Source: Frigoribacterium faeni
GTDB taxonomy: Bacteria > Actinomycetota > Actinomycetes > Actinomycetales > Microbacteriaceae
DNA length: 61,880 nucleotides
Assembly: GCF_007988805.1 (NCBI RefSeq)
Contig: NZ_BJUV01000020.1
Span: 1 to 61,880, forward strand
Direction: 5' to 3'
The first letter of the stretch is position 1, and every line of letters starts with the position of its first letter. The position numbers were made by a program, and so were the translations under genes. Under the pieces are notes generated by a model. The model did not search any database. It saw nothing but the letters and a program-made list of their open reading frames with translations, and was not told the origin of the DNA. This document shows positions 1 through 61,880 of this stretch, one piece after another.

Positions 1-27
1 GGGGGCCGGGGCCCGCGTTCCCGGTGG

Positions 28-57
28 AACCCCACCCCGCCCCGGCGAGGTGGGGTT
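28..57 (+). terminator. Intrinsic terminator of a gene upstream of the window
   Basis: A perfect 9-bp stem (AACCCCACC at 28-36, GGTGGGGTT at 49-57) encloses a 12-nt loop. The T-rich end of the right arm runs into TTTTC. It probably ends a plus-strand gene to the left of the window and insulates the glycosyltransferase gene that follows. Confidence 0.8.
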
Positions 58-93
58 TTCCGCGCGCCCGGACCCGACTCAGCCCGGTCGGGG

Positions 94-1053
94 TTGAATG
101 GACGGGTGCACGTCTGCGTGGTCGTCCCCGTTCGTGACGACGGCGCTCTGCTCGATGCGTGCCTGAGGTCGCTCGCCCGTCAGACGCGCCTGCCCGACGA
201 GGTGATCGTCGTCGACAACGGCAGCACCGACGACACCGTCGAGGTCGCTCGACGGCACGGCGCCCGCGTCGTCGCCGAGTCCGAGGTGGGCATCGCCGCG
301 GCGGCGAGCACCGGCTACGACTCGTCGACCGCCGACCTGATCGGCCGCTGCGACGCCGACAGCGTGCTGCCCCGAACCTGGGTCGCCGAGCTCGTGGCGA
401 CCTTCGAGCAGGACGACGACGTGCTCGCCGTCAGCACGAACGCCCGCTTCTACGACACCCCGGTCGGCACGGGCACCGTGCTCTCGGCTCTCTACGTCGG
501 CGCCTACCACCTGATCGTCGGGGCGGCCCTGGCGCACTGGCCCCTGTTCGGCTCGACGATGATGATGCGCCGCACGGCCTGGCTGAGCGTCCGCGACGTG
601 GTCCACCGCCACGATCGTCTGCTGCACGACGACATGGATCTCGCCGTCCACCTCGGCGACCTCCAGCTCGCCGGGCAGGGGCGGATCGCCTATCGCAGCG
701 ACGTGGTGACGGGCATCTCCGCCCGCCCCCTCGATCCCGGCAACAGACCGTGGCTCCGCACCTACCGGGCGCTGCACTCGTTCACCGTGCACGGCGTCGA
801 CGGCCGACCGTGGTGGCGGTGGCTGCGTGCCGACCCCGCGGGGCTGTTCCGTCGTCTCGGCTGGACGACCGAGATCAGCTCGGACGAGGTCGCCGCCGGC
901 GGCGGTCACCTGCCCGCGGCGGTCACCGGACCCGCCCCGGTCAGCGAGCCCGCGCCTCCCGGGATCCCGCCGTCGTCATCGGCTGCTCCGAGCGAGGACG
1001 TCCCCGCCACGCGCTCCGGCCGGCGAGCACGGGCAGCAGCAGGCCGGCGCTGA
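94..1053 (+). CDS. Family 2 glycosyltransferase
   Basis: Predicted GT-A fold glycosyltransferase (GT2) of 319 residues, transferring a sugar from a nucleotide sugar. The N-terminal strand VVVPV (9-13) is followed by the nucleotide-binding DNGSTDD (41-47) and a metal-binding DADS (87-90), in the usual GT2 order. A hydrophobic stretch follows at about 135-155, so it may act at the membrane. The TTG at 94 is the longest start; GTG at 106 is equally possible, since neither has a convincing Shine-Dalgarno sequence. The 3' end overlaps the convergent membrane gene by 113 bp. The Pro/Ser/Ala-rich tail after about residue 275 lies in that overlap and is unlikely to be catalytic. Acceptor and sugar are unknown. 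Confidence 0.8.
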   Translation: MNGRVHVCVVVPVRDDGALLDACLRSLARQTRLPDEVIVVDNGSTDDTVEVARRHGARVVAESEVGIAAAASTGYDSSTADLIGRCDADSVLPRTWVAELVATFEQDDDVLAVSTNARFYDTPVGTGTVLSALYVGAYHLIVGAALAHWPLFGSTMMMRRTAWLSVRDVVHRHDRLLHDDMDLAVHLGDLQLAGQGRIAYRSDVVTGISARPLDPGNRPWLRTYRALHSFTVHGVDGRPWWRWLRADPAGLFRRLGWTTEISSDEVAAGGGHLPAAVTGPAPVSEPAPPGIPPSSSAAPSEDVPATRSGRRARAAAGRR

Positions 1054-1567
1054 GCGCACCCAGGCCTCCGGCCACCAGGTCGCCGATCGTGTCGTCGTAG
1101 CCGACGAAGATCGCCTCGTCGATCAGCGTGTGCCCCAGCCACTCGCCGATCTCCCAGAGGACCCCCGCCGCGAGCCCCACGCACACGGTCGCGACGACGA
1201 GCCCGAGACGGTGTCCGCGCTCGGGGAGGAATCCGGCGCGCTGGGCCGTGATGACGGCGAGGGCTGCGAGCAGCCCGTTCAGCACGAGGTGCACGACGGT
1301 GTCCCAGCCGACGACGCTCGTGTAGAGCTCGAACACGCTGCTCCAGGCCGCGACGAGCACGGTGGCCCCGGTCGCCAGGTCGAGCCCGGCGCGCACGCCG
1401 AGGGCCCGCGGCGCGAGGACGGCGGCCAGGGCGAGCATCATGACGGCGATCTCGACGAAGCCCCAGCCGACGCCGGCGACGACGACGCTCAGCGCGGCGA
1501 CGATGCGCACCGCGTCGGCGGCGAACTCCGTCGGTCGTGTCGGGCTGCGGAGGAACGTCTCGATCAT
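941..1567 (-). CDS. Small multi-pass membrane protein, DUF2238/VanZ-like
   Basis: A 208-residue integral membrane protein with about five or six hydrophobic segments between residues 20 and 180. Conserved-looking polar motifs lie between helices: DTVVHL (89-94), WEIGEW (138-143) and YDDTIGDL (157-164). This acidic/Trp pattern resembles DUF2238 and VanZ-like proteins. The ATG at 1567 has GGAG two bases upstream. The C-terminus (REARAR) is encoded by a variant of the dispersed 14-bp repeat, which here overlaps the end of the convergent glycosyltransferase gene. No enzymatic role can be assigned. Confidence 0.7.
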   Translation of the reverse strand: MIETFLRSPTRPTEFAADAVRIVAALSVVVAGVGWGFVEIAVMMLALAAVLAPRALGVRAGLDLATGATVLVAAWSSVFELYTSVVGWDTVVHLVLNGLLAALAVITAQRAGFLPERGHRLGLVVATVCVGLAAGVLWEIGEWLGHTLIDEAIFVGYDDTIGDLVAGGLGALSAGLLLPVLAGRSAWRGRPRSEQPMTTAGSREARAR

Positions 1568-1610
1568 GGCTCCATCTCACTCGCCCGCGGGGATCCGCGC
1601 CCACGACGCC

Positions 1611-1665
1611 CGGACGGCCAGGCCCCCGGGCCACGTGAGCGTGGAACAGGGGACCTGGCCGTCCG
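1611..1665 (-). terminator. Inverted repeat, probable terminator after the LAYTG gene
   Basis: A perfect 12-bp inverted repeat (CGGACGGCCAGG at 1611-1622, CCTGGCCGTCCG at 1654-1665) encloses a loop that has its own 5-bp hairpin (CCACG/CGTGG at 1631-1644). It lies in the 139-bp gap after the stop of the wall-anchored protein and before the start of the membrane gene. There is no T tract. Confidence 0.5.
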
Positions 1666-1706
1666 AGGTCCGGCCGACGGGCCGGTGCGGCTGAGGGCCG
1701 CCGGTG

Positions 1707-3035
1707 TCAGCGACCGAGGCGACGACGGAGGCGCGGTGCGGCGACCAGGGCCGTCCCCAGCGCCAGCAGGGCCGCGGCGCCGGCCAGCCACGCGCCCTGC
1801 TCGGAACCCGTGTAGGCGAGGGTGCCGGGGCGCTGGACGACGGTCGTGTTGCCGGCCGGGACGACCGGGCTGGTCGCGCCCGGGGTCGGGTCGGCCGGAG
1901 TCGGGGCGACGACCGCCGCGCCGACGCTGAAGAGGGCCGGGTCCGACGCCTCGGACATCGATCCGAACTCGTCCTCGATGATGAACAGCCCGGAGGTGCC
2001 GTACTCGCCCTCGGGGAGATCGAAGTCGACCGAGAAGGTGCCGTCGGCCGCGACGGGGACGATCCCGAGGGCGAACCCGAAGTCGGGGTCGTACTCGACG
2101 GGCTCGGTGTCGTAGGGGATGTCCTCGTCGTCCTCGGCATCCGCCTCGGCGGCGGCTACCGCACGTGCGACGGCCGCCGAGGCGCCGTCGCCGGGGGCCG
2201 TCACGTCGCTCGACAGGGACGAGAACGCGATCGAGTCCTCGAAGAGGTCGGCGTCGGCGACGAGCACGAGCGCGGCCGATCCGGGGGCCGCGTCGGAACC
2301 CACGATCGGCACGATCCCGGCGGTGGCGCCGCTCGGCGCGACGAGGGTCGGCGCCGGGATGGGCTCGCGGACCTCGACGTCGGTCGACGTCGACAGGCCG
2401 CTGGCGTCCGAGACCGAGATCGTGATGGTGCCGAGGGCGAGATCGGCCGGGATGTCCATGTCGAAGGTGACGTAGCCGTCGGAGTCGAAGACGAAGTCCT
2501 TCTCGTACGAGTACACCGTGAACACGGTGTCGTCGGTGACGGCGGGCCCGTCGACCGTGACGGTCACGGCGTCGCCCGGCGTGAAGCCGTAGGCGTCGGC
2601 CGTCGTGGTCTCGCCGGGCGTGACGTACGACGAGTACAGCTCGACCGTCGGCTCGGCCGTGGGGCCGGGGACGACGACGACCGACGTGGGCGCGGGCGTC
2701 GGCGTGGCGCTCGGAGCGGGCGTCGCGGCGGTGGCCGGGGTCTCCGCGGCGGGCGCGGGCTCCACGGCGGCGGGGCGCTGGCCGAGGACGACGTCGGTGC
2801 CCGTGCCGGTCGCGGGGGTCTCCGCGGCGGGCGTCTCGACGGCGGGCGTCTCGACGGCGGGGGTCGGCTCGGCGCTCGGCGTCGCCTCCACCGGGGTCTC
2901 GACGGGCGCGGCCGAGGCGGGCGCGGCGGAGGCGTCGGACGCCGACGCGGCGAACGCCGTGGTCGGGGCGAGGACGATGGCGGCGACGAGCGCGGCCGTG
3001 CCGGCTCCCGTCCGCAGTCGGTGTGATCTGGACAT
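1707..3035 (-). CDS. Secreted cell-wall-anchored protein with LAYTG sorting signal
   Basis: A 442-residue exported surface protein. A signal peptide (about 1-29, ending near AFA-A) is followed by a Pro/Ala/Thr/Glu-rich low-complexity stalk to about residue 140, with VETPA-type repeats. A beta-rich region containing VYSYEKDF and EYGTSGLFIIE comes next. The C-terminus is a classic sorting signal: LAYTG (406-410), a hydrophobic helix and an Arg-rich tail. LAXTG is the form recognised by class E sortases of high-GC actinobacteria; no sortase gene is in this window. The ATG at 3035 has AGGGGGAA upstream, and a TAGGTT -10 box lies about 50 bases upstream. The function beyond display on the wall is unknown. 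Confidence 0.85.
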   Translation of the reverse strand: MSRSHRLRTGAGTAALVAAIVLAPTTAFAASASDASAAPASAAPVETPVEATPSAEPTPAVETPAVETPAAETPATGTGTDVVLGQRPAAVEPAPAAETPATAATPAPSATPTPAPTSVVVVPGPTAEPTVELYSSYVTPGETTTADAYGFTPGDAVTVTVDGPAVTDDTVFTVYSYEKDFVFDSDGYVTFDMDIPADLALGTITISVSDASGLSTSTDVEVREPIPAPTLVAPSGATAGIVPIVGSDAAPGSAALVLVADADLFEDSIAFSSLSSDVTAPGDGASAAVARAVAAAEADAEDDEDIPYDTEPVEYDPDFGFALGIVPVAADGTFSVDFDLPEGEYGTSGLFIIEDEFGSMSEASDPALFSVGAAVVAPTPADPTPGATSPVVPAGNTTVVQRPGTLAYTGSEQGAWLAGAAALLALGTALVAAPRLRRRLGR

Positions 3036-3086
3036 GCGTGTTCCCCCTGGAACGGTCTGGGCGCCTCGGGCAGGCGCACGGGACCG

Positions 3087-3092
3087 AACCTA
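3087..3092 (-). promoter_or_regulatory. Putative -10 element (CCTAGGTT type)
   Basis: On the minus strand this reads TAGGTT within CCTAGGTTCGG, 52 bases upstream of the LAYTG gene start. The same CCTAGG(T/A)T word lies upstream of luxS (13019) and cysK (52281). That recurrence is the reason for calling it a promoter element. No clear -35 is visible. Confidence 0.4.
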
Positions 3093-3222
3093 GGCGACGG
3101 ACCGGTCGCTGCACGGCCCCCCTTTCGAGTCGCGCCCGCGACCGACGCCGGATCGTTGTCGTTTCGTCCCCCGACCCGTCACCGGCGGGGGACGGCACGG
3201 CGACGAGAGCGGGCCGAGCCGA

Positions 3223-3261
3223 GGAGGCGCGGGTCGGCCCACCGGCGCCGGCCGCGCCTCC
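3223..3261. terminator. Inverted pair of the dispersed repeat downstream of the EEP gene
   Basis: An exact repeat copy (GGAGGCGCGGGTCG, 3223-3236) is paired with an opposite partial copy. The arms GGAGGCGCGG (3223-3232) and CCGCGCCTCC (3252-3261) form a perfect 10-bp stem. It sits just after the stop of the minus-strand EEP gene (3270), where a terminator is expected. No T tract is present. Confidence 0.55.
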
Positions 3262-3269
3262 CGAGATCC

Positions 3270-4115
3270 CTACCGGGCCTCGTCGCTCCACTCGAGCACG
3301 GCGTGCACGGGATCGTGGTCCGACGCCGCGGCGCCGTCGAACCGCGGCGCCCCGACCCCCGCCGCCGAGACCCGCGCTCCCGGGCTCACCAGGATCCAGT
3401 CGAGCCGCCGCCCGCCCGGACGAGGCGGACCGTAGTGCGACCAGCTGCCCCATCCCGGGTCGAGGAGTCGCGCGGCCGTCTCGCGTGCGTCGGCCAGCAG
3501 TCCGTCGCGGGTCAGCTCGCCGTGCGCCGCCGAGTCGTCACGGTCGTTGAAGTCGCCCAGCACGACGGCGGGGCCGTCGAGGGCGGCGACGACCGCACGC
3601 AGTCGGCGGGCGGAGTCGAGACGCCCCCGCGCCGAGAGCGGGTCGATGTGCACCGCGAGCACGTGGAACCGTCCGCCGGTCGTGAGGTCGGCGAGCTCCG
3701 CCTGCACGACGGCCCGGGGGAACAGGGCGCCCGGTCCCCGTGATCCCGGCTCGTCGGGGCGGTCCGACAACCACCAGACCCGAGACGAGACGACGTCCAG
3801 TCGCGTCGTGTCGACGTGCAGCTCGACCCGCTCGCCGCCGCGGTGCCGATCGCGACCGCTGCCGATCGAGGTCCATCGCGGCCCGAGGCCCGCCGCGATG
3901 ACGTCGGACTGGTCGGGCATGACCTCCTGCAGGGCGAGCACGGTCGGTGCCTCGGCGCCGAGGAGGCGCGTCACCAGCGGTGCGCGCCGGCTCCAGCTGT
4001 CGGGCCGGTCGCGTCGCAGCCCCGGCAGGCGGCGTCGCACGTTGAAGGTCATCACGTGGAGGTCGGGAGGCGAGACCGGGCCCACCGTCGGCTGATCGTC
4101 CTCGGTGGGCGTCAT
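3270..4115 (-). CDS. Endonuclease/exonuclease/phosphatase family hydrolase
   Basis: A 281-residue EEP-superfamily (DNase I-like) phosphoesterase, probably metal dependent and cytoplasmic. The family's catalytic landmarks appear in order: MTFNVR (22-27), LQEV (62-65), HVLAVHIDP (151-159), GDFND (187-191) and the terminal SDHDPV (265-270). No signal peptide is visible. The ATG at 4115 overlaps the stop of the upstream penicillin-binding protein gene in an ATGA junction, so the two are translationally coupled. The substrate could be nucleic acid, a phospholipid or an inositol phosphate. The family is recognisable but the substrate is not. Confidence 0.85.
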   Translation of the reverse strand: MTPTEDDQPTVGPVSPPDLHVMTFNVRRRLPGLRRDRPDSWSRRAPLVTRLLGAEAPTVLALQEVMPDQSDVIAAGLGPRWTSIGSGRDRHRGGERVELHVDTTRLDVVSSRVWWLSDRPDEPGSRGPGALFPRAVVQAELADLTTGGRFHVLAVHIDPLSARGRLDSARRLRAVVAALDGPAVVLGDFNDRDDSAAHGELTRDGLLADARETAARLLDPGWGSWSHYGPPRPGGRRLDWILVSPGARVSAAGVGAPRFDGAAASDHDPVHAVLEWSDEAR

Positions 4116-6472
4116 CCCTCGTCGGAGTCGCCCTCGTCGCCGCCCGACCGGTCGTCTCCACCGCCTCCGCGGCCCTCGTCGCCGTCCTGCTGCCGTCCGG
4201 GGGTGTTCTGCTCGTCGGCCCCCTCGTTCCCGGCACCCTGCTCGTCACCGTCGCCGTCCCCAGCACCCGTCTGGCCGGGCGAGGCGGAGTCCGGAGACGG
4301 GGCGGGCGCCGGGGCGGGCGGGGGAGCGGGCCGCTCGGTCAGCTCGGCGCTCGGGGCGGCGAACGGCTGCCCGCCGTAGAGGGCGTTGACCGCCTGCATG
4401 TACGGCTGGAACACCCGGTGCCGCGCCGTGTCGGCTCCGCCGCCGGGGAGGGCGTTCTGCCGCATGCTCACCTCGCCCTGCACGTTGCCGACCCAGACCG
4501 CCGTCGCGACCTCGGTGGTCGAGCCGACCATCCAGGTGTCCTTGGCGTTGTCCGTGGTCCCGGTCTTGCCGAGCAGGTCGATGCCGTCGCCCGGGTTCGA
4601 CGCGGTGCCGGTGCCGCCCGGGGCGAGGACCGACTCGAGCGCGAACGCCGTCGTCGACGCCACCGCGGGGTCGATCGCCTGCCGGCAGTCGGCCGAGGGC
4701 GGGGTGACGGTCGAGCCGTCGGGGCGGGTGACGCTGTCGATGGCGATCGGGCTGCACGCCGTGCCGCCGTTGGCGATGGAGCCGAAGGCCGACGCCATCT
4801 GCAGCGGGGCGATCGCGTTGGCGCCCGACCCGAGGATGTCCGACGGGAAGATGCTGAGCTCGCGCCCGTCGGCGTTCGTCACGCCGAGGTCGCCGGCGGC
4901 GCCCGCGATGTCGCAGAGGTCGAGCTGCGAGGCCATGGCGATGAAGGCCGTGTTCACCGAGCGCGTCGTCGCCTGCAGCGGGGTCATGTCGCTCGCCCGG
5001 CCCCCGGTGTCGTTGGTCACGTCGTACGACGACGCCCCGAAGCCGCCCTGGCACGACGAGAACTCGGAGGTGTTCCACGCGTTCTTCGACGCCTGCACGC
5101 GGTCGTAGAGCGAGTTGCCGTTCTCCAGCCAGTCGACCAGCGTGAAGGCCTTGTACGTCGAGCCGACCTGGAACCCGGTCGATCCGCCGTGGCTCGCGTC
5201 GGCGGCGTAGTTGACCTGGGTCACGCCGTCGCCCTCCTGGCTGCTGCCGTAGGCGGTGTTCTGCGCCATGGCGACGATGCGCCCGGTGCGGGCCTCGGTC
5301 GAGACGAGCGAGCCGCCGAGGTCGGCGAACCCGACGCTGCCGGGCACCTGCGCCTGCAGGGTCGCCGCGGCGGCCTCCTGCACGTCGAGGTCGAGCGTCG
5401 TGATGATCTGCAGTCCGCCGCGGTTCAGCAGGGCGGCACGCTCGTCGGCCGTCTCGCCGAAGGCCGGGTCGTTCAGCACCTCGGCGCGCACGTAGTCGCA
5501 GAAGTAGGCGGCCGAGGCGGGCTGCGTGTTCGCGCAGCCGCTGGTCGACGGGGTGATCACGGGGCTCACGGGCGTCTCGACCGCCGTCGCGTACTCGTCG
5601 TCGGTGAGCATGCCCTGCTCGTCCATGTTGGCCAGCAGCAGGTCGCGGCGCTCGGTGTTCGCCGCGATGTTCTCCTCGGCGTCGATGCGGAGCGCGGCGG
5701 GGGAGTTCACGGTCGCGACCAGGCTCGCCGACTGCGCGGGCGTCAGCTCCGCGGCGGAGACCCCGAAGTAGTACTGCGCGGCGGACTCGATGCCGTACAC
5801 CCGTCCGCCGTAGTTGGCGATGTTCAGGTAGGCCGTGAGGATCTGCTCCTTGTCGAACCGCTCCTCCACGCCGATCGCCATCTTGATCTCGCGCAGCTTG
5901 CGCGGCAGCGTCGTGGTGGTGGCCTCCTCGTAGGCGGCCTCGCCGGCGGCGACGACCTCGGGGTCGCCCGACTCGAGCTGCTTCTCGGCCTGCTGCACGA
6001 GCACGTTCCGCACGTACTGCATCGTGATCGTGGAGGCGCCGCTCTCGATGTCGCCGCCCGAGACGTTCTGGAACACCGCCCGGACGGCGGCGAACGAGTC
6101 GACGCCGGCGTGCTCGTAGAAGCGCGGGTCCTCGGTGGCGATCGCGGCGTCCTTCGCGCTCTGCGCGATGTCGTCCCACCCGACCTCCCGGCGGTCCTGG
6201 GAGAAGAACTCGGCCAGCTTGACGGGCTCGCCGCCGCGGGTCGCGTAGAGCTCGCTGGTCTGCGCCTGCTCGCCGATCTCGAGCTCCTCGGGGATCGTGT
6301 TGAACGCCTGGACGCCGAAGCTCGCCCCGCTTCCCGCCACGGCGATCACGGGCGTGACGAGGATGGTCACCATCACGCCGGCCAGCACCGACAGCCCGGC
6401 CATCCCGGCGACCGCGCCGAGGGCGCCGCCCGTCCGCGACGCGAAGGAGGCGCGGGTCGTCCGACCGCTCAC
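4112..6472 (-). CDS. Bifunctional class A penicillin-binding protein
   Basis: A 786-residue peptidoglycan synthase with glycosyltransferase and transpeptidase domains, acting outside the membrane. One N-terminal transmembrane segment (about 17-48) is followed by the GT51 motifs EDPRFYEH (114-121) and GASTITMQY. The transpeptidase domain has STYK (near 438), the SVN triad and KTGTT (near 634). The tail is acidic, Pro/Gly/Asp-rich and disordered. I chose GTG at 6472 because it gives a short cytoplasmic N-terminus with a GGAG-like site upstream; the open frame continues upstream without an ATG. Residues 6-10 (TRASF) are encoded by an exact copy of the dispersed repeat. It is translationally coupled to the EEP hydrolase. 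Confidence 0.92.
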   Translation of the reverse strand: MSGRTTRASFASRTGGALGAVAGMAGLSVLAGVMVTILVTPVIAVAGSGASFGVQAFNTIPEELEIGEQAQTSELYATRGGEPVKLAEFFSQDRREVGWDDIAQSAKDAAIATEDPRFYEHAGVDSFAAVRAVFQNVSGGDIESGASTITMQYVRNVLVQQAEKQLESGDPEVVAAGEAAYEEATTTTLPRKLREIKMAIGVEERFDKEQILTAYLNIANYGGRVYGIESAAQYYFGVSAAELTPAQSASLVATVNSPAALRIDAEENIAANTERRDLLLANMDEQGMLTDDEYATAVETPVSPVITPSTSGCANTQPASAAYFCDYVRAEVLNDPAFGETADERAALLNRGGLQIITTLDLDVQEAAAATLQAQVPGSVGFADLGGSLVSTEARTGRIVAMAQNTAYGSSQEGDGVTQVNYAADASHGGSTGFQVGSTYKAFTLVDWLENGNSLYDRVQASKNAWNTSEFSSCQGGFGASSYDVTNDTGGRASDMTPLQATTRSVNTAFIAMASQLDLCDIAGAAGDLGVTNADGRELSIFPSDILGSGANAIAPLQMASAFGSIANGGTACSPIAIDSVTRPDGSTVTPPSADCRQAIDPAVASTTAFALESVLAPGGTGTASNPGDGIDLLGKTGTTDNAKDTWMVGSTTEVATAVWVGNVQGEVSMRQNALPGGGADTARHRVFQPYMQAVNALYGGQPFAAPSAELTERPAPPPAPAPAPSPDSASPGQTGAGDGDGDEQGAGNEGADEQNTPGRQQDGDEGRGGGGDDRSGGDEGDSDEG
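6446..6459 (+). repeat. Dispersed 14-bp repeat, exact copy
   Basis: GGAGGCGCGGGTCG on the plus strand. On the coding strand of the penicillin-binding protein gene it encodes the TRAS part of its N-terminal cytoplasmic tail. Confidence 0.85.
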
Positions 6473-6651
6473 GCGAGCGCTCCGAGGAGCTCGGCTCGTG
6501 CGCCGCCGGGGTGGGTGATCGAACGCGGGAAGGGGGCCGTGGGTCGTCGGTCTCGTGTCGCCATCGTCATCGACCGTACGGTCCGACTCGGTTCCGAGCG
6601 AGACCCGGAGGGGGCTCGTCAGGGGATTGCCAGGCGACGGGCGTCGCCTTC

Positions 6652-7026
6652 TCAGCCGGCCGGGCCCAGCAGCACGGCCGCGGTCGCCGCCGTCATCCCG
6701 ACGATGAAGAACAGCGTGCCGCCCTGCATCGTGAGCGTCTTGTTGCGGTCGGCCGTCGGCACGTCCACCTCGAGGATGGGGCAGCCCGACCAGCCGATCA
6801 TGCCGATGCTCAGCGCGACGATGCCGAAGGCCGTCCAGAACAGGACGGCGAGTCCGGTCGGGAGCACGCTCGGGCGCCACCCGGAGGCGAGCAGGAGGCC
6901 GAGGCCGACGGCGGCGCTGCCGACCGCGGCCATGAACCAGAGGGTCCCGGTCCACATGATCCGCTGGACGTTCTGCTCGGGGGACATCAGGTCGTTCTGC
7001 ACGTTCTGCACGGAGACATCCTGCAC
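6652..7026 (-). CDS. Small four-helix membrane protein of unknown function
   Basis: A 124-residue protein with about four hydrophobic segments (roughly 23-45, 55-72, 74-85 and 100-121). Gln/Asn-rich residues (MQDVSVQNVQNDLM) form the N-terminus. A short loop between helices holds SGCPILEVDVPTADRNK. I do not recognise a family. The start is GTG at 7026; an internal ATG (MSPEQ) is possible because no strong Shine-Dalgarno sequence precedes either. It lies alone between the penicillin-binding protein gene and the siderophore locus. The 179-bp gap on its 3' side shows no other gene. Confidence 0.6.
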   Translation of the reverse strand: MQDVSVQNVQNDLMSPEQNVQRIMWTGTLWFMAAVGSAAVGLGLLLASGWRPSVLPTGLAVLFWTAFGIVALSIGMIGWSGCPILEVDVPTADRNKTLTMQGGTLFFIVGMTAATAAVLLGPAG

Positions 7027-7093
7027 CCGTTCGCCGCCCCCGGCTCACCGACACCCGTCGCCGTGAATCGATCCGCGGGCCGGAGGACGGGCC

Positions 7094-7978
7094 TCAGTCG
7101 GCGAAGATCACGCCGACCGGTTCGCGCTTCTCGGCCTGGAAGCGGTCCTCCGCCCGGCCGAGCGCCCAGTACGCCGACAGCGAGAGGGAGGCGCGATCGA
7201 GGTGCCACTCGTCCTGGAAGACGACCCGCGCCTCCTTCATGGCCCCCCGCTCGCCGTGGGCGAAGACGGCGATCCGGCCGGCCGGCCGCTCGAGCGCGCG
7301 CAGGGCGGCCACGAGCGGCACCCCCGGGGTGGCCGTGCCCTCGCGGTGCAGCCAGCGCAGCTCGACCCCGGCGGGGCGCGCGAGGGCGAGCTCGTCGGCG
7401 GCCGTGTCGACCTCGATCAGGGCGAGCCCCCGGGCATCGGCCGTCATGGCCTCGAGGGCCGCCGCGATGGCGGGGACGGCCGAGTCGTCGCCGAGCAGCA
7501 GGTGCTCGACGTCGGGGCCCGGGTGGGGAGCCCAGAGGCCGCCCGGGCTCGACATCGAGAGGCGGTCGCCGGGGCGCGCCGACAGCGCCCAGGGGCCGGC
7601 GACCCCCTCGTCGCCGTGAACGACGAAGTCGATGGCGATGGTGCGGGCCGCCCGGTCGACCGAGCGGATCGTGTAGGTGCGGCGCACCGGCAGGTCGTCC
7701 GGAGCGAGCTCCGCGCGCAGGGCGTCGAGGTCGAAGGGCGGCTGCAGACCGAGACCCGGCCTCGCCAGGAGCAGCTTCACGTACGTGTCGGTGGCGGCGA
7801 GCTGCACCTCGCCGGCCTCGACGAACCCGTCGAAGGCGGGTCCGCCGAGGTGCACGCGCACGAGGTGCGGCGACACCCGCTCGGTCCGCTCCACCACGAG
7901 GACGTGCTGAGAGCGGACGGGTCGGGCGGTGCGCCCGGGAGGCGCGGCGTCGGTTCCCGGAGAGGGGGTCTCGGTCAT
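7094..7978 (-). CDS. Siderophore-interacting protein (flavin ferric-siderophore reductase)
   Basis: A 294-residue FAD-dependent ferric-siderophore reductase of the SIP family (ViuB-like), which releases iron in the cytoplasm by reduction. The FAD-binding RTYTIR (100-105) is followed by DFVVHGDEGVAGPWA. The C-terminal NAD(P)H-binding half contains LLLGDDSAVPAI and ends with the family's AYWALGRAED region. Length is normal. The ATG at 7978 follows the binding-protein gene by 26 bases, so the two are probably one transcript under the IdeR box at 9108. An exact copy of the dispersed repeat encodes EARV in the C-terminal third. Confidence 0.9.
   Translation of the reverse strand: MTETPSPGTDAAPPGRTARPVRSQHVLVVERTERVSPHLVRVHLGGPAFDGFVEAGEVQLAATDTYVKLLLARPGLGLQPPFDLDALRAELAPDDLPVRRTYTIRSVDRAARTIAIDFVVHGDEGVAGPWALSARPGDRLSMSSPGGLWAPHPGPDVEHLLLGDDSAVPAIAAALEAMTADARGLALIEVDTAADELALARPAGVELRWLHREGTATPGVPLVAALRALERPAGRIAVFAHGERGAMKEARVVFQDEWHLDRASLSLSAYWALGRAEDRFQAEKREPVGVIFAD
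7222..7235 (-). repeat. Dispersed 14-bp repeat, exact copy
   Basis: CGACCCGCGCCTCC on the plus strand. It is in frame in the siderophore-interacting protein and encodes EARV within KEARVVFQDE. Confidence 0.85.
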
Positions 7979-8004
7979 GCGGTCGATCCGATCGGTCCGG
8001 CGGG

Positions 8005-9009
8005 TCAGCTCTTGGTCGCGTCCTCGAGCAGCGGCACGAGGGCGTCGAGCGCGTACTGCCGCGAGAGAGCGGAGCCGAGCGAGTAGGCCGCCGAGACGTC
8101 GCCGTCGATGACGACGGCGTGGCCGTCCTTCACGGCCGACAGCGCCTTCCACTGCGGGTCGTCGGTGATCTCGGTGGTGTCGATGTAGATCGGGAACGCC
8201 ACGATCACGTCGGAGTCGATCACGTCGAGCTGCTCGCTCGAGATCGAGACCGAGAAGCCGCCGGCGTTCGGGGTCAGAGCCTCGATGCCGGGGTTCTGGT
8301 CGAAGCCGAGGGCCTCGAGCTGGTCGACGCGCTCGGCGCCCTCGATGTACGCGCCCCAGCCCTCGCTCGTCTTGGTCGCGGCCGTGATGGTCATGTCGTC
8401 CCACTCGGGGTGGTCGGCGGCGATGGCGTCGACCGCGGCCTCGTTCTCGTCGACGAGGCGGTCGCCCTCGGCCTCCTCGCCCAGGGCGGTCGAGATGAGG
8501 TCCATCTGGTCGTCGAAGTCGGTCAGGTAGTTGTCGCCGCCCTCGGGCACGCCCACGGTGGGGGCGATGCTCGACAGCCGGTCGTAGCGCTCCTGGTCGC
8601 CCGAGCTCTTCGTGTCGAAGATGATGTCGGGCTCGAGGGCGGCGATCGCCTCGTACGAGGGGTCGAGCGTGCCGATGATCTCGGGCGACTGGTCGTAGAG
8701 GCCCTGGGCCCACGGGCCCACGCCGTCGTTCTCGTCGCCGAAGGCCAGCCAGTCGGAGGCGCCGACGGGCTGCACGCCGAGGGCGAGCGCGGTCTCGGCG
8801 TCGCCCCAGCCGAGAGCGACGACGCGCTGCGGCTTCTCGTCGATGGTGACGTCGCCGAACTTGGTCTCGACGGTCACGGGGAACGCGCCGGAGGCGCTGC
8901 CGCCGCCGGTCGAGTCGCCGTCGGAGTCGCTGCCGGCGTCGGCCGAGCAGCCGGCGAGGGCGAGGGTGGAGACCGCCAGGAGGGAGGCGATCGTGAGTGT
9001 CTTGCGCAT
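8005..9009 (-). CDS. Iron-siderophore ABC transporter binding lipoprotein
   Basis: A 334-residue periplasmic-binding-protein-like lipoprotein (cluster A-II, FecB/FepB type) that captures ferric siderophore for the FecCD permeases encoded divergently. The signal peptide ends in the lipobox LALAGC with lipidated Cys21. A Ser/Gly/Asp linker and the two-lobe domain follow, with KPQRVVALGW at the start of lobe one and PDIIFDTK later. The ATG at 9009 is preceded by GAGGA. The gene is divergent from the permease operon, with the IdeR box about 100 bases upstream. Confidence 0.93.
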   Translation of the reverse strand: MRKTLTIASLLAVSTLALAGCSADAGSDSDGDSTGGGSASGAFPVTVETKFGDVTIDEKPQRVVALGWGDAETALALGVQPVGASDWLAFGDENDGVGPWAQGLYDQSPEIIGTLDPSYEAIAALEPDIIFDTKSSGDQERYDRLSSIAPTVGVPEGGDNYLTDFDDQMDLISTALGEEAEGDRLVDENEAAVDAIAADHPEWDDMTITAATKTSEGWGAYIEGAERVDQLEALGFDQNPGIEALTPNAGGFSVSISSEQLDVIDSDVIVAFPIYIDTTEITDDPQWKALSAVKDGHAVVIDGDVSAAYSLGSALSRQYALDALVPLLEDATKS

Positions 9010-9107
9010 GGGGTCCTCAGTGCTGTGAGCGGAAGGGGGCGGGTCGTCGGTGGGGGCCGAGGATCGCGGGGGCGCACCGCCGCGACGACACTCGGGTCGA
9101 CTACAGG

Positions 9108-9126
9108 TGAGGGTAGCCTAAGCTAA
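9108..9126. promoter_or_regulatory. DtxR/IdeR iron box
   Basis: Read on the minus strand the 19 bases are TTAGCTTAGGCTACCCTCA. They match the DtxR/IdeR consensus TTAGGTTAGGCTAACCTAA at 16 of 19 positions. The box lies between the divergent siderophore operons and covers the -10 of the rightward one. Iron-bound DtxR/IdeR should therefore block both transcripts when iron is plentiful. Confidence 0.85.
9119..9124 (+). promoter_or_regulatory. -10 element of a leaderless promoter
   Basis: TAAGCT lies 7 bases before the ATG at 9132, and no Shine-Dalgarno sequence is present. Transcription would start at the start codon. The element is entirely inside the iron box. Confidence 0.55.
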
Positions 9127-9131
9127 TCATC

Positions 9132-10193
9132 ATGGCGATGCCCCGAGCGCTCAGGGTCGACCGCGCCCCGCGGCCGACCTCCGGCGTCCGGCGACGCCGC
9201 ACGCGCCTCCTCGTCCTCGTCGCCGCTCTCGCGCTGCTCGCCCTCGCGATCGTGCTCGGCCTCGCCGTCGGGGCCCGCCCGGTGCCCTTCGACGACGTGC
9301 TGCGCATCCTCGGCGGTGCTGCGGGTCGCGACTCGGCCGACGCCGCCGCCGTGCTCGATCTGCGGCTGCCGCGCACCGCCGCCGCGATCGTCGCCGGGGC
9401 GGGCCTCGGCGTGGCGGGGGCCGTCGTGCAGGCCGTGACCCGCAACCCGCTCGCCGATCCGGGCATCCTCGGCGTCACCTCGGGCAGCGCCTTCGCGGTG
9501 GCCGTGGCCGTCGGCTTCGCCGGTGTCACCTCGGCGAGCGGCTGGGTCTGGTTCTCGTTCGCGGGCGCCGGCGTCGCGACCGTCGCCGTCTCGCTGATCG
9601 GCGGGGCGGGCCGAGGAGGCGGTGGTCCGGCCCGCCTGACCCTCGCCGGCCTCGCGCTCGGGTCGGTGCTCGCGGGCATCACCTCGTCGATCGTGCTCGC
9701 CGATCCGCGCCGGTTCGACGCCGTGCGCGCGTGGGAGGTCGGCTCGCTCGCCGACCGCGGCTGGGACCCCGTGCTCACGGTGCTGCCGTTCGTCGCCGCG
9801 GGGGTCGTCGTCGCGCTGATCGCCTCGCGCCCGCTCGACGCCGTCGCCCTCGGCGACGAGCACGCCGCCTCGGTCGGCGTCTCGGTGCCCGCCGTGCGCG
9901 TCGTGTCGCTCGTGATCGTGACCCTCCTCGCCGGAGGCGCGACCGCCGTGATCGGTCCCGTCGCCTTCCTGGGGCTGATGGTCGCGCACGCGGCCCGCGG
10001 CCTCGTCGGCCCGAGTCAGCCCTGGATCACCGGGCTCTCGGCCGTGCTCGGGCCGGTGCTGCTGCTGCTCGCCGACGTGCTCGGTCGCGTGATCGCGCCT
10101 CCCGGCGAGATCGCGGCCGGACTCGTCACCGCCGCCATCGGAGCGCCCGTGCTGATCGCCATCGCCCGCCGACGGAAGGTCGGCGGCGCATGA
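9132..10193 (+). CDS. FecCD-family siderophore ABC permease, subunit 1
   Basis: A 353-residue multi-pass permease of the FecCD/BtuC family, one half of the membrane channel for ferric siderophore uptake. About nine or ten hydrophobic helices are visible. Family signatures are RLPRTAAAIVAGAGLGVAGA and TRNPLADPGILGV near 100-115, and GPVAFLGLMVAHAAR near 280, which contacts the ATPase. The ATG at 9132 has no ribosome site and is consistent with a leaderless message; an in-frame ATG two codons later is an alternative. The stop overlaps the next permease gene (ATGA). Confidence 0.93.
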   Translation: MAMPRALRVDRAPRPTSGVRRRRTRLLVLVAALALLALAIVLGLAVGARPVPFDDVLRILGGAAGRDSADAAAVLDLRLPRTAAAIVAGAGLGVAGAVVQAVTRNPLADPGILGVTSGSAFAVAVAVGFAGVTSASGWVWFSFAGAGVATVAVSLIGGAGRGGGGPARLTLAGLALGSVLAGITSSIVLADPRRFDAVRAWEVGSLADRGWDPVLTVLPFVAAGVVVALIASRPLDAVALGDEHAASVGVSVPAVRVVSLVIVTLLAGGATAVIGPVAFLGLMVAHAARGLVGPSQPWITGLSAVLGPVLLLLADVLGRVIAPPGEIAAGLVTAAIGAPVLIAIARRRKVGGA

Positions 10194-11167
10194 GCCGGCG
10201 CCGTCTCGCGACCCTCGTGCTGGCGGTCGTCGCCATCGTCGTCGCGATCGTCGCACTCGGCATCGGCGACTACCCGCTCAGTCCGCCCGAGGTGGTGCGC
10301 GCCCTGTTCGGCGGCGACGGCTTCGCGTCGACCATCGTGCTGAACTGGCGGATGCCGCGGGTGCTGGCCGCCCTCGTCTTCGGCGCCGCCCTCGGCGTCT
10401 CGGGGGCGATCTTCCAGTCGCTGACCCGCAACCCGCTCGGCTCGCCGGACGTGATCGGCTTCTCGACCGGCGCCTACACCGGGGCGATCGTCGTGATCGT
10501 GTCGGGCGCCTCCTCGACGCTCGGCACCGCCGGCGGGGCGCTCGCCGGCGGTCTGGTCACCGCCCTGGCCGTCTACCTCCTCGCCTACCGCGGGGGCGTG
10601 AACGGGCTGAGGCTGATCATCGTCGGCATCGGCGTGACGGCCCTGCTGCACTCGGTCAACAGCTGGCTGCTGCTGCGGGCCCAGGCCGAGGTCGCGCTGA
10701 CGGCCTCGTTCTGGGGCGCCGGCTCGCTCGCGTTGGTGGCCTGGCAGCAGCTCGTGCCGGCCATCGTCCTGCTGGTCGTGCTGACGCCCCTCGTGATGGT
10801 GCTCTCCCGCCCGTTGCGTCAGCTCGAGCTGGGCGACGACGCGGCCCGATCGCACGGGCTGCGGGCCGAGGGCTCCCGGCTGGCGCTGGTCGTCGTCGGC
10901 GTCGCGTTGACCGCCGTCGTGACGGCGAGCACCGGGCCGATCGCCTTCGTCGCGCTCGCCGCGCCGCAGCTCGCCCGCCGGCTCGTGCGCTCGGCCGGCG
11001 TCCCGCTGGTCGGCTCCGCGCTCACCGGGGCCGTGCTGCTGCTCGTCGCCGACCTGGTCGCGCAGCACATCGCCGCGAACCCGGTGCCGGTGGGGCTCGT
11101 CACGCTGGTCATCGGCGGGATCTACCTGATCACGCTGCTCGTCGGAGAATCCCGGAGGTCCGCGTGA
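10190..11167 (+). CDS. FecCD-family siderophore ABC permease, subunit 2
   Basis: A 325-residue partner permease of the same family. It carries the matching signatures RMPRVLAALVFGAALGVSGA, TRNPLGSPDVIGF and, toward the C-terminus, GPIAFVALAAPQLARRL. The ATG at 10190 overlaps the previous stop by four bases, which fixes the start. Its stop overlaps the GTG of the ATPase gene. The three genes form a tight translationally coupled operon that makes a FecCDE-type importer with the binding lipoprotein at 8005-9009. Confidence 0.93.
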   Translation: MSRRRLATLVLAVVAIVVAIVALGIGDYPLSPPEVVRALFGGDGFASTIVLNWRMPRVLAALVFGAALGVSGAIFQSLTRNPLGSPDVIGFSTGAYTGAIVVIVSGASSTLGTAGGALAGGLVTALAVYLLAYRGGVNGLRLIIVGIGVTALLHSVNSWLLLRAQAEVALTASFWGAGSLALVAWQQLVPAIVLLVVLTPLVMVLSRPLRQLELGDDAARSHGLRAEGSRLALVVVGVALTAVVTASTGPIAFVALAAPQLARRLVRSAGVPLVGSALTGAVLLLVADLVAQHIAANPVPVGLVTLVIGGIYLITLLVGESRRSA

Positions 11168-12030
11168 ACGCAGACGCCACCCGCCCGTCCGTCTCGTCGT
11201 CCACGGCCTCGTCCGGGGGCGCCGTCGAGGCCTCCGGCACGGCCGTCGACGCCCGGCTCGTCGCGCGGCAGGCGCATCTCGCCTACGACCGGCGCACGGT
11301 CAGCGAGGCCGTCGACGCCGAGGTGCGCGAGGGCTCGTTCACGGTGATCGTCGGGCCGAACGCCTGCGGGAAGTCCACCCTGCTGCGGGCCTTCGCGCGC
11401 CTCCTGAAGCCCCGGTCGGGGTCGGTGCTGCTCGACGGTCGCGAGCTCGCGACCGTTCCGGCGAAGGAGGCGGCGCGCACCGTGGGCCTGCTGCCGCAGA
11501 CCTCGACGGCGCCCGACGGCATCACCGTCGCCGAGCTGGTGGCCCGCGGCCGCTACCCGCACCAGGGGCTGTTCCGCCAGTGGACCGGCGCCGACCGCGA
11601 GGCCGTCGACGCGGCCCTCGCCGAGACCGATCTCGCCGATCTGGTCGACGTCCCGGTCGACGAGCTCTCGGGAGGGCAGCGTCAACGCGTCTGGGTGGCC
11701 ATGGCGCTCGCGCAGCAGACGCCGGTGCTGCTGCTCGACGAGCCCACCACCTACCTCGACATCGCGCACCAGTACGACCTGCTCGACCTGTTCGCCCGGC
11801 TGCACGCGCAGGGCACCACGGTCGTCGCCGTGCTGCACGACCTCAACCAGGCGGCGCGCTACGCGACCGACCTGATCGTCATGAGCGACGGCGACGTGGT
11901 CGCGACCGGCGCCCCCGCCGACGTGCTGACCGAGCAGCTGGTCACCGACGTCTTCGACCTGCCCTGTCTCGTCGTGCCGGACCCCGTGACCGGCTCGCCC
12001 CTGGTGGTCCCGCGCCGTCGCGCCTCCTGA
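11164..12030 (+). CDS. Siderophore ABC transporter ATP-binding protein
   Basis: A 288-residue FecE/FepC-type ATPase that powers the two permeases. After a Ser/Thr/Ala-rich N-terminal 30 residues it shows Walker A GPNACGKST, the Q-loop LLPQTS, signature LSGGQRQRVW, Walker B VLLLDEPTTYLD and the switch VLHDLNQAARYA. The last three match the iron/B12 subfamily. The GTG at 11164 overlaps the permease stop. The gene ends in a near-copy of the dispersed repeat (RRRAS). A 7-bp hairpin follows at 12040. Confidence 0.95.
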   Translation: MNADATRPSVSSSTASSGGAVEASGTAVDARLVARQAHLAYDRRTVSEAVDAEVREGSFTVIVGPNACGKSTLLRAFARLLKPRSGSVLLDGRELATVPAKEAARTVGLLPQTSTAPDGITVAELVARGRYPHQGLFRQWTGADREAVDAALAETDLADLVDVPVDELSGGQRQRVWVAMALAQQTPVLLLDEPTTYLDIAHQYDLLDLFARLHAQGTTVVAVLHDLNQAARYATDLIVMSDGDVVATGAPADVLTEQLVTDVFDLPCLVVPDPVTGSPLVVPRRRAS

Positions 12031-12039
12031 CCCCCCGCC

Positions 12040-12056
12040 CTGCCCGGTGCGGGCAG
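12040..12056 (+). terminator. Small hairpin after the siderophore operon
   Basis: A perfect 7-bp stem (CTGCCCG/CGGGCAG) with a GTG loop. It follows the ATPase stop by 10 bases and immediately precedes the SDR start. There is no T tract, so it may only weaken read-through. Confidence 0.35.
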
Positions 12057-12066
12057 GATGGAGGGC

Positions 12067-12900
12067 ATGAAGATCGAACTCGACGGACTCACCGCACTCG
12101 TCACCGGATCGACCCAGGGCATCGGGTACGCGATCGCCCGGGGACTCGCCGCGGCGGGGGCCCGCGTGATCGTCAACGGACGCTCGACGGAGACCACGGG
12201 GGCGGCCCGGGCGCGCCTCCTCGACGACCTCGCCGGCGATGCCGACTTCGCCGCCCTCGACGACGATGCCAGGGAGGCGCGGGTCGTCGCCCTCGCGGCC
12301 GATCTCGCCACCGAGGCGGGCGCCCGCACCGCGCTGTTCCAGCACCCCGACGTCGACGTGCTCGTGAACAACCTCGGGATCTTCGGCTCGGCCGACGCCC
12401 TCGCCATCGACGACGACGAGTGGCGACGCTACTTCGAGACCAACGTGCTGTCGGCGGTGCGGCTGACCCGCGCCTACCTGCCGGGCATGATGCGCCGCGG
12501 CTGGGGCCGGGTGCAGTACATCGCCAGCGACTCGGCGATCGTGACGCCGGTCGAGATGATCCACTACGGGGTGTCGAAGACGGCGCTGCTCGGCGTCTCG
12601 CGCGGCTTCGCCAAGGCCGCCGCGGGGTCGGGTGTGACGGTCAACAGCGTCATCGCCGGGCCGACGCACACGGGCGGGGTCGAGGACTTCGTCCGCGAGC
12701 TGGTCGGGGACGATCTGCCGTGGGACGAGGCCCAGCACGAGTTCATACTGAAGCACCGGCCGCAGTCGCTGATCCAGCGTCTGATCGAGCCCGACGAGAT
12801 CGCGAACATGGTGGTCTACCTCAGCTCGCGCTACGCCTCGGCGACCACCGGCGGGGCGCTGCGCGTCGACGGCGGCTACGTCGACGCGATCCTCCCCTGA
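12067..12900 (+). CDS. Short-chain dehydrogenase/reductase
   Basis: An SDR-family NAD(P)-dependent oxidoreductase of 277 residues. The cofactor motif TGSTQGIG lies at about 14-21, followed by the structural NNLGI, the catalytic YGVSK (Tyr-x3-Lys) and a C-terminal [10 protein letters not shown] as in classical SDRs. Residues around 70-78 (AREARVVAL) come from an exact copy of the dispersed repeat. They sit in a loop longer than usual between strands two and three, suggesting insertion at a tolerant site. The start is taken as ATG 12067 (MKIELDG); ATG 12058 adds three residues. The substrate is unknown. Confidence 0.85.
12273..12286 (+). repeat. Dispersed 14-bp repeat, exact copy
   Basis: GGAGGCGCGGGTCG in frame in the SDR gene, encoding EARV in an extended surface loop. 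Confidence 0.85.
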
Positions 12901-13020
12901 CCCGCCCCGAGGGGTCGCGGCGTGCCGCGCGCCCCGGCTCGGCGAGGGCGTGTCCGGACCCCTCGGCGCCCGCGTCGACGGCCCGGCCGTCACACGGGGT
13001 CGCAGGTCAGGGGAATGGCC

Positions 13021-13026
13021 TAGGTT
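13021..13026 (+). promoter_or_regulatory. Putative -10 element upstream of luxS
   Basis: TAGGTT within CCTAGGTTCG, the same word as upstream of the LAYTG gene. It would give a 5' leader of about 100 bases before the luxS GTG. The rest of the 229-bp gap (12901-13129) contains no gene. Confidence 0.4.
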
Positions 13027-13129
13027 CGTACGGGCGTTGCACCCGTGGGCGACGAGCCCGCGAGGCCGACCGGCACGTCCGGCCGCCCCGGCCCACCGAG
13101 ATCGCGCCCGACGGCGCAGAGGAGACATC

Positions 13130-13597
13130 GTGACCCAGCCCAAGATGAACGTCGAGTCGTTCAACCTCGACCACCGCACCGTCGCCGCCCCCTACGTGCG
13201 GGTCGCCGACCACAAGACGCTGCCGAAGGGCGACACGATCACCAAGTTCGACGTGCGCTTCACGCAGCCCAACGAGGCCCACCTCGAGATGCCCGCCGTG
13301 CACTCGCTCGAGCACCTCTTCGCCGAGCACTCCCGCAACCGGTCGAGCGACGTCATCGACTTCTCGCCGATGGGGTGCCAGACGGGCTTCTACCTGATCC
13401 TGCAGGGCACGCCCGACATCGACGACGTCATGACGCTGATCGAGGGCACCCTCACCGACATCACGACCGCCACCGAGGTCCCGGCGGCCAACGAGGTGCA
13501 GTGCGGTTGGGGCGCGAACCACTCGCTCGAGGCCGCGCAGGAGGTCGCCCGCGGGTTCCTCGCCGCCCGCGACCAGTGGTCGACCGTCACCCGATGA
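13130..13597 (+). CDS. luxS: S-ribosylhomocysteine lyase
   Basis: A 155-residue metalloenzyme that cleaves S-ribosylhomocysteine to homocysteine and DPD, the precursor of autoinducer-2. Metal and catalytic residues are all present: HSLEH (58-62), catalytic Cys83 in MGCQTGFY, and Cys125 in the C-terminal CGWGANHS as third metal ligand. Full length for the family. The GTG at 13130 has GGAG at the right spacing. It overlaps mtnN in an ATGA junction. The pair therefore converts SAH to homocysteine with adenine and DPD as by-products. Confidence 0.97.
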
Positions 13598-14361
13598 GCC
13601 CGGCCGACGCCGCGCCTCCCGCCGTCCCCGCGGTGATCGTGATCGTCGCCATGAGCGACGAGGCGGCGCCGTTCGTCGCGCGGGCCTCGCGGGTCGACGA
13701 CCCGCTCGCGGTGGGCGGCTCGCTGCAGCGGGAGATCGAGATCGACGGCATCCGCATCCTGCTCGTGCAGAGCGGCATCGGCTTCGTCAACGCCGCCGGG
13801 GCCGCGACCTCGGCGATCGTGCGGGCCGGCTCGCTCGACGGCGTCGTGCCGACCGTGATCAGCGCCGGCACCGCGGCCGGCATGGGCCCGGGCATCGAGA
13901 TCGGCGACGTCGTCGCCGGGGCGGAGTACCTGAACCTCGATGCCGACGCCCGCGTCTTCGGCTACCGGCTCGGCCAGGTGCCCGGCATGCCCGCCAGCTA
14001 CCACGCCGACGAGGCCCTGATGGAGGCGGCGCTCGCCTACGGCGGGTCCGTCGCGCAGCCCGACGGCTGGGCGGTCCGCCCGGGGCTGATCGCGTCGAGC
14101 GACGCGTTCATGACGGCCGAACGGGTGATCGGCGTGCGGACGGCCTTCGCCGACGTGGTCGACGTCGACGCGGTCGACATGGAGTCGATGGCGATCGCGC
14201 AGACCTGCCACGTCCACCACGTGCCGTTCGTCTCGGTGCGCGGCATCAGCGACCTCGCCGGGCCCGATGCGCACGACGTGCACGACGAGAACCTCGCGCT
14301 CACGGCGGGTCGCTCCGCCGACGTCACGCTCGCCCTCGTGCGGGGCCTCGCCGGCCGCTGA
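13594..14361 (+). CDS. mtnN: 5'-methylthioadenosine/S-adenosylhomocysteine nucleosidase
   Basis: A 255-residue nucleosidase that removes adenine from SAH and methylthioadenosine, supplying the LuxS substrate. The family's N-terminal AMSDEAAPF, the nucleoside-binding [10 protein letters not shown], the ribose-contacting VDMESMAIA and the catalytic Asp in GISDLAG are all visible. It starts with an ATG overlapping the luxS stop by four bases. The order luxS-mtnN gives translational coupling of consecutive steps, although the nucleosidase acts first. Confidence 0.95.
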
Positions 14362-14362
14362 C

Positions 14363-14391
14363 CGGACCCCCTCGTTCGGGGGACAGGTCCG
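14363..14391 (+). terminator. Hairpin after mtnN
   Basis: CCCCC (14367-14371) pairs with GGGGG (14378-14382) over a six-base loop. An alternative outer pairing is CGGAC (14363-14367) with GTCCG (14387-14391). It begins two bases after the mtnN stop. No T tract follows. Confidence 0.45.
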
Positions 14392-14480
14392 ACCCCCTGA
14401 AGTGCCCACTGTGCGGGCCCCTGTCCGCTCCCTATGTTCTTCCCAAGAGCTTTCTCGGATGAACGACAGGGGTCCACTTC

Positions 14481-16352
14481 GTGAAGAACCGCCGCATCAC
14501 CGCGATCGGGGGCGTGGCGTTCGCGTCGCTCCTCGTCGCCTCTCTCGCCACACCGGCCGTGGCCGCATCCACGGGATCCGCCCCGGCCGGAGCCGCCTTC
14601 GGCTCCGCCGCCGCGACGACCACCGCGGCCGGCGCGGCATCGGCCGCCGGCGCCGACGGCCAGGTCGCCCCCCGTAGCAAGGACGACCGGCCCGACCCGG
14701 CCGCCGAGGCGCAGCGCGACCTCAACCGCGACGCCGTCGCCCAGGTGGTGTCGGGCCAGGCCGAGCCGCAGCAGCGCAGCGCCCGGAGCGACACCCAATC
14801 GGTCCAGGTGAAGCCCGGGCAGTGGGCCCAGTACGGCGTCGAGTCGAGCGATCAGATCCTGTCGTTCCTGGTCGACTTCGGCGACGAGGTCGACCCCCGC
14901 TACCCGGACGCCGCCGCCGGCCCCGTCCACAACGAGATCGCGCAGCCCGACGAGGCGAACGACAACTCGACCTACTGGACGAACGACTTCAGCCGCGGGC
15001 ACTACCTCGACATGTTCTTCGGTCAGCAGGGCGAGTCGCTCAAGGGCGTCTACGAGGAGATGTCGAGCGGCCGGTACACCGTCGACGGCGACGTCAGCGA
15101 CTGGGTCACCGTGCCCTACTCGTCGGCGAGCTACGGCGAGACGGAGAGCCAGACCGACATGACCCGCTTCGTGCAGGACACCGCCGACGCCTGGTACGAC
15201 GACCAGATCGAGCGGGGGAAGACCCCCGAGCAGATCACCGAGTACCTGCAGACCTTCGACCAGTGGGATCGCTACGACTACGACGGCGACGGCGTCTTCG
15301 ACGAGCCCGACGGCTACATCGACCACTTCCAGGCCATCCACGCCGGCGAGGGCGAGGAGGCCGGCGCCGATTCGAGCGCCATCTGGTCGCACCGCTGGGC
15401 GGTCGGGCAGGACGCCGAGGGCACGGCCGGTCCGGCCGTCAACCCGTTCGGCGGCGTCAAGATCGGCGACACCGACTTCTGGGTGCGCGATTACACGACC
15501 GAGCCCGAGAACGGCGGCCTGGGCGTCTTCGCCCACGAGTACGGTCACGACCTCGGTCTGCCCGACCTCTACGACACCAGCGGCGGCGAGAACGGCACCG
15601 GTTTCTGGACGCTGATGAGCTCTGGCTCGTGGCTGAGTCACGGCGACGGGGCGATCGGCACGACCCCGAACCAGATGGGCGCGTGGGAGAAGCTGCAGCT
15701 CGGCTGGCTCGACTACGAGATCGCCGTGGGCGGCCCGAAGGCGGCGAAGTCGACGCACCAGATCGGTCCGTCGTATCACGCCACGAAGAAGCCGCAGGCC
15801 GTGGTCGTCACGCTGCCCTTCGACAAGCAGGGCAACCCCAGGTTCTACATCGCCGAGAACCGTCAGTACGCCGGCTACGACGACACCCTGCGCACGGGGC
15901 CGTACAACTTCGGCTGGCTCGAGTCGCAGCCCGACCGTGTCGAGCACTTCCCGTACCAGGACGGCCTCAGCATCACCTACTGGGACACGGCCCAGACGGA
16001 CAACAACACGGCGCAGCACCCCGGCGCGGGGCTGGCCCTGCCGATCGACGCCAATCCGACGCCGCTGACCTGGTCCGACGGCACGGTCGCCCGGAACCGC
16101 ATCCAGTCGTTCGACGCGACGTTCGGCATCCAGCGCACGGATCCGATCAGCCTGCACCGTGAGCTCGCCGGCACCTCGACGACGCTGACCTCGAAGGCGC
16201 GACCGGCCGTGTCGATGTTCGACGACAGCGACCCGCTGGCCTACTGGAGCGCGGCCAATCCGCAGGGCTCGGTCAAGGTCGCCGGCTCGGGCACCACCAT
16301 CCAGGTGCTGCAGAGCAACAAGCAGGGCATGATGACGATCCGGGTCGACTGA
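14481..16352 (+). CDS. Secreted M6-family metalloprotease
   Basis: A 623-residue exported zinc protease of the M6 (immune inhibitor A-like) family. A signal peptide ends near ATPAVAA (about residue 28). An Ala/Thr/Gly-rich propeptide runs to about 95. The catalytic domain carries the zinc motif HEYGHD near residue 352, followed by LGLPDLYD and the Met-turn-like FWTLMSSGSWL. Several Asp-rich loops (DYDGDGVFDEPDGY) look like calcium sites. The GTG at 14481 has AGGGG upstream. A TATGTT sequence at 14433 may be the -10. It probably degrades external protein; the target is unknown. Confidence 0.93.
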   Translation: MKNRRITAIGGVAFASLLVASLATPAVAASTGSAPAGAAFGSAAATTTAAGAASAAGADGQVAPRSKDDRPDPAAEAQRDLNRDAVAQVVSGQAEPQQRSARSDTQSVQVKPGQWAQYGVESSDQILSFLVDFGDEVDPRYPDAAAGPVHNEIAQPDEANDNSTYWTNDFSRGHYLDMFFGQQGESLKGVYEEMSSGRYTVDGDVSDWVTVPYSSASYGETESQTDMTRFVQDTADAWYDDQIERGKTPEQITEYLQTFDQWDRYDYDGDGVFDEPDGYIDHFQAIHAGEGEEAGADSSAIWSHRWAVGQDAEGTAGPAVNPFGGVKIGDTDFWVRDYTTEPENGGLGVFAHEYGHDLGLPDLYDTSGGENGTGFWTLMSSGSWLSHGDGAIGTTPNQMGAWEKLQLGWLDYEIAVGGPKAAKSTHQIGPSYHATKKPQAVVVTLPFDKQGNPRFYIAENRQYAGYDDTLRTGPYNFGWLESQPDRVEHFPYQDGLSITYWDTAQTDNNTAQHPGAGLALPIDANPTPLTWSDGTVARNRIQSFDATFGIQRTDPISLHRELAGTSTTLTSKARPAVSMFDDSDPLAYWSAANPQGSVKVAGSGTTIQVLQSNKQGMMTIRVD

Positions 16353-16380
16353 CCTCGGGACGGCACCGGCGGTGAAGCCG

Positions 16381-16413
16381 AGGAGGCGCGGGTCGAGTCG
16401 ACCCGCGCCTCCT
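16381..16413. terminator. Perfect head-to-head pair of the dispersed repeat
   Basis: The arms AGGAGGCGCGGGTCGA (16381-16396) and its exact complement (16398-16413) are separated by one base. They hold two exact copies of the 14-bp word. It lies between the convergent M6 protease and Rho_N-like genes, so it probably terminates both. The near-absent loop could also form a DNA cruciform. Confidence 0.7.
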
Positions 16414-16430
16414 GTCGGTCGTCCCGGCCG

Positions 16431-17123
16431 TCAGGCTCCGGGGGTCGCCCCGGCGTGCAGGTGCTCGATGAGCTGGGCCTTCGTCGCCTTCGAGACGCCC
16501 GAGAGACCGGCCTCCCGTGCGATTGCGCGGAGCTGGACCAGGGTCATCGCGGTGAGGTCGCGCTCGGGGTCGGTCGCGGTGTCGCCCGCCACCTCGGGGT
16601 CGGCCGTGACCGCGTGAGGCAGCGGGGGAGTGAACAGGGTCGCCGCCGTGGCATCGGCCGTCGTCACCGTCGCGGCGGGGGCGGGAGCGTCGCCCTTCGC
16701 GCGGGCCTCGCCGTCGGTCTTCCCGCCCGACTTCTCGCCGCCGGACTTCTTGCCGGACTTCCTGCCGGCCTCGGACTCGTCGCCCTTCTTCGATTTCTTG
16801 CCCGACGACGGTTCGGAGGAGGCCGTCGGAGCCGACCCGGACTTCTTCTCGCCGTGCTTCCGGGCGACCGCGTCGCGCTCGGCTCGCAGGGAGATGACGG
16901 TCTCCTCGTCGAGGAAGTCGACGAACGGGTTCGGCTGCCCCGTCTTGTCGGCGACGATGGCCGTGTACGCGGCTGCGGCGGTGCGGACCTTCGCCGTCGC
17001 GCGTCCGGCCCGCTTGGACGACGAGGGGCGTTCGGCCGTGACGGCCGCGTGCTTCTCGAGTGCGTCGACGAGATCTCTCAGGGCGGTCTTGATCTTTTTG
17101 CTCACAGGGTCATTGTCGACCAC
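16431..17123 (-). CDS. Lys-rich protein with C-terminal Rho_N/SAP-like domain
   Basis: A 230-residue protein in three parts. An N-terminal helical region (about 1-95) contains VDFLDEETVISLRAERDAV. A highly basic Lys/Gly/Ser linker (about 95-150) holds repeated SGKKSGG-like words. The C-terminal 35 residues (MTLVQLRAIAREAGLSGVSK then ATKAQLIEHL) match the Rho_N/SAP helix-extended-helix fold, which binds nucleic acid. The basic linker suggests a nucleoid-associated or RNA-binding role. The start is GTG at 17123 or an internal GTG at 17105; neither has a good ribosome site. No closer function is recognisable. Confidence 0.7.
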   Translation of the reverse strand: MVDNDPVSKKIKTALRDLVDALEKHAAVTAERPSSSKRAGRATAKVRTAAAAYTAIVADKTGQPNPFVDFLDEETVISLRAERDAVARKHGEKKSGSAPTASSEPSSGKKSKKGDESEAGRKSGKKSGGEKSGGKTDGEARAKGDAPAPAATVTTADATAATLFTPPLPHAVTADPEVAGDTATDPERDLTAMTLVQLRAIAREAGLSGVSKATKAQLIEHLHAGATPGA

Positions 17124-17152
17124 CGAGGTGAACGCGCAACCCCCGGTCGGAT

Positions 17153-17665
17153 TCAGCGGGTGTCGCGCCCGCCGTCGAGGCGCCGTCGGGTCTCTCCGAA
17201 TCGTCTGTCGAGCACCTCGGCGCTCGGCGTGCCGTCGAGATAGGCGCGCAGCACGGTCACCAGGCCGGTGAGGTCGGCAGCCGAGGCATGCCCCTGGGGG
17301 AGGTCCATGCCGGCGTCGACCTCGCGGACGCCGGGCACGAGGGCCCGGCCGTCGGCGGTGAGCGTCAGGAGCACGGCGCGACGGTCGTTCGGGCTGGTCT
17401 CGCGGACGACGAGGCCCCGGCGGACGAGCGCGTCGACGATGCGGCTGGGGCTGCCGGTCTCGCAGACGATCAGCTCGCCGAGGGCCTTCAGGCTGAGGGG
17501 CCCGAACTCGTCGAGCACGCCGACGACCTCGGCCTGGGACGGGGTGAGACCTAGCGGAGCGAGCCGATCGGCGACCGCCCGGTTGCCTTCGCGTTGGGCT
17601 GCGAGCACCAGATAGCGGAGCTCGGAGGGCGCGAGCGCTGCGGGTGTCGCGCCGAAAGATGTCAC
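17153..17665 (-). CDS. MarR-family transcriptional regulator
   Basis: A 170-residue winged-helix regulator. The MarR core has LTPSQAEVVGVLDEFGPLS, a recognition helix region GSPSRIVDALVRRGLV and the wing SPNDRRAVLLTLTADGR, flanked by dimerisation helices. The GTG at 17665 lies 6 bases after TAATCT on the minus strand, so it may be expressed from its own leaderless promoter. It lies 57 bp downstream of the MMPL transporter gene in the same direction. A MarR repressor next to an exporter usually controls it in response to a ligand. Confidence 0.9.
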   Translation of the reverse strand: MTSFGATPAALAPSELRYLVLAAQREGNRAVADRLAPLGLTPSQAEVVGVLDEFGPLSLKALGELIVCETGSPSRIVDALVRRGLVVRETSPNDRRAVLLTLTADGRALVPGVREVDAGMDLPQGHASAADLTGLVTVLRAYLDGTPSAEVLDRRFGETRRRLDGGRDTR

Positions 17666-17671
17666 GTCACG

Positions 17672-17677
17672 AGATTA
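17672..17677 (-). promoter_or_regulatory. -10 element of a leaderless promoter for the MarR gene
   Basis: The minus strand reads TGATAATCT, then six bases, then the GTG start. There is no Shine-Dalgarno sequence. Confidence 0.5.
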
Positions 17678-17722
17678 TCAGGCAGGTGCCCGCGGTTCCT
17701 GGGGCACCGGCCCGGCGGCCTG

Positions 17723-19927
17723 TCAGACCCGGCCGTCGCCGGTCGTCGACGCGATCACGGGTCCGCCCGTCCGCCGCCGTCGACGGGACCGGCCGAGGAC
17801 GATCGGTCCGATGGCGCGCAGCACCGCGGGGAGCACGATCGTCCGGATGACGAGCGCGTCGAGGGCGACGGCGATCGCGAGGCCGAGGCCGATCTCCCGC
17901 ACGATGCTGATCCGCCCGGTCATGAACGACAGGAACACCGCGATCATGATCAGCGCCGCGCTGTTGATCATCGGCCGCGTGGCTCGCAGGCCGTCGGTGA
18001 CGGCGGCCGAGAAGGGGCCGCCGTGCTCGAAGCTCTCGGCGATCCGGGCGATGATGATCACCATGTAGTCCATGCTCAGGCCGAACATCACGGCGAAGAG
18101 CAGCACCGGGGTGACCGAGTTGAGCGGCGAGTCGCTGGTGAGCGACTGGACCAGCGTCAGGAGACCGAGGCTCGCGCCGACCACGAGGGCGTTGAAGGCG
18201 AGCGCGAGCGCGGACAGCGCGATCGAGCGGAACGCGACCACGAGCAGGACGAACGTCGCCGCGAGCACGAGGCCGCCGATGGTCGGCAGCGAGCGGATCA
18301 GGGTCTCGTCGAAGTCGAGGCCCTGCGCGGTGGCGCCGGCGACGCCCACGGAGGAGCTCGCCCCGAGCTCGCTCGGCAGATCGTCGCGGATCTCGCGTAC
18401 GAGGTCGTGCGCCGATGTCGAGTCGGGTCCCTCCGTGGTGGTGACGAGGAGTCGCGTGACCGGCCCGGAGGGGCCCTCGGCCCACAGTGCGCTCAACTCG
18501 TCGGGGATCTCGGGGCCCGACAGCACGGAGCGCAGGGTGGCGTCGTCGAGCCCCGTCGTGGTCACGGCCGTGACTGAGCGGACGTCGTCGTGCCCGTCGA
18601 GGAACCGGGTGGCGGTCACGGCGTCCGTCACGAGCTCGTCGGCGTCGTCGGCGGAGACGACCACCTGCAGGGGGAACAGGTCGTCGACCCCGAGACTCTC
18701 GTCCGCCACCTCGAGCCCGACGCGGGCCGCGTCGTCGGCCGGGAGCACGGTCGCGCTGGCGACGGGCGACTGCAGCGAGAGGCCCAGTGCCGGCGCCGCG
18801 ACGCCGATCAGGGCGGCGACGCCGACGAGCGCGACGACCGCGGACGTCAGGCGGCCGGGGACTCTCGTCGAGCGCCGCCCGCGGCCGTCGTCGGCGCCGG
18901 TCGACGACGCCGGTCGACGTCGTGCGGGGAGCGGAACGCGGCCCCAGTCGATGCGGTGCCCCAGCAGGCCGAGGAGCGCCGGCAGCACGGTGTGGGTGAG
19001 GACGAGAGCGACGAAGGTCACGATCATGCCGCCGAGCGCGATGCTCGTGAACGCCATGACATCGGGGACGAGGAGGGCCGCGAGGGCCACGATGACGGCG
19101 GCGCCCGAGAACAGCACGGAGTGGCCGGCGCGCGCCATCGCGACGTCCACCGCGTCGCGGACCGACAGCCCGCGCTGCAGCTCCTCGCGGAACCGTTTGA
19201 CGATGAACAGCGAGTAGTCGACGGACACCGCCAGGCCGATCATCGACACGATGTTCGAGTAGAGGTTCGACACGTCGGTCTCGCGGGCGATCAGGAACCC
19301 GGCGCCCAGGGCCAGGGCCAGGGAGGAGCCGGCGATGAGCAGGGGGACGAGTGCCGCGACGACCGATCGGAAGACGACGAGCAGCACGATGATCAGGAGG
19401 GGGAAGACGATCAGCTCGGCGCGGAGGGCGTCCTCCTTGGAGTGCGCGTTGAGCTGGTAGTCGAGGGCGGGCTGTCCGGTGACGTAGCCCGCGACGCCGT
19501 CCGCCAGGTCGTCGACCGCGGTCTGGAGGTCGGGGGTGGCGTTCTGCACGGCGGTGTTGTCTCCGTCGAAGCCCGCGGTGATGACGACCGTGCGTCCGTC
19601 GGACGAGGCTCGGTCGGGACGTTCCACGGGGGTGGTGATGCTGTCTGCCCCCGCAGCGGCGAGGACGTCGGCCGCCGCGGACACGGTCGACGACGCGATC
19701 GGCTCGGGGGAGTCGAGCACCACCACGACCTGATTGGGAGCGTCGCCGAAGTCTCGTTCGATCTCGGCCTGAGTGACCAGGGCCTCGGCCTCGGGGGCGG
19801 TGAATCCTCCGCCCGAGAGGGCTCCGTCGAGTTGCAGCGCGAGGATCGCGGCCACGGCGACGAGGGCGACCCAGGCGCTGAGGACGAGGCGCGGGGCCCG
19901 TCGGATCGAGAAGGGTGGGCGTGGCAT
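17723..19927 (-). CDS. MMPL-family (RND superfamily) transporter
   Basis: A 734-residue RND-superfamily exporter of the MmpL/YdfJ type, about twelve transmembrane helices in two repeats with large extracellular loops. One membrane helix (about 14-34) precedes the first loop. A block of five helices contains SVDYSLFIVKRFREEL, where the charged residues of the proton relay lie. After a second loop, the matching FGLSMDYMVIIIARIAESF appears in the C-terminal half. The ATG at 19927 has GGGAG upstream. Substrates of the family are lipids or drugs; the MarR partner suggests inducible export. Confidence 0.93.
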   Translation of the reverse strand: MPRPPFSIRRAPRLVLSAWVALVAVAAILALQLDGALSGGGFTAPEAEALVTQAEIERDFGDAPNQVVVVLDSPEPIASSTVSAAADVLAAAGADSITTPVERPDRASSDGRTVVITAGFDGDNTAVQNATPDLQTAVDDLADGVAGYVTGQPALDYQLNAHSKEDALRAELIVFPLLIIVLLVVFRSVVAALVPLLIAGSSLALALGAGFLIARETDVSNLYSNIVSMIGLAVSVDYSLFIVKRFREELQRGLSVRDAVDVAMARAGHSVLFSGAAVIVALAALLVPDVMAFTSIALGGMIVTFVALVLTHTVLPALLGLLGHRIDWGRVPLPARRRPASSTGADDGRGRRSTRVPGRLTSAVVALVGVAALIGVAAPALGLSLQSPVASATVLPADDAARVGLEVADESLGVDDLFPLQVVVSADDADELVTDAVTATRFLDGHDDVRSVTAVTTTGLDDATLRSVLSGPEIPDELSALWAEGPSGPVTRLLVTTTEGPDSTSAHDLVREIRDDLPSELGASSSVGVAGATAQGLDFDETLIRSLPTIGGLVLAATFVLLVVAFRSIALSALALAFNALVVGASLGLLTLVQSLTSDSPLNSVTPVLLFAVMFGLSMDYMVIIIARIAESFEHGGPFSAAVTDGLRATRPMINSAALIMIAVFLSFMTGRISIVREIGLGLAIAVALDALVIRTIVLPAVLRAIGPIVLGRSRRRRRTGGPVIASTTGDGRV

Positions 19928-19942
19928 GGCGGTCTCCCGTCA

Positions 19943-19982
19943 GGCGTCGATCGACGCCGGTGGATGATGGAACATGCATGTT
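19943..19982. promoter_or_regulatory. Two palindromes upstream of the MMPL gene, probable MarR operator
   Basis: GGCGTCGATCGACGCC (19943-19958) and AACATGCATGTT (19971-19982) are perfect palindromes within 60 bases of the MMPL start. On the minus strand the second one directly follows a TGATAC -10-like sequence. That placement suits a repressor such as the MarR protein encoded downstream. Confidence 0.5.
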
Positions 19983-20030
19983 GTATCACGCATCGGCTCG
20001 AGGCGCGATCCGGGCGTCGTCGCGATGATC

Positions 20031-20068
20031 GATGTCACATCATTTGTTGTCATCTCATACATCTGACA
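20031..20068. promoter_or_regulatory. AT-rich divergent control region between MMPL and ribB
   Basis: The 196-bp gap drops sharply in GC here and holds two symmetric elements. GATGTCACATC (20031-20041) has five-base arms around one centre base, and TGTCA-N11-TGACA spans 20048-20068. They could be operators for the ribB operon or a second site for the MMPL regulator. No FMN riboswitch is apparent. Confidence 0.4.
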
Positions 20069-20123
20069 TTCTGGCTCGGTGACCACGACCCCCGTCACGG
20101 AACACCACCATCCGAGGAGCCCC

Positions 20124-20825
20124 ATGACCAAGCAGAACGACACCACCGACACGACCGACGCCCTCGACGCGACGGCTGAACCAGACGCTCCCGACGCCGC
20201 CCGCATCAGCTCCGCCCGCGAGGCGGTCGCGGCCGTGGCCCGCGGCGAGATGGTCGTCGTGGTCGACGACGAGGACCGCGAGAACGAAGGCGACCTCGTC
20301 GTCGCCGCCGACCACGCGACGCCGCAGATCGTGAATTTCATGATCACCCACGGCCGCGGTCTGGTCTGCCTCTCGCTCGACGAGCGTCGGGCGGCCGATC
20401 TCCGGCTCGATCCGATGGTCGCCCGTAACGAGGACCACCAGTCGACCGCGTTCACCGTCTCGATCGACGGCACCCCGGCCCACGGCGTCACGACCGGCAT
20501 CTCGGCGTCCGAGCGGGCGACGACCATCCACCTGGCGGTCACGGGGCGAGCCGACGACCTCGCTCGACCGGGTCACGTCTTCCCCCTCGTCGCTCGGCCC
20601 GGGGGAGTCCTCGAACGACCCGGTCACACCGAGGCCTCCGTCGACCTGGCGCGTCTCGCGGGGTGCACCCCGGCCGGGGTGATCGTCGAGATCATCGGTC
20701 CGGACGGCGAGATGCTCCGTCTCGACGACCTCCGCGTCTTCGCGGCGCGGCACGGTCTCGTGCTGACCACGATCGAGATCCTGCGAGAGCACCTGCTCGC
20801 CGAGTCCGAGGCGGCGACGGCATGA
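20124..20825 (+). CDS. ribB: 3,4-dihydroxy-2-butanone 4-phosphate synthase
   Basis: A 233-residue stand-alone RibB, converting ribulose 5-phosphate to formate and dihydroxybutanone phosphate for riboflavin synthesis. The acidic catalytic motif DDEDRENEGD, THGRGLVCLSL, the substrate loop HGVTTGISASERA and the C-terminal HVFPLVARPGGVL and GHTEASVDLARLAG are all present. An Asp/Thr/Ala-rich extension precedes the domain. The ATG at 20124 has GAGGAG upstream. There is no fused RibA half and no other rib gene nearby; it heads an operon with an acyltransferase and an SRPBCC protein. Confidence 0.93.
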   Translation: MTKQNDTTDTTDALDATAEPDAPDAARISSAREAVAAVARGEMVVVVDDEDRENEGDLVVAADHATPQIVNFMITHGRGLVCLSLDERRAADLRLDPMVARNEDHQSTAFTVSIDGTPAHGVTTGISASERATTIHLAVTGRADDLARPGHVFPLVARPGGVLERPGHTEASVDLARLAGCTPAGVIVEIIGPDGEMLRLDDLRVFAARHGLVLTTIEILREHLLAESEAATA

Positions 20826-22153
20826 TCCTCCTCCCGGCGATCCGGGGCACCACCCGATGGGTCGTCTGGCGAATCGCCCGCCGCCGGTTCGGCGAGATCG
20901 AGGGGCTCGAGAACCTCCCGCAGGACGGGCCGATCGTGCTCGTCCCGAACCACTCGAGCTACTTCGACCACTTCGTCGTGCAGGTGCTGGTGCAGAGCCT
21001 GCGCGGCACGCCCGTCTGGTTCCTGACCAAGCGCGAGAGCTTCGAGAGCCGGTTGCCCCGTCCGTGGGCGACCGCCTGGTACGGCATCCCCGTCGATCGT
21101 GAGGCGCCGGCCCCCGACACGCTGCGCGAGGTCCGCCGCGTGCTCACGTCGGACGATGCGCTCTGCGTCTATCCCGAGGGGACTCGGGGCGACGGCGGAC
21201 CGCTCCGGGAGTTCCGACCCGGTGCGTTCCGCTTCGCCCTGGCCCACGGCGTCCCCATCGTGCCCGTGGGCCTGCACGGCAGCGCCGACGTGCTCCGCAA
21301 GGGCGACCGGTGGTTCCGCCGCGGACAGGTCGACGTCGTGTTCGGCGACCCGCTCGAAGTCGACCCGTCGCTCCCGAAGCCCCGGGCCGCAGCCGAGCTG
21401 GCGTCGACCGGCCGCGCCGTCGTCGAGGCTCTCGTCGAGCGCGCCGCCGCACGGGCCGCCGCCCGCAGTCGGGCCGCCGCACCGGCTCGGGGCTCGACGC
21501 TCCGACCCGCGCAGACTCCCCGTGTCTCGTCCGCGGTCGCCCTCGATCGCGCCGTCGTGCACGCGCTCGGCGACGACGGCCGGCTCGGGGCACGCGACCT
21601 CCGGCGTCTCCGCTGGCTGTGGTCGTTCGTCGCGCGGCACGAGGGCGCCGATCTCGATCTGCGGGTCCAGCGGGCGCGGCTCGCGGCGCTGCGTGCGGCT
21701 CGACTGATGGGACCGTTCCGTCTCGTGGGCGCGCTGCTCCTCCGGCGACGCGTGTCGCGCCTCCTCGACGAGTCTCCGACGCACGGGCTCGCGAACTACC
21801 TCGCCGGACGCTGGTGCCTCGCGATGCCGAGCCTGCTCGGCGGCGGAGCGAGACGCGCCCTGCCGCACTTCGCGACGGCGACCCGGTACTCCGACGATCC
21901 GACCCGTGCGGCCATGGGAGCGGCGTCGGCGCGCGTCGCGCTCGGACAGGACGAGCAGGCGGCCGAGCTGCTCCGGCAGGTGATCGCTGAGACTCCGGTC
22001 GCGCACCCGCACCATGACCGGCGCACCGCCCGGGCTCGACGTCTGCTCGCCGAGCTCACCGGCGAACCGGGAGCCGCCCCCGAGTCGGGGTCCGCGCCCG
22101 GACCGGGGTCCGCCCCGGCATCTCGTCCGCGCCCCGAGGGGGCGGTCTCGTGA
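20822..22153 (+). CDS. PlsC-type acyltransferase with a long C-terminal extension
   Basis: A 443-residue protein. The N-terminal 210 residues are a PlsC/AGPAT domain that transfers an acyl chain to a lysophospholipid-like acceptor: NHSSYFD (HX4D, near 41), the region around FLTKRESFE, YPEGTRG and VPIVPVGLHG. The remaining 230 residues are unusual. An Ala/Arg-rich linker is followed by helical DnaJ/TPR-like sequence (ANYLAGRWCLAMPSLLGGGA, then HFATATRYSDDPTRA, and a VALGQDEQAAELLRQVI helix) and a disordered tail. The ATG overlaps the ribB stop. It may work on an isoprenoid or lipid acceptor; the extension may bind a partner. Confidence 0.85.
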   Translation: MILLPAIRGTTRWVVWRIARRRFGEIEGLENLPQDGPIVLVPNHSSYFDHFVVQVLVQSLRGTPVWFLTKRESFESRLPRPWATAWYGIPVDREAPAPDTLREVRRVLTSDDALCVYPEGTRGDGGPLREFRPGAFRFALAHGVPIVPVGLHGSADVLRKGDRWFRRGQVDVVFGDPLEVDPSLPKPRAAAELASTGRAVVEALVERAAARAAARSRAAAPARGSTLRPAQTPRVSSAVALDRAVVHALGDDGRLGARDLRRLRWLWSFVARHEGADLDLRVQRARLAALRAARLMGPFRLVGALLLRRRVSRLLDESPTHGLANYLAGRWCLAMPSLLGGGARRALPHFATATRYSDDPTRAAMGAASARVALGQDEQAAELLRQVIAETPVAHPHHDRRTARARRLLAELTGEPGAAPESGSAPGPGSAPASRPRPEGAVS

Positions 22154-22575
22154 TCCCGATCCGGCACTCGGCGGACGTGTCGATGCGGCACGGGCCGTCG
22201 TCGATCCTCGACGTGCTCCTCGACGCCTCCCGGGCGGCGGAGTGGAATCCGGCGCTGTCGTCCGTCGAGTCGCCGCCCGGCCCCGCTCCCGTCGGTCGCG
22301 GTCTGCCGACGCGCATCCGGGGCGTCGTGCGGGGCACTCTCACGTTCCTCGAGGCGCCGTCGCTCGAGGTCCGCCACCGGCTCGACGTGCCGGGCGGAGT
22401 CGAACTCGGCAGTTGGCTGCTCGAGCCGCTGGCGTCGGGCGGGACGCGGGTGACGCACACGATGGAGCACACGGGCCCGGTGCTGAGGCTGATGCGGCGG
22501 GCGTTCGAGCCGGTTCCGCTCTGGCGCCTCGAGCGGCTCGACCGCGTGGTCGGCGAGAGGAGCCGACCGCGCTGA
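22150..22575 (+). CDS. SRPBCC-family lipid/cyclase-like protein
   Basis: A 141-residue START-like (SRPBCC, polyketide cyclase 2) protein that should form a hydrophobic cavity. Typical features are the early IRHSADVSM strand, the loop DASRAAEWNPALSSVE, and the late TRVTHTMEHTGPVL strand with RMxR-type helix. The GTG at 22150 overlaps the acyltransferase stop. Its stop is two bases from the convergent ABC ATPase stop. Being coupled to an acyltransferase, it may carry or sense a lipid; no enzyme function can be assigned. Confidence 0.75.
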   Translation: MIPIRHSADVSMRHGPSSILDVLLDASRAAEWNPALSSVESPPGPAPVGRGLPTRIRGVVRGTLTFLEAPSLEVRHRLDVPGGVELGSWLLEPLASGGTRVTHTMEHTGPVLRLMRRAFEPVPLWRLERLDRVVGERSRPR

Positions 22576-22577
22576 GG

Positions 22578-23654
22578 TCAGCCGATCGGGGCGACGGGCA
22601 CGGCCCGGGGGACGAACGCGACCAGCACGTCCTCGCCCACGCGCCTCCCGAGGTCGGGCCGGTGGTCGAGGACGACCTGCGTGTCCGTCCCGGTGCGTAC
22701 GACGGAGCGCGACACCGCGCCACGGAACGACACCGACTCGACGACGCCCGCGATCCCGTGCGGGTCGTCCGTGAAGACGACGTCCTCGGGTCGGATCCAG
22801 GCCCAGACGGCACCGTCCGCGGGGGAGCCCACGGCGTCGACCTCGCGGCAGCCCGCCAGACGGACCAGACCCGAGACCACCTCGGCGCGCAGCCGGTTGC
22901 TCGACCCGACGAACTCGGCGACGAAGGGGGTGGCCGGTGCCGTGTAGAGCTCCTCGGGCGTGCCGATCTGCTCGATGCCGCCCGCCCGCATCACCGCCAC
23001 CCGGTCGGCGACCGCGAGGGCCTCTTCCTGGTCGTGGGTCACGAACATCGTCGTGATCGACAGCTCGCGCTGGATGCGCCGGATCTCATCGCGCAACTGC
23101 ACGCGCACCTTGGCGTCGAGCGCGCTGAGCGGCTCATCCAGCAGGAGGACCCGGGGCCGGGTGACGAGGGCGCGGGCGAGGGCGACGCGCTGCTGCTGGC
23201 CGCCCGACAGCTGATGCGCGTAGCGCTCGCCGAGGTCGCCGAGTCCGACGAGGTCGAGCATCGACGACGCGCGCGCACGCCGCTCGGTCCGGTCGACGCG
23301 GCGCATCCGGAGGCCGAACTCGACGTTCTGCAGCACGCTCAGGTGGGGGAACAGCGAGTACGCCTGGAACACCATGCCGACGTCGCGTCGATGCGTGGGG
23401 ACGTCCACCACGTCCCGACCGTCGACGGTGATGGTGCCGCTCGTGACGGTCTCGAGTCCGGCGAGGCTGCGCAGGGCGGTCGTCTTGCCGCAGCCCGACG
23501 GTCCCAGCACCGCGACCAGCTCGCCGGGCCGGAGCGACAGATCGACCCCGCCGAGCGCCCGGTGCCCGACGTACTCCTTGACGACCGAGCGGAACTCGAC
23601 GGCGGCGCCGCCCGTCGCCTCGGCGTGGATCGGGGCGGGGAGGGTGGCGGTCAC
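22578..23654 (-). CDS. ABC importer ATP-binding protein, PotA/FbpC type
   Basis: A 358-residue ATPase of the CUT/PotA/FbpC class. Walker A is GPSGCGKTT, followed by Q-loop VFQAYSLFPHL, signature LSGGQQQRVALARAL, Walker B VLLLDEPLSALD and switch THDQEEAL. A C-terminal TOBE-like regulatory domain starts near 245 (FVGSSNRLRAEV) and holds WIRPEDV. The GTG at 23654 overlaps the permease stop (GTGA). It powers the importer encoded upstream. Confidence 0.93.
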   Translation of the reverse strand: MTATLPAPIHAEATGGAAVEFRSVVKEYVGHRALGGVDLSLRPGELVAVLGPSGCGKTTALRSLAGLETVTSGTITVDGRDVVDVPTHRRDVGMVFQAYSLFPHLSVLQNVEFGLRMRRVDRTERRARASSMLDLVGLGDLGERYAHQLSGGQQQRVALARALVTRPRVLLLDEPLSALDAKVRVQLRDEIRRIQRELSITTMFVTHDQEEALAVADRVAVMRAGGIEQIGTPEELYTAPATPFVAEFVGSSNRLRAEVVSGLVRLAGCREVDAVGSPADGAVWAWIRPEDVVFTDDPHGIAGVVESVSFRGAVSRSVVRTGTDTQVVLDHRPDLGRRVGEDVLVAFVPRAVPVAPIG

Positions 23655-24550
23655 GAGAGTGCCTTTCGAGCGGGGGCGGAAGGAGGAGCGGAGGGCGCAG
23701 GAGGCACGGGTGCGGTCGTCGAGACCGTCGCCGCGATCGGGGTGGCCCGCCCGGCACGCCCTCCGGGTGCGCGCGAGCCGATGCGCCCGATGACGACGAG
23801 CAGCACGAACGCGAAGCCGAGGGCCAGGAGCGCGAAGACGACGGCGGCGTAGGGGTCGCTCTTCGAGACCTGGACGAGGGCGGTCTGCAGGGTGACGCGG
23901 TTGAGCAGCGACGCGATGGTGAACTCGCCCAGCACGACCGCCACCGTGATGAACGCGGCGGCCAGCAGCCCGCGGCGCAGCGTCGGCACGACGACGCGCA
24001 GCATGATCTGCGGCCATCCGGCGCCCAGGGTGCGGGCCGCCTCGGTGAGGGTCCGCAGGTCGGTCCCGGCGAGGTCCGACTGCACCGCCCGGTAGGCGTA
24101 GGGCAGCACGGTGATGCCGTAGGCGAAGGCCAGCGTCCAGGCTCCCGAGCCGGCGACGCGGGTCACCGCCGAGTACACCGGGGCGAGCCCGACCACGAGC
24201 ACGATCGCGGGCACGGTGATCGGTACCAGGCAGACGAACTCGAGGGGCCGCGCGAGCCGGGGGTAGCGCAGGTGCACGAGCACCATGGCGGGCACCAGCA
24301 GCACGAGCACGAGCACCGCGGCGACGACGGCCAGCACGAGCGAGTTGGTCACGCCCTCGACGAGGTTGCGGTACGCGCGCTCGTTCTCGGGGTCGACGAT
24401 GGCGAGCCAGTGATTCAGGTCGTGCCCCGTGCCGTCGGCGCTGCGCAGTGAGAACGCGACCATCGCCGCGATCGGGACGGCGAAGACGAGGCCCACGACG
24501 GTCAGCGCGATCCGACGGGCCGCCAGTGAGCCGCGGGTCGCGCCCGTCAC
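23651..24550 (-). CDS. ABC importer permease, subunit 2
   Basis: A 299-residue membrane permease of the binding-protein-dependent superfamily (PotC/PhnV-like), with six or so helices. The cytoplasmic EAA loop that docks on the ATPase reads EAARTLGAGWPQIMLRVVVP. The C-terminal tail is Pro/Ala-rich. The GTG start overlaps the preceding permease stop by four bases. It pairs with the other permease to form the channel. Confidence 0.9.
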   Translation of the reverse strand: MTGATRGSLAARRIALTVVGLVFAVPIAAMVAFSLRSADGTGHDLNHWLAIVDPENERAYRNLVEGVTNSLVLAVVAAVLVLVLLVPAMVLVHLRYPRLARPLEFVCLVPITVPAIVLVVGLAPVYSAVTRVAGSGAWTLAFAYGITVLPYAYRAVQSDLAGTDLRTLTEAARTLGAGWPQIMLRVVVPTLRRGLLAAAFITVAVVLGEFTIASLLNRVTLQTALVQVSKSDPYAAVVFALLALGFAFVLLVVIGRIGSRAPGGRAGRATPIAATVSTTAPVPPAPSAPPSAPARKALS

Positions 24551-25473
24551 CGCTGCCACCGCTCGGTCCGCCGCTGCAGCATCGAGTACAGCGACATCAG
24601 CACGGCCATGACGACGACCATGCCGAGGGCCAGGACGCCGGCGACGTTCTCGCGACCGAGCACCGTCTCGCTCACCAGCGCCGCCCGGATCTGCAGCGGG
24701 ACGATCTGGGCGCCCTGGCTGATGATCGCGGCGGCCGTGGCGTACGACGAGAAGGCGTTCGCGAACAGGAGCAGCAGACTGCCGACGAAGGCGGGGGCGA
24801 GCACGGGCACGACGACCGTCGAGAAGTGCTGCCGACCCGTGCCTCCGAGGGTGGCCACCGCCTCCTGCCACTGCGGACGCAGTCCCGAGACGGCGGGCAT
24901 GAACGTGATGACCATGAGCGGCACCTGAAAGTAGATGTAGGGCAGGAGGAGGCCGGGCACCTGGTAGAGCCAGACGCCTCCGGCGAAGACGTCGACCCCG
25001 AACGCGTCGAGCAGCAGCTGCGTCACGACCCCCTGGATGCCGATGGTGGCGATGAAGGCGAACGCGAGCATGACCCCGCCGAACTGCGCGAGCACGCTCG
25101 CGGCCGAGTCGATCAGGCCGCGGACCACGCCGTCGGGCCGCAGCGCCGTGAGTCCCCAGCAGACGACGGCTCCGATCACGGCGCCGACGACGGCCGTGAC
25201 CCCCGAGACCAGGGCGGAGCTGCCGAAGGCGCGCAGCACGCTCGGTTCGGCCAGGGCCGAGAGGTTGTCGAGCGTCACGCCGCCGTCGCCCCCGATGAAG
25301 CCGGTGGCGAGCGCCAGCACGCACGGCAGCACGAGGAACGCGAGGACGTAGAGCGCGAAGGGCGTCAGTCCCCACCAGGCCGCCGGACGGCGCCGACCCC
25401 CGCGAGGGTCGACGCCGTCGGAGGCCGAGGAGGCGCGGGTCGTCGCCCGGAACCTCCTCGCCACGGTCGTCAC
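24547..25473 (-). CDS. ABC importer permease, subunit 1
   Basis: A 308-residue partner permease (PotB/PhnU-like). After a basic N-terminal 35 residues it has six helices and the EAA loop EAVATLGGTGRQHFSTVVVP. The GTG at 25473 starts three bases after the binding-protein stop; a GTG three codons later is an alternative. The N-terminal TTRASSAS comes from an exact copy of the dispersed repeat, in the same place (cytoplasmic tail before the first helix) as in the penicillin-binding protein. Confidence 0.88.
   Translation of the reverse strand: MTTVARRFRATTRASSASDGVDPRGGRRRPAAWWGLTPFALYVLAFLVLPCVLALATGFIGGDGGVTLDNLSALAEPSVLRAFGSSALVSGVTAVVGAVIGAVVCWGLTALRPDGVVRGLIDSAASVLAQFGGVMLAFAFIATIGIQGVVTQLLLDAFGVDVFAGGVWLYQVPGLLLPYIYFQVPLMVITFMPAVSGLRPQWQEAVATLGGTGRQHFSTVVVPVLAPAFVGSLLLLFANAFSSYATAAAIISQGAQIVPLQIRAALVSETVLGRENVAGVLALGMVVVMAVLMSLYSMLQRRTERWQR
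25429..25442 (+). repeat. Dispersed 14-bp repeat, exact copy
   Basis: GGAGGCGCGGGTCG on the plus strand. It encodes TRAS in the cytoplasmic N-terminal tail of ABC permease subunit 1. Confidence 0.85.
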
Positions 25474-25475
25474 GA

Positions 25476-26609
25476 TCAGCCGATCACGGCGGCCCAGCGC
25501 TCGGCCAGGACCGCCGAGGCGGCCTCGGTCTGCTCGCTGGTGAGCTGCACGGTGTCGGCGGGCTGCTCGCCCACGGCGTCGAGGGCGTCCTGGTCGACGG
25601 TTCCGGCATCGACCATGGCGTCGAGGCGGACGGGGTAGGCGCCGGCCGCGAGGTAGAGGTTCTGGGCGGTGTCGCCCATGATGAACTCCTGCCACAGGCG
25701 CGCGGCCGCCGGGTGCGGTGCGTCGACGTTGATGGCCTGGTTGTAGTAGCTGGCGAGGGCCGTGCCGGGCAGGACGGCGGTCTGCCAGTCACGCCCGCCG
25801 GCGTCGGCGGCCGCGGCGAGGTTGTTGTAGCTCCAGTCGAAGACCACCGGGGTCTCTCCCGAGGCGATCGTGGCGGGCGTCGGGTCGGTGGGCAGGAAGT
25901 TGCCCGCGGCGTTCAGCTCGTCGAAGAAGTCGACGCCGGCCGTGATGTCGTCGGCGCTGCCGCCGTTCTGCAAGGCGGCCCACTGGACGGCCGCGGCGGC
26001 CGCGCCGGCCTGGGTCGGGTCGCCGTTGAGGGCGACCTTGCCCTTGTAGTCGTCGCCCAGCAGATCGTCGAGGCTGGTCGGCTCGGGCACGGCGTCGGCG
26101 TCGTAGCCGACCGACATGAGGCCGGTGTAGTCGTAGACCCACTTCCCGTCGGCGTCCTTGCGGTCGTCGGCGATGTCGTCCCAGGTCGTGACCTTGTAGG
26201 AGGCGAACTGGTCGAGGTTCTCGAGCGTGACGGCCGAACCGAGGTCGAAGACGTCGGGGGCGCCGTCCTGGCCCTGCAGGTTCTGCGCCGCGGTGATCTC
26301 CTCGGCGCTCGAGACGTCGGGGTTGTCGGAGTTGACCGTGATGTCGTACTCCTCCTCGAAGGCGTCGATGATCTCGCCGTAGTTCGCCCAGGTGTCGGGC
26401 AGGGCGATGACGTTGAGCTCGCCCTCGGCCTGGGCCGCGGCCACGAGGCCGTCCATGCCGCCGAAGTCCTCGGCGCTGGTGGCGGCGGCGGCGTCGACGT
26501 CGCCGGCCGCGCCTCCTGAGGTCCCGGCATCGGCGGCGGTGCAGCCGGTCAGGGCGAGGGCGAGGGCGGCGAGCGTGGCGGCTCCGGCGACGTGGCGCTT
26601 GTCGAGCAT
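25476..26609 (-). CDS. ABC importer solute-binding lipoprotein
   Basis: A 377-residue family 1 extracellular binding lipoprotein (PotD/SBP_bac_6-like). The lipobox is ALALTGC with lipidated Cys23, followed by an Ala/Gly linker and LVAAAQAEGELNVIALPDTW, the start of lobe one. The second half has TPVVFDWSYNN and AINVDAPHPAAARLWQEFIM. The class includes polyamine, iron, thiamine and aminoethylphosphonate importers; nothing here settles the substrate. The ATG at 26609 begins at the lipoprotein signal, and the frame upstream to 26771 is not a signal sequence. It heads a four-gene operon. Confidence 0.9.
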   Translation of the reverse strand: MLDKRHVAGAATLAALALALTGCTAADAGTSGGAAGDVDAAAATSAEDFGGMDGLVAAAQAEGELNVIALPDTWANYGEIIDAFEEEYDITVNSDNPDVSSAEEITAAQNLQGQDGAPDVFDLGSAVTLENLDQFASYKVTTWDDIADDRKDADGKWVYDYTGLMSVGYDADAVPEPTSLDDLLGDDYKGKVALNGDPTQAGAAAAAVQWAALQNGGSADDITAGVDFFDELNAAGNFLPTDPTPATIASGETPVVFDWSYNNLAAAADAGGRDWQTAVLPGTALASYYNQAINVDAPHPAAARLWQEFIMGDTAQNLYLAAGAYPVRLDAMVDAGTVDQDALDAVGEQPADTVQLTSEQTEAASAVLAERWAAVIG

Positions 26610-26944
26610 GGGGATCCGTTCGGGTGCGGGGCCTCGGTCCGTCGCGCGTGACGGCGACGAAGGGGTACCGGGCGGCCCAGGGGCACCGTAGGGAGGCGCG
26701 GCGACCGGAGGGGGGCGGGTGGGCGTCCCGCAGGTGAACGGTGCGGATCGGTCCGGCGTCGAGGATTCCATGACACGTGAGAGCTGATCATGTCAAATAT
26801 GAATGCTAATATTTATACACCTCGGTCGTGAGTCCGTCTCCGACATCGACCGAGGCGTCCGGCCGCCGGCCCGCCGCTCTCGCGTCCGCGGCGTCCGTCA
26901 CCGCTGCCCGCTCTCCACGACACCCACGAACGGAAAGTCTCCTC
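26610..26944. promoter_or_regulatory. 335-bp divergent intergenic region with an AT-rich core
   Basis: No gene is supported here. The AT-rich core at about 26786-26819 stands out against the GC-rich genome. TGACA (26771-26775) and TGTCA (26791-26795) are inverted around 15 bases. On the minus strand TGTCAA at 26791-26796 reads as a perfect -35 (TTGACA), facing the ABC importer operon. TAATAT (26808) or TATACA (26814) could be the -10 facing right, toward the DUF3060 lipoprotein. The symmetric TGACA/TGTCA site is a candidate operator. Confidence 0.45.
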
Positions 26945-27370
26945 ATGCGCCGAAACCTCCTGTCCATCTCCGCCGGTCTCGCCCTCGCAGCCCTGGCGCT
27001 GACCGGCTGCACCAGCAGCGAGGCCGACACCTCGAAGCCCACCCCGACCCCGGCCTCCTCCGAGTCGGCCTCGGCCACGGACTTCCCGAAGCCGACCGGC
27101 GAATGCATCGACGGCGTCGCGACCTTCGTCGACAACGACACCGAGTTCGCCCTGCCCGACGGCTGCGAGACCGTCGACATCATCGGCTCCGGCAACACGA
27201 TCACCCTCGGCGACGTGACCCACCTGATCCTCGAGAGCAACGACAACACCATCGACGTCGACTCGGTCGAGAGCGTCACCAACCTCTCGTTCGGCAACAC
27301 GGTCCGCCACGGCGGCGACGCCCCCGACGTCCCCACCGGCGCCGACGACGTCGACGTCAGCGCCCGCTGA
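26945..27370 (+). CDS. DUF3060 lipoprotein
   Basis: A 141-residue exported lipoprotein with lipobox LALTGC (Cys22) and a Thr/Pro/Ser linker to about residue 45. The rest matches DUF3060: short beta turns built on the GSGNTITLG, ESNDNTIDVD and SFGNTVRHG pattern, as in a small beta-helix, preceded by VDNDTEFALPDGCETVDI. The ATG at 26945 has GGAAAG upstream; the longer frame from 26828 lacks a signal sequence. It lies 71 bp upstream of the repeat protein gene and may share its transcript. A 6-bp hairpin (27388-27402) lies between them. Confidence 0.85.
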   Translation: MRRNLLSISAGLALAALALTGCTSSEADTSKPTPTPASSESASATDFPKPTGECIDGVATFVDNDTEFALPDGCETVDIIGSGNTITLGDVTHLILESNDNTIDVDSVESVTNLSFGNTVRHGGDAPDVPTGADDVDVSAR

Positions 27371-27441
27371 CTCGCATCCCCACCCCCGCCATCGACGATG
27401 GCCCCACTGAAGGACACCACCACTCCATGAAGGACACTCCC

Positions 27442-30339
27442 ATGCCGAGGCGCCTCGGCTCCGCCCTGCTCGCGACGGCGACCGTCGTCTCGGGCCTCGC
27501 GTTCGGACCGGGTGCCATAGCGGCGCCCGCACCCGCCCCGCTCCCGGCTCCGTCGACCGTCCAGCAGACCACCGTGGACGACGATTCCGTCGTCCCCTCG
27601 ACACGGCTGGTGGGGCCTCTGGCCATCATCGCGTCGGAGACCAGCGCGTTCGGTCTCAGGGCCGACCCCGACACGATGCGCACCGCCTCTGGCGGGTCCC
27701 TCACGCAGGCCCAGGCCGAGGCGGACTTCTGGTCGGTCCCGGGTCTGGGCAGGGTCGGTCCCGTCCGAGGCGTGGGCGACATGGGCGACCGGTGCCTCGC
27801 GCACTCGTCACCCGCGAGCTCGTACGTCATGTTCGCGTCGTGCGACGGCTCCGCCGCGCAGGACTGGCAGTGGACCACGATCACGTCCCGCCAGGGCTTC
27901 GACCAGGCTCTGACGTCGACGACCAACCCCGACAGGGCCATCGGAGTCAGAGGCGCGGGGACGTACGTCCATGCGATCGAGGGTGCGGATTCGCAGCATC
28001 CGTTGGCGCTGGACGCCGGCATGGCCGCCGAACGGACGCTGACGGCCGAGGCGGAGGTGGACGCCCTCGCTCAGAGCGCGGTGATCACTGGTGTCGCGAC
28101 GACGGGCGCGACGGTGTCGGCCCGTGGGGTCTCGGTCGAGGTGCCCGAGAGCGGCGTCTACTCGCTGACCGTGTCGGATCTGCCGGTGGGGACGACCTCG
28201 GTCGTCGTCACGCAGACGCTGCCCAACGGCGTCGATCACGGCACCGCGTCCGTCGACGTCGACGTCCCGGCGTCGGTCGGATCGTTCGTCCCGGTCGAGG
28301 TGCCGAGCACCGATCTCCTGCGGGGAACCGACACCGAGGTGTCCGCCGTCGTCGAGACGACGGCGGAGCTGTCGGCGCTGTCGTCGACGGTCACGCTGAC
28401 CGCGCCCGAGGGCACGACCTTCGCCGACGCGGACGAGCGTCCCGTCCGGTATCTGCAGCCCGGTTCCACCGAGTGGCGGGCCTCGGCCTACCTGCGGTTG
28501 ACCGCCGGAGTCCTCTCCGACGACCGCACGACCCTCCGGTACACGGCGGACACCTCTGACTCCGGGTTCCAGCTGCCCGAGGGGTCGCGTCTGAAGTTCG
28601 ACACCGTCGTGAGCACGCCCGCCGATGCCGCTGCGGGCGATGGCCGGTCGCTCGAGCTGTCGCAGTCCGGCACGTCGAACAGCGGGGCCTTCCGGGTCGC
28701 GGGATCCAGTCCGGTGTCCGTGGTCAGCGCCTACGCCGACGTCACGCTCGACAACTACGCCGACGGTGACGCGTTCACCCCGGGCGACGTCGAGTTCACC
28801 GGCACCGGCACCCCGGGTGCCACGGTGACCGTCGCCCCGACGGTCGGCGGCTCCGTGTCGGCCGAGGTCCGCGAGGACGGCACCTGGAGCGCCGTGCGCT
28901 ACCTGGGCAACGCCGCGTACACCTTCACGGTGACCCAGGTCGCGAAGAACGGTCAGAACACCATCGAGAACATCCGGCTCTACTCCGACCAGGCCGCCCA
29001 GCGCGACTTCCGGGTGACGGCTCCCGCCGCGGGTGCGGGTCACACCGCGGCCGGTTGGGTGACGTTCTCGGGTACCGGCACCACGTGGTCGACGGTGTCG
29101 ATCACCGACGGCACGGATGCCGCTCCGACGACGGCGACGGTCCAGTACGACGGGTACTGGACCGCCCGCCGCTGGGTCGGCACCGCCACGACGGCCTTCA
29201 CGGTCACGAGTGCCCGTGCGGACGTCGAGAACGGCCGGCAGACGCTCGAGTTCAACACGGGCGTCTCCGGGCGCGACTTCACGTTCGACAGCCACACCGA
29301 CGGCGGCACCTTCACGCCCGGCACGGTCGTCTTCCGGGGCGCCGGTTCGACCGGTGACCGGGTCACGATGACCGCACCGGGTCTGTCGCCCCTCGAGGCC
29401 ACGGTCGACGCGGCCGGCGCCTGGTCGATCCCGCGCTGGCTCGGCAACGGACAGATCACCTTCACGGTCACCCACACCCCGGTCGACGGGGACCCGTCGG
29501 AGCGGACGCTCCGTCTGTTCTCCGATCAGGCCACCACCGGTCCGCTCACCGTCGACAGCCCCGTCGACGGCGACGGCCACGACCAGCAGGGCTGGGTGAC
29601 GTTCCGTGGCACCGGCACCACGTGGTCGACCGTATCGATCGCGGACGGTCTCAGCGGTGCGTCGACGGCGACCGTCCAGTACGACGGCACGTGGTCGGTG
29701 CGTCGCTGGGTCGGGATCAACCCGGTCACCTTCACTGTGGCCAGCGAGCGGGCGGGCGTCGAGAACGGCCGTGAGACGATCTCCTTCAACGAGGGCGACA
29801 CCGTCGGCGACTTCACGTTCGACAGCCACGCCGACGGCGGCACCTTCACGCCCGGGAACGTCACCTTCCGAGGCAAGGCCTCCACCGGCGACACGGTCAC
29901 GATGACCGCACCGGGTCTCGCGCCCCTCGTCGCCGAGGTCGACAGGAACGGCGACTGGTCGCTCGACCGGTGGCTCGGCAACGGGTTCATCACCTTCACC
30001 GTGGTCCACACCCCGGTGACCGGCGACCCGACCGAGCAGACGCTCCGCCTGTTCTCCGACCAGGTCCCGGCCGGCTCCCTGACCGTCACCAGCCCCGTCG
30101 ACGGCGGCATCCAGGAGGAGGCGGGCTTCGTCACCTTCCGGGGCACGGGCACGACGTGGTCGCAGGTGTCGATCACCGACGGGACGGACGCGCTCCCCTC
30201 GACGGCGACCGTGCAGTACGACGGCTCGTGGTCGGTGCGTCGCTGGGTCGGCACCGACCCGGTCACCTTCACCGTGACCAGCACCCGCGCCGGCATCGAC
30301 ACCGGCAGCGAGCGGATCCGCATGAACGGGGCCGAGTAG
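27442..30339 (+). CDS. Large secreted protein with tandem beta-sandwich repeats
   Basis: A 965-residue exported protein. A signal peptide (1-30, ending GAIAAPA) is followed by a region with QDWQW like a ricin-type beta-trefoil lectin (about 110-190). A unique segment runs to about 430. The C-terminal 530 residues are tandem Ig-like modules. Two types alternate: one beginning VTFRGTGTTWSTVSI and another with TMTAPGLAPL, each ending in a conserved GxWSxxRW(V/L)G strand and FTV. The pair repeats about every 180 residues. No LPXTG or anchor is visible, so it is probably released or held non-covalently. ATG 27442 has AAGGA 7 bases upstream; ATG 27427 is in frame. Confidence 0.88.
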   Translation: MPRRLGSALLATATVVSGLAFGPGAIAAPAPAPLPAPSTVQQTTVDDDSVVPSTRLVGPLAIIASETSAFGLRADPDTMRTASGGSLTQAQAEADFWSVPGLGRVGPVRGVGDMGDRCLAHSSPASSYVMFASCDGSAAQDWQWTTITSRQGFDQALTSTTNPDRAIGVRGAGTYVHAIEGADSQHPLALDAGMAAERTLTAEAEVDALAQSAVITGVATTGATVSARGVSVEVPESGVYSLTVSDLPVGTTSVVVTQTLPNGVDHGTASVDVDVPASVGSFVPVEVPSTDLLRGTDTEVSAVVETTAELSALSSTVTLTAPEGTTFADADERPVRYLQPGSTEWRASAYLRLTAGVLSDDRTTLRYTADTSDSGFQLPEGSRLKFDTVVSTPADAAAGDGRSLELSQSGTSNSGAFRVAGSSPVSVVSAYADVTLDNYADGDAFTPGDVEFTGTGTPGATVTVAPTVGGSVSAEVREDGTWSAVRYLGNAAYTFTVTQVAKNGQNTIENIRLYSDQAAQRDFRVTAPAAGAGHTAAGWVTFSGTGTTWSTVSITDGTDAAPTTATVQYDGYWTARRWVGTATTAFTVTSARADVENGRQTLEFNTGVSGRDFTFDSHTDGGTFTPGTVVFRGAGSTGDRVTMTAPGLSPLEATVDAAGAWSIPRWLGNGQITFTVTHTPVDGDPSERTLRLFSDQATTGPLTVDSPVDGDGHDQQGWVTFRGTGTTWSTVSIADGLSGASTATVQYDGTWSVRRWVGINPVTFTVASERAGVENGRETISFNEGDTVGDFTFDSHADGGTFTPGNVTFRGKASTGDTVTMTAPGLAPLVAEVDRNGDWSLDRWLGNGFITFTVVHTPVTGDPTEQTLRLFSDQVPAGSLTVTSPVDGGIQEEAGFVTFRGTGTTWSQVSITDGTDALPSTATVQYDGSWSVRRWVGTDPVTFTVTSTRAGIDTGSERIRMNGAE
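28732..30336 (+). repeat. About three copies of a ~540-bp in-gene tandem repeat
   Basis: The two-module unit recurs with A modules starting near 29053, 29595 and 30124, and B modules near 28770 (degenerate), 29325 and 29860. DNA identity between copies is high in places, for example around GGCACCGGCACCACGTGGTC. That suggests recent duplication or gene conversion. Confidence 0.8.
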
Positions 30340-30358
30340 AGGCCCACCCGAGAGGGCT

Positions 30359-30396
30359 CGACATGCCGTGCACCGATCCCGGTGCGCGGCATGTCG
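30359..30396. terminator. Bidirectional terminator
   Basis: A 17-bp stem (30359-30375 with 30380-30396) has one G-T wobble and a four-base ATCC loop. It lies between the ends of the convergent repeat-protein and lipoprotein genes. TGTCTC follows on the plus strand. Confidence 0.75.
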
Positions 30397-30428
30397 TGTC
30401 TCAGGGGCCGTGCCGCGCCCGGCGGCGG

Positions 30429-31145
30429 TCAGACGGCGGCGGCCACCGTCGCGACATCCACCAGCCGGGCGAAGTCATCCGCCTCGAGGCCCTCGCGATC
30501 GGTCGGACTCGCCACCCACGACAACGTCACCAGATCGTCCTGCGCCACCTGGCAGGCATGCCCCCGTGCCGGTGCGCCCCCGAACGACGCCGCGTACGTG
30601 AAGCACACGGCGGACGAGTCGCCGCTCTCGACGAGTCTCCCCTCGAAAGGCGTCAGAGTGAACGTGCTCTCCTGGCCGCTGACACCCGCCGTCGTCGTCG
30701 CCGGGCACCCCTCGAGCTCGTCGCGCAGAGCGTCGACGTAAGCGTCGGCGTCGTCGCGCGAGACCACGCCCGTCGTGAACTGCTGTCGATCCCGGGTGAA
30801 GACCGCCGTCGCCGAGGGCAGCGACCGATCCGACGTGAGACTGCGGAAGTCCATCGCGCACAGGCCCAGGTCGCCGTCCGCCGGACCGCCGTCCGCGGAG
30901 ACACCGCTGGGCGACGAGGTCCCGGCGTCGCTCGAGGACCGAGCCAGCGTCCACGTCCCGGCAGCGCCGTCGACGTCCGTCGCGGCGACGACCTCGTCGA
31001 GCGTCGGCAGCAGCTCGGCGAGGTCGTCGGCTCCGATCGTCGGCGACGGCTCGTCGGCCGTGGAGCACCCCGCCAGGGCCACGGCGGACGCGACGCCGAC
31101 GGCGAGCGCGAACGGCAGGCGGAAGGAGGTGCGGGTCGACTGCAC
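30429..31145 (-). CDS. Lipoprotein of unknown function
   Basis: A 238-residue lipoprotein with lipobox VALAGC (Cys27). The body begins PTIGADDLAELLPTLDEVVAA and contains paired Cys residues (in LGLCAMDFRS, ELEGCPATT, AVCFTYA and GHACQVAQ), which may form two disulfides. This layout resembles the PknH-type sensor domain of mycobacterial surface proteins, but the similarity is only suggestive. The GTG at 31145 has GAGAGG upstream. Residues STRTSF in the signal peptide come from a one-mismatch copy of the dispersed repeat (31125-31138). Confidence 0.75.
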   Translation of the reverse strand: MQSTRTSFRLPFALAVGVASAVALAGCSTADEPSPTIGADDLAELLPTLDEVVAATDVDGAAGTWTLARSSSDAGTSSPSGVSADGGPADGDLGLCAMDFRSLTSDRSLPSATAVFTRDRQQFTTGVVSRDDADAYVDALRDELEGCPATTTAGVSGQESTFTLTPFEGRLVESGDSSAVCFTYAASFGGAPARGHACQVAQDDLVTLSWVASPTDREGLEADDFARLVDVATVAAAV

Positions 31146-31238
31146 GGGAGCCTCTCGTTGGCAGGGCCCTCCGTTCTATCATGCGCGCCGTGGCAAGATC
31201 GTTCGAGAAGCCCACCCCGATCGAGCGGAGACCAACCC

Positions 31239-31334
31239 GTGGCCGAATTCTTCACCATCCTCATCAGCGCCATGACCGTCGTCGGTTTCGTGCTCGTCAT
31301 CGCCTCGTTCGTCGCCCTCGGCCGCTCGAAGTGA
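31239..31334 (+). CDS. 31-residue single-span membrane peptide
   Basis: A small open frame coding for 31 residues: MAEFF, then a hydrophobic helix (ILISAMTVVGFVLVIASFVA) and a short basic end LGRSK. The GTG at 31239 has GGAG upstream. A TATCAT -10-like sequence lies at 31177. It sits 48 bp before nadE in the same direction. The composition and ends are those of a genuine small membrane protein, but the role is unknown. Confidence 0.6.
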   Translation: MAEFFTILISAMTVVGFVLVIASFVALGRSK

Positions 31335-31370
31335 CCCGTGCCTCCTCGTGCCGTCGTCGGCGGTGATGGG

Positions 31371-31376
31371 TATCGT
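31371..31376 (+). promoter_or_regulatory. -10 element of a leaderless nadE promoter
   Basis: TATCGT lies six bases before the nadE ATG, with no ribosome site. The identical hexamer lies seven bases before the SDR start at 48754. Confidence 0.55.
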
Positions 31377-31382
31377 TCTGGC

Positions 31383-32207
31383 ATGAGACCACTCCAGGCC
31401 GAGATCGTCGCCGAGCTGTCCGTCCGTCCCGAGATCGACCCCGCCGTCGAGGTCGAGACGCGCGTCGCGTTCCTCCGCGACTACCTCGAGAAGACCGGCG
31501 CGGCCGGCTTCGTGCTCGCCGTCAGCGGCGGACAGGACTCCACCCTCGCCGGGCGGCTCTGCCAGCTCGCCATCGAGGGCGTCCGCGCCGACGGCGGATC
31601 CGCCGAGCTCGTCACCGTCCGCATGCCCTACCGGGTCCAGGCCGACGAGGACGACGCGCAGCTCGCCCTGCGGTTCATCGCCGGTGCCGAGGGGGTCACG
31701 GTCAACATCCAGAACGGCGTCGACGGGCTCGCCCGCGATTACGCCGAGGCGACCGGGGCCGAGCTGAGCGACTTCACCAAGGGGAACGTCAAGGCCCGCA
31801 CGCGCATGGTGGCGCAGTACGCGCTGGCCGGCGAACGCCGCCTGCTCGTCGTCGGCACCGACCACGCGGCCGAGGCCGTGACCGGGTTCTTCACGAAGTA
31901 CGGCGACGGCGGCGTCGACCTCGTGCCGCTCACCGGTCTCAGCAAGCGGCAGGGCAAGGCCCTCCTGGCGCATCTCGGAGCGCCGGCCCGGCTCTACGAG
32001 AAGGCGCCGACGGCCGACCTGCTCGACGACACCCCCGGTCAGACCGACGAGGCCAACCTCGGGCTGACCTACGCCGACATCGACACGTACCTCGAGGGCG
32101 GCGAGGTCTCCGACGAGATCGCCGAGGCCATCGAGGCCCGCTACCTCGCCACCGAGCACAAGCGTCGGACCCCCGCATCGCCCTTCGACACGTGGTGGCG
32201 TCGCTGA
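31383..32207 (+). CDS. nadE: NH3-dependent NAD+ synthetase
   Basis: A 274-residue enzyme that amidates nicotinic acid adenine dinucleotide to NAD+ using ATP and ammonia. The P-loop is SGGQDS (48-53). The ammonia/NaAD region [11 protein letters not shown] and the loop [20 protein letters not shown] are intact, as is the C-terminal [15 protein letters not shown]. There is no glutaminase domain, so it relies on free ammonia; the length equals the E. coli enzyme. The ATG at 31383 is set by the leaderless promoter layout and by the conserved MRPLQAEI start. Confidence 0.97.
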
Positions 32208-32282
32208 CGCGCAGCCGTCGGCCCTGACGTCGGGCCCTCTGCGGGGGACACCACGTTGAGGTCGGGTCCAGGCGGGCGGGGT

Positions 32283-32309
32283 TGGGTCGGAGGCAGTTCA
32301 CCCGACCCA
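32283..32309 (+). promoter_or_regulatory. Hairpin in the leader of the alpha/beta hydrolase
   Basis: TGGGTCGG (32283-32290) pairs with CCGACCCA (32302-32309), ending a few bases before the AAGGAG ribosome site. It could modulate translation or be a leftover terminator after nadE. The remainder of 32208-32323 has no gene. Confidence 0.35.
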
Positions 32310-32323
32310 CCGAAGGAGCCCCC

Positions 32324-33172
32324 ATGCCTTTCATCACCGTCCCCGACCCGTCCGGCGCCGACGTCGAACTCCACTACGAGGAAGCCGGCACGGGCAAGCC
32401 CGTCGTGCTCATCCACGGCTGGCCGCTGAGCGGCCGCTCGTGGGAGGGGCAGGTCCCCGCCCTCGTGGAGGCCGGTCACCGTGTCATCACCTACGACCGC
32501 CGCGGTTTCGGTCAGTCGTCGCAGCCCTGGGACGGCTACGACTACGACACGTTCGCCGCCGACCTGAAGGCGCTCCTCGAGGCGCTCGACCTGACGGATG
32601 TCACGCTCGTCGGCTTCTCGATGGGCGGCGGCGAGCTCGCCCGCTACGTCAGCCTCTACGGTCAGGACCGCATCGAGAAGCTCGTCTTCGCCAGCGCCGT
32701 GCCGCCTTACCTCTACAAGTCGTCCGACAACCCCGACGGTGGAGTCGACGACGACCTCGCCGCCTGGTTCCACGACGGCATCACCGGCGACCGTCCCGCG
32801 TTCCTCAAGCAGTTCCTGACGATGTTCTTCACGGCGGGGAACCCGTCGCTGATCAACAAGCCGAAGGTCAGCGACGAGCAGATGGCCTACAACCTGGCCA
32901 TCGCCGAGATGGCCTCGCCCAAGGGCACCCTCGACTGCACCGTCGCGTTCGCCACGACCGACTTCCGTGACGACCTCACGAAGATCACCGTGCCGACGCT
33001 CGTCATCCACGGCGACTCCGACGCGATCGTCCCCTTCGAGGTCAGCGGCAAGCGCACGCACGAGGCCATCGCGGGCAGCGAGCTCGTCGTGATCGAGGGC
33101 GCCCCGCACGGCGTCACCGTGTCGCACAAGGACGAGTGGAACGAGCACGTGCTCGCGTTCCTCGCCAAGTAG
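32324..33172 (+). CDS. Alpha/beta hydrolase, non-heme haloperoxidase/arylesterase type
   Basis: A 282-residue serine hydrolase. The oxyanion-hole motif HGWP lies at 31-34, the nucleophile elbow GFSMGG with Ser99, the acid in HGDSDAIVP near 231, and the histidine in GAPHGV near 260. YDRRGFGQSS and FTAGNPSLINKPKVSD match bacterial chloroperoxidase-like esterases. Such proteins are usually esterases whose haloperoxidase activity is incidental. The ATG has AAGGAG upstream; the longer frame from 32282 is not needed. Confidence 0.9.
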   Translation: MPFITVPDPSGADVELHYEEAGTGKPVVLIHGWPLSGRSWEGQVPALVEAGHRVITYDRRGFGQSSQPWDGYDYDTFAADLKALLEALDLTDVTLVGFSMGGGELARYVSLYGQDRIEKLVFASAVPPYLYKSSDNPDGGVDDDLAAWFHDGITGDRPAFLKQFLTMFFTAGNPSLINKPKVSDEQMAYNLAIAEMASPKGTLDCTVAFATTDFRDDLTKITVPTLVIHGDSDAIVPFEVSGKRTHEAIAGSELVVIEGAPHGVTVSHKDEWNEHVLAFLAK

Positions 33173-33190
33173 AACCGCTCTGCGAGCCTC

Positions 33191-33236
33191 GGCCCGCGCC
33201 TCCTCGTCCGCGCATCAGCGGCCGGAGGCGCGGGCC
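33191..33236. terminator. Inverted pair of the dispersed repeat after the hydrolase gene
   Basis: GGCCCGCGCCTCC (33191-33203) and its exact complement (33224-33236) form a 13-bp stem with a 20-base loop. Each arm is a variant of the 14-bp repeat (GGGCC for GGGTC), changed identically so that pairing is kept. Confidence 0.6.
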
Positions 33237-33326
33237 GTCGCCGTCTCCGCCGGCTGCGGCATGTCCGCACATCGTGGTGTCCTCCACAGCCTCGACGACG
33301 GGATCCGCACCCCGCGCCTGCCATTC

Positions 33327-33431
33327 GCCAGGCTCGACGCCTGGCCCATGACGGAGCGGGGGTGCCGTGCCGCACGTGACGCGGGAGTGGAACCACGATC
33401 CTCGCGTCGAACCACGAAGCGACGTGGTTTC
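33327..33431. other. Gene-free stretch with two hairpins
   Basis: The 284-bp gap between the hydrolase and mntP stops holds no supported gene. GCCAGGC/GCCTGGC (33327-33345, five-base loop) and AACCACG/CGTGGTT (33410-33429, six-base loop, followed by TC) are hairpins. The second could terminate either convergent gene. Confidence 0.4.
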
Positions 33432-33456
33432 ACGCTGGGCTGGGACGGGCGCGGTG

Positions 33457-34026
33457 TCAGCCGAAGACGCCGAGGTGCTCGAGCAGGATGTTCAGCCCGA
33501 TCAGGATGAGGATGACGCCACCGGCGATCTCGGCCGGCTTGCCGAACCGGGAGCCGACGCGTCGCCCGACGACCACCCCGACGAAGGTCAGCACCGCCGT
33601 CGTGACGCCGATCAGGGCGATGGCCCCGCCGATCGAGACGGGCAGGAACGCCAACGTCACCCCGACCGCGAGGGCGTCGATGCTCGTCGCGATCGCGAGC
33701 AGCAGCAGCTCGCGCAGAGGGAGCCGGTCGGTGTCCTCGTCGGTGTCCTCCTTCGCCGAGAACGCCTCGTAGAGCATCTTGCCGCCGATCAGGGCCAGCA
33801 GGCCGAAGGCGATCCAGTGGTCGACGTCCTGGATGTAGGAGGCGAAGGCCGACCCCAGGAGCCAGCCGATGAGGGGCATCAGCGCCTGGAACGCGCCGAA
33901 GGTGACGGCGATGACGATGGCGTTGCGCGGCGAGAACCGGCGCATGTGCAGGCCCTTGCCGAGGGCGACGGCGAAGGCGTCGGCGGAGACGCCGACGGCG
34001 ATGAGGAACAGGGCCCAGAAAGACAC
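33457..34026 (-). CDS. mntP: Manganese efflux pump MntP
   Basis: A 189-residue inner-membrane Mn2+ exporter of the MntP/YebN family with six helices. The duplicated acidic membrane motifs are present in both halves: SADAFAVALGKG (near 14-25) and SIDALAVGVTLA (near 113-125), plus GGKMLYEA. The loop between halves is Asp/Glu-rich (AKEDTDEDTD). The GTG at 34026 is the only sensible start but has only a distant AAAGG. I looked for a yybP-ykoY manganese riboswitch upstream and did not find one. Confidence 0.95.
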   Translation of the reverse strand: MSFWALFLIAVGVSADAFAVALGKGLHMRRFSPRNAIVIAVTFGAFQALMPLIGWLLGSAFASYIQDVDHWIAFGLLALIGGKMLYEAFSAKEDTDEDTDRLPLRELLLLAIATSIDALAVGVTLAFLPVSIGGAIALIGVTTAVLTFVGVVVGRRVGSRFGKPAEIAGGVILILIGLNILLEHLGVFG

Positions 34027-34273
34027 GGGTCGGGACGACCTTTCAGCAGGCGCGCGGGCGCGCGACCATGCGCCGGGGAGGACGCATGGAGTCGAGGAGG
34101 CGCGGCGACGGTGCCGACGGACCTGACGATCCTGCCATGCCCAGGGCGACTCGACGACCGAAAAAGCCCTGATCAGAGGTATTCGGCGACCCGAATTGCC
34201 GACTTCACGCCACCGTGCGCGCGGTCGCGTCGAGTCGAATGGATGCCCGCGGCCCGGGGTGCGCGGCCGACGA
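34027..34273. other. Intergenic stretch with a partial dispersed-repeat copy
   Basis: No gene is supported. A shortened repeat copy GGAGGCGCGG lies at 34096-34105. A relatively AT-rich patch (34159-34203) could hold the mntP promoter, but no clear boxes are visible. Confidence 0.4.
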
Positions 34274-35080
34274 TCAGTCGGTGCCGTCGATGCCGCCCAG
34301 TCGCTCGAGGACGCCGGTGAGGATGGTGCCGGCCGGGTCGGGAAGCACGTGATGGTTCAGGTAGATGCCCTCGAGCCAGGCGAGGACCTCGTCGGCGGGC
34401 CAGCCGACCGCGTCCCAGTCGACGCCGGGGAGCGCGCGGGTGACCGGCTGCTCGGTGCCGGGCACCAGCCAGGCCTCGGCGATCGGACGATCGGGGCTGG
34501 ACGTCGGGTCGGCCGCCCACAGCAGGGCGATCGGGTGCTCCCGGTCGTCGTCCGCCGAGTCGTCGAGCGCACCGTGGGCGGACTCGTCGACGTGGTCGTG
34601 CTCGACGTGACCGGCGCCGAGCCAGGGGAGGGTGAGCAGCTCGCCCTCGATGTCGACCTCGATCAGGTCGAGCTTGGTCGGCTCCTCGACCTCGCACACC
34701 CAGAGATCCAGACCGGCGTCGTGCCACGCCGCCGCGTCGTCGACGTCGTCGAGGAGATCGGGCAGGAGGCGGTGGAAGTCGCCGAGGAGCTGGGTGGACC
34801 AGTCGACGAGCGAGGCGGTGTCCGAGGGGTTCCACGGGCTGACATCGGTGTCGTCGCCCCCGGCGTCGTGATAGTGGAACTCGACTCCGGTCGGCGCCGA
34901 CTCGAGGTGGATCTGCCCCGTGCCGAAGCCGACGTACAGCGTGCTCTGCCCGGTCTCGTCGTCGTACTCGCCGTAGAGGTTGGGCTTGCCGAGCGTCGTC
35001 GGGAGCGGCAGGGTGGCGGCGGGGCGGGTGCCCAGGGCGAAGACGGCCCGGAAGCGGGTCGTCGGCAGCCGGAGGCTCAT
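34274..35080 (-). CDS. Acidic protein of unknown function
   Basis: A 268-residue soluble, strongly acidic protein (DDVDDAAAWHD, DDSADDDREH). It contains aromatic-rich strands NLYGEYDDETGQSTLYVGFG, WLEGIYLNHH and VCEVEEPTKLDLIEV. I do not recognise a family. The ATG at 35080 gives MSLRLPTTRF. The frame extends to a GTG at 35134 with an internal ATG at 35128, so the N-terminus is uncertain. It is divergent from the CNNM pair, sharing a 130-bp control region. Confidence 0.6.
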   Translation of the reverse strand: MSLRLPTTRFRAVFALGTRPAATLPLPTTLGKPNLYGEYDDETGQSTLYVGFGTGQIHLESAPTGVEFHYHDAGGDDTDVSPWNPSDTASLVDWSTQLLGDFHRLLPDLLDDVDDAAAWHDAGLDLWVCEVEEPTKLDLIEVDIEGELLTLPWLGAGHVEHDHVDESAHGALDDSADDDREHPIALLWAADPTSSPDRPIAEAWLVPGTEQPVTRALPGVDWDAVGWPADEVLAWLEGIYLNHHVLPDPAGTILTGVLERLGGIDGTD

Positions 35081-35195
35081 GTCTGTCACTGGGGTGGTGT
35101 CCAATCGGTCGGAACCCAGAGTAGTCATCCGCACCGTCGCCGGTCGCCGCGCTGCACAGGCTGCACGTTCTCAGGTTGCGCGCGGTCGGGGCCTC

Positions 35196-35201
35196 TAACC
35201 T
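35196..35201 (+). promoter_or_regulatory. -10 element in front of a leader ORF
   Basis: TAACCT lies eight bases before an ATG at 35210 that has no ribosome site. This would be the promoter of the coupled CNNM/CorC genes. Confidence 0.45.
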
Positions 35202-35209
35202 CACGCCTC

Positions 35210-35299
35210 ATGGATGACCCTCCCTCTCACATGCCCTCGCCTCTCCGCGCTCTGATCCAGCCAACGGCTCCGTCGGATCGGGAGGGGCTCCATGAATGA
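35210..35299 (+). CDS. Putative 29-residue leader peptide overlapping the CNNM gene
   Basis: A short frame starting MDDPPSHMPSPLR and ending EGLHE. Its stop lies 8 bases inside the next gene, which starts at 35292 in another frame. It has no Shine-Dalgarno sequence but stands right after a TAACCT -10. Translation of a leaderless message could start here and couple to, or attenuate, the downstream gene. The peptide itself has no recognisable feature, and it may be only untranslated leader. Confidence 0.4.
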   Translation: MDDPPSHMPSPLRALIQPTAPSDREGLHE

Positions 35300-36662
35300 G
35301 TGGGTGATGCTCGGCATCGGTCTGATCCTCACCGTCGGCACCGGTCTGTTCGTCGCGTCCGAGTTCTCGCTCGTCAATCTCGACCGCAGTGAGCTCGAGG
35401 CCCGTGAGGCCCGCGGGGAGAAGCGTCTCGCCCCGACGATCAAGGCGCTGCGGATCACGTCCACGCACCTGTCGGGTGCGCAGCTCGGCATCACGCTCAC
35501 CACCCTGCTCACCGGCTACACCTTCGAACCGGCGATCAGCTCGATGCTGTCCGGGCCGCTCACGGGTCTCGGCGTCCCGAGCGCGATCGTGCCGGGCATC
35601 GGCGCCGTCGTCGGCATCGCGCTCGCCACCCTCTTCTCGATGGTGATCGGCGAGCTCGTCCCCAAGAACTTCGCTCTCGCCCTGCCCCTCGCCACCGCCA
35701 AGCTGGTCGTCCCGTTCCAGGCCGCCTTCACGACGGTCTTCCGTCCGGTGATCGTGCTCTTCAACAACACGGCCAACGCGGTCATCCGGTCGATGGGCAT
35801 CGAGCCGAAGGAGGAGCTCTCGGGCGCCCGCTCGGCCGATGAGCTCAGCTCGCTCGTCCGCCGGTCCGCTCTCGAGGGTCTGCTCGACCAGGACCACGCG
35901 ACGCTCCTCGGCCGGACGCTCCGCTTCTCGGAGCACACGGCGGTCGACGTGATGACCCCGCGGGTCCGCATGACGACCGTGCGAGCGACCGACTCCGCCG
36001 CCGACATCGTCGAGGCCTCGTTGGCCAGCGGCTTCTCGCGGTTCCCGGTCATCGGCGACGACAGCGACGACATCGTCGGCGTGGTGCACGTGAAGCAGGC
36101 CTTCGCCCTCCCCGTCGTCGAACGCGACGGCGTCCCGGTCTCGACTCTCGTGTCGGACGCGCGGTTCGTGCCCGAGTCCATGGGGATCGACACCCTCCTC
36201 GGCCTCCTGCGCCGAGAGGGCTACCAGATCGCCGTGGTGACCGACGAGTTCGGCGGCACCGCGGGACTCGTCACCCTGGAGGACCTCGTGGAAGAGCTCG
36301 TCGGCGAGCTCGAGGACGAGCACGATCGCGCCCGCGTGGGCATCGTCCGCTCCAAGGGGACGGTCGTCTTCGACGCCTCCCTCCGCCCCGACGAGCTCCT
36401 CGACCGGGCCGCCGTGCGCGTGCCCGACGACGGCGACTACGAGACCGTCGCCGGCTTCGTCGCCGAACGACTCGACCGTCTGCCCGAGGTGGGCGACGAG
36501 GTCGAGATCGAGACCGGTACGCTCCGCGTCGAGCGCGTGGTCGGACAGCGACTCGAGCGCCTGCGGTTCGTGCCGCGGCCGTCCGAGGCGACCAGCGCCT
36601 CCGTCCCCGCCACCGACCACGACCGGGTCGTCGCCGGCCTCCGAGAGGACCTCACCCGATGA
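35292..36662 (+). CDS. CNNM/CorC-type membrane protein with CBS and CorC_HlyC domains
   Basis: A 456-residue membrane protein of the CNNM family (often named hemolysin C), thought to export Mg2+ or another divalent ion with Na+ exchange. An N-terminal DUF21 transporter domain has three or four helices, including GELVPKNFALALPLATAKL. Two CBS domains follow (about 210-345; VMTPRVRMTTVRATDSAADI, FSRFPVIGDDSDDIVGVVHV) that may bind adenine nucleotides. A C-terminal CorC_HlyC domain lies at about 350-430. ATG 35292 has GGAGGGG upstream. It overlaps its paralog in an ATGA junction. Confidence 0.92.
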   Translation: MNEWVMLGIGLILTVGTGLFVASEFSLVNLDRSELEAREARGEKRLAPTIKALRITSTHLSGAQLGITLTTLLTGYTFEPAISSMLSGPLTGLGVPSAIVPGIGAVVGIALATLFSMVIGELVPKNFALALPLATAKLVVPFQAAFTTVFRPVIVLFNNTANAVIRSMGIEPKEELSGARSADELSSLVRRSALEGLLDQDHATLLGRTLRFSEHTAVDVMTPRVRMTTVRATDSAADIVEASLASGFSRFPVIGDDSDDIVGVVHVKQAFALPVVERDGVPVSTLVSDARFVPESMGIDTLLGLLRREGYQIAVVTDEFGGTAGLVTLEDLVEELVGELEDEHDRARVGIVRSKGTVVFDASLRPDELLDRAAVRVPDDGDYETVAGFVAERLDRLPEVGDEVEIETGTLRVERVVGQRLERLRFVPRPSEATSASVPATDHDRVVAGLREDLTR

Positions 36663-37699
36663 GCGAGTATCTGCCCGGAATCCTCTGGCTGGTCGTCCTG
36701 CTGGTGGTCAACGCCTTCTTCGTCGGAGCCGAGTTCGCCGTGATCTCCGCCCGGAGGTCGCAGATCGAGCCGCGCGCCGAGGCGGGCAGCAAAGCGGCGA
36801 AGACGACCCTCTGGGCCATGGAGCACGCCACGCTCATGCTCGCGACGAGCCAGCTCGGCATCACCGTCTGCTCGCTCGTGATCCTGAACGTGTCCGAGCC
36901 GGCCATCCATCACCTCCTCGAGATCCCGCTGGGGCTGACGAGCCTGTCGGCCGAGGCGATCGGCGTCGTCGCGTTCGTCATCGCGCTCGTGCTGGTCACG
37001 TTCCTGCACGTGGTCGTCGGCGAGATGATCCCGAAGAACCTCTCCTTCTCGGTGCCCGACCGGGCTGCCCTGCTGCTCGCGCCGCCGCTGGTCTTCGTGG
37101 CCACGGTCTTCAAACCCGTCATCTGGTCGCTGAACGGCATCGCGAACGGTGTGCTGCGTCTGTTCCGGGTCGAGCCGAAGGACGAGGCCACGAGCTCGTA
37201 CACGCTCGACGAGGTGGCGACGATCGTCAAGCAGTCGACCCGCGAGGGGGTGCTCCGCGACGCCTCGGGCACCCTGACCGCCGCGTTCGAGTTCACCACG
37301 CGCAAGGTCAGCGACGTCGAGGTCACCATCGACGAGATGGTGCGCCTCGAGCCCGGGGCGACGCCGGCGGACGTGCAGCGGGCCGTGGCCGCCCATGGCT
37401 ACTCGCGCTACGTGCTGACCGACGACGAGGGCGAGCCGACGGGGTACCTGCACCTGAAGGACGTCATGGACCTCACGACCCCCGACGCGTTCGACGCCCC
37501 GGTGCCCGAGAAGCGCATCCGCCGCCTCGGCGCCGTCCCGCACGACGCCGATCTCGAGGACGCCCTCGCCTCCATGCGCCGCAGCGGCGCCCACGTGGCG
37601 CGTGCCGTGTCGACGATGGGCCGCACGACCGGCGTGCTCTTCTTGGAGGACATCATCGAGGAGCTCGTCGGGCAGGTCGACGACGCGACGACCGTCTGA
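36659..37699 (+). CDS. Shorter CNNM-type membrane protein lacking the CorC domain
   Basis: A 346-residue paralog of the preceding protein. The DUF21 domain (GEMIPKNLSFSVPDRAALLL) and the CBS pair (about 200-340) are present. The protein ends right after LFLEDIIEELVGQVDD, so the C-terminal CorC_HlyC domain is missing. The pairing of one long and one short CNNM protein in a translationally coupled unit is common in actinobacteria and suggests a heterodimer. A strong terminator follows at 37709. Confidence 0.92.
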   Translation: MSEYLPGILWLVVLLVVNAFFVGAEFAVISARRSQIEPRAEAGSKAAKTTLWAMEHATLMLATSQLGITVCSLVILNVSEPAIHHLLEIPLGLTSLSAEAIGVVAFVIALVLVTFLHVVVGEMIPKNLSFSVPDRAALLLAPPLVFVATVFKPVIWSLNGIANGVLRLFRVEPKDEATSSYTLDEVATIVKQSTREGVLRDASGTLTAAFEFTTRKVSDVEVTIDEMVRLEPGATPADVQRAVAAHGYSRYVLTDDEGEPTGYLHLKDVMDLTTPDAFDAPVPEKRIRRLGAVPHDADLEDALASMRRSGAHVARAVSTMGRTTGVLFLEDIIEELVGQVDDATTV

Positions 37700-37708
37700 C
37701 GACACGAG

Positions 37709-37742
37709 CGAGCGGCCGGTCGAGGAGTCGACCGGCCGCTCG
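37709..37742 (+). terminator. Terminator of the CNNM operon
   Basis: A perfect 15-bp stem (CGAGCGGCCGGTCGA at 37709-37723 and its complement at 37728-37742) has a GGAG tetraloop. It lies 10 bases after the stop and between convergent genes. TCGTCGGC follows instead of a T tract. Confidence 0.75.
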
Positions 37743-37762
37743 TCGTCGGCGCCCCCGACGGT

Positions 37763-38422
37763 CTACGAGACCGGGCGCGCCCCGGGCAGCTCGTGCAGGG
37801 CCTCCGCGGCGAGCTCGGCCTTGATCGGATCGCGGTCCAGGGTCGCCTCGCGCAGCAGCCGGAACGATGCGGGCATCTCGGCCCAGTTGAGCACCTCGAC
37901 GATGTTCGGCACGCGCAACCGGTAGGCGAGGCCGTCGGTGACGTCACGGCAGACCTTCTGCAGCGAACCGTTGCCGCACTGGTCGACGTAGAGGGCGAAG
38001 AGGGCGACGGAGTGCGCGTTCAGTGCGGGGCCGTCCTGGTTCTCGAGATCGACGAGGCAGCCGTCGATCGCCTTCGTGATCTGCTTCAGGACGCTCGACG
38101 ACAGCAGGGGCACGGCGAGGCGCACGGCCCCGCCGTAGAGGACTCCCAGCGTCTGGATGGCCTCGACGGCCTCGTCGGCCTGCGGCGTGGCGACCCGGGT
38201 GTAGCGGTTGGGGGCCATCTCGACGAGGCCGGCTCGGACCAGATCGCCGAGTGCCTCGCGGATAGGGGTGCGGGAGACCTGGAGCCAGGCGATGAGCTCC
38301 TCGTCGTGCAGCCGTTCGCCGGGCTCGAGCGTGCCGTCGATGATGGCGTCGCGGATTCGGGCTCGGACCGTGTCGCGCAGCAGCTGCCGCTCGGCGGCCG
38401 GGGGCGAGCTGGGGATCGGCAT
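37763..38422 (-). CDS. GntR-family transcriptional regulator
   Basis: A 219-residue GntR regulator. The N-terminal winged helix (about 10-75) has the canonical IIDGTLEPGERLHDEELIAW and VSRTPIREALGDLVRAGLV. The all-helical C-terminal ligand domain is FCD-like but short. Starts at GTG 38440 and ATG 38437 are possible; ATG 38422 is preferred because GGAG lies five bases upstream. It is downstream of glpD in the same direction, but a strong terminator (38507) separates them, so it is probably an independent unit. Its target is unknown. Confidence 0.88.
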   Translation of the reverse strand: MPIPSSPPAAERQLLRDTVRARIRDAIIDGTLEPGERLHDEELIAWLQVSRTPIREALGDLVRAGLVEMAPNRYTRVATPQADEAVEAIQTLGVLYGGAVRLAVPLLSSSVLKQITKAIDGCLVDLENQDGPALNAHSVALFALYVDQCGNGSLQKVCRDVTDGLAYRLRVPNIVEVLNWAEMPASFRLLREATLDRDPIKAELAAEALHELPGARPVS

Positions 38423-38506
38423 GCGGGCTCCATTCATCACAGGCGTGTGGGAACGACTCTAACCGAGTCGGACGGTCCGGCCCCGCAGGCGTCCTGCCCC
38501 GTGACG

Positions 38507-38551
38507 CACGAGACCCGCCCACCGCGACGGATCGGGTGGGCGGGTCTCGTG
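38507..38551 (-). terminator. Terminator of glpD
   Basis: A perfect 17-bp stem (CACGAGACCCGCCCACC at 38507-38523 with 38535-38551) and an 11-base loop, 18 bases beyond the glpD stop. There is no T tract, as is common in this genome. Confidence 0.75.
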
Positions 38552-38569
38552 GTCGGACGCGGGCGCGGT

Positions 38570-40321
38570 CTACTTCGCCGCGGAGGAGCCCGTCGCGCTC
38601 GGCACGTGCTGGGACGCCACCTCGACGCCGTGCGCGGTGCGGAGCACCTCGAGCGTCGCCTCGATCTCGGCCTCGTGGCGGTCGGCGTCCCAGCCGAGCG
38701 TCTCGGCCAGCACGTCGGCGATCTCGGTCAGCAGCTCGATGGTGACTCCGCCCACGAACGCCAGGTTCGTGCGTCGCAGCACGACGTCGGCGAGGTGCAC
38801 CGCGTCTTCGTGCTGAGCGAAGTAGGCGATCTCGGCGCGGGTCAGCTCGGGGTGGCTGGCCAGCGGCTCGGACGGCTGGTCGAGGAGCACGTCGATCACC
38901 GAGGAGGCGCGGGTGCCGTACCGGGTGAGCAGACGGTCGACCTGCGCCCGATCGAGACCGTCGGCGTGCGCCGCCACCCAGGTGGTGCGGGCCGCGTCGG
39001 TGGTGGGGAAGTCCTTGCCGCCGCCGATGGCCATGCCCGAGGTGTCGACGGAGCGGGTGACGCCCAGGCGGTTCGTGGCCTCGGTCGAGAGGTGCGCCGA
39101 CAGGGCGCGGAACGTCGTCCACTTGCCGCCGACCAGGCTGAGGACGGTCGACGAGGGCAGACCCTCGATGGGGGTCTCGACGATGCGGTAGTCGCGGGAG
39201 ACGAAGCCGGGGGCGGTGTCCTCGTGGCGCGGCAGCGGGCGGATGCCCGAGTACCGGTAGACGATGTGCTCGCGGGTGACGTCGATCTGCGGGAACACGT
39301 GCTTGACGAGGTCGAAGAAGTAGTCGACCTCCTCCTCCGTGCAGACGGCCGGCTGCGAGGGGTCGGCGTCGATGTCGGTCGTCCCGATGAGGACCCGGCC
39401 CTTGAGGGGGTAGATCAGCACGATGCGACCGTCGTCGTTCTCGAAGAAGATCTCTCGGCCCTTGGTGGCTTCGAGCAGCTCGGTGTTGTCGACGACGATG
39501 TGCGAGCCCTTGGTGCCGCCCATGTAGGCCGACTCTCCGCCGAACGCCGCGTTGGTGAGGTCGGTCCAGGGGCCGGACGCGTTGATGACGACGTCGGCCT
39601 GGACGACGAACTCGGTGTCGCTGACGACGTCGCGCAGCAGCACGCCGCCGTCGCGCGTGCCGACGGCCTCGACGTAGTTGGCGCTCCGGGCGTGATCGCC
39701 GGTCGCGAGTCCGTCCTTCAGGACGTCGAGGGCGAGACGCTCGGGCTCGTGCACCGAGGCGTCGTAGTAGGTGCCGGTGTACTTGACGCCCTTGTTGAGC
39801 GCGGGCATGTCGGCGAGGGCGGCCTTGCCGAGACGGAACTGGTGACGGGGCACCGAGCCGCCGTCGCGCGAGAAGGAGTCGTAGAGGGTCATGCCGACCT
39901 TGATCAGCAGGGCGCCGCGCTCCTTGGTGGAGCGCTGCTTGTGGGTCAGCATGCGGAGGGGGGCGTTGAGGATGCCCGAGAAGGTCGAGAAGATCGGCAT
40001 GGTGGTCTGCAGCGGCTTCACGTAATGCGGGGCGATCTTCAGGAGGCCGTTGCGCTCCTCGACGCTCTCGCGGACGAGGCGGAACTCGCCGTTCTCGAGG
40101 TAGCGGATGCCGCCGTGGATCATGTGCGACGAGGCGGCGGAGGCCCCCGAGGCGTAGTCGTTGCGCTCGACGAGCACGACGTCGACACCCTGCAGCGCGA
40201 GGTCGCGGAAGGTGGCGATGCCGTTGATGCCGCCACCGACGATCACGACCTTGGCGGTGGGTCGGTCCATGATGCGGGCGACGTTGGGTCGCACGTTGTC
40301 AGTCTTCTTTGACGCAGTCAC
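38570..40321 (-). CDS. glpD: Glycerol-3-phosphate dehydrogenase
   Basis: A 583-residue FAD-dependent aerobic glycerol-3-phosphate dehydrogenase oxidising G3P to DHAP at the membrane. The dinucleotide fold VVIVGGGINGIATFRDLA (about 23-40) leads into ERNDYASGASAASSHMIHGG, the substrate region. IRPLPRHED and SLVGGKWTTFRALS close the FAD site. A C-terminal DAO_C helical domain follows. I chose GTG 40321 (MTASKKTD) with a short basic N-terminus; ATG at the internal MDRPT is possible. It is divergent from the SorC regulator gene, with a symmetric TGCAC site between. A near-exact dispersed repeat encodes TRASS at 38903-38914. Confidence 0.95.
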   Translation of the reverse strand: MTASKKTDNVRPNVARIMDRPTAKVVIVGGGINGIATFRDLALQGVDVVLVERNDYASGASAASSHMIHGGIRYLENGEFRLVRESVEERNGLLKIAPHYVKPLQTTMPIFSTFSGILNAPLRMLTHKQRSTKERGALLIKVGMTLYDSFSRDGGSVPRHQFRLGKAALADMPALNKGVKYTGTYYDASVHEPERLALDVLKDGLATGDHARSANYVEAVGTRDGGVLLRDVVSDTEFVVQADVVINASGPWTDLTNAAFGGESAYMGGTKGSHIVVDNTELLEATKGREIFFENDDGRIVLIYPLKGRVLIGTTDIDADPSQPAVCTEEEVDYFFDLVKHVFPQIDVTREHIVYRYSGIRPLPRHEDTAPGFVSRDYRIVETPIEGLPSSTVLSLVGGKWTTFRALSAHLSTEATNRLGVTRSVDTSGMAIGGGKDFPTTDAARTTWVAAHADGLDRAQVDRLLTRYGTRASSVIDVLLDQPSEPLASHPELTRAEIAYFAQHEDAVHLADVVLRRTNLAFVGGVTIELLTEIADVLAETLGWDADRHEAEIEATLEVLRTAHGVEVASQHVPSATGSSAAK

Positions 40322-40421
40322 TGGGAGCTTCTTTCGCGTTGCGTGTGTCCGACGGTGTCGGCCGGCAGCTCTCGCCGGTAACATCCATGCTCGACCCCTG
40401 ATCCCATGGGTGCAACGTATC

Positions 40422-40435
40422 TGCACAAACGTGCA
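40422..40435. promoter_or_regulatory. Probable SorC-family operator
   Basis: TGCAC-AAAC-GTGCA is an inverted repeat in the 125-bp gap between divergent glpD and the SorC-type regulator; an extra TGCA half-site lies at 40411. Its position next to the regulator start suggests autoregulation together with glpD control. Confidence 0.5.
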
Positions 40436-40446
40436 CGGAGGCCGTC

Positions 40447-41409
40447 GTGACCGATCTGCTCTCGCCCGACAAGACGCAGGAGGCGCTCCGGGCCGCCCAC
40501 CTCTACTACATGCAGGACCTCACGATGGAGGCGATCGCCCACGAGCTGGGGACGTCCCGCTCGTCGGTCTCGCGCCTCCTGAAGTCCGCGAGGGACACCG
40601 GGCTGGTCGACATCCAGATCAAGTCGCCCCTCGACCAGGCGACGGTGGTCGGAGAGGCCGTGCAGCACCGCTTCGGCGTCGTCGCGCACGTCGTGCCGGT
40701 GCCCGATCAGGCCGGCGACGTCGACCGGCTCGATCGGGTCGCCCTGTCCGCTGCACGAACGCTCACGCCCTACGTCGACTCGAACATGGTGATCGGGGTG
40801 GCCTGGGGGTCGACGCTCAGCGCCATCAGCCGCCACCTCGTGCCGAAGGCGACGCACAACTCGCTGATCGTGCAGCTGAACGGTGCGGCGAACACGCGGA
40901 CCACCGGCATCGAGTACGCCAGCGAGATCCTGCGACGGTTCGGCCACGCCTACGGCGCCGTCATCCAGCAGTTCCCGGTGCCGGCCTTCTTCGACGACCC
41001 GGCGACGAAGCGCGCCCTCTGGCGCGAACGCAGCACGCGGCGGGTGCTCGAGCTGCACGAGCGGATGGATCTCGTCGTCTTCGGAGTGGGGGCGCGGGGC
41101 GCCCTGGTGCCGAGCCACGTGTACTCGGGCGCCTACCTGGAGGAGAGCGACCAGGCCAGCCTCGAGCACGACCGCGTCGTCGGCGACGTGGCCACGGTGT
41201 TCTTCCGGGAGGACGGCTCATCGGTCGACATCGCCCTCAATCAGCGGGGGAGCGGACCCGACCTCGCCACCATCAGGCGGGTGCCCCGTCGGGTCTGCGT
41301 CGTGGCGGGCACGGCCAAGGTCGCCGCCGTGCGCGGCACCCTCGCCGCCGGGCTCGTCACCGACCTGATCATCGACGAGGGGACGGCGCGCGCCCTCCTG
41401 GCGAGCTGA
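40447..41409 (+). CDS. SorC-family sugar-binding transcriptional regulator
   Basis: A 320-residue regulator. The N-terminal helix-turn-helix has YYMQDLTMEAIAHELGTSRS then SVSRLLKSARDTGLVDI (about 20-56). The C-terminal domain resembles sugar-phosphate isomerase folds and binds phosphorylated sugar effectors: VIGVAWGSTLSAI, FFDDPATKRALWRE, DLVVFGVGA and VPRRVCVVAGTAKVAAVRG. The GTG at 40447 follows CGGAGG. Divergence from glpD suggests control of glycerol phosphate metabolism, perhaps together with the DHA-kinase locus at 58-62 kb. The operator is probably 40422-40435. Confidence 0.92.
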   Translation: MTDLLSPDKTQEALRAAHLYYMQDLTMEAIAHELGTSRSSVSRLLKSARDTGLVDIQIKSPLDQATVVGEAVQHRFGVVAHVVPVPDQAGDVDRLDRVALSAARTLTPYVDSNMVIGVAWGSTLSAISRHLVPKATHNSLIVQLNGAANTRTTGIEYASEILRRFGHAYGAVIQQFPVPAFFDDPATKRALWRERSTRRVLELHERMDLVVFGVGARGALVPSHVYSGAYLEESDQASLEHDRVVGDVATVFFREDGSSVDIALNQRGSGPDLATIRRVPRRVCVVAGTAKVAAVRGTLAAGLVTDLIIDEGTARALLAS

Positions 41410-41546
41410 CCCGCGGTGCCGGAGCATCGAGGAGGCGCAGGATCGGCCACCCGGGGGACAGGCGCCGAGCGACGTTCCAGCCCCGGGGCGTAGACGGGGC
41501 GGGTAGTCGAACGGCCCGCAGACACGGGCCATCTAGGAGGAACACC

Positions 41547-42125
41547 ATGGCCAGCACCGATCTCACCGGACGTCGCGTCCTCGCGATCGTCACCAACTAC
41601 GGCGTCGAGCAGGACGAGCTCGTCGTCCCCACCCGCGCCCTCCGCGACGCGGGAGCCACCGTCGTCGTCGCCGCCCAGTCCACCGAGCCGATCGTCACGC
41701 TGGTCGGCGACAAGGACCCGGGCGAATCCGTCCGCCCGGACACGACCATCGGCGAGGCGGACGCGTCCGGCTTCGACCTGCTGCTCGTCCCCGGCGGCAC
41801 CATCAACGCCGACACCGTCCGGCAGGACGCCGACGCCGTCTCGCTCGTCACGGCGTTCGCCACGTCGGGCCGTCCCGTGGCCGCGATCTGCCACGGCCCG
41901 TGGCTCCTCGTCGAGGCGGACCTCGTCAAGGGCAAGGAGCTGACCTCCTTCCCGTCGCTCACCACCGACGTCCGGAACGCCGGCGGCTCCTGGGTCGACC
42001 GGTCCGTCGTCACCGACGTCGAGGAGGGCTTCACCCTCGTGACGTCGCGCACCCCCGACGACCTCGACGACTTCGTCCGCGAGGTCACCACGGCGCTCGC
42101 CGCCCGCGAGCCCTCCTCGGACTGA
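41547..42125 (+). CDS. DJ-1/PfpI-family protein
   Basis: A 192-residue class I glutamine amidotransferase-like protein of the DJ-1/PfpI (YhbO) group. The nucleophile motif AICHGPWLL has Cys115-His116. The acid is in the region LLVPGGTINAD, and FDLLLVPGG forms the preceding strand. Members act as glyoxalase III-like or stress-protective enzymes, and which applies cannot be read from sequence. The ATG at 41547 follows an ideal AGGAGG. The 137-bp upstream gap contains a two-mismatch dispersed repeat (41431). Confidence 0.93.
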   Translation: MASTDLTGRRVLAIVTNYGVEQDELVVPTRALRDAGATVVVAAQSTEPIVTLVGDKDPGESVRPDTTIGEADASGFDLLLVPGGTINADTVRQDADAVSLVTAFATSGRPVAAICHGPWLLVEADLVKGKELTSFPSLTTDVRNAGGSWVDRSVVTDVEEGFTLVTSRTPDDLDDFVREVTTALAAREPSSD

Positions 42126-42207
42126 TCCGGCCGCCGGCGCACACCGGCCCGATCGACCCGATCCCGCCCCGCCCCGACGCGATTCGTCGCCGTCGGGGCG
42201 GGAGGTC

Positions 42208-42266
42208 TTTAATGGACCATGCCGTCGCCCCGCGACGCGACGACACGAGGAGGAGTCCCGCCATGA
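42208..42266 (+). promoter_or_regulatory. Promoter and possible 15-residue leader ORF
   Basis: TTTAAT (42208-42213) is the only AT-rich hexamer nearby. It is followed five bases later by ATG 42219, which opens a 15-codon frame (MPSPRDATTRGGVPP) whose stop overlaps the next ATG as ATGA (42263-42266). This could be a leader peptide coupling translation, or simply 5' leader containing the GAGGAG ribosome site. Confidence 0.35.
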
Positions 42267-42898
42267 AGTGGGGGAAGTCGCGACACGAATCGTCGACGCC
42301 GGCTCCGGTGGATCCTGGGGCCCTCGACCGGGCTGTCAGCGAGGCCCTGCTCATCGCCCGGGCCGCCGCCGTCGTGACGGTCGCGAACCGCATCGTCGTC
42401 CACGCGCTGCGCGACGGCGACGTCTTCGATCACGACGAGACCGCCGCCGCCGTCCGTCGGACGCTGCACCGGCTCGCGGAGGAGCAGCGCTCGCAGAACA
42501 CCCGCATCGCCGGCGAGCGTGCCAAGGCGCTCCGGGCCCGAGGCCGCTCCCGGCATCAGCACGACTACCGGCCGGACGACGACGTGACGCTGTGGTTCCG
42601 CGAGAACGCCTACGTCGGCGTCGCCGACCGGCTGGACGCGCTCCGCGACGACCCCGACTACGTCGACGGCATCGTCGCCTCGGCGGTCGAGCGGGCCTGG
42701 GGCGACGTGGGCTCCGCCGTGGTGACCCGGGTGCGTGCCCGGCAGGTCGTCGTCGACGCCGCCTATCTCGACGACAGGTCGGCACGGCTGGCGGGGCTGG
42801 GCGACGACCTCGCCGCGCTCGACGCCGGCAAGGCCGATCGCCGGGTCGACCGATCCGGGTCCGAGAGGCCCGGTGGCGACGGTCGACGCGCCTCCTGA
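42263..42898 (+). CDS. Helical protein of unknown function
   Basis: A 211-residue soluble protein, mostly helical and rich in Arg/Asp/Ala. Segments include ALLIARAAAVVTVANRIVVH, RRTLHRLAEEQRSQNTRI, DVTLWFRENAYVGVADRL and SAVERAWGDVGSAVVTRVRA. I do not recognise a family and see no catalytic pattern or membrane segment. The ATG at 42263 has GAGGAG upstream. The gene ends in a variant of the dispersed repeat (GRRAS), like several others here. A hairpin follows. Confidence 0.65.
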   Translation: MKWGKSRHESSTPAPVDPGALDRAVSEALLIARAAAVVTVANRIVVHALRDGDVFDHDETAAAVRRTLHRLAEEQRSQNTRIAGERAKALRARGRSRHQHDYRPDDDVTLWFRENAYVGVADRLDALRDDPDYVDGIVASAVERAWGDVGSAVVTRVRARQVVVDAAYLDDRSARLAGLGDDLAALDAGKADRRVDRSGSERPGGDGRRAS

Positions 42899-42902
42899 CC
42901 GG

Positions 42903-42928
42903 GGCAATCCCCCGAGCGGGGGCTTGCC
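42903..42928 (+). terminator. Hairpin terminator
   Basis: GGCAA-T-CCCCC pairs with GGGGG-C-TTGCC over a GAGC tetraloop, with one mismatch. It begins five bases after the preceding stop. Confidence 0.55.
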
Positions 42929-43030
42929 GCGGACCGGGGGACGGCGGAGAGTGATCTCTTCACGACCCGGATGTCACCGCTCCGCGTCCTCAGATCGGCC
43001 CGGCCGAACCGGGAATCGGGAGATCAGAGC

Positions 43031-44269
43031 ATGACCAGCATCGCGACCCGTGCCCTCCGCGCGTTCTTCCGCGGGAAGTACCGGGTGGTCGACGACCTCA
43101 CCAGCCGCCCGCGCCCGGAGGACGCCCCGCACGTCCACGCCCCCGGGGTCGACCCCGACCGCCTGCTCGTCTTCGGCAACGGCCCCGCTGTCGGCTGGGG
43201 TGTCCGCAGCCACGACCTCGCGATCCCCGGTCAGCTGGCCCGTCGGCTGTCGGCGACCACCGGGCGGGGTGCCGACGTCGACGTCGACGGCGACCCCGAC
43301 GTGACGATCGCGACGGCCGCCGACCGACTGCGCGGCCGCGAGCTCTGCGGCTACGACGTGGTGGTCGTCGTCATCGGCATGAGCGACGCCTTCCGCCTCG
43401 TGACCCCGCAGAAGTGGACACGGGGCATGGCGCGGCTGCTCGACGCGATCGAGCGGTCGACGGGTCCGTCGGGGCAGCTGGTCGTGGCCGGCATCCAGCC
43501 GCCGAGCACCGTCCCGCGGTTCGGCGCCACCCCCGGCGGCGTCGTCGACCGCCACGCGGAGCTGCTCAACGAGCGCACGCGGGACCTCTGCGTCGGACGG
43601 CCTCACGTGCGGTTCATGCCGGCGCCGACGCTGCCCGGCGGCAGCGAGGACCGCTCGAGCGACGCCGCCCGCTATCAGGCCTGGGGTCGAGCACTGGCCG
43701 AGCTGGTCGCCCCGCGCCTCGACGCGGCGGTGCTCGCCGGTCGGAGCGCTCGGGCCACCCGCAACGCCCCGCAGAGCGCCGAGCGCCGGGTCGAGGCGAT
43801 CAGGGCCCTCGGACTGCTCGACACGCCCGCCGAGAAGCGGTTCGACGACATCGTCGAGCGGGTCAGGACCCTCCTCGGCGCCCAGGGGGCGGCGTTCTCG
43901 CTGATCACCGACGACCGGCACTGGAACAAGGCCGTCGCGGGATCCTCGCGGACGGAGATGCCGCTGGTCGACTCCTTCTGCGCCCACACGATCGAGAGCG
44001 GGCGTCCGCTCGTCGTGCCGGACGCGTGGCGCGACGACCGGTTCGTGTCGCACCCCGCGGTGCGGTTCTACGCCGGGCATCCGATCGAGACCGACGACGG
44101 GGTGCGGATCGGCGCCCTCTGCGTGGTCGACGCCGAGCCGCGGACGGCCGACAGCGTCGACCTGGTGCTGCTGCGTGAGCTCGCCCTCGCGGTGCAGCGC
44201 GAGCTCCGGGTCCGCCCGGACGACGAGGCCGAGGGCGAGACCGACGGGCGTCGACTCCTCGCGCACTGA
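43031..44269 (+). CDS. SGNH-hydrolase-like domain fused to a GAF domain
   Basis: A 412-residue two-domain protein. Residues about 35-235 look like an SGNH/GDSL hydrolase: VFGNGPAVGWGV in place of the GDS block, VVVVIGMSDAFR as the block with G and D, and a late SSDAARYQAWGRAL. The block-I serine seems absent (GNGPA), so the fold may be inactive. Residues 250-400 are a GAF sensor domain (RVEAIRALGLLDTPAEKRFD, SFCAHTIESGRPLVVPDAW, RFYAGHPI, GALCVVDAEP). There is no output domain and no kinase next to it. The ATG has GGGAG upstream. The fusion is unusual. Confidence 0.75.
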   Translation: MTSIATRALRAFFRGKYRVVDDLTSRPRPEDAPHVHAPGVDPDRLLVFGNGPAVGWGVRSHDLAIPGQLARRLSATTGRGADVDVDGDPDVTIATAADRLRGRELCGYDVVVVVIGMSDAFRLVTPQKWTRGMARLLDAIERSTGPSGQLVVAGIQPPSTVPRFGATPGGVVDRHAELLNERTRDLCVGRPHVRFMPAPTLPGGSEDRSSDAARYQAWGRALAELVAPRLDAAVLAGRSARATRNAPQSAERRVEAIRALGLLDTPAEKRFDDIVERVRTLLGAQGAAFSLITDDRHWNKAVAGSSRTEMPLVDSFCAHTIESGRPLVVPDAWRDDRFVSHPAVRFYAGHPIETDDGVRIGALCVVDAEPRTADSVDLVLLRELALAVQRELRVRPDDEAEGETDGRRLLAH

Positions 44270-44287
44270 GGCGCGGCGTCGTGCGGG

Positions 44288-44635
44288 TCAGCGCCCCTGG
44301 CGCTTCTTGAACGGTTTCGGCTGGCCCTTGACGGCCGGCGCGCGCCCCTTGCCCTTGCTGGCCTTCGCCTTGCCGCCGGCCGGCGGTCGGGGCGGCTCGG
44401 GGGGCGTCGACGGGCTGGAGAGTTCGTCTTCGGCGACGAGCACCGCGGCCTGACCGGCCTTCGTCAGCCGGTAGGGCGACGCGTCGCGATCGAACAGCCT
44501 CTGCCCGAACTCGAGCTCGAGCGCCTCGATCGACGACTCGAGCTTCTGTCGCGAGATGCCGAGCTTGTCGGCCGCGACCGGGAAGTGCAGCACCTCGGCC
44601 GCGACGAGGAAGTGCCTCAGATGGCTGGTCTTCAC
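44288..44635 (-). CDS. Small LysR-type HTH protein without an effector domain
   Basis: A 115-residue protein. Residues 1-70 are a LysR-type winged helix: SHLRHFLVAAEVLHFPVAAD, then KLGISRQKLESSIEALELEF and GQRLFDRDASPYRLTKAG. The LysR effector domain is missing. Instead, a Pro/Ser linker leads to a Lys/Arg-rich tail (KAKASKGKGRAPAVKGQPKP). The GTG at 44635 overlaps the stop of the diiron gene (GTGA), so it is the last gene of the lipid operon and probably its regulator or a nucleoid-type DNA binder. Confidence 0.75.
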   Translation of the reverse strand: MKTSHLRHFLVAAEVLHFPVAADKLGISRQKLESSIEALELEFGQRLFDRDASPYRLTKAGQAAVLVAEDELSSPSTPPEPPRPPAGGKAKASKGKGRAPAVKGQPKPFKKRQGR

Positions 44636-45471
44636 GCGGTGGCGACCGAACCGCCGACCGGGCCGGAGCCCTGGCCGTCCGCGCGCACGCCCAGGCCGTC
44701 GAGCGCCTTCTGGAAGATCGTGAGACCGCTCATGCCGGGCAGGTTGGAGATGTTCTGATCGAGCTTGGCGGCGGCCTTGCGTCCGTCCACGCCGCTCATC
44801 AGCTGACCGAAGACGAACCGGACGTCGTCGAGCTCCATGATCGACGAGCCGACCGGAGCCCACACCTTCGACAGCAGGAACCTCGTCAGCTTCTGGGCCT
44901 TCTTGCTCTTCAGCAGGCGCTCGCGGGCCTGCGAGACGTAGAAGGCGACGTGACGCGCCTCCTGCTTGGCGATGCGCTTGAGCAGCTCGGCGAGCACCGG
45001 GTCCTGCTCGAGCTCGGCCATGCGCTTGTACGCGGCCACGGCCGAGTACTCGTTCGCCGCGCCCCACGACATGTGGACGGCGACGAAGTCCGAGCCGACG
45101 AACTTGCCGAGCAGACCCTGCTTGACCGGGTCGAGGCGGTCGCGCCAGCCGAGCTTCAGACGGTTCGCCCGCAGCTGGTCGTAGTCGACCTTGACCCCGT
45201 GCACCTCGAGGATCGCGGCGAGGGCCTCGCCGTGCCAGAACTCCTCGCGGTTCCACATCGTCATGAAGGTCGAGACGTCGTCCTCCTTGTGCGAGGGCGT
45301 CGTCAGGAGATCGCGCGTGTAGCAGACCGTGTGGTACTCGACGTCGGCCATGTAGCGGAGCGTGCGCAGCGAGTCGGCCGACAGGGGGTTCTTCTTGAAG
45401 TGGTCGAGGTCGAGGTCGTCCCACGTGATGCGCTCGCTGGTCGCGGCGAATTTGTCGATGTCGAATGCCAT
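44632..45471 (-). CDS. Diiron ferritin-like protein, candidate lipid desaturase/oxygenase
   Basis: A 279-residue helical protein with the complete six-ligand diiron pattern of ferritin-like oxidases: Glu45, E77-x-x-H80 (EFWH), Glu141 and E171-x-x-H174 (EARH). Acyl-ACP desaturases and AurF-type N-oxygenases use this E...ExxH...E...ExxH pattern. It lies in a two-operon ether-lipid locus. I infer an O2-dependent desaturase or hydroxylase acting on the alkyl chain, but no substrate motif proves this. ATG 45471 begins MAFDID; no Shine-Dalgarno sequence is visible, so translation may depend on coupling across 23 bases from the reductase gene. Confidence 0.75.
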   Translation of the reverse strand: MAFDIDKFAATSERITWDDLDLDHFKKNPLSADSLRTLRYMADVEYHTVCYTRDLLTTPSHKEDDVSTFMTMWNREEFWHGEALAAILEVHGVKVDYDQLRANRLKLGWRDRLDPVKQGLLGKFVGSDFVAVHMSWGAANEYSAVAAYKRMAELEQDPVLAELLKRIAKQEARHVAFYVSQARERLLKSKKAQKLTRFLLSKVWAPVGSSIMELDDVRFVFGQLMSGVDGRKAAAKLDQNISNLPGMSGLTIFQKALDGLGVRADGQGSGPVGGSVATA

Positions 45472-45494
45472 GCCGTGTTCAGGAGGCTCGGGCG

Positions 45495-47849
45495 TCAGGC
45501 CCTGCCTCCGTCTCCTTTCGCTGTGATGCCGCCACGAGTCCAGTCGCGGATGCTCCATCTTCTTCGGAGCGCTTCGCGTGCGAGATTGGCGTCGGGGTTC
45601 ACGGCAGACGGGTTGCCGAGAAGTTCGAGCCAGACGAGGTCGGCGTGGGAATCACCGTATCCGTACGAACCTGCGAGGTCGACACCCCGTTCACGGGCGT
45701 ACTGCTCGAGCCAGGCGGCCCGGGCCTCGTCGACGAGCGGCGGTTGGGCCAGGTAGCCGGTGTAGACGCCGTCGCGCTGGTGCATCGTGCTGGCCACGAC
45801 CTCGTCGAAGAGGTCCGCGAGGGGTGCGGCGAGCGTGCCGATCGAGCCGGTGACGAGCACGGTGCGGTGACCGGCGGCCCGGTGCTCGGCGATGCGGGCG
45901 AGGGCGTCGGGCAGGGTGTGCCGACGCACGGTCTCGCCGTAGCCGGACGACGAGACGACGTTCTGCAGACGGGCGACGGGCATGCCGCTGTAGCGCCGGA
46001 GGAACGAGCGGATGAACTCGCCCCGGTCACGGCCCTCGGCGCGCAGGTAGGCGGGCAGGCCGGTCAGCAGGCTGGCCACCTCGCCCGGCCAGGCCGCCTT
46101 GCGGAACCCGTTCGAGCGCACCCAGAGGTACTGCTCGACGATGTTCGAGTCGAGCACCGTGCCCTCGAGGTCGAACACGGCCACGACGTCGTCCCGACGG
46201 GGGAGGGCCTTCGTGTCGAGCACGGCGCCGGCCGCGGCGGGCCGGACCGAGAAGGCCCGGGTCATCGCCGTGATGGACGGGAAGTGCACGGTCTGGAAGT
46301 AGTCCTCCCAGTCGATGTCCGTGACGTCGAAGCCGATGCTCGCGGGCGCCCCCTCGGGGAGCCCGTCGTGCAGGGCGCGCGTGCGCCGGTCGTCGAAGAT
46401 GATCTCGGACTGCACGTAATGCCGGTAGAGGTCGGTGAGGCTCTGCAGCGACTCGAGGTCGGCGCGTCGGGTCTGCACGTCGCTGAGGGCCGTGCGCGTC
46501 CGCGCGTTGGACGGCAGGCGGGTCAGCACCTTCTCGCGCCAGTCGTTGGTACGCTGCTTCATGCGGATCGCGCCCTCGACCTTGCGCACGCCGGGGAAGT
46601 TCCAGGTCGGCACGGGGATCGACGTGTGCTCGTCGCGCGGCAGCGGGTTGGCGGTGAAGAACGTGTTGAGGTTCTCGAACATCCGCAGGATCGGGAACGG
46701 GTTGCTGTTGCCCGACGCCACGTGGAAGTACTGGGCGTCGCCCGGTGCCGCATCGGCCGGGGTCGAGCCGCTCTCGGCGGTGTCGTCGACCGGAGCCGAG
46801 GAGGCGCGGGTCGGGTTCGCCGCGACCGCCAGGATGACGTTCACCACGTAGTCGACCGGCACGACGTCGAGCACGCTGTCGGGCACTCCGGGGAACTCGG
46901 GCAGCAGGCCGCGGGCGTACGACATGATCAGCGGGTCGGCGACCTTGAAGCCGTCGATCCAGCCGGGGAACGGGTGTCGCAGGGCGCTCTCGACGATCGC
47001 GGGGCGGACGACCGAGAGGCGGTGCCCCTCGGCGGCCCAGAGCTCCTCCGCGGCGCGCTCGGCGAACGCCTTGGTCAGCGTGTAGACGTCGGTCCAGCCG
47101 AGGGTCTCGGCCCGGGTGCGCCCGTAGTCGACCAGACGCGCGGCCACCCAGGCGACCCGCGCCTCCTCGGCGGCGGTGGAGACGGCCTGCGGGCCGGTCT
47201 TGCCGTGCCCGGCGCGACCCTCGGCCAGGAACCTGCGCAGGGTCTCGGGCTGGCGCGATGCGGCCTCGACCCGGGCACGGGCGTCGCGCGCGGCGGCGTA
47301 CTCGGCGCGCCAGTCGACGTCGTGCGTGAGGGCGGCCTCGGGGAACACGCCCTTGCGGATCCCGCCCACGTAGGCGGTCGACACGTGCACGACGTGCGGG
47401 TCGCCGCCCGCGCGCTGCAGCGCCTCGTAGAGACCGACGGCGCCGCCGACGTTGGTGTCGAACGCCTGGTCGATCGGCGGGTCGAACGAGACCGTCGACG
47501 CGCTGTGGATGACGACGTCGAGGTCGCTCGGCAGGGCGGGCAGCGATCCGAGCCCGCTCTCGACGACGCGGAGCCGCTCGGTCAGGGCGCGCTCCACCTC
47601 GGCGGGGCCGACCCGGTCGCGCCAGGTGGCGAAGACGGGCTTCTTCAGCAGGTGCCGCAGGCGGCCGAGGGCGGGGGTCCCGGCCTTCGGGCGGATCAGC
47701 AGCGTGATCGTCGTGTCGGGGTGCGTCGAGAGGAGTCGTTCGAGGATCGCCTGACCGACGAAGCCCGTGCCGCCGGTGAGCAGCACGTGCGCCGACCCGA
47801 GGCTCGTCTCGGTCGATCCGGGAACGGAGGAGGGGAGCGCAGTGGTCAT
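45495..47849 (-). CDS. Fatty acyl-CoA reductase fused to a HAD-IB phosphatase-like domain
   Basis: A 784-residue fusion. The N-terminal extended-SDR reductase (FAR/male-sterility type) has TGGTGFVG (25-32), HVSTAYVGG, the catalytic YTLTK and VVPVDYVVNVI, followed by a helical FAR_C-like region. The C-terminal 230 residues are a HAD-IB domain with FDLEGT (near 558), VTGSIGT and GDSHAD (near 731). The usual DxDGT is DLEGT: the nucleophile is kept and the acid is Glu. The reductase should make fatty alcohol, the alkyl donor for ether-lipid synthesis. ATG overlaps the upstream stop. Two exact dispersed repeats encode EARV and TRAS in its loops. Confidence 0.88.
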   Translation of the reverse strand: MTTALPSSVPGSTETSLGSAHVLLTGGTGFVGQAILERLLSTHPDTTITLLIRPKAGTPALGRLRHLLKKPVFATWRDRVGPAEVERALTERLRVVESGLGSLPALPSDLDVVIHSASTVSFDPPIDQAFDTNVGGAVGLYEALQRAGGDPHVVHVSTAYVGGIRKGVFPEAALTHDVDWRAEYAAARDARARVEAASRQPETLRRFLAEGRAGHGKTGPQAVSTAAEEARVAWVAARLVDYGRTRAETLGWTDVYTLTKAFAERAAEELWAAEGHRLSVVRPAIVESALRHPFPGWIDGFKVADPLIMSYARGLLPEFPGVPDSVLDVVPVDYVVNVILAVAANPTRASSAPVDDTAESGSTPADAAPGDAQYFHVASGNSNPFPILRMFENLNTFFTANPLPRDEHTSIPVPTWNFPGVRKVEGAIRMKQRTNDWREKVLTRLPSNARTRTALSDVQTRRADLESLQSLTDLYRHYVQSEIIFDDRRTRALHDGLPEGAPASIGFDVTDIDWEDYFQTVHFPSITAMTRAFSVRPAAAGAVLDTKALPRRDDVVAVFDLEGTVLDSNIVEQYLWVRSNGFRKAAWPGEVASLLTGLPAYLRAEGRDRGEFIRSFLRRYSGMPVARLQNVVSSSGYGETVRRHTLPDALARIAEHRAAGHRTVLVTGSIGTLAAPLADLFDEVVASTMHQRDGVYTGYLAQPPLVDEARAAWLEQYARERGVDLAGSYGYGDSHADLVWLELLGNPSAVNPDANLAREALRRRWSIRDWTRGGITAKGDGGRA
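46800..46813 (+). repeat. Dispersed 14-bp repeat, exact copy
   Basis: Encodes TRASS (in NPTRASSAPVDD) in a low-complexity loop of the acyl-CoA reductase. Confidence 0.85.
47153..47166 (-). repeat. Dispersed 14-bp repeat, exact copy
   Basis: Encodes EEARV in the acyl-CoA reductase, about 350 bp from the opposite-orientation copy in the same gene. Confidence 0.85.
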
Positions 47850-48667
47850 GCGGTGAGCTTTCGTGTGACGGCGGAGCCGATCGCGGCGTCCATGCCGGGG
47901 AGGGCGGACACGCGGTCGCCGAGGGCGTCGGCGCGGACGTGGCCGTCGGCTCCGCCGTAGACGGTCGCGTCGAAGAAGGTGCGCTCGCTGTCGGCGCGCT
48001 CGACGGCGCCGACCGGCCAGACGGCGGTGGTCAGGGAGGCGCGGGTCTGCTTGACGGCGCGGGCCGAGTCCTCGAGACGCCAGTGGGACTCGATTCCGAA
48101 GAAGCGCTCGTGCCGGGCCTTGATCGATCGGATCCGCTCGACGATCGCGGTGAGGGCCGGGTTCGCGGCGCGCTCGACGAGGACGTCGTAGGCGTCGCCC
48201 ATCACCCACTCGTCGACGAGGCCGGTGGTCATGTGCACGGCGACGATCGGGACGCCCTTGCCCATCGCCTCGATGGCGCGGGTGATCGGGCCGCGGCGCT
48301 CGACGGCCTCGGACGGCGTGTGCCGACGCGGACCCTCCGCCACCTCTTTCAGGCGGGGCCGACCGTGCGCCTGGAGGACCGCGTCGATCGCATCGGCGAG
48401 CCAGAACTTCTCGAACGCCCAGCTCACCAGGAACGCCGTGACGCGGGCGTCCTTATGGGTCGCCGTGACGAGGAGGTTGCGGAGGTTTTCCATCGTGGCG
48501 CTCTCGAGCCGACCGAGATGACGCAGCAGACGGAGCGCGTCGTCGTCGAGCGGGGTCGCCTCGAACGGGGCGAGGTCCAGCTCGCCGCGCAGGTTGCCCT
48601 GGGCGGTGAGGGTGAACTCGCGGATGTCGAAGTCGGTCGTGTCGTAGGGGTCACCGTCGATGCTCAA
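47846..48667 (-). CDS. Degenerate diiron-protein paralog (probable pseudoenzyme subunit)
   Basis: A 273-residue paralog of the diiron protein at 44632. The match is clear along the first 190 residues (LDLAPFEATPLDDDALRLLR and KFWLADAIDAVLQAHG against the partner's LDLDHFKKNPLSADSLRTLR and EFWHGEALAAILEVHG). The iron site is broken: Glu55 and Glu153 remain, but EFWH has become K87FWL90 and EARH has become K183ARH186. It should not hold a normal diiron centre and may be a structural partner. The start is taken as TTG 48667 after GAGAGGA; other upstream starts run into the divergent gene. A near-copy of the dispersed repeat encodes TRAS at 48035. Confidence 0.72.
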   Translation of the reverse strand: MSIDGDPYDTTDFDIREFTLTAQGNLRGELDLAPFEATPLDDDALRLLRHLGRLESATMENLRNLLVTATHKDARVTAFLVSWAFEKFWLADAIDAVLQAHGRPRLKEVAEGPRRHTPSEAVERRGPITRAIEAMGKGVPIVAVHMTTGLVDEWVMGDAYDVLVERAANPALTAIVERIRSIKARHERFFGIESHWRLEDSARAVKQTRASLTTAVWPVGAVERADSERTFFDATVYGGADGHVRADALGDRVSALPGMDAAIGSAVTRKLTA

Positions 48668-48740
48668 GACCTGTGATCCTCTCGTGACGCTGTCGTGTGG
48701 TCGAACGGGGCACGATGCACGCGACGAGCCCTCAAGACCG

Positions 48741-48746
48741 TATCGT
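48741..48746 (+). promoter_or_regulatory. -10 element of a leaderless promoter for the right-hand lipid operon
   Basis: TATCGT followed by seven bases and ATG 48754, with no ribosome site. It is the same hexamer and spacing class as the nadE promoter. The divergent left-hand operon starts about 80 bases away. Confidence 0.55.
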
Positions 48747-48753
48747 AAGCGGC

Positions 48754-49533
48754 ATGGCAACAGCGCTCGTCACCGGGGGCACGTCCGGCATCGGAGCCGA
48801 ATTCGCCCGTCAACTCGCCTCGCGTGGCTGGGACCTCGTCCTGGTCGCCCGAGACCTCTCCCGACTCGACGCCACGGCGGCCGAGCTCAGGGGGCTCGGT
48901 CGACGCGTGGAGGTCCTGTCCGCCGACCTCGGCGACCGCGCCGACGTCGATCGGGTGGCGGCCCGCCTCGAGGACCCGGCGCAGCCGATCGACCTCCTGG
49001 TCAACAACGCCGGCTTCGGCGTGCACACGCCGTTGACGTCGACCGACGTCGCCGCGCACGACGCCGCATTCGAGGTGATGTGCCGGGCCGTGCTGGTGCT
49101 GTCGGGCGCGGGCGCTCGTGCAATGCGCCTCCGGGGCCGCGGTCGCGTCATCATCGTCTCGAGCACGGCGGGTTACATGACCATGGGTGGTTACAGCGCC
49201 GTCAAGGCCTGGGCCACGTCGTTCAGCGAGAGCCTGTCGGTCGAGCTGAAGGGGACCGGCGTGGGCGTCACCGCTCTGCTGCCGGGCTGGGTGCGGACGG
49301 AGTTCCATCAGCGCGCCGGCATCCGGTCGTCGTCGATACCGAACGCGATGTGGCTCAGCGCCGAACACCTCGTGGCCGCGTGTCTGCGCGACGTCGACAA
49401 AGGGAAGGTGATCTCCATGCCCACGGTTCGGTACCGGGTGCTCTTCTGGTTGGTGCGGCATGCCCCCCGCAGCGCGGTGCGAGCCGCCTCGGGCGCGATC
49501 TCGTCCAGCCGTCGGAAGCCCGTCGAGCAGTGA
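48754..49533 (+). CDS. Short-chain dehydrogenase, candidate acyl/alkyl-DHAP reductase
   Basis: A 259-residue SDR. The cofactor motif is TGGTSGIG (8-15), followed by NNAGFG, the catalytic Ser in IVSSTAGYM and YSAVK (Tyr-x3-Lys). The C-terminal 40 residues contain a hydrophobic YRVLFWLVRH followed by a basic tail, suggesting membrane association like the DHRS7/PexRAP group that reduces acyl- and alkyl-DHAP. Co-transcription with an acyltransferase and alkyl-DHAP synthase supports that role, by inference. ATG 48754 is set by the leaderless promoter. It overlaps the next gene (GTGA). Confidence 0.85.
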   Translation: MATALVTGGTSGIGAEFARQLASRGWDLVLVARDLSRLDATAAELRGLGRRVEVLSADLGDRADVDRVAARLEDPAQPIDLLVNNAGFGVHTPLTSTDVAAHDAAFEVMCRAVLVLSGAGARAMRLRGRGRVIIVSSTAGYMTMGGYSAVKAWATSFSESLSVELKGTGVGVTALLPGWVRTEFHQRAGIRSSSIPNAMWLSAEHLVAACLRDVDKGKVISMPTVRYRVLFWLVRHAPRSAVRAASGAISSSRRKPVEQ

Positions 49534-50423
49534 GCCGCGACGATCGTCGCGACCACCCTCGTCTCGACGCGGTCGCCCAGCGTGCGGGTGACGTCGCGAG
49601 CGACGTGCGCGACCGGTTCAGCTCGCGTGGCCACGCCATGGCCCGCTACGTCGCCCAGCGGATGGTGCTCAAGCCCACGATCTGGTCGATCACCGACGTC
49701 ACCGTCATCGATCGCGACCGTCTCGACGACCTCCACGGGGGCTTCATCGTCGTCGCCAACCACTCCAGTCACCTCGACGCCCCGCTGATCCTCGGGGCGC
49801 TGCCCCGGCGCCTCGCCCGGTACCTCGCGACGGGCGCCGCGGCCGACTACTTCTTCGACGTGCGCTGGCGCCGTCAGCTGACCGAGCTGTTCTTCAACGC
49901 CTTCCCGGTGCAGCGGGGCTCCGGGGCGCCGGCCTCCGCGGTCGACGCGACCCGCGCCTCCTCGGAGGGGGCCTCGGCCGGGTCGACCCCCGGGAGCTCG
50001 GCGCGGCGTCGCGCCGCCGCCAAGGCCGCCGCGCGCGGACGCTCGGGTCAGCCCACCGTCAGCGCCCGCTCGCTGCTGCAGCGGGGCTACCCCGTGCTGG
50101 TCTTCCCCGAGGGCACCCGCAGCAAGGACGGCACCGTCGCGCACTTCAAGCCGGGCGCCGCCGCCCTCGCCCTGGCCTGCGACGTGCCCATCGTCCCGCT
50201 GGCGCTGATCGGCGCCCACATCGCCCAGCCGCGCGGCGCGAACTGGCCCCGGCCCGGTCGTCTGCCGGTCGGCGTCGCGTTCGGCGACCCGATGCGGCCC
50301 GTCGAGGGCGAGAGCCCCGCCGCTTTCTCGCTGCGCGTGCGCACCGAGGTCCTGCGTCTCCGCGACGCGAACTCGGCCCGTATCCTGGGCCCTGACAACC
50401 CGTCCGAAGGAGCACATCGGTGA
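49530..50423 (+). CDS. PlsC-type acyltransferase, candidate DHAP/lysolipid acyltransferase
   Basis: A 297-residue 1-acylglycerol-3-phosphate acyltransferase-family protein. Motif I NHSSHLDAP (HX4D), motif II-like AFPVQRG, motif III FPEGTRSKDG and motif IV IVPLALIG are present. Between motifs II and III lies an Ala/Arg/Ser-rich insertion of about 50 residues, starting at an exact copy of the dispersed repeat (ATRASSEG). The GTG overlaps the SDR stop, and the stop overlaps the GTG of the synthase gene. In ether-lipid synthesis this would acylate DHAP before the alkyl exchange, or lyso-ether lipid afterwards. Confidence 0.88.
   Translation: MSRDDRRDHPRLDAVAQRAGDVASDVRDRFSSRGHAMARYVAQRMVLKPTIWSITDVTVIDRDRLDDLHGGFIVVANHSSHLDAPLILGALPRRLARYLATGAAADYFFDVRWRRQLTELFFNAFPVQRGSGAPASAVDATRASSEGASAGSTPGSSARRRAAAKAAARGRSGQPTVSARSLLQRGYPVLVFPEGTRSKDGTVAHFKPGAAALALACDVPIVPLALIGAHIAQPRGANWPRPGRLPVGVAFGDPMRPVEGESPAAFSLRVRTEVLRLRDANSARILGPDNPSEGAHR
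49948..49961 (-). repeat. Dispersed 14-bp repeat, exact copy
   Basis: Encodes TRAS at the start of a low-complexity insertion in the PlsC-type acyltransferase. Confidence 0.85.
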
Positions 50424-52120
50424 CCGACGTCCAGCAGCAGAAGAGCGACTCCGTCGCAGCCGTCAAGCACATGAAGTGGTGGGGCTGGGGCGTCGAGGGC
50501 GTCGCGTTCCACCACGACGACAAGCCGGCCTTCGCGCCGTTCGTCAAGAAGATCGTCGGCGTCGAGCTCTCGAGCGGGCAGCACGACACCGGCCTCAAGT
50601 TCGACGACCTCACCGTGCCGGCCTCGATCGCCGGGCCCGAGGTCGTCGACTCGCTCGTGCAGATCGTCGGCGCCGACGCCGTCGCGACCGACGACCACGA
50701 CCGCGTCGTGCACACCTACGGCAAGAGCATCCGCGACCTGATCCGCATCCGCGCCGGCATCCTCGCCCGCGTCCCCGATCTGGTCGTCTACCCCGCCGAC
50801 GAGGCCCAGGTGCAGCAGATCGTCGATCTGGCGGTCGCGTCCGACCTCGTCGTGATCCCCTTCGGCGGTGGCAGCAACATCGTCGGCAGCCTCGAGCCGC
50901 TGCCGGCCGAGACGCGCACGATCGTCTCCCTCGACATGGGCCGCCTCGACCGCGTGCTCGACATCGACGAGGACAGCGGCCTCGCCCGCATCCAGGCCGG
51001 CGGACAGGGCCCCGACCTCGAGGAGCAGCTCAACGCCCGCGGCTGGACGCTCGGCCACTTCCCCGACAGCTTCACGCACTCCACCCTCGGCGGCTGGGTC
51101 GCGACCCGCTCGTCGGGCATGCAGAGCGACAAGTACGGCGACATCGCCGACATCACCAAGGGGCTGCGCGTCGTGCGCCCCGGTGGAGTCCTCGCGATCC
51201 GGGCCGTGCCGAGCGCCTCCACGGGCCCGTCGCTGCGCGAGATGATCATCGGCTCGGAGGGGCGCCTCGGCGTCATCACCGAGGTCACCGCCCAGGTGCA
51301 CCGTCTGCCCGAGAAGCGCGAGATCCTCGCCTACCTCTTCCCGTCGTGGCACGACGGCCTCGCCGCCATGCAGGCGATCGCCGAGAGCGACGCCAGCCCC
51401 TCGGTCACGCGCGTCAGCGACTCCCACGAGACCGCCTTCTCGTTCGCCACGTCGAAGCCGGGCAAGGGCATCTCTCAGAAGATCACCGACCTGCTCCCGA
51501 CCCTGCTCAAGGCGAAGGGCTGGGACGTCGACGCGATGTGCTTGTCGTTCATCGGCTACGAGGGCGGGCCCGAGCACGTCGCGCGCACGCAGAAGACGGT
51601 CGGGAGGATCGTCAAGGCGAACCGCGGCATGGCCGTCGGCACCGGCCCCGGCAAGCTCTACGACCAGAAGAAGTTCGACACGCCCTACCTGCGCGACTTC
51701 TTCATGGACCACGGAGGCGCGGCGGACGTCTCCGAGACCGCCGCCCCCTGGTCGAAACTCCGCGACGTCTCGTCGCGCGTCTACGCCGCCGCCAACCAGG
51801 CGTTCGACCGGATCGGCGTCCAGGGCTGGATCATGGGGCACCTGTCGCACTCGTACCACTCGGGCGCCTGCCTCTACTTCACCTTCGCCTTCGAGCACGG
51901 CGACGACGCCGAGGCGCAGTACGACGTCGTGAAGCACGCGATCCAGCAGGCCTTCATCGACACGGGCGCCACCGTCAGCCACCACCACGGCGTCGGGCTC
52001 GAGCACCAGCCGTGGATGTCCCAGGACGTCTCGCCCGAGGGCGTCGCGGTCATGCAGGGCCTGTTCGACTCGGCCGACCCGGGGCGGGTGTTCAACCCCG
52101 GCAAGGTGACCGGCGCGTAG
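50420..52120 (+). CDS. Alkyldihydroxyacetonephosphate synthase (FAD-dependent)
   Basis: A 566-residue VAO-family flavoprotein matching alkyl-DHAP synthase, which swaps the acyl chain of acyl-DHAP for a fatty alcohol to form the ether bond. Diagnostic features are MKWWGWG near the N-terminus, the FAD loop PFGGGSN (147-153), GHFPDSFTHSTLGGWVATRS, the SHSYHSGACLYFTF strand, and the catalytic His run in SHHHGVG (near 521). Length is normal for bacterial homologs. The GTG at 50420 overlaps the acyltransferase stop and has AAGGAG upstream; TATCCT at 50391 could be an extra promoter. A strong terminator follows. Confidence 0.93.
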   Translation: MTDVQQQKSDSVAAVKHMKWWGWGVEGVAFHHDDKPAFAPFVKKIVGVELSSGQHDTGLKFDDLTVPASIAGPEVVDSLVQIVGADAVATDDHDRVVHTYGKSIRDLIRIRAGILARVPDLVVYPADEAQVQQIVDLAVASDLVVIPFGGGSNIVGSLEPLPAETRTIVSLDMGRLDRVLDIDEDSGLARIQAGGQGPDLEEQLNARGWTLGHFPDSFTHSTLGGWVATRSSGMQSDKYGDIADITKGLRVVRPGGVLAIRAVPSASTGPSLREMIIGSEGRLGVITEVTAQVHRLPEKREILAYLFPSWHDGLAAMQAIAESDASPSVTRVSDSHETAFSFATSKPGKGISQKITDLLPTLLKAKGWDVDAMCLSFIGYEGGPEHVARTQKTVGRIVKANRGMAVGTGPGKLYDQKKFDTPYLRDFFMDHGGAADVSETAAPWSKLRDVSSRVYAAANQAFDRIGVQGWIMGHLSHSYHSGACLYFTFAFEHGDDAEAQYDVVKHAIQQAFIDTGATVSHHHGVGLEHQPWMSQDVSPEGVAVMQGLFDSADPGRVFNPGKVTGA

Positions 52121-52133
52121 CGCCCCCCGCCCG

Positions 52134-52218
52134 GGTCGAGCCCTCCGCCCGGGGTCGAGCCCTCCGCACCGCTAAACGGACACCGCACCGGGACTAGACC
52201 TGGTGCGGTGTCCGTTTT
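52134..52218 (+). terminator. Terminator of the right-hand lipid operon, with a short direct repeat
   Basis: A perfect 16-bp stem (AAACGGACACCGCACC at 52174-52189 with 52202-52217) and a 12-base loop are followed by a T run. Just before it, GGTCGAGCCCTCCGC occurs twice (52134-52148, 52153-52167). Confidence 0.85.
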
Positions 52219-52282
52219 CCGGTGCGGAGGCGGGGCGGTCGCCGCGGGGCGTCATGTCGGGCGGACGGACAGCGGGGCGACC

Positions 52283-52288
52283 TAGGAT
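52283..52288 (+). promoter_or_regulatory. Putative -10 element of cysK
   Basis: TAGGAT within CCTAGGATGAGG, about 47 bases before the cysK ATG. It is the third occurrence of the CCTAGG(T/A)T word upstream of a gene in this window. Confidence 0.45.
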
Positions 52289-52334
52289 GAGGCTCGATTC
52301 GAACGCACAGACCTCGCTCACGGAAGAGAACCTC

Positions 52335-53273
52335 ATGCCCGGAATCCACGCCGACATCACCTCCGCCTTCGGCGACACGCCCCTGGTCAAGCTGAACCGC
52401 CTCCCCGCCGAGGGCGGCGCCGAGGTGCTCGCGAAGCTCGAGTTCTACAACCCGGGCGCCAGTGTCAAGGACCGTCTGGGCGTCGCCATCGTCGACGCGG
52501 CCGAGGCCTCGGGCGACCTGAAGCCCGGCGGCACCATCGTCGAGGGATCCAGCGGCAACACCGGCATCTCGCTCGCCCTCGTCGGCGCCGCCCGCGGCTA
52601 CAAGGTGATCGTCACCATGCCCGAGACCATGAGCGTCGAGCGACGCACCGTCATCAAGGCCTACGGCGCCGAGATCGTGCTCACGCCCGGACCCGAGGGC
52701 ATGAGGGGCGCCGTCGAGCGCGCGAAGCAGATCGTCGCCGAGACCGACGGCGCCATCTGGGCCCAGCAGTTCGAGACCGTCGCCAACGCCGAGATCCACC
52801 GTCGCACGACCGCGCAGGAGATCCTCCGCGACACCGACGGGAAGATCGACTTCTTCGTCGCCGGCGTCGGCACGGGCGGCACCATCACGGGCGTCGGCCA
52901 GGTGCTGCACGAGCAGGTCCCCGGCGTCACGGTCGTCGCCGTGGAGCCCGCCGACTCGCCCCTGCTCAGCAAGGGCACGGCCGGCCCGCACAAGATCCAG
53001 GGCATCGGCGCCAACTTCGTGCCCGAGGTGCTCGACCGCTCGCAGATCGACGAGGTGTTCCCCGTCGAGCTCGACGACGCGCTCCGCGTCGCCCGCGACC
53101 TGGCGGCGCGCGAGGGCATCTTCTCCGGCATCTCGTCGGGAGCCATCGTTCACGCCGCCCTCGAGATCGCGAAGCGACCCGAGAACGCGGGCAAGCGCAT
53201 CGTCGCGATCGTCTGCGACACGGGTGAGCGCTACCTGTCGACGGTGCTGTACCAGGGCCTCGCGGACGCCTAG
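52335..53273 (+). CDS. cysK: Cysteine synthase A
   Basis: A 312-residue PLP-dependent O-acetylserine sulfhydrylase making cysteine from O-acetylserine and sulfide. The PLP lysine is in NPGASVKDR, the substrate loop is [12 protein letters not shown], the phosphate-binding loop is [10 protein letters not shown], and the C-terminal [17 protein letters not shown] is typical of CysK. Full length. ATG 52335 has GGAAGAG upstream. cysE follows one base after the stop, the usual cysK-cysE operon. Confidence 0.97.
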
Positions 53274-53274
53274 C

Positions 53275-53823
53275 GTGCGACTGGTCGCGCGCCTCCGCGA
53301 AGACCTCGACACCGTCCGGAGGCGCGACCCGGCTGCTCGAGGACGCCTCGAGACGGCCCTGGTCTACTCGGGCCTGCACGCGGTGTGGGCGCATCGCGTG
53401 ACCTCGCGGCTGTGGCGTGCGGGAGGTGCGCCGCGTCTCCTCGGATCCCGGTTCGTCGCCCGGGTGCTCTCGCAGCTGACCCGATCGCTGACCGGGGTGG
53501 AGATCCACCCCGGGGCCACCCTCGGCAGTCGGCTGTTCATCGACCACGGCATGGGCGTCGTGATCGGCGAGACCGCCGTGGTGGGCGACGACTGCACCCT
53601 GTTCCACGGCGTGACCCTCGGCGGCAAGGGCCGCGGGGGAGCCCGCGGCCGGCGTCACCCGACGATCGGCGACGGCGTGACGATCGGCGCCGGGGCCGCC
53701 GTGCTCGGCGGCGTCACCGTCGGCGACGGGAGCATCGTCGGGGCGAACGCCGTCGTGACGAAGGACGTGCCGCCGGCTTCGGTCGCCGTCGGCGTGCCCG
53801 CGGTGTCGCGCCCCCGGTTCTGA
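53275..53823 (+). CDS. cysE: Serine O-acetyltransferase
   Basis: A 182-residue serine acetyltransferase supplying O-acetylserine to CysK. The C-terminal left-handed beta-helix carries the hexapeptides [43 protein letters not shown] and the acetyl-CoA loop. It is the short actinobacterial type with a reduced N-terminal helical domain. The C-terminus ends RPRF, without the Ile tail that inserts into CysK, so a stable synthase complex is doubtful. GTG 53275 lies immediately after the cysK stop. Confidence 0.95.
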
Positions 53824-53866
53824 GCCGGGCGGCCGGGAGCGGCCGGGCGGGGCCTCGGAGCGCCGC

Positions 53867-54655
53867 TCAGCGGCGGGGCTCCCACCGGAACATCCGGATG
53901 GCGGCCGCGACGGCGATGGCGGCCCAGGTCAGCGTCGGGGCGAGCAGCACCGGGATCAGCCCGAGGTCGCCGCCGCTCCAGGCGACCGTGATGAGCTCCA
54001 TCAGCCCGCCGCCGGGCAGGATCCGCTTGATCCAGAGCAGATCGTCGGCTCCCGTGATCGACCACCAGATGGCGACGCCGAGAGTGATGAGGAGGACCGG
54101 CATCGTGGTGTACTGCGCGTGCTCGGGCGAGGTGCTGACGCCGGCCGTCGCCAGGGCGAACGCGGCGAACATGACCTCGGCGACGACCACGCCGACGATC
54201 AGCAGCCACGCGTGCACCGGGGGTTCGCGGAACGCGAGCACGCCCAGCACGATCACGAGCTGCGCGACGCTCACCGCGACGATCGGCAGCACGAGCCCGC
54301 CGATGATGCCGGCGTCGGAGACCGAACCGCTCCGCAGCCGCTTGAGATAAAGCGACTGGCGTCGTGCGGCCAGGGTCGTCGTGGCGGTCACGTAGACGCC
54401 GAGCCCCACCATGCCGATGGTCTGCACGCCGGCGAGCATGCCGCCCGTGCCGTACACGTCGAAGGCGAAGGTCATGGCGCCGAAGGCGAGCGGCAGCAGG
54501 AGGGCGCTGAGCGCGACCGTGCGGTTGCGCACGAGCATCCGCAGCTCGGCGAGGCCGATGGCGAGCGGTGCGGACGCGCCGGTGCCGCGCGGCGAGGGGC
54601 CGACCGGGTCGGTCGTACCGGGAGAGGACGGGGAGGCGGTGGTCGCGGAGGTCAT
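53867..54655 (-). CDS. ABC-2 type exporter permease
   Basis: A 262-residue membrane protein of the ABC-2 family with six predicted helices after a Ser/Thr/Pro-rich N-terminus. RMLVRNRTVALSALLLPLAF is the cytoplasmic entry helix and ARRQSLYLKRLRSGSVSDAG the coupling loop. KRILPGGGLMELI lies before the last helix. ATG 54655 is 35 bases after the ATPase stop, so the two form one operon. It probably exports a drug, lipid or peptide. Confidence 0.9.
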   Translation of the reverse strand: MTSATTASPSSPGTTDPVGPSPRGTGASAPLAIGLAELRMLVRNRTVALSALLLPLAFGAMTFAFDVYGTGGMLAGVQTIGMVGLGVYVTATTTLAARRQSLYLKRLRSGSVSDAGIIGGLVLPIVAVSVAQLVIVLGVLAFREPPVHAWLLIVGVVVAEVMFAAFALATAGVSTSPEHAQYTTMPVLLITLGVAIWWSITGADDLLWIKRILPGGGLMELITVAWSGGDLGLIPVLLAPTLTWAAIAVAAAIRMFRWEPRR

Positions 54656-54690
54656 GAGGGGTCCTTTCGAGGACGGTGCGTCGGAGGAGG

Positions 54691-55632
54691 TCAGGAGGCG
54701 CGGCCGAGGTCGCGGAACACGTCGTCGAGTCCCGACTCGTGCACCGTGAAGCGGGCCAGGGTGAGGTCGGCGGCGGCCGCCCAGGTCATGAGGGCCGTGA
54801 CGTCTCGCTGGGCGTCGTCGGTCTCGACGACGACGAGGTCGTTCTCGGTGCGGGTCGGCCGCACCGGCAGCTCGTCGAGCGGACCCGGCGCGACGAAGCG
54901 GATGCTCGTCGTCGTGCCGGCCGTCAGGTCGGCGACCGTGCCCTCGCGCTTGATCCTGCCGGCGTGCATCAGGCCGATCCGGTCGGCGTTCTCGGCGGCC
55001 TCCTCGAGGTAGTGGGTGGTGAGGAGGAAGGTGACCCCCGCCTCCCGCAGCTCGGAGACGACGGCCCAGAGGGCGTCGCGGGCGGCGGGGTCGAGCCCGG
55101 TGGTCGGCTCGTCGAGGAACACCAGCTCGGGGGTTCCCCAGACCGCCGCCGCGAAGTCGACGCGGCGGCGCTCGCCGCCGGAGAGCTGCGCGACCCGGGC
55201 CCGCGCCTTGTGGTCGATGCCGACCAGACCGAGCACGCGGTCGACGTCGTCGTCGCGGCCCGAGACGGCGCCGGAGAGCGCCACGCTCTCGCGCACGGTC
55301 AGCTCGGGTGCGAGCCCGGAGTCCTGCAGCATCATGCCGATGCGCGGTCGGGTGCGGCGGCGGTCCGCCGGGTCGCCGCCGAGCACCTCGACGCGGCCGG
55401 CGCTGGCAGCGCGATGCCCCTCGAGCACCTCCAGCGTGGTGGTCTTGCCGGCGCCGTTGGTGCCGAGCAGGGCGTAGAGCTCGCCGCGGCGGACGACCAG
55501 ATCGACGCCGTCGACGGCGGTGAACGAGCCGTAGGCGCAGCTCAGCCCGAGCGTCGAGATCACGGCGTCGGCCCTCTCGGCGGAGTCGGCCGTGACGGCC
55601 GGACGGGGCGTGGTGTCGGTGGGGTTCGTCAT
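54691..55632 (-). CDS. ABC-2 exporter ATP-binding protein
   Basis: A 313-residue ATPase of the CcmA/NodI drug-export type. Walker A is GTNGAGKTT, followed by MMLQDSGLAPELTV, signature LSGGERRRVDFA, Walker B ELVFLDEPTTGLD and switch TTHYLEEA. The ordinary C-terminal extension ends VFRDLGRAS, whose last residues are encoded by a partial dispersed repeat. ATG 55632 (MTNPTDTT) follows the divergent intergenic region shared with the histidine kinase. That arrangement is typical of a two-component system controlling its exporter. Confidence 0.92.
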   Translation of the reverse strand: MTNPTDTTPRPAVTADSAERADAVISTLGLSCAYGSFTAVDGVDLVVRRGELYALLGTNGAGKTTTLEVLEGHRAASAGRVEVLGGDPADRRRTRPRIGMMLQDSGLAPELTVRESVALSGAVSGRDDDVDRVLGLVGIDHKARARVAQLSGGERRRVDFAAAVWGTPELVFLDEPTTGLDPAARDALWAVVSELREAGVTFLLTTHYLEEAAENADRIGLMHAGRIKREGTVADLTAGTTTSIRFVAPGPLDELPVRPTRTENDLVVVETDDAQRDVTALMTWAAAADLTLARFTVHESGLDDVFRDLGRAS

Positions 55633-55751
55633 GTCGTCGACGATGCCGTGACCGAGGGGAGGCGCGTAGTGCCGCTCTGACACGTCTTCCGTGTGACATC
55701 GGTCATCCACAGGCGTGACATCGGACGGGTCCGGCGGTGGGGCGGCTCCGT

Positions 55752-55757
55752 TAGCGT
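55752..55757 (+). promoter_or_regulatory. -10 element of a leaderless promoter for the kinase gene
   Basis: TAGCGT, seven bases, then ATG 55765 with no ribosome site. Same layout as at 9119, 31371 and 48741. Confidence 0.5.
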
Positions 55758-55764
55758 GGGTGGC

Positions 55765-56919
55765 ATGCCCCGCTCGACCCGCGACCGCCTGCCCGCGCTG
55801 ACGCGCATGCGCCGCTACGTGACGGCATCGTTCGTGGCGATGGTCGCCTTCTTCGCGTTCTTCTTCGGGGCGACCCTCGTCGGCGACGGCGGATCCATCG
55901 GGGTCGTGGCGGCGATGATCGCCGTGTCCGTCGTCGTGGCGGTCCATGCCGCCTTCTGGGAGCGCGGCGGACCCTGGTGGCTCACCGCCCTGTCGCTGAT
56001 CTCGTCGGCCGCCCTCTGGCTGCTCGTCCCGTTCGACGGTCAGACCGCGGGTCTCCTGCTCTACTTCGGGGTGGCGGTCGGCCTGACCACGACGACGCCG
56101 CCGTTCGCGTCGTGGTGGTGGTTCGCGATCGGGCTCGCCGTCGCGGTCGCACCCGTGGTCGTCGCCGAGCGCGACGACGTCGGGACCCTGTCGTTCCTCC
56201 TGATCGTGACGGCCGCCGTCATGACGAGCATCTACGTGGTGTTCCGGCTCAACCGCTACGCCTTCGACCTCTACCTCGAGATCGACGCCGCCCGCGAGAC
56301 CACGGCCGAGCTGGCCGTCGTGCGCGAGCGCTACCGGTTCTCGGTCGACCTGCACGACATCCAGGGTCAGGCGCTCCACGTCAGCCGGCTCCAGCTGCAG
56401 CTGGCCGACAAGACGCTCGACCGCGACCCCGAGGCCGCCCGGGCCCACCTGCGCGAGGCCGAGCAGCTGATCGTCCAGACCATCGCCGAGACGCGGCGGC
56501 TGGCCTTCGGAGAACGCCGGCTCACGTTGGCCGGCGAGCTCGCGAACTCGACGGAGCTCATCCGCGCGGCCGGCATCGACCTGACGGTCGAGGGGACGGC
56601 CCCCGTCGGGCACCCCGCCGACGACCTCTTCGGACACGCGGTGCGCGAGGCCACGACGAACCTGCTGCGCCACGCGCAGGCCGAGAGGGTGACGATCCAG
56701 CTCGCCGACGACTCCGTGGCGGTGCTCAACGACGGGGCCCTCGAGCCCACGCGCGTGCTGAGCGGACTCGCTCGGCTCGGCGAACGGTTCGCCGAGGTCG
56801 GGGGCGCGCTCGGCACGCGTCACGCCGACGGCGTGTTCCGACTCGAGGCGCGGGCCGAGCGGGTGCGACGCGACGGGTCCGCCTCGGCGACCCGCGCCTC
56901 CTCGGCGGTCGCCTCGTGA
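55765..56919 (+). CDS. DesK/NarX-type sensor histidine kinase
   Basis: A 384-residue membrane kinase. Five or six hydrophobic helices (about 18-160) with almost no extracellular loop form the sensor. The HisKA_3 domain has the phospho-acceptor His197 in FSVDLHDIQGQAL. The ATPase domain is short (HAVREATTNLLRHAQAERVT, with N-box) and lacks an obvious full G-box, as in many LiaS/DesK relatives. The last residues (ATRASSAVAS) come from an exact dispersed repeat. The GTG of the response regulator overlaps the stop. Confidence 0.9.
   Translation: MPRSTRDRLPALTRMRRYVTASFVAMVAFFAFFFGATLVGDGGSIGVVAAMIAVSVVVAVHAAFWERGGPWWLTALSLISSAALWLLVPFDGQTAGLLLYFGVAVGLTTTTPPFASWWWFAIGLAVAVAPVVVAERDDVGTLSFLLIVTAAVMTSIYVVFRLNRYAFDLYLEIDAARETTAELAVVRERYRFSVDLHDIQGQALHVSRLQLQLADKTLDRDPEAARAHLREAEQLIVQTIAETRRLAFGERRLTLAGELANSTELIRAAGIDLTVEGTAPVGHPADDLFGHAVREATTNLLRHAQAERVTIQLADDSVAVLNDGALEPTRVLSGLARLGERFAEVGGALGTRHADGVFRLEARAERVRRDGSASATRASSAVAS
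56888..56901 (-). repeat. Dispersed 14-bp repeat, exact copy
   Basis: Encodes TRAS in the last ten residues of the histidine kinase. Confidence 0.85.
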
Positions 56920-57518
56920 TCCGGGTGCTGCTCGCCGACGACGAGACCCTGCTGCGCCGCTCGATCGCCGCCCTGCTCGACCTCAGCGACGACGTCGAGG
57001 TCGTCGCCCAGGCCGTCGACGGGGCCGAGGCCGTGGCGCTCGCCGCCGAGCACGAGCCCGACGTCGTGCTGCTCGATCTCGAGATGCCGGGCATGGACGG
57101 CATCGAGGCGGCGACGATCATCCTCGCCCGCCGGCCCGACCAGGCCGTGGTGCTGCTCACCCGCCACGGCCGCCCGGGCGTGCTCAAGCGCGCGCTGACG
57201 GCCGGGGTGCGCGGGTTCCTGCCGAAGTCGGTCGACCCCGACGAGCTCGAGCGGGTGATCGTGCAGGTGCACGGCGGGCGGCGGTACATCGACGCCGACA
57301 TCTCGGCCGCGGCCATGATGGACGACTGCCCGCTGACCGACCGCGAGCTCGACACGCTGCGGCTGACCGTCGAGGGGCTCTCCGTGCGCGAGATCAGCGC
57401 CCGTCTGCACCTGGCCTCGGGCACGGTGCGCAACTACCTCTCGTCGGCGATGCAGAAGACCGGCAGCTCGTCGCGTCACGGGGCGGCGCGCGTCGCCCGG
57501 GAGCGGAGCTGGCTCTAG
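56916..57518 (+). CDS. NarL/LuxR-type response regulator
   Basis: A 200-residue DNA-binding response regulator paired with the kinase. The receiver domain has the acidic pair Asp8-Asp9, phospho-acceptor Asp54 in LLDLEMPG, and Lys in FLPKS. The LuxR helix-turn-helix (about 140-195) reads LTDRELDTLRLTVEGLSVRE and ISARLHLASGTVRNYLSSAM. GTG 56916 overlaps the kinase stop. Likely targets are the divergent ABC-2 exporter genes. Confidence 0.95.
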   Translation: MIRVLLADDETLLRRSIAALLDLSDDVEVVAQAVDGAEAVALAAEHEPDVVLLDLEMPGMDGIEAATIILARRPDQAVVLLTRHGRPGVLKRALTAGVRGFLPKSVDPDELERVIVQVHGGRRYIDADISAAAMMDDCPLTDRELDTLRLTVEGLSVREISARLHLASGTVRNYLSSAMQKTGSSSRHGAARVARERSWL

Positions 57519-57537
57519 TCGCCCGGCCGCCGACCGC

Positions 57538-58287
57538 TCAGGCGGCGGGGCCCCCGACGTCGGCGTGCCCGACGCGTTCGCCGGCCGTCGACATGTGCCG
57601 GCGCATGGCGTCCTCGGCGGCGTCGGGGTCGCGTGCCGCGATGGCCTCGTACACGGCGAGGTGCTCGCGGTAGGCGGCGTCGGCCTGGTCGCGATGACGC
57701 AGGCCGCGTTCGACCCAGAGCCGCAGCAGCGAGCGGGTGCTCTGTAGGAGGTCGCTCAGCACGACGTTGTCGGCGCTGAGGGCGATCTGGAGGTGGAACC
57801 GGATGTCGGCCTGGAGGAACGTGTCGATGTCGTCGAGGGTGTCGCGCATCGTCTCGACGAAGCCGCCCAGCTTCTCGACGTCGTCGTCGCTCGCCCGTCG
57901 CGCGGCCAGGGTCGCGGCCTGGATCTCGAGTCCGCTGCGCACCTCGATCAGCTCGCGGGTGCGCGTCGCGTTGAGCATCATGCCCCAGCTGAGGGTGGTC
58001 GGCAACAGCTCGGACGTGGTGTCGCGCAGGTAGGTGCCCGACCCCGGGCGCACGGTGACGATGCCCAGGATCTCGAGCGCCGCCAGGGCCTCGCGGACGG
58101 CGGAGCGGCCGACGCCGATGCGCTCGGCGAGCTGCCTCTCGGGTGGGAGCCGCGAGCCCGGCACGAGCTCGCCGGCCGTCAGCAGGCCGATCAGCTGCTT
58201 GACGACCTCGGAGACCGCCGTGCCCTTGGGCACGAGCTCGAGGTCGAGCCGCAGCGAGGTCGGATCGTCGTCGGGGTAGGCGGGCAC
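57538..58287 (-). CDS. FadR-subfamily GntR regulator
   Basis: A 249-residue GntR/FCD regulator. The winged helix (about 25-95) has LVPGSRLPPERQLAERIGVG and RSAVREALAALEILGIV. The FCD effector domain has the metal-binding pattern RSGLEIQAATLA, DIRFHLQIAL and YREHLAVYEAI, with His residues typical of carboxylate-binding members. GTG 58287 lies six bases after TAGGCT, a leaderless layout. A perfect palindromic operator lies at 58351, between it and the MFS gene. It probably represses the sugar locus to its right. Confidence 0.92.
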   Translation of the reverse strand: MPAYPDDDPTSLRLDLELVPKGTAVSEVVKQLIGLLTAGELVPGSRLPPERQLAERIGVGRSAVREALAALEILGIVTVRPGSGTYLRDTTSELLPTTLSWGMMLNATRTRELIEVRSGLEIQAATLAARRASDDDVEKLGGFVETMRDTLDDIDTFLQADIRFHLQIALSADNVVLSDLLQSTRSLLRLWVERGLRHRDQADAAYREHLAVYEAIAARDPDAAEDAMRRHMSTAGERVGHADVGGPAA

Positions 58288-58293
58288 GCGGCA

Positions 58294-58299
58294 AGCCTA
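58294..58299 (-). promoter_or_regulatory. -10 element of a leaderless promoter for the GntR gene
   Basis: The minus strand reads TAGGCT, then six bases, then GTG 58287. There is no Shine-Dalgarno sequence. Confidence 0.5.
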
Positions 58300-58347
58300 C
58301 CGAGCGATATGACGCACCGGTCCGTGCGGCGCCGTCCGTCGCCACGA

Positions 58348-58366
58348 TTGGTCAACCGGTTGACAA
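58348..58366. promoter_or_regulatory. GntR/FadR-type operator
   Basis: TTGGTCAACCGGTTGACAA contains the perfect 14-bp palindrome GTCAACCGGTTGAC (58351-58364). FadR-like regulators bind sites of the TGGTnnnACCA kind. Its right half forms TTGACA (58360-58365), a consensus -35 pointing to the MFS gene, so binding would occlude that promoter. Confidence 0.7.
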
Positions 58367-58468
58367 GTCGGGTGACGAGGCGGCACCATGGGATCCGCAC
58401 GTGCAGCGGGTCTCTCGAGTTCCGGTGACGTTCATCCAACAGAGTCGTTAGATAACGAAGGAGTCGAT

Positions 58469-59857
58469 GTGGACACCCCCACCCGATCGCCGGAGCCGCA
58501 GAGCGCCGTCGAGAAGTCCGCCATCCGTAAGGTCGCCGTCCGTCTGGTGCCGTTCGTCGCGTTGATGTTCTTCATCAACTACCTCGACCGCACCGCCATC
58601 GGCTTCGCCGCCCCGAACGGCATGGAGTCCGACCTCGCCCTGTCGGCCGCCCAGTTCGGCTTCGCCTCGGGTGTGTTCTTCATCGGCTACATCCTCCTCG
58701 AGGTGCCGAGCAACCTGGCCCTCCACCGCTTCGGAGCGCGTCGCTGGCTCGCCCGCATCATGGTCTCGTGGGGCATCGTGTCGCTGCTCTTCACCTGGGT
58801 GCAGAACTTCGAGCAGCTCGTCGTGCTGCGCTTCCTGCTCGGTGTCATGGAGGCCGGGTTCTTCCCCGGCGCCATCCTGTTCCTCAGCCTGTGGGTCCCG
58901 GCCCGTCACCGCGGCAAGATCCTCGCGCTCTTCTACCTGGCGCAGCCCCTCACCTCGGTGATCGGGGCGCCGCTCGCCGGCTGGCTGATCAGCCACGACG
59001 GCATCCTCGGTCTCGAGGGCTGGCGGTTCATGTTCCTCGGCGTCTCGATCCCGGCCATCGTGATCGGCGTCATCGCCTGGTTCTACCTGAAGGACAAGCC
59101 CGCCGACGCGAAGTGGCTGACCCGCGACGAGCAGGTCTGGCTCACGGAGGCCCTGAAGAAGGAGTCCGCCGGCAAGACGGGCTCGACCGCCGGCGGGAAG
59201 CACCCCAGCATCCTCAAGGTGTTCGGCAACGGCCGCGTCTGGATGCTCGCCTTCATCTACTTCGGCTTCGTCTACGGCCTCTACGCGCTCGCCTTCTTCC
59301 TCCCGACGATCATCGGCGGGTTCCAGGAGCAGTTCGGCACCGAGTTCAGCGTCACCGAGCGCGGCTTCATCACCGCCATCCCGTACGTGCCGGCCGCGAT
59401 CGCCCTGTACTTCTGGTCGCGCGACGCCTCGCGCCGCGGTCTGCGCACCTGGCACATCGTGATCCCGGCCGTCGTCGGCGGTCTCAGCATCCCGGTCGCG
59501 CTCTTCACCGGCTCGCCCGCCGCCACCATCGCGGTCATCGCGGTCACCGCCATGGCGATCTTCTCGGCGCTGCCGAACTTCTGGACCCTCCCGACGCAGT
59601 TCCTCACCGGGGCGGCCGCCGCGGCCGGCATCGCGCTGATCAACACGATCGGCAACCTGGCCGGCTTCAGCGCCCCCTACGTCACGGGCCTCGTGACGGA
59701 CGTGACGGGCAACTACGAGGTGCCGATGTTCATCGTCGGGTTCTTCCTGCTGCTGTCCGCGGCCCTCATGGTCGTGCTCACGAAGATGAAGAAGCCCGAG
59801 GGAGCGGCCACTCCCGACGAGGCGGCCGAGCTGGCCCGCACGTCCGGTCTCGACTGA
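58469..59857 (+). CDS. MFS transporter, anion:cation symporter family
   Basis: A 462-residue twelve-helix MFS permease of the ACS type (phthalate, tartrate or hexuronate/sugar-acid carriers). The signature NYLDRTAIGFAAP lies in helix one, GARRWLARIMVSWG in the loop after helix two, and a central loop holds DKPADAKWLTRDEQVWLTEA. GTG 58469 has AAGGAG upstream; the frame extends to ATG 58388 without a ribosome site. It lies downstream of the operator and before the kinase gene, suggesting uptake of the locus's sugar or polyol acid. Confidence 0.92.
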   Translation: MDTPTRSPEPQSAVEKSAIRKVAVRLVPFVALMFFINYLDRTAIGFAAPNGMESDLALSAAQFGFASGVFFIGYILLEVPSNLALHRFGARRWLARIMVSWGIVSLLFTWVQNFEQLVVLRFLLGVMEAGFFPGAILFLSLWVPARHRGKILALFYLAQPLTSVIGAPLAGWLISHDGILGLEGWRFMFLGVSIPAIVIGVIAWFYLKDKPADAKWLTRDEQVWLTEALKKESAGKTGSTAGGKHPSILKVFGNGRVWMLAFIYFGFVYGLYALAFFLPTIIGGFQEQFGTEFSVTERGFITAIPYVPAAIALYFWSRDASRRGLRTWHIVIPAVVGGLSIPVALFTGSPAATIAVIAVTAMAIFSALPNFWTLPTQFLTGAAAAAGIALINTIGNLAGFSAPYVTGLVTDVTGNYEVPMFIVGFFLLLSAALMVVLTKMKKPEGAATPDEAAELARTSGLD

Positions 59858-59860
59858 CCT

Positions 59861-59903
59861 CGAGGAGGCGCGGGTCGCGACCGTCGCGCACCGCGCCTCC
59901 TCG
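59861..59903. terminator. Inverted pair of the dispersed repeat after the MFS gene
   Basis: CGAGGAGGCGCGG (59861-59873) and its exact complement (59891-59903) form a 13-bp stem. The left arm extends into an exact copy of the 14-bp repeat (59864-59877). It lies between MFS and kinase genes of the same direction, so it may only reduce read-through. Confidence 0.6.
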
Positions 59904-59963
59904 GCACCACCCGTCCACCCGCGGTCCTCACCGTCGACAGACCCGCAGCCCCAGGAGCATCCC

Positions 59964-61706
59964 ATGACCCGCCTCTTCAACGAACCGAGCGAATTCGCCG
60001 ACGAGATGATCGACGGCTTCGTCGCCGCCAACCAGCGCTGGGTGCGCCGGGTGCACGGCGGGGTCGTCCGCGCGACCCGCAGCACGCCCGGCCGGGTGGC
60101 GCTCGTGGTCGGCGGCGGCTCGGGGCACTACCCGGCGTTCGGCGGGCTGGTCGGCCAGGGGCTCGCGCACGGGGCGGCCCTCGGCAACCTGTTCGCGTCG
60201 CCGTCCTGGCAGCAGGTGCGCTCGGTGGCCCGCTCCGCCCACAGCGGCGGGGGCGTGCTGCTCAGCTACGGCAACTACGCCGGCGACGTGCTGAACTTCG
60301 ATCAGGCGCAGGCCAAGCTCGTCGCCGAGGGCATCGAGACCCGCACGGTCACCGTGACCGACGACATCTCGAGCGCCTCGGTCGCCGAGAAGCACAAGCG
60401 CCGCGGCATCGCGGGCGACCTGACGGTCTTCAAGACGGCGGCGGCCGCGTCCGACGCCGGCTACCCGCTCGACGAGGTCGTGCGGGTCGCCGAGAAGGCG
60501 AACGAGCGCACGCGAAGCTTCGGCGTCGCGTTCTCGGGCTGCTCGCTGCCCGGTTCGGACGAGCCGCTGTTCACCGTCCCGGAGGGTCGGATGGCCGTCG
60601 GCATGGGGATCCACGGCGAGCCCGGCATCGGCGAGACCGACGTGCCGACCGCGAACGAGCTGGCCGAGCTGTTCGTCGCCTCGCTGCTCGCCGAGCTGCC
60701 GGACGGAGTCGAGGAGGCACGGGGCCAGCGGGTCGCGGTCCTCCTGAACGGTCTCGGCTCGGTCAAGTACGAGGAGCTCTTCGTGGTCTACGCGAAGGTC
60801 GACCAGCTGCTGCGCGAGGCCGGACTCACCGTGGTCGAGCCGGAGGTCGGCGAGCTCGTCACCAGCTTCGACATGGCGGGCGCCTCGCTCACCCTGTTCT
60901 GGCTCGACGACGAGCTCGAGGGCTTCTGGGCGGCCCCGGCCGACGCCCCCGCATTCAAGAAGGGCGCCGTGGACGCGGCCGAGCGGCTCGACGACACCGT
61001 GCTCGAGGCGCTCGTGGCCGAGAGCATCCCGCCCGCGTCGCCCGAGTCGCAGGAGGCCGCGCGGACGGTCTTCGCCGCCCTCGAGGCCGTCAAGACCACG
61101 GTCGACGAGAACGTCGACGAGCTGGGTCGCATCGACGCGGTCGCCGGCGACGGCGACCACGGCATCGGCATGCAGCGCGGCGTGAACGCCGCCGTCGCCG
61201 CCGCCCTCGACGCCCTGCAGGGCGGAGCGGGAGCCGGCACGCTGCTCGACCGGGCCGGCGACGCCTGGTCCGACCGGGCCGGCGGCACGTCGGGAGCCCT
61301 CTGGGGCTCCGCCCTGGCGAGCCTCGGCAGTGCTCTCACCGACGACGCGGCGCCGTCGCGGCGCTCGGTCGCCGCCGGCGTCGCCGCCGCGACCGACGCC
61401 ATCCTCGAGTTCGGCGCGACCGTCGGCGACAAGACCATGGTCGACGTGCTCGTGCCGTTCAGCGACTCGCTGACGTCCTCGATCGACGCGGGCGCCGACC
61501 TCACGACGGCCTGGGCCGCCGCGGCGGACGTCGCGGTCGCGGCCGCCGCCGCCACGGCCGACCTGATGCCGAAGATGGGCCGCGCCCGTCCGCACGCCGA
61601 GAAGAGCCTCGGCACCCCCGACGCGGGCGCCACCTCGCTCGGCCTGATCACCCGTGCCGTCGCGGACGTGATCGCGGCGCGCGCCGACGCGCACCGCGCC
61701 TCCTGA
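59964..61706 (+). CDS. Fused DhaK-DhaL dihydroxyacetone/tetrulose kinase
   Basis: A 580-residue ATP-dependent kinase of the DAK family. The DhaK half binds the ketose through GGGSGHYPAFGG (50-61) and a covalent hemiaminal at His217 in MGIHGEPG. The DhaL half (from about 375) has the Mg-ATP site AGDGDHGIGMQRG, GGTSGALWG and GDKTMVDVL. Fusion and length match single-chain kinases using ATP, not PTS-linked ones. It could phosphorylate DHA or a C4 ketose; the next gene, an RpiB-type isomerase, favours a tetrulose pathway. The ATG follows CAGGAGC. The C-terminus ends in a repeat variant (HRAS). Confidence 0.92.
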   Translation: MTRLFNEPSEFADEMIDGFVAANQRWVRRVHGGVVRATRSTPGRVALVVGGGSGHYPAFGGLVGQGLAHGAALGNLFASPSWQQVRSVARSAHSGGGVLLSYGNYAGDVLNFDQAQAKLVAEGIETRTVTVTDDISSASVAEKHKRRGIAGDLTVFKTAAAASDAGYPLDEVVRVAEKANERTRSFGVAFSGCSLPGSDEPLFTVPEGRMAVGMGIHGEPGIGETDVPTANELAELFVASLLAELPDGVEEARGQRVAVLLNGLGSVKYEELFVVYAKVDQLLREAGLTVVEPEVGELVTSFDMAGASLTLFWLDDELEGFWAAPADAPAFKKGAVDAAERLDDTVLEALVAESIPPASPESQEAARTVFAALEAVKTTVDENVDELGRIDAVAGDGDHGIGMQRGVNAAVAAALDALQGGAGAGTLLDRAGDAWSDRAGGTSGALWGSALASLGSALTDDAAPSRRSVAAGVAAATDAILEFGATVGDKTMVDVLVPFSDSLTSSIDAGADLTTAWAAAADVAVAAAAATADLMPKMGRARPHAEKSLGTPDAGATSLGLITRAVADVIAARADAHRAS

Positions 61707-61744
61707 CCCGCTCCCGACCTCCCGTCCTACAGAAAGGCACCACC

Positions 61745-61880
61745 ATGGCTGACCAGCTGCGAATCGTCGTCGGATCCGACGACGCCGGGTTCGACTACAA
61801 GGAGATCCTCAAGAAGGACCTCGCCGGGAACCCCGGCGTCGCGAGCGTCACCGACGTGGGCGTCGACGCCGACGGTCACG
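61745..61880 (+). CDS. RpiB/LacAB-family sugar-phosphate isomerase (5' part)
   Basis: Only the first 45 codons are in the window; the gene runs off the right edge. The start RIVVGSDDAGFDYKEILKKD matches the RpiB/LacAB fold, where this loop binds the sugar phosphate. ATG 61745 has AGAAAGG upstream, 38 bases after the kinase stop. In this context it probably isomerises the phosphorylated C3-C5 sugar made by the kinase; ribose 5-phosphate isomerase is the alternative. Confidence 0.85.
   Translation, partial: MADQLRIVVGSDDAGFDYKEILKKDLAGNPGVASVTDVGVDADGH

What the first reader, a model, noticed from the sequence alone, without database searches (positions are those of the whole stretch)
3223..59877. 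A 14-bp word (GGAGGCGCGGGTCG) is scattered through the window like an uptake or chi-type signal
Seen directly: at least 12 exact copies, seven on plus (3223, 6446, 12273, 16382, 25429, 46800, 59864) and five on minus (7222, 16399, 47153, 49948, 56888). There are also many near copies (31125, 38903, 41431, 48035, 54694, 61694 and others). A rough base-composition estimate gives far less than one by chance. Copies occur both inside genes and between them, on both strands, about one per 5 kb. Inverted pairs sit at gene ends as terminators, and single copies sit in tolerant protein loops or termini. That is the arrangement of DNA-uptake sequences in Neisseriaceae and Pasteurellaceae. Alternatives are a recombination hotspot (chi-like), a nucleoid-protein site or a methylation target.
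Basis: partly seen in the sequence, partly recalled or inferred. Interest (0 to 1): 0.88.

Follow-up and report, generated by a model that had tools for sequence, protein, structure and literature searches.

The report
Uptake-signal-like DNA word in actinobacteria
A short DNA word is repeated hundreds of times through the genomes of the plant-associated actinobacterium Frigoribacterium, with a changed spelling in a related genus; it behaves like the self-DNA passwords that some Gram-negative bacteria use when taking up DNA, but uptake itself has not been tested.

Summary
All 12 exact copies are where stated. The genome holds 343 (175/168 by strand; reversed control 1), and all 16 searched genomes of its genus hold 93-442. 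The genus is Frigoribacterium by inference. The core GGAGGCGCGG has 294 copies in 857 kb against 14 expected; 182 lie in genes, against 15-27 after synonymous shuffling.

The word shows no strand bias, a rigid core with soft flanks, an excess between genes and at gene ends, and some hairpin pairs. It changes mainly by substitution, is nearly absent from low-G+C stretches, and is retained between species far better than matched 10-mers. A second genus (Curtobacterium by inference) spells it CTGGAGGCGCGG in many species.

Most of these are published features of DNA uptake sequences, not of chi, KOPS or REP elements. One result cuts against the textbook mechanism: G000 and two relatives lack the type IV pilus operon, apparently through one old loss, yet their words stay conserved. 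ComEA- and ComEC-like genes remain in G000.

Best reading: uptake specificity without a type IV pilus. No uptake was tested here.

The parts
3223..3236 (+). exact 14-bp word, intergenic; faces the core at 3252-3261
3252..3261 (-). 10-bp core, partner of 3223 (imperfect hairpin)
6446..6459 (+). exact word, near the start of called gene 4112-6472 (-), transglycosylase/transpeptidase (scanned as 4112-7054)
7222..7235 (-). exact word, inside called gene 7094-7897 (-)
12273..12286 (+). exact word, inside called gene 12058-12900 (+), short-chain dehydrogenase
16382..16395 (+). exact word, first arm of an exact inverted pair between converging called genes
16399..16412 (-). exact word, second arm of the inverted pair
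25429..25442 (+). exact word, near the start of called gene 24547-25473 (-)
46800..46813 (+). exact word, inside called gene 45495-47786 (-); not identical in any of the five relatives
47153..47166 (-). exact word, inside called gene 45495-47786 (-); core identical in G012 and G015, changed in G008 and G005
49948..49961 (-). exact word, inside called gene 49638-50423 (+); core identical in G008 and G005, not in G012 and G015
56888..56901 (-). exact word, at the end of called gene 55765-56919 (+); not identical in G008 and G005
59864..59877 (+). exact word, starting 6 bases after called gene 58469-59857 (+); hairpin with 59891
59891..59900 (-). 10-bp core, partner of 59864
33194..33203 (-). 10-bp core, intergenic, outward-facing pair with 33224
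33224..33233 (+). 10-bp core, intergenic, partner of 33194
950..959 (-). 10-bp core, at the end of called gene 941-1567 (-)
1727..1736 (+). 10-bp core, at the end of called gene 1707-3035 (-)
7938..7947 (+). 10-bp core, intergenic
13610..13619 (-). 10-bp core, at the start of called gene 13594-14361 (+)
26507..26516 (-). 10-bp core, inside called gene 25476-26609 (-)
26692..26701 (+). 10-bp core, intergenic
34096..34105 (+). 10-bp core, intergenic
38903..38912 (+). 10-bp core, inside a called gene (glycerol-3-phosphate dehydrogenase-like); identical in G008 and G005, replaced in G012, G001 and G015
48035..48044 (+). 10-bp core of a one-mismatch word, inside a called gene; identical in G012, G015, G008 and G005
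51713..51722 (+). 10-bp core, inside a called gene; identical in G008 and G005, one mismatch in G012 and G015
54694..54703 (+). 10-bp core, at the end of called gene 54691-55632 (-); identical in G008 and G005
61694..61703 (-). 10-bp core, at the end of called gene 59964-61706 (+)
24833..24846 (-). one-mismatch copy (core changed)
31125..31138 (+). one-mismatch copy (core changed)
36589..36602 (-). one-mismatch copy (core changed)

Best explanation
The word is a genome-wide self-DNA mark of the uptake-sequence type. Its consensus is about CCgAGGAGGCGCGGgtCG, with rigid core GGAGGCGC(G). A DNA-binding part of the cell's uptake apparatus prefers fragments that carry the core. Fragments from kin are taken in and recombined more often, so alleles with the word spread by molecular drive and accumulate where proteins and promoters tolerate them: gene ends, linkers and intergenic hairpins. 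A related genus has drifted to another dialect. Shown here by computation: abundance, core-and-flank structure, strand symmetry, change mostly by substitution, retention between species, scarcity in low-G+C DNA, a related dialect in a second genus, and ComEA- and ComEC-like genes in this genome. Inferred: that uptake is the selecting step. Also inferred: that in G000, G006 and G014, which lack the type IV pilus operon, the filament is the Flp/Tad pilus (as known in Micrococcus luteus) or none, with ComEA or a surface partner as receptor. No receptor was identified.
For: 343 copies in G000 and 93-442 in 16 of 16 genus members, reversed controls 0-2 each. Core 294 against 14 by order-4 Markov. 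In genes 182 against 15-27 under two synonymous-codon nulls. One-mismatch copies of the 14-mer: 16 at the first 8 positions, 68 at the last 6, so rigid core and soft flank. Strand balance 175/168, and 80/72 in 400 kb sampled from a single-contig relative. 109 of 294 cores intergenic where called genes cover 85% of the DNA; 32 and 28 of 182 in the first and last gene tenths. Inward-facing pairs 17 against 0.4 random; no similar flanks among 294 places. Exact retention between species 128 of 221 against 19% of GC-rich 10-mers. In 5-kb bins below 66% G+C the core is 1.6 times expectation, 7.3 times at 66-69% and 14-15 times above 69%. Dialect CTGGAGGCGCGG in genus g32, at least three times its reversed control in 28 of 40 species (my count). 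ComEA- and ComEC-like genes in G000; ComEC domain over cut-off in 16 of 16; a third PF00437 ATPase besides PilB/PilT in 16 of 16, Tad-type in G000 by its neighbours. Published uptake sequences: 65% (Haemophilus influenzae) and 35% (Neisseria gonorrhoeae) inside reading frames, about 10% as inverted repeats, non-coding excess, no orientation bias, point-mutational origin (PMC1939737, passages); gene-terminus bias in Pasteurellaceae (PMC2346458, abstract).
Against: PilB/PilT are not found in G000, G006 and G014, and the pilus operon is missing from its usual place there. Yet words are retained among these three at no visibly lower rate than in pilus-bearing pairs (different regions), and G014 has the most words of the genus. 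ComEC and a PF00437 ATPase also occur in four genera without PilB/PilT in which 40-kb samples showed no word of comparable strength, so neither predicts the word. In the window, words are not concentrated in the part that aligns with relatives (10 in 27.7 kb against 18 in 34.2 kb), while DUS are reported to accumulate in the core genome (PMC3630211, introduction). Exact intergenic words favour converging gene ends, whereas PMC1939737 says uptake sequences are not biased to places downstream of genes (passage). Spacing is not more even than random (CV 1.47). Low-G+C scarcity is only a proxy for foreign DNA. In two of three pilus-less pairs gaps at words exceeded controls. No receptor and no uptake experiment; the held library has no paper with both Frigoribacterium and natural competence.
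Confidence: 0.58

Rival explanations
1. The word is bound inside the cell by a chromosome-structuring or repair protein (a nucleoid-associated or condensin-like role) that needs many scattered sites.
For: Retention in genomes without the type IV pilus operon; even strand use; word excess tied to high-G+C, native-like DNA.
Against: A change of spelling between genera and a nearly invariable core with 294 copies in 857 kb are not features I know of for such sites (recalled). Exact copies avoid diverging gene pairs (0 of 30 intergenic exact copies), though 11 ten-mer cores lie there.
Confidence: 0.15
2. The word is a chi-like signal that controls a recombination nuclease.
For: Many copies, DNA-level signal on both strands.
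Against: No replichore bias seen: 80/72 overall, and 47/36 and 33/36 in the two GC-skew classes of G005 (origin not located). The core is 9-10 bp and the consensus 14 or more; known chi sites are 5-8 bases and mostly strand-biased (recalled).
Confidence: 0.1
3. The word is a REP-like or terminator repeat that spreads as a unit.
For: 17 inward pairs against 0.4 expected, 14 of them within 60 bases of a called gene's 3' end by my reading; predicted hairpins of -36 to -48 kcal/mol for four window pairs, without a shuffle control.
Against: 182 of 294 cores lie inside genes; no two of 294 places share flanks; gaps at words (25 of 221) are no commoner than in controls (13%) in the window set. In the second set two of three pairs had more gaps than controls (17% and 30% against 7% and 9%), but the 24 printed cases lie mostly in badly aligned linkers and only a few look like clean indels.
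Confidence: 0.07
4. The words are relics of a type-IV-pilus-dependent uptake system that ended in this lineage and now decay.
For: G000, G006 and G014 have the same GNAT-type gene in place of the pilus operon. Pilus-bearing relatives have words too.
Against: Among the pilus-less three, exact retention is 51-76% against 13-17% in controls at 84-87% DNA identity, and their 14-mer counts (343, 368, 442) are among the higher ones of the genus.
Confidence: 0.07

Closest known systems
DUS dialects of Neisseriaceae (Frye et al. 2013, PMC3630211; abstract, introduction and dialect section seen)
   Same: 10-12-mer in very high copy; related spellings in related taxa with a shared core; found as a highly over-represented 10-mer.
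   Different: Lower copy number: the 10-mer core extrapolates to about 1,160 in G000, near the low end of the 943-5,918 given there. Gram-positive host; no uptake shown; three genomes keep the word without the pilus operon.
USS of Pasteurellaceae (PMC1939737 passages; PMC2346458 abstract)
   Same: Most copies in reading frames, about a tenth as inverted pairs, non-coding excess, no orientation bias, point-mutational origin, bias to gene termini.
   Different: Another phylum and an unrelated, G+C-rich word; here exact intergenic words favour converging gene ends. The USS receptor there is predicted to be a type IV minor pilin (PMC12616744, search listing only).
Flp-pilus-dependent transformation of Micrococcus luteus (PMC4322843 and PMC8467076, search listing and term look-ups; PMC6370729, passages)
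   Same: Actinobacterium with ComEA, ComEC and Tad/Flp genes and no comG cluster.
   Different: The term 'uptake sequence' has no match in the main text of either M. luteus paper; M. luteus itself was not searched for a word here. M. luteus has two tad-like clusters; only one Tad-type locus was looked at in G000.

Membership tests
DNA uptake sequence (DUS/USS) | Hundreds to thousands of copies, far above codon and composition expectation | tested here: met
   343 exact 14-mers and 879 AGGAGGCGCGG in G000; codon nulls
DNA uptake sequence (DUS/USS) | Conserved core with weaker flanks | tested here: met
DNA uptake sequence (DUS/USS) | No strand bias around the chromosome | tested here: met
   origin of G005 not located, sign of GC skew per 20-kb sample used instead
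DNA uptake sequence (DUS/USS) | In genes and between them, with a minority of inverted pairs | tested here: met
   182 of 294 in called genes; 17 inward pairs
DNA uptake sequence (DUS/USS) | Arises by substitution rather than insertion | tested here: met
   with the reservation that two of three pairs showed more gaps than controls
DNA uptake sequence (DUS/USS) | Scarce in foreign DNA | tested here: inconclusive
   2 cores in 23 low-G+C bins; in viral contigs 98 stretches, the 80 listed with one copy each; foreign origin of the bins not shown
DNA uptake sequence (DUS/USS) | Concentrated in the core genome | tested here: inconclusive
   Window only: 10 cores in 27.7 kb aligned to relatives, 18 in 34.2 kb not aligned; points against, small numbers, local alignment only
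DNA uptake sequence (DUS/USS) | Dialects among related taxa | tested here: met
   an unrelated word in genus g2
DNA uptake sequence (DUS/USS) | Type IV pilus with a DNA-binding minor pilin | tested here: not met
   No PilB/PilT in G000, G006, G014; present in 13 of 16
DNA uptake sequence (DUS/USS) | ComEA/ComEC import machinery | tested here: met
   the full-length NCBIfam models for ComEA and ComEC score below their curated cut-offs, the domain models above
DNA uptake sequence (DUS/USS) | DNA with the word is taken up preferentially | not testable with these tools
   needs an uptake experiment
Chi site | Orientation along the direction of replication | tested here: not met
   80/72; 47/36 and 33/36
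KOPS (FtsK-orienting sequence) | Strong strand skew towards the terminus | tested here: not met
REP/BIME elements | Extragenic palindromic units spread by insertion | tested here: not met
   182 of 294 in called genes, no shared flanks

The most novel reading that the evidence does not exclude
Gram-positive actinobacteria of the family Microbacteriaceae use genus-specific DNA uptake words, and in at least one Frigoribacterium lineage recognition works without a type IV pilus, through the Flp/Tad filament or ComEA. That would be an independently evolved self-DNA recognition system.
Probability: 0.42. Interest if true: 0.92.

Novelty: new variant of a known kind. Interest (0 to 1): 0.8.

Why it matters
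Frye et al. 2013 call the need for short uptake sequences unique to Neisseria and members of the Pasteurellaceae (PMC3630211, introduction). A word with much the same genomic signature, and with a second spelling in a related genus, in an actinobacterial family would mean that self-DNA recognition evolved again. The three genomes without the pilus operon give a natural test of which part of the machinery reads the word. If confirmed, adding the word to DNA might also help to transform laboratory actinobacteria of this group.

Tried and rejected
Chi and KOPS were rejected for lack of strand bias. A REP-type mobile repeat was rejected because words lie mostly in genes and no two places share flanks. 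Codon usage as the sole cause was rejected with two nulls. A relic of a lost pilus was disfavoured by retention among pilus-less genomes. A simple rule 'type IV pilus present means word present' was considered and not established. Of four further genera with pilus genes sampled at 100-120 kb, G016 has a clear word. G031 and G036 have only weak or repeat-derived candidates, and G069 has none clear, though G069 has 78 AGGAGGCGCGG against 27 reversed genome-wide. G042, also with pilus genes, was not sampled. Of five genera without PilB/PilT, four were sampled at 40 kb and one (G020) not at all. The viral scan for a 15-mer gave 98 stretches; the 80 listed had one copy each, which reads as chance. 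Rfam had no match at gathering thresholds in the window.

Limits: genes were called by a home-made codon-score caller, so gene edges are approximate. k-mer expectations come from Markov models fitted to the same DNA. Words in aligned pairs are counted from both sides and across overlapping pairs, so counts such as 221 are not independent events. In the 13 window pairs not quoted in the full report, exact retention was 29-59% (5 to 19 words each) against 9-16% in controls. The G000 sample used for k-mer work is 856,880 bases, about a quarter of the genome, from contigs 1, 3, 4, 5, 6 and the window. Frigoribacterium is inferred and from equal contig lengths (G012 C6 1,374,484; G001 C1 1,588,767; G014 C1 768,173; G006 C3 1,131,900). 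Curtobacterium for g32 is inferred only naming two genera and showing two enriched genera. That the three pilus-less genomes go back to one loss is inferred from the shared gene, without a tree. The pilN and pilO labels in my notes are from reading, not from a family search. Note entry 5 gives the g2 controls as 3-8; summed over strands they are 4-8.
Full report
Observation. The 14-mer GGAGGCGCGGGTCG occurs 12 times exactly in the window, at the stated places, plus 6 times with one mismatch; shuffles give a mean of 0.59. In the genome it occurs 343 times, 175 on one strand and 168 on the other, and the reversed word once. All 16 searched genomes of the genus have 93-442 copies, with 0-2 reversed controls each. 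In a family sample of 199 genomes, four of this genus among them, only this genus and one other (g32: 51, 56 and 9 copies) stand out; each of the other 192 has at most 6. A scan of a collection of 84,980 species for two inward-facing copies found 48 stretches, all titled Frigoribacterium or Curtobacterium. With equal contig lengths this identifies the genus as Frigoribacterium; g32 is Curtobacterium by inference.

The signal. In 856,880 bases of G000 the most over-represented 10-mers belong to one motif: GGAGGCGCGG 294 copies against 14 expected, AGGAGGCGCG 265 against 11. The exact 14-mer has 84 copies against 0.2 expected. One-mismatch copies total 84 against about 6 expected, with 16 at the first eight positions and 68 at the last six. 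So there is a rigid core, GGAGGCGC(G), and soft flanks: A at -1, CC at -4/-3, then G, T or G, C, G downstream. In G001 the A at -1 is not preferred (34 cores), so spelling varies inside the genus too. AGGAGGCGCGG counts are 879 in G000 and 383-634 in six other genus members, against 78 or fewer in 292 genomes of other genera.

Where it sits. Called genes cover 85% of the sample. They hold 182 of 294 cores; 109 are intergenic and 3 at an edge. Within genes the first and last tenths hold 32 and 28 of 182. Exact words per intergenic kb are 0.72 between converging genes, 0.18 in tandem gaps and 0 in diverging gaps; for the 10-mer core the figures are 1.38, 0.85 and 0.59. Shuffling synonymous codons leaves a mean of 27 (within gene) or 15 (amino-acid-pair pool) of the 182. 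Seventeen inward-facing pairs 15-30 bases apart occur against 0.4 in random placement, and no two of 294 places have flanks 75% alike. Strands are balanced in 400 kb of a single-contig relative, 80/72, and in both GC-skew classes. Spacing is not more even than random (CV 1.47).

How it evolves. In the orthologous window region of G000 and five relatives, 128 of 221 words are identical in the partner, against 19% of GC-rich 10-mers; gaps (25 of 221, 11%) are no commoner than in controls (13%). In a second region the gap share was 17%, 30% and 7% in three pairs against 7%, 9% and 6% in controls; the 24 printed cases lie mostly in badly aligned linkers, and a few look like clean indels. In 5-kb bins below 66% G+C the core is 1.6 times expectation (2 found, 1.3 expected, 23 bins), 7.3 times at 66-69%, and 14-15 times above 69%. 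In the window the words are not concentrated in the part that aligns with relatives: 10 in 27.7 kb against 18 in 34.2 kb.

Dialects. In g32 genome G119 the top words are CTGGAGGCGCGG (52 against 0.23 in 385 kb) and neighbours, with T instead of A at -1 and a stronger upstream CGGcC. Across 40 g32 species this 12-mer ranges from 14 to 479 copies; 28 of the 40 have at least three times their reversed control, the other 12 do not (my count). Another genus (g2) has an unrelated word, GGATGCCGC (50 against 5.3 in 120 kb); AGCGGCATCCG is above its reversed control in 5 of 5 members (27-277 against 4-8).

Machinery. ComEA- and ComEC-like genes lie next to each other in G000 (L096); their domain models score above, their full-length NCBIfam models below the curated cut-offs. 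The ComEC domain is over cut-off in 16 of 16 genus members. Besides PilB and PilT, each of the 16 has another PF00437 ATPase of 139-157 bits. In G000 it stands beside a T2SSF protein and a DUF4244 protein, which I read as a Tad/Flp locus. A type IV pilus operon sits after rpoC in G005: PilB, PilT, PilC, pilin-like proteins and PilM by NCBIfam, a prepilin peptidase by Pfam. PilB also lies next to rpoC in G119, the rest there by reading. PilB/PilT are found in 13 of 16 genus members and not in G000, G006 and G014. In G000 the 14.5 kb between rpoC and the ribosomal genes is replaced by about 1.1 kb on one contig, so this is no assembly gap. G000, G006 and G014 all have a GNAT-type gene at this place, which suggests one old loss. 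Among these three, words are identical in 55% (n=40), 51% (47) and 76% (45) against 13-17% in controls at 84-87% identity. The two closest pilus-bearing pairs, in another region, gave 79% (33) against 31% at 86% and 85% (47) against 44% at 92%. So that pilus does not seem to be what holds the word in place.

Interpretation. The features match published descriptions of uptake sequences in most respects and fail to match chi, KOPS and REP. Differences stand: no core-genome concentration in the window, a lean of exact intergenic words to converging gene ends that PMC1939737 does not report for uptake sequences, and retention without the type IV pilus. Micrococcus luteus shows that an actinobacterium can transform with Flp pili (PMC6370729 passages; PMC4322843 title and listing). 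I therefore favour uptake-driven self-marking with an unknown receptor, at 0.58. In the held library, searches gave 0 papers for 'DNA uptake sequence' with Microbacteriaceae, 0 for Frigoribacterium with natural competence, 4 for Curtobacterium with natural transformation, none on that subject by title and abstract start, and 2 for a wider query, on other bacteria; one search listed 5 papers, none on an actinobacterial uptake sequence by title. Most subscription journals are not in it.

Noticed in passing
G119 sample (L131-L150): Two other over-represented words in this Curtobacterium-like genome: the palindrome TGCCAGCTGGCA (14 counted against 0.02) and CTGTCGCTTT (13 against 0.02).
   Followed up: no
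G036 sample (L158, L159, L180, L189-L191): A dispersed longer repeat, TTCGACAGGCTCAGGGAACG-like, with 5-7 counted copies of its 12-mers in 120 kb.
   Followed up: no
G016 sample (L152, L178, L182-L185): An unrelated word GCGGCATCCG / GGATGCCGC is strongly over-represented in genus g2, which also has PilB/PilT.
   Followed up: partly
L151 (G016:C1:1-20000): Words repeat in mirror order over about 18 kb at the start of the contig, as if it held a large inverted repeat or an assembly artefact.
   Followed up: no
G000:C6:36741-37942: Replacement of the type IV pilus operon between rpoC and the ribosomal gene cluster by a GNAT-type gene and a small gene, the GNAT gene shared with G006 and G014.
   Followed up: yes
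16431-17105 in the window: A called gene with a Rho_N domain (scanned as 16431-17123) directly beside the exact inverted word pair.
   Followed up: no
G000:C5:13580-13607: Two exact words in direct tandem, end to end.
   Followed up: no
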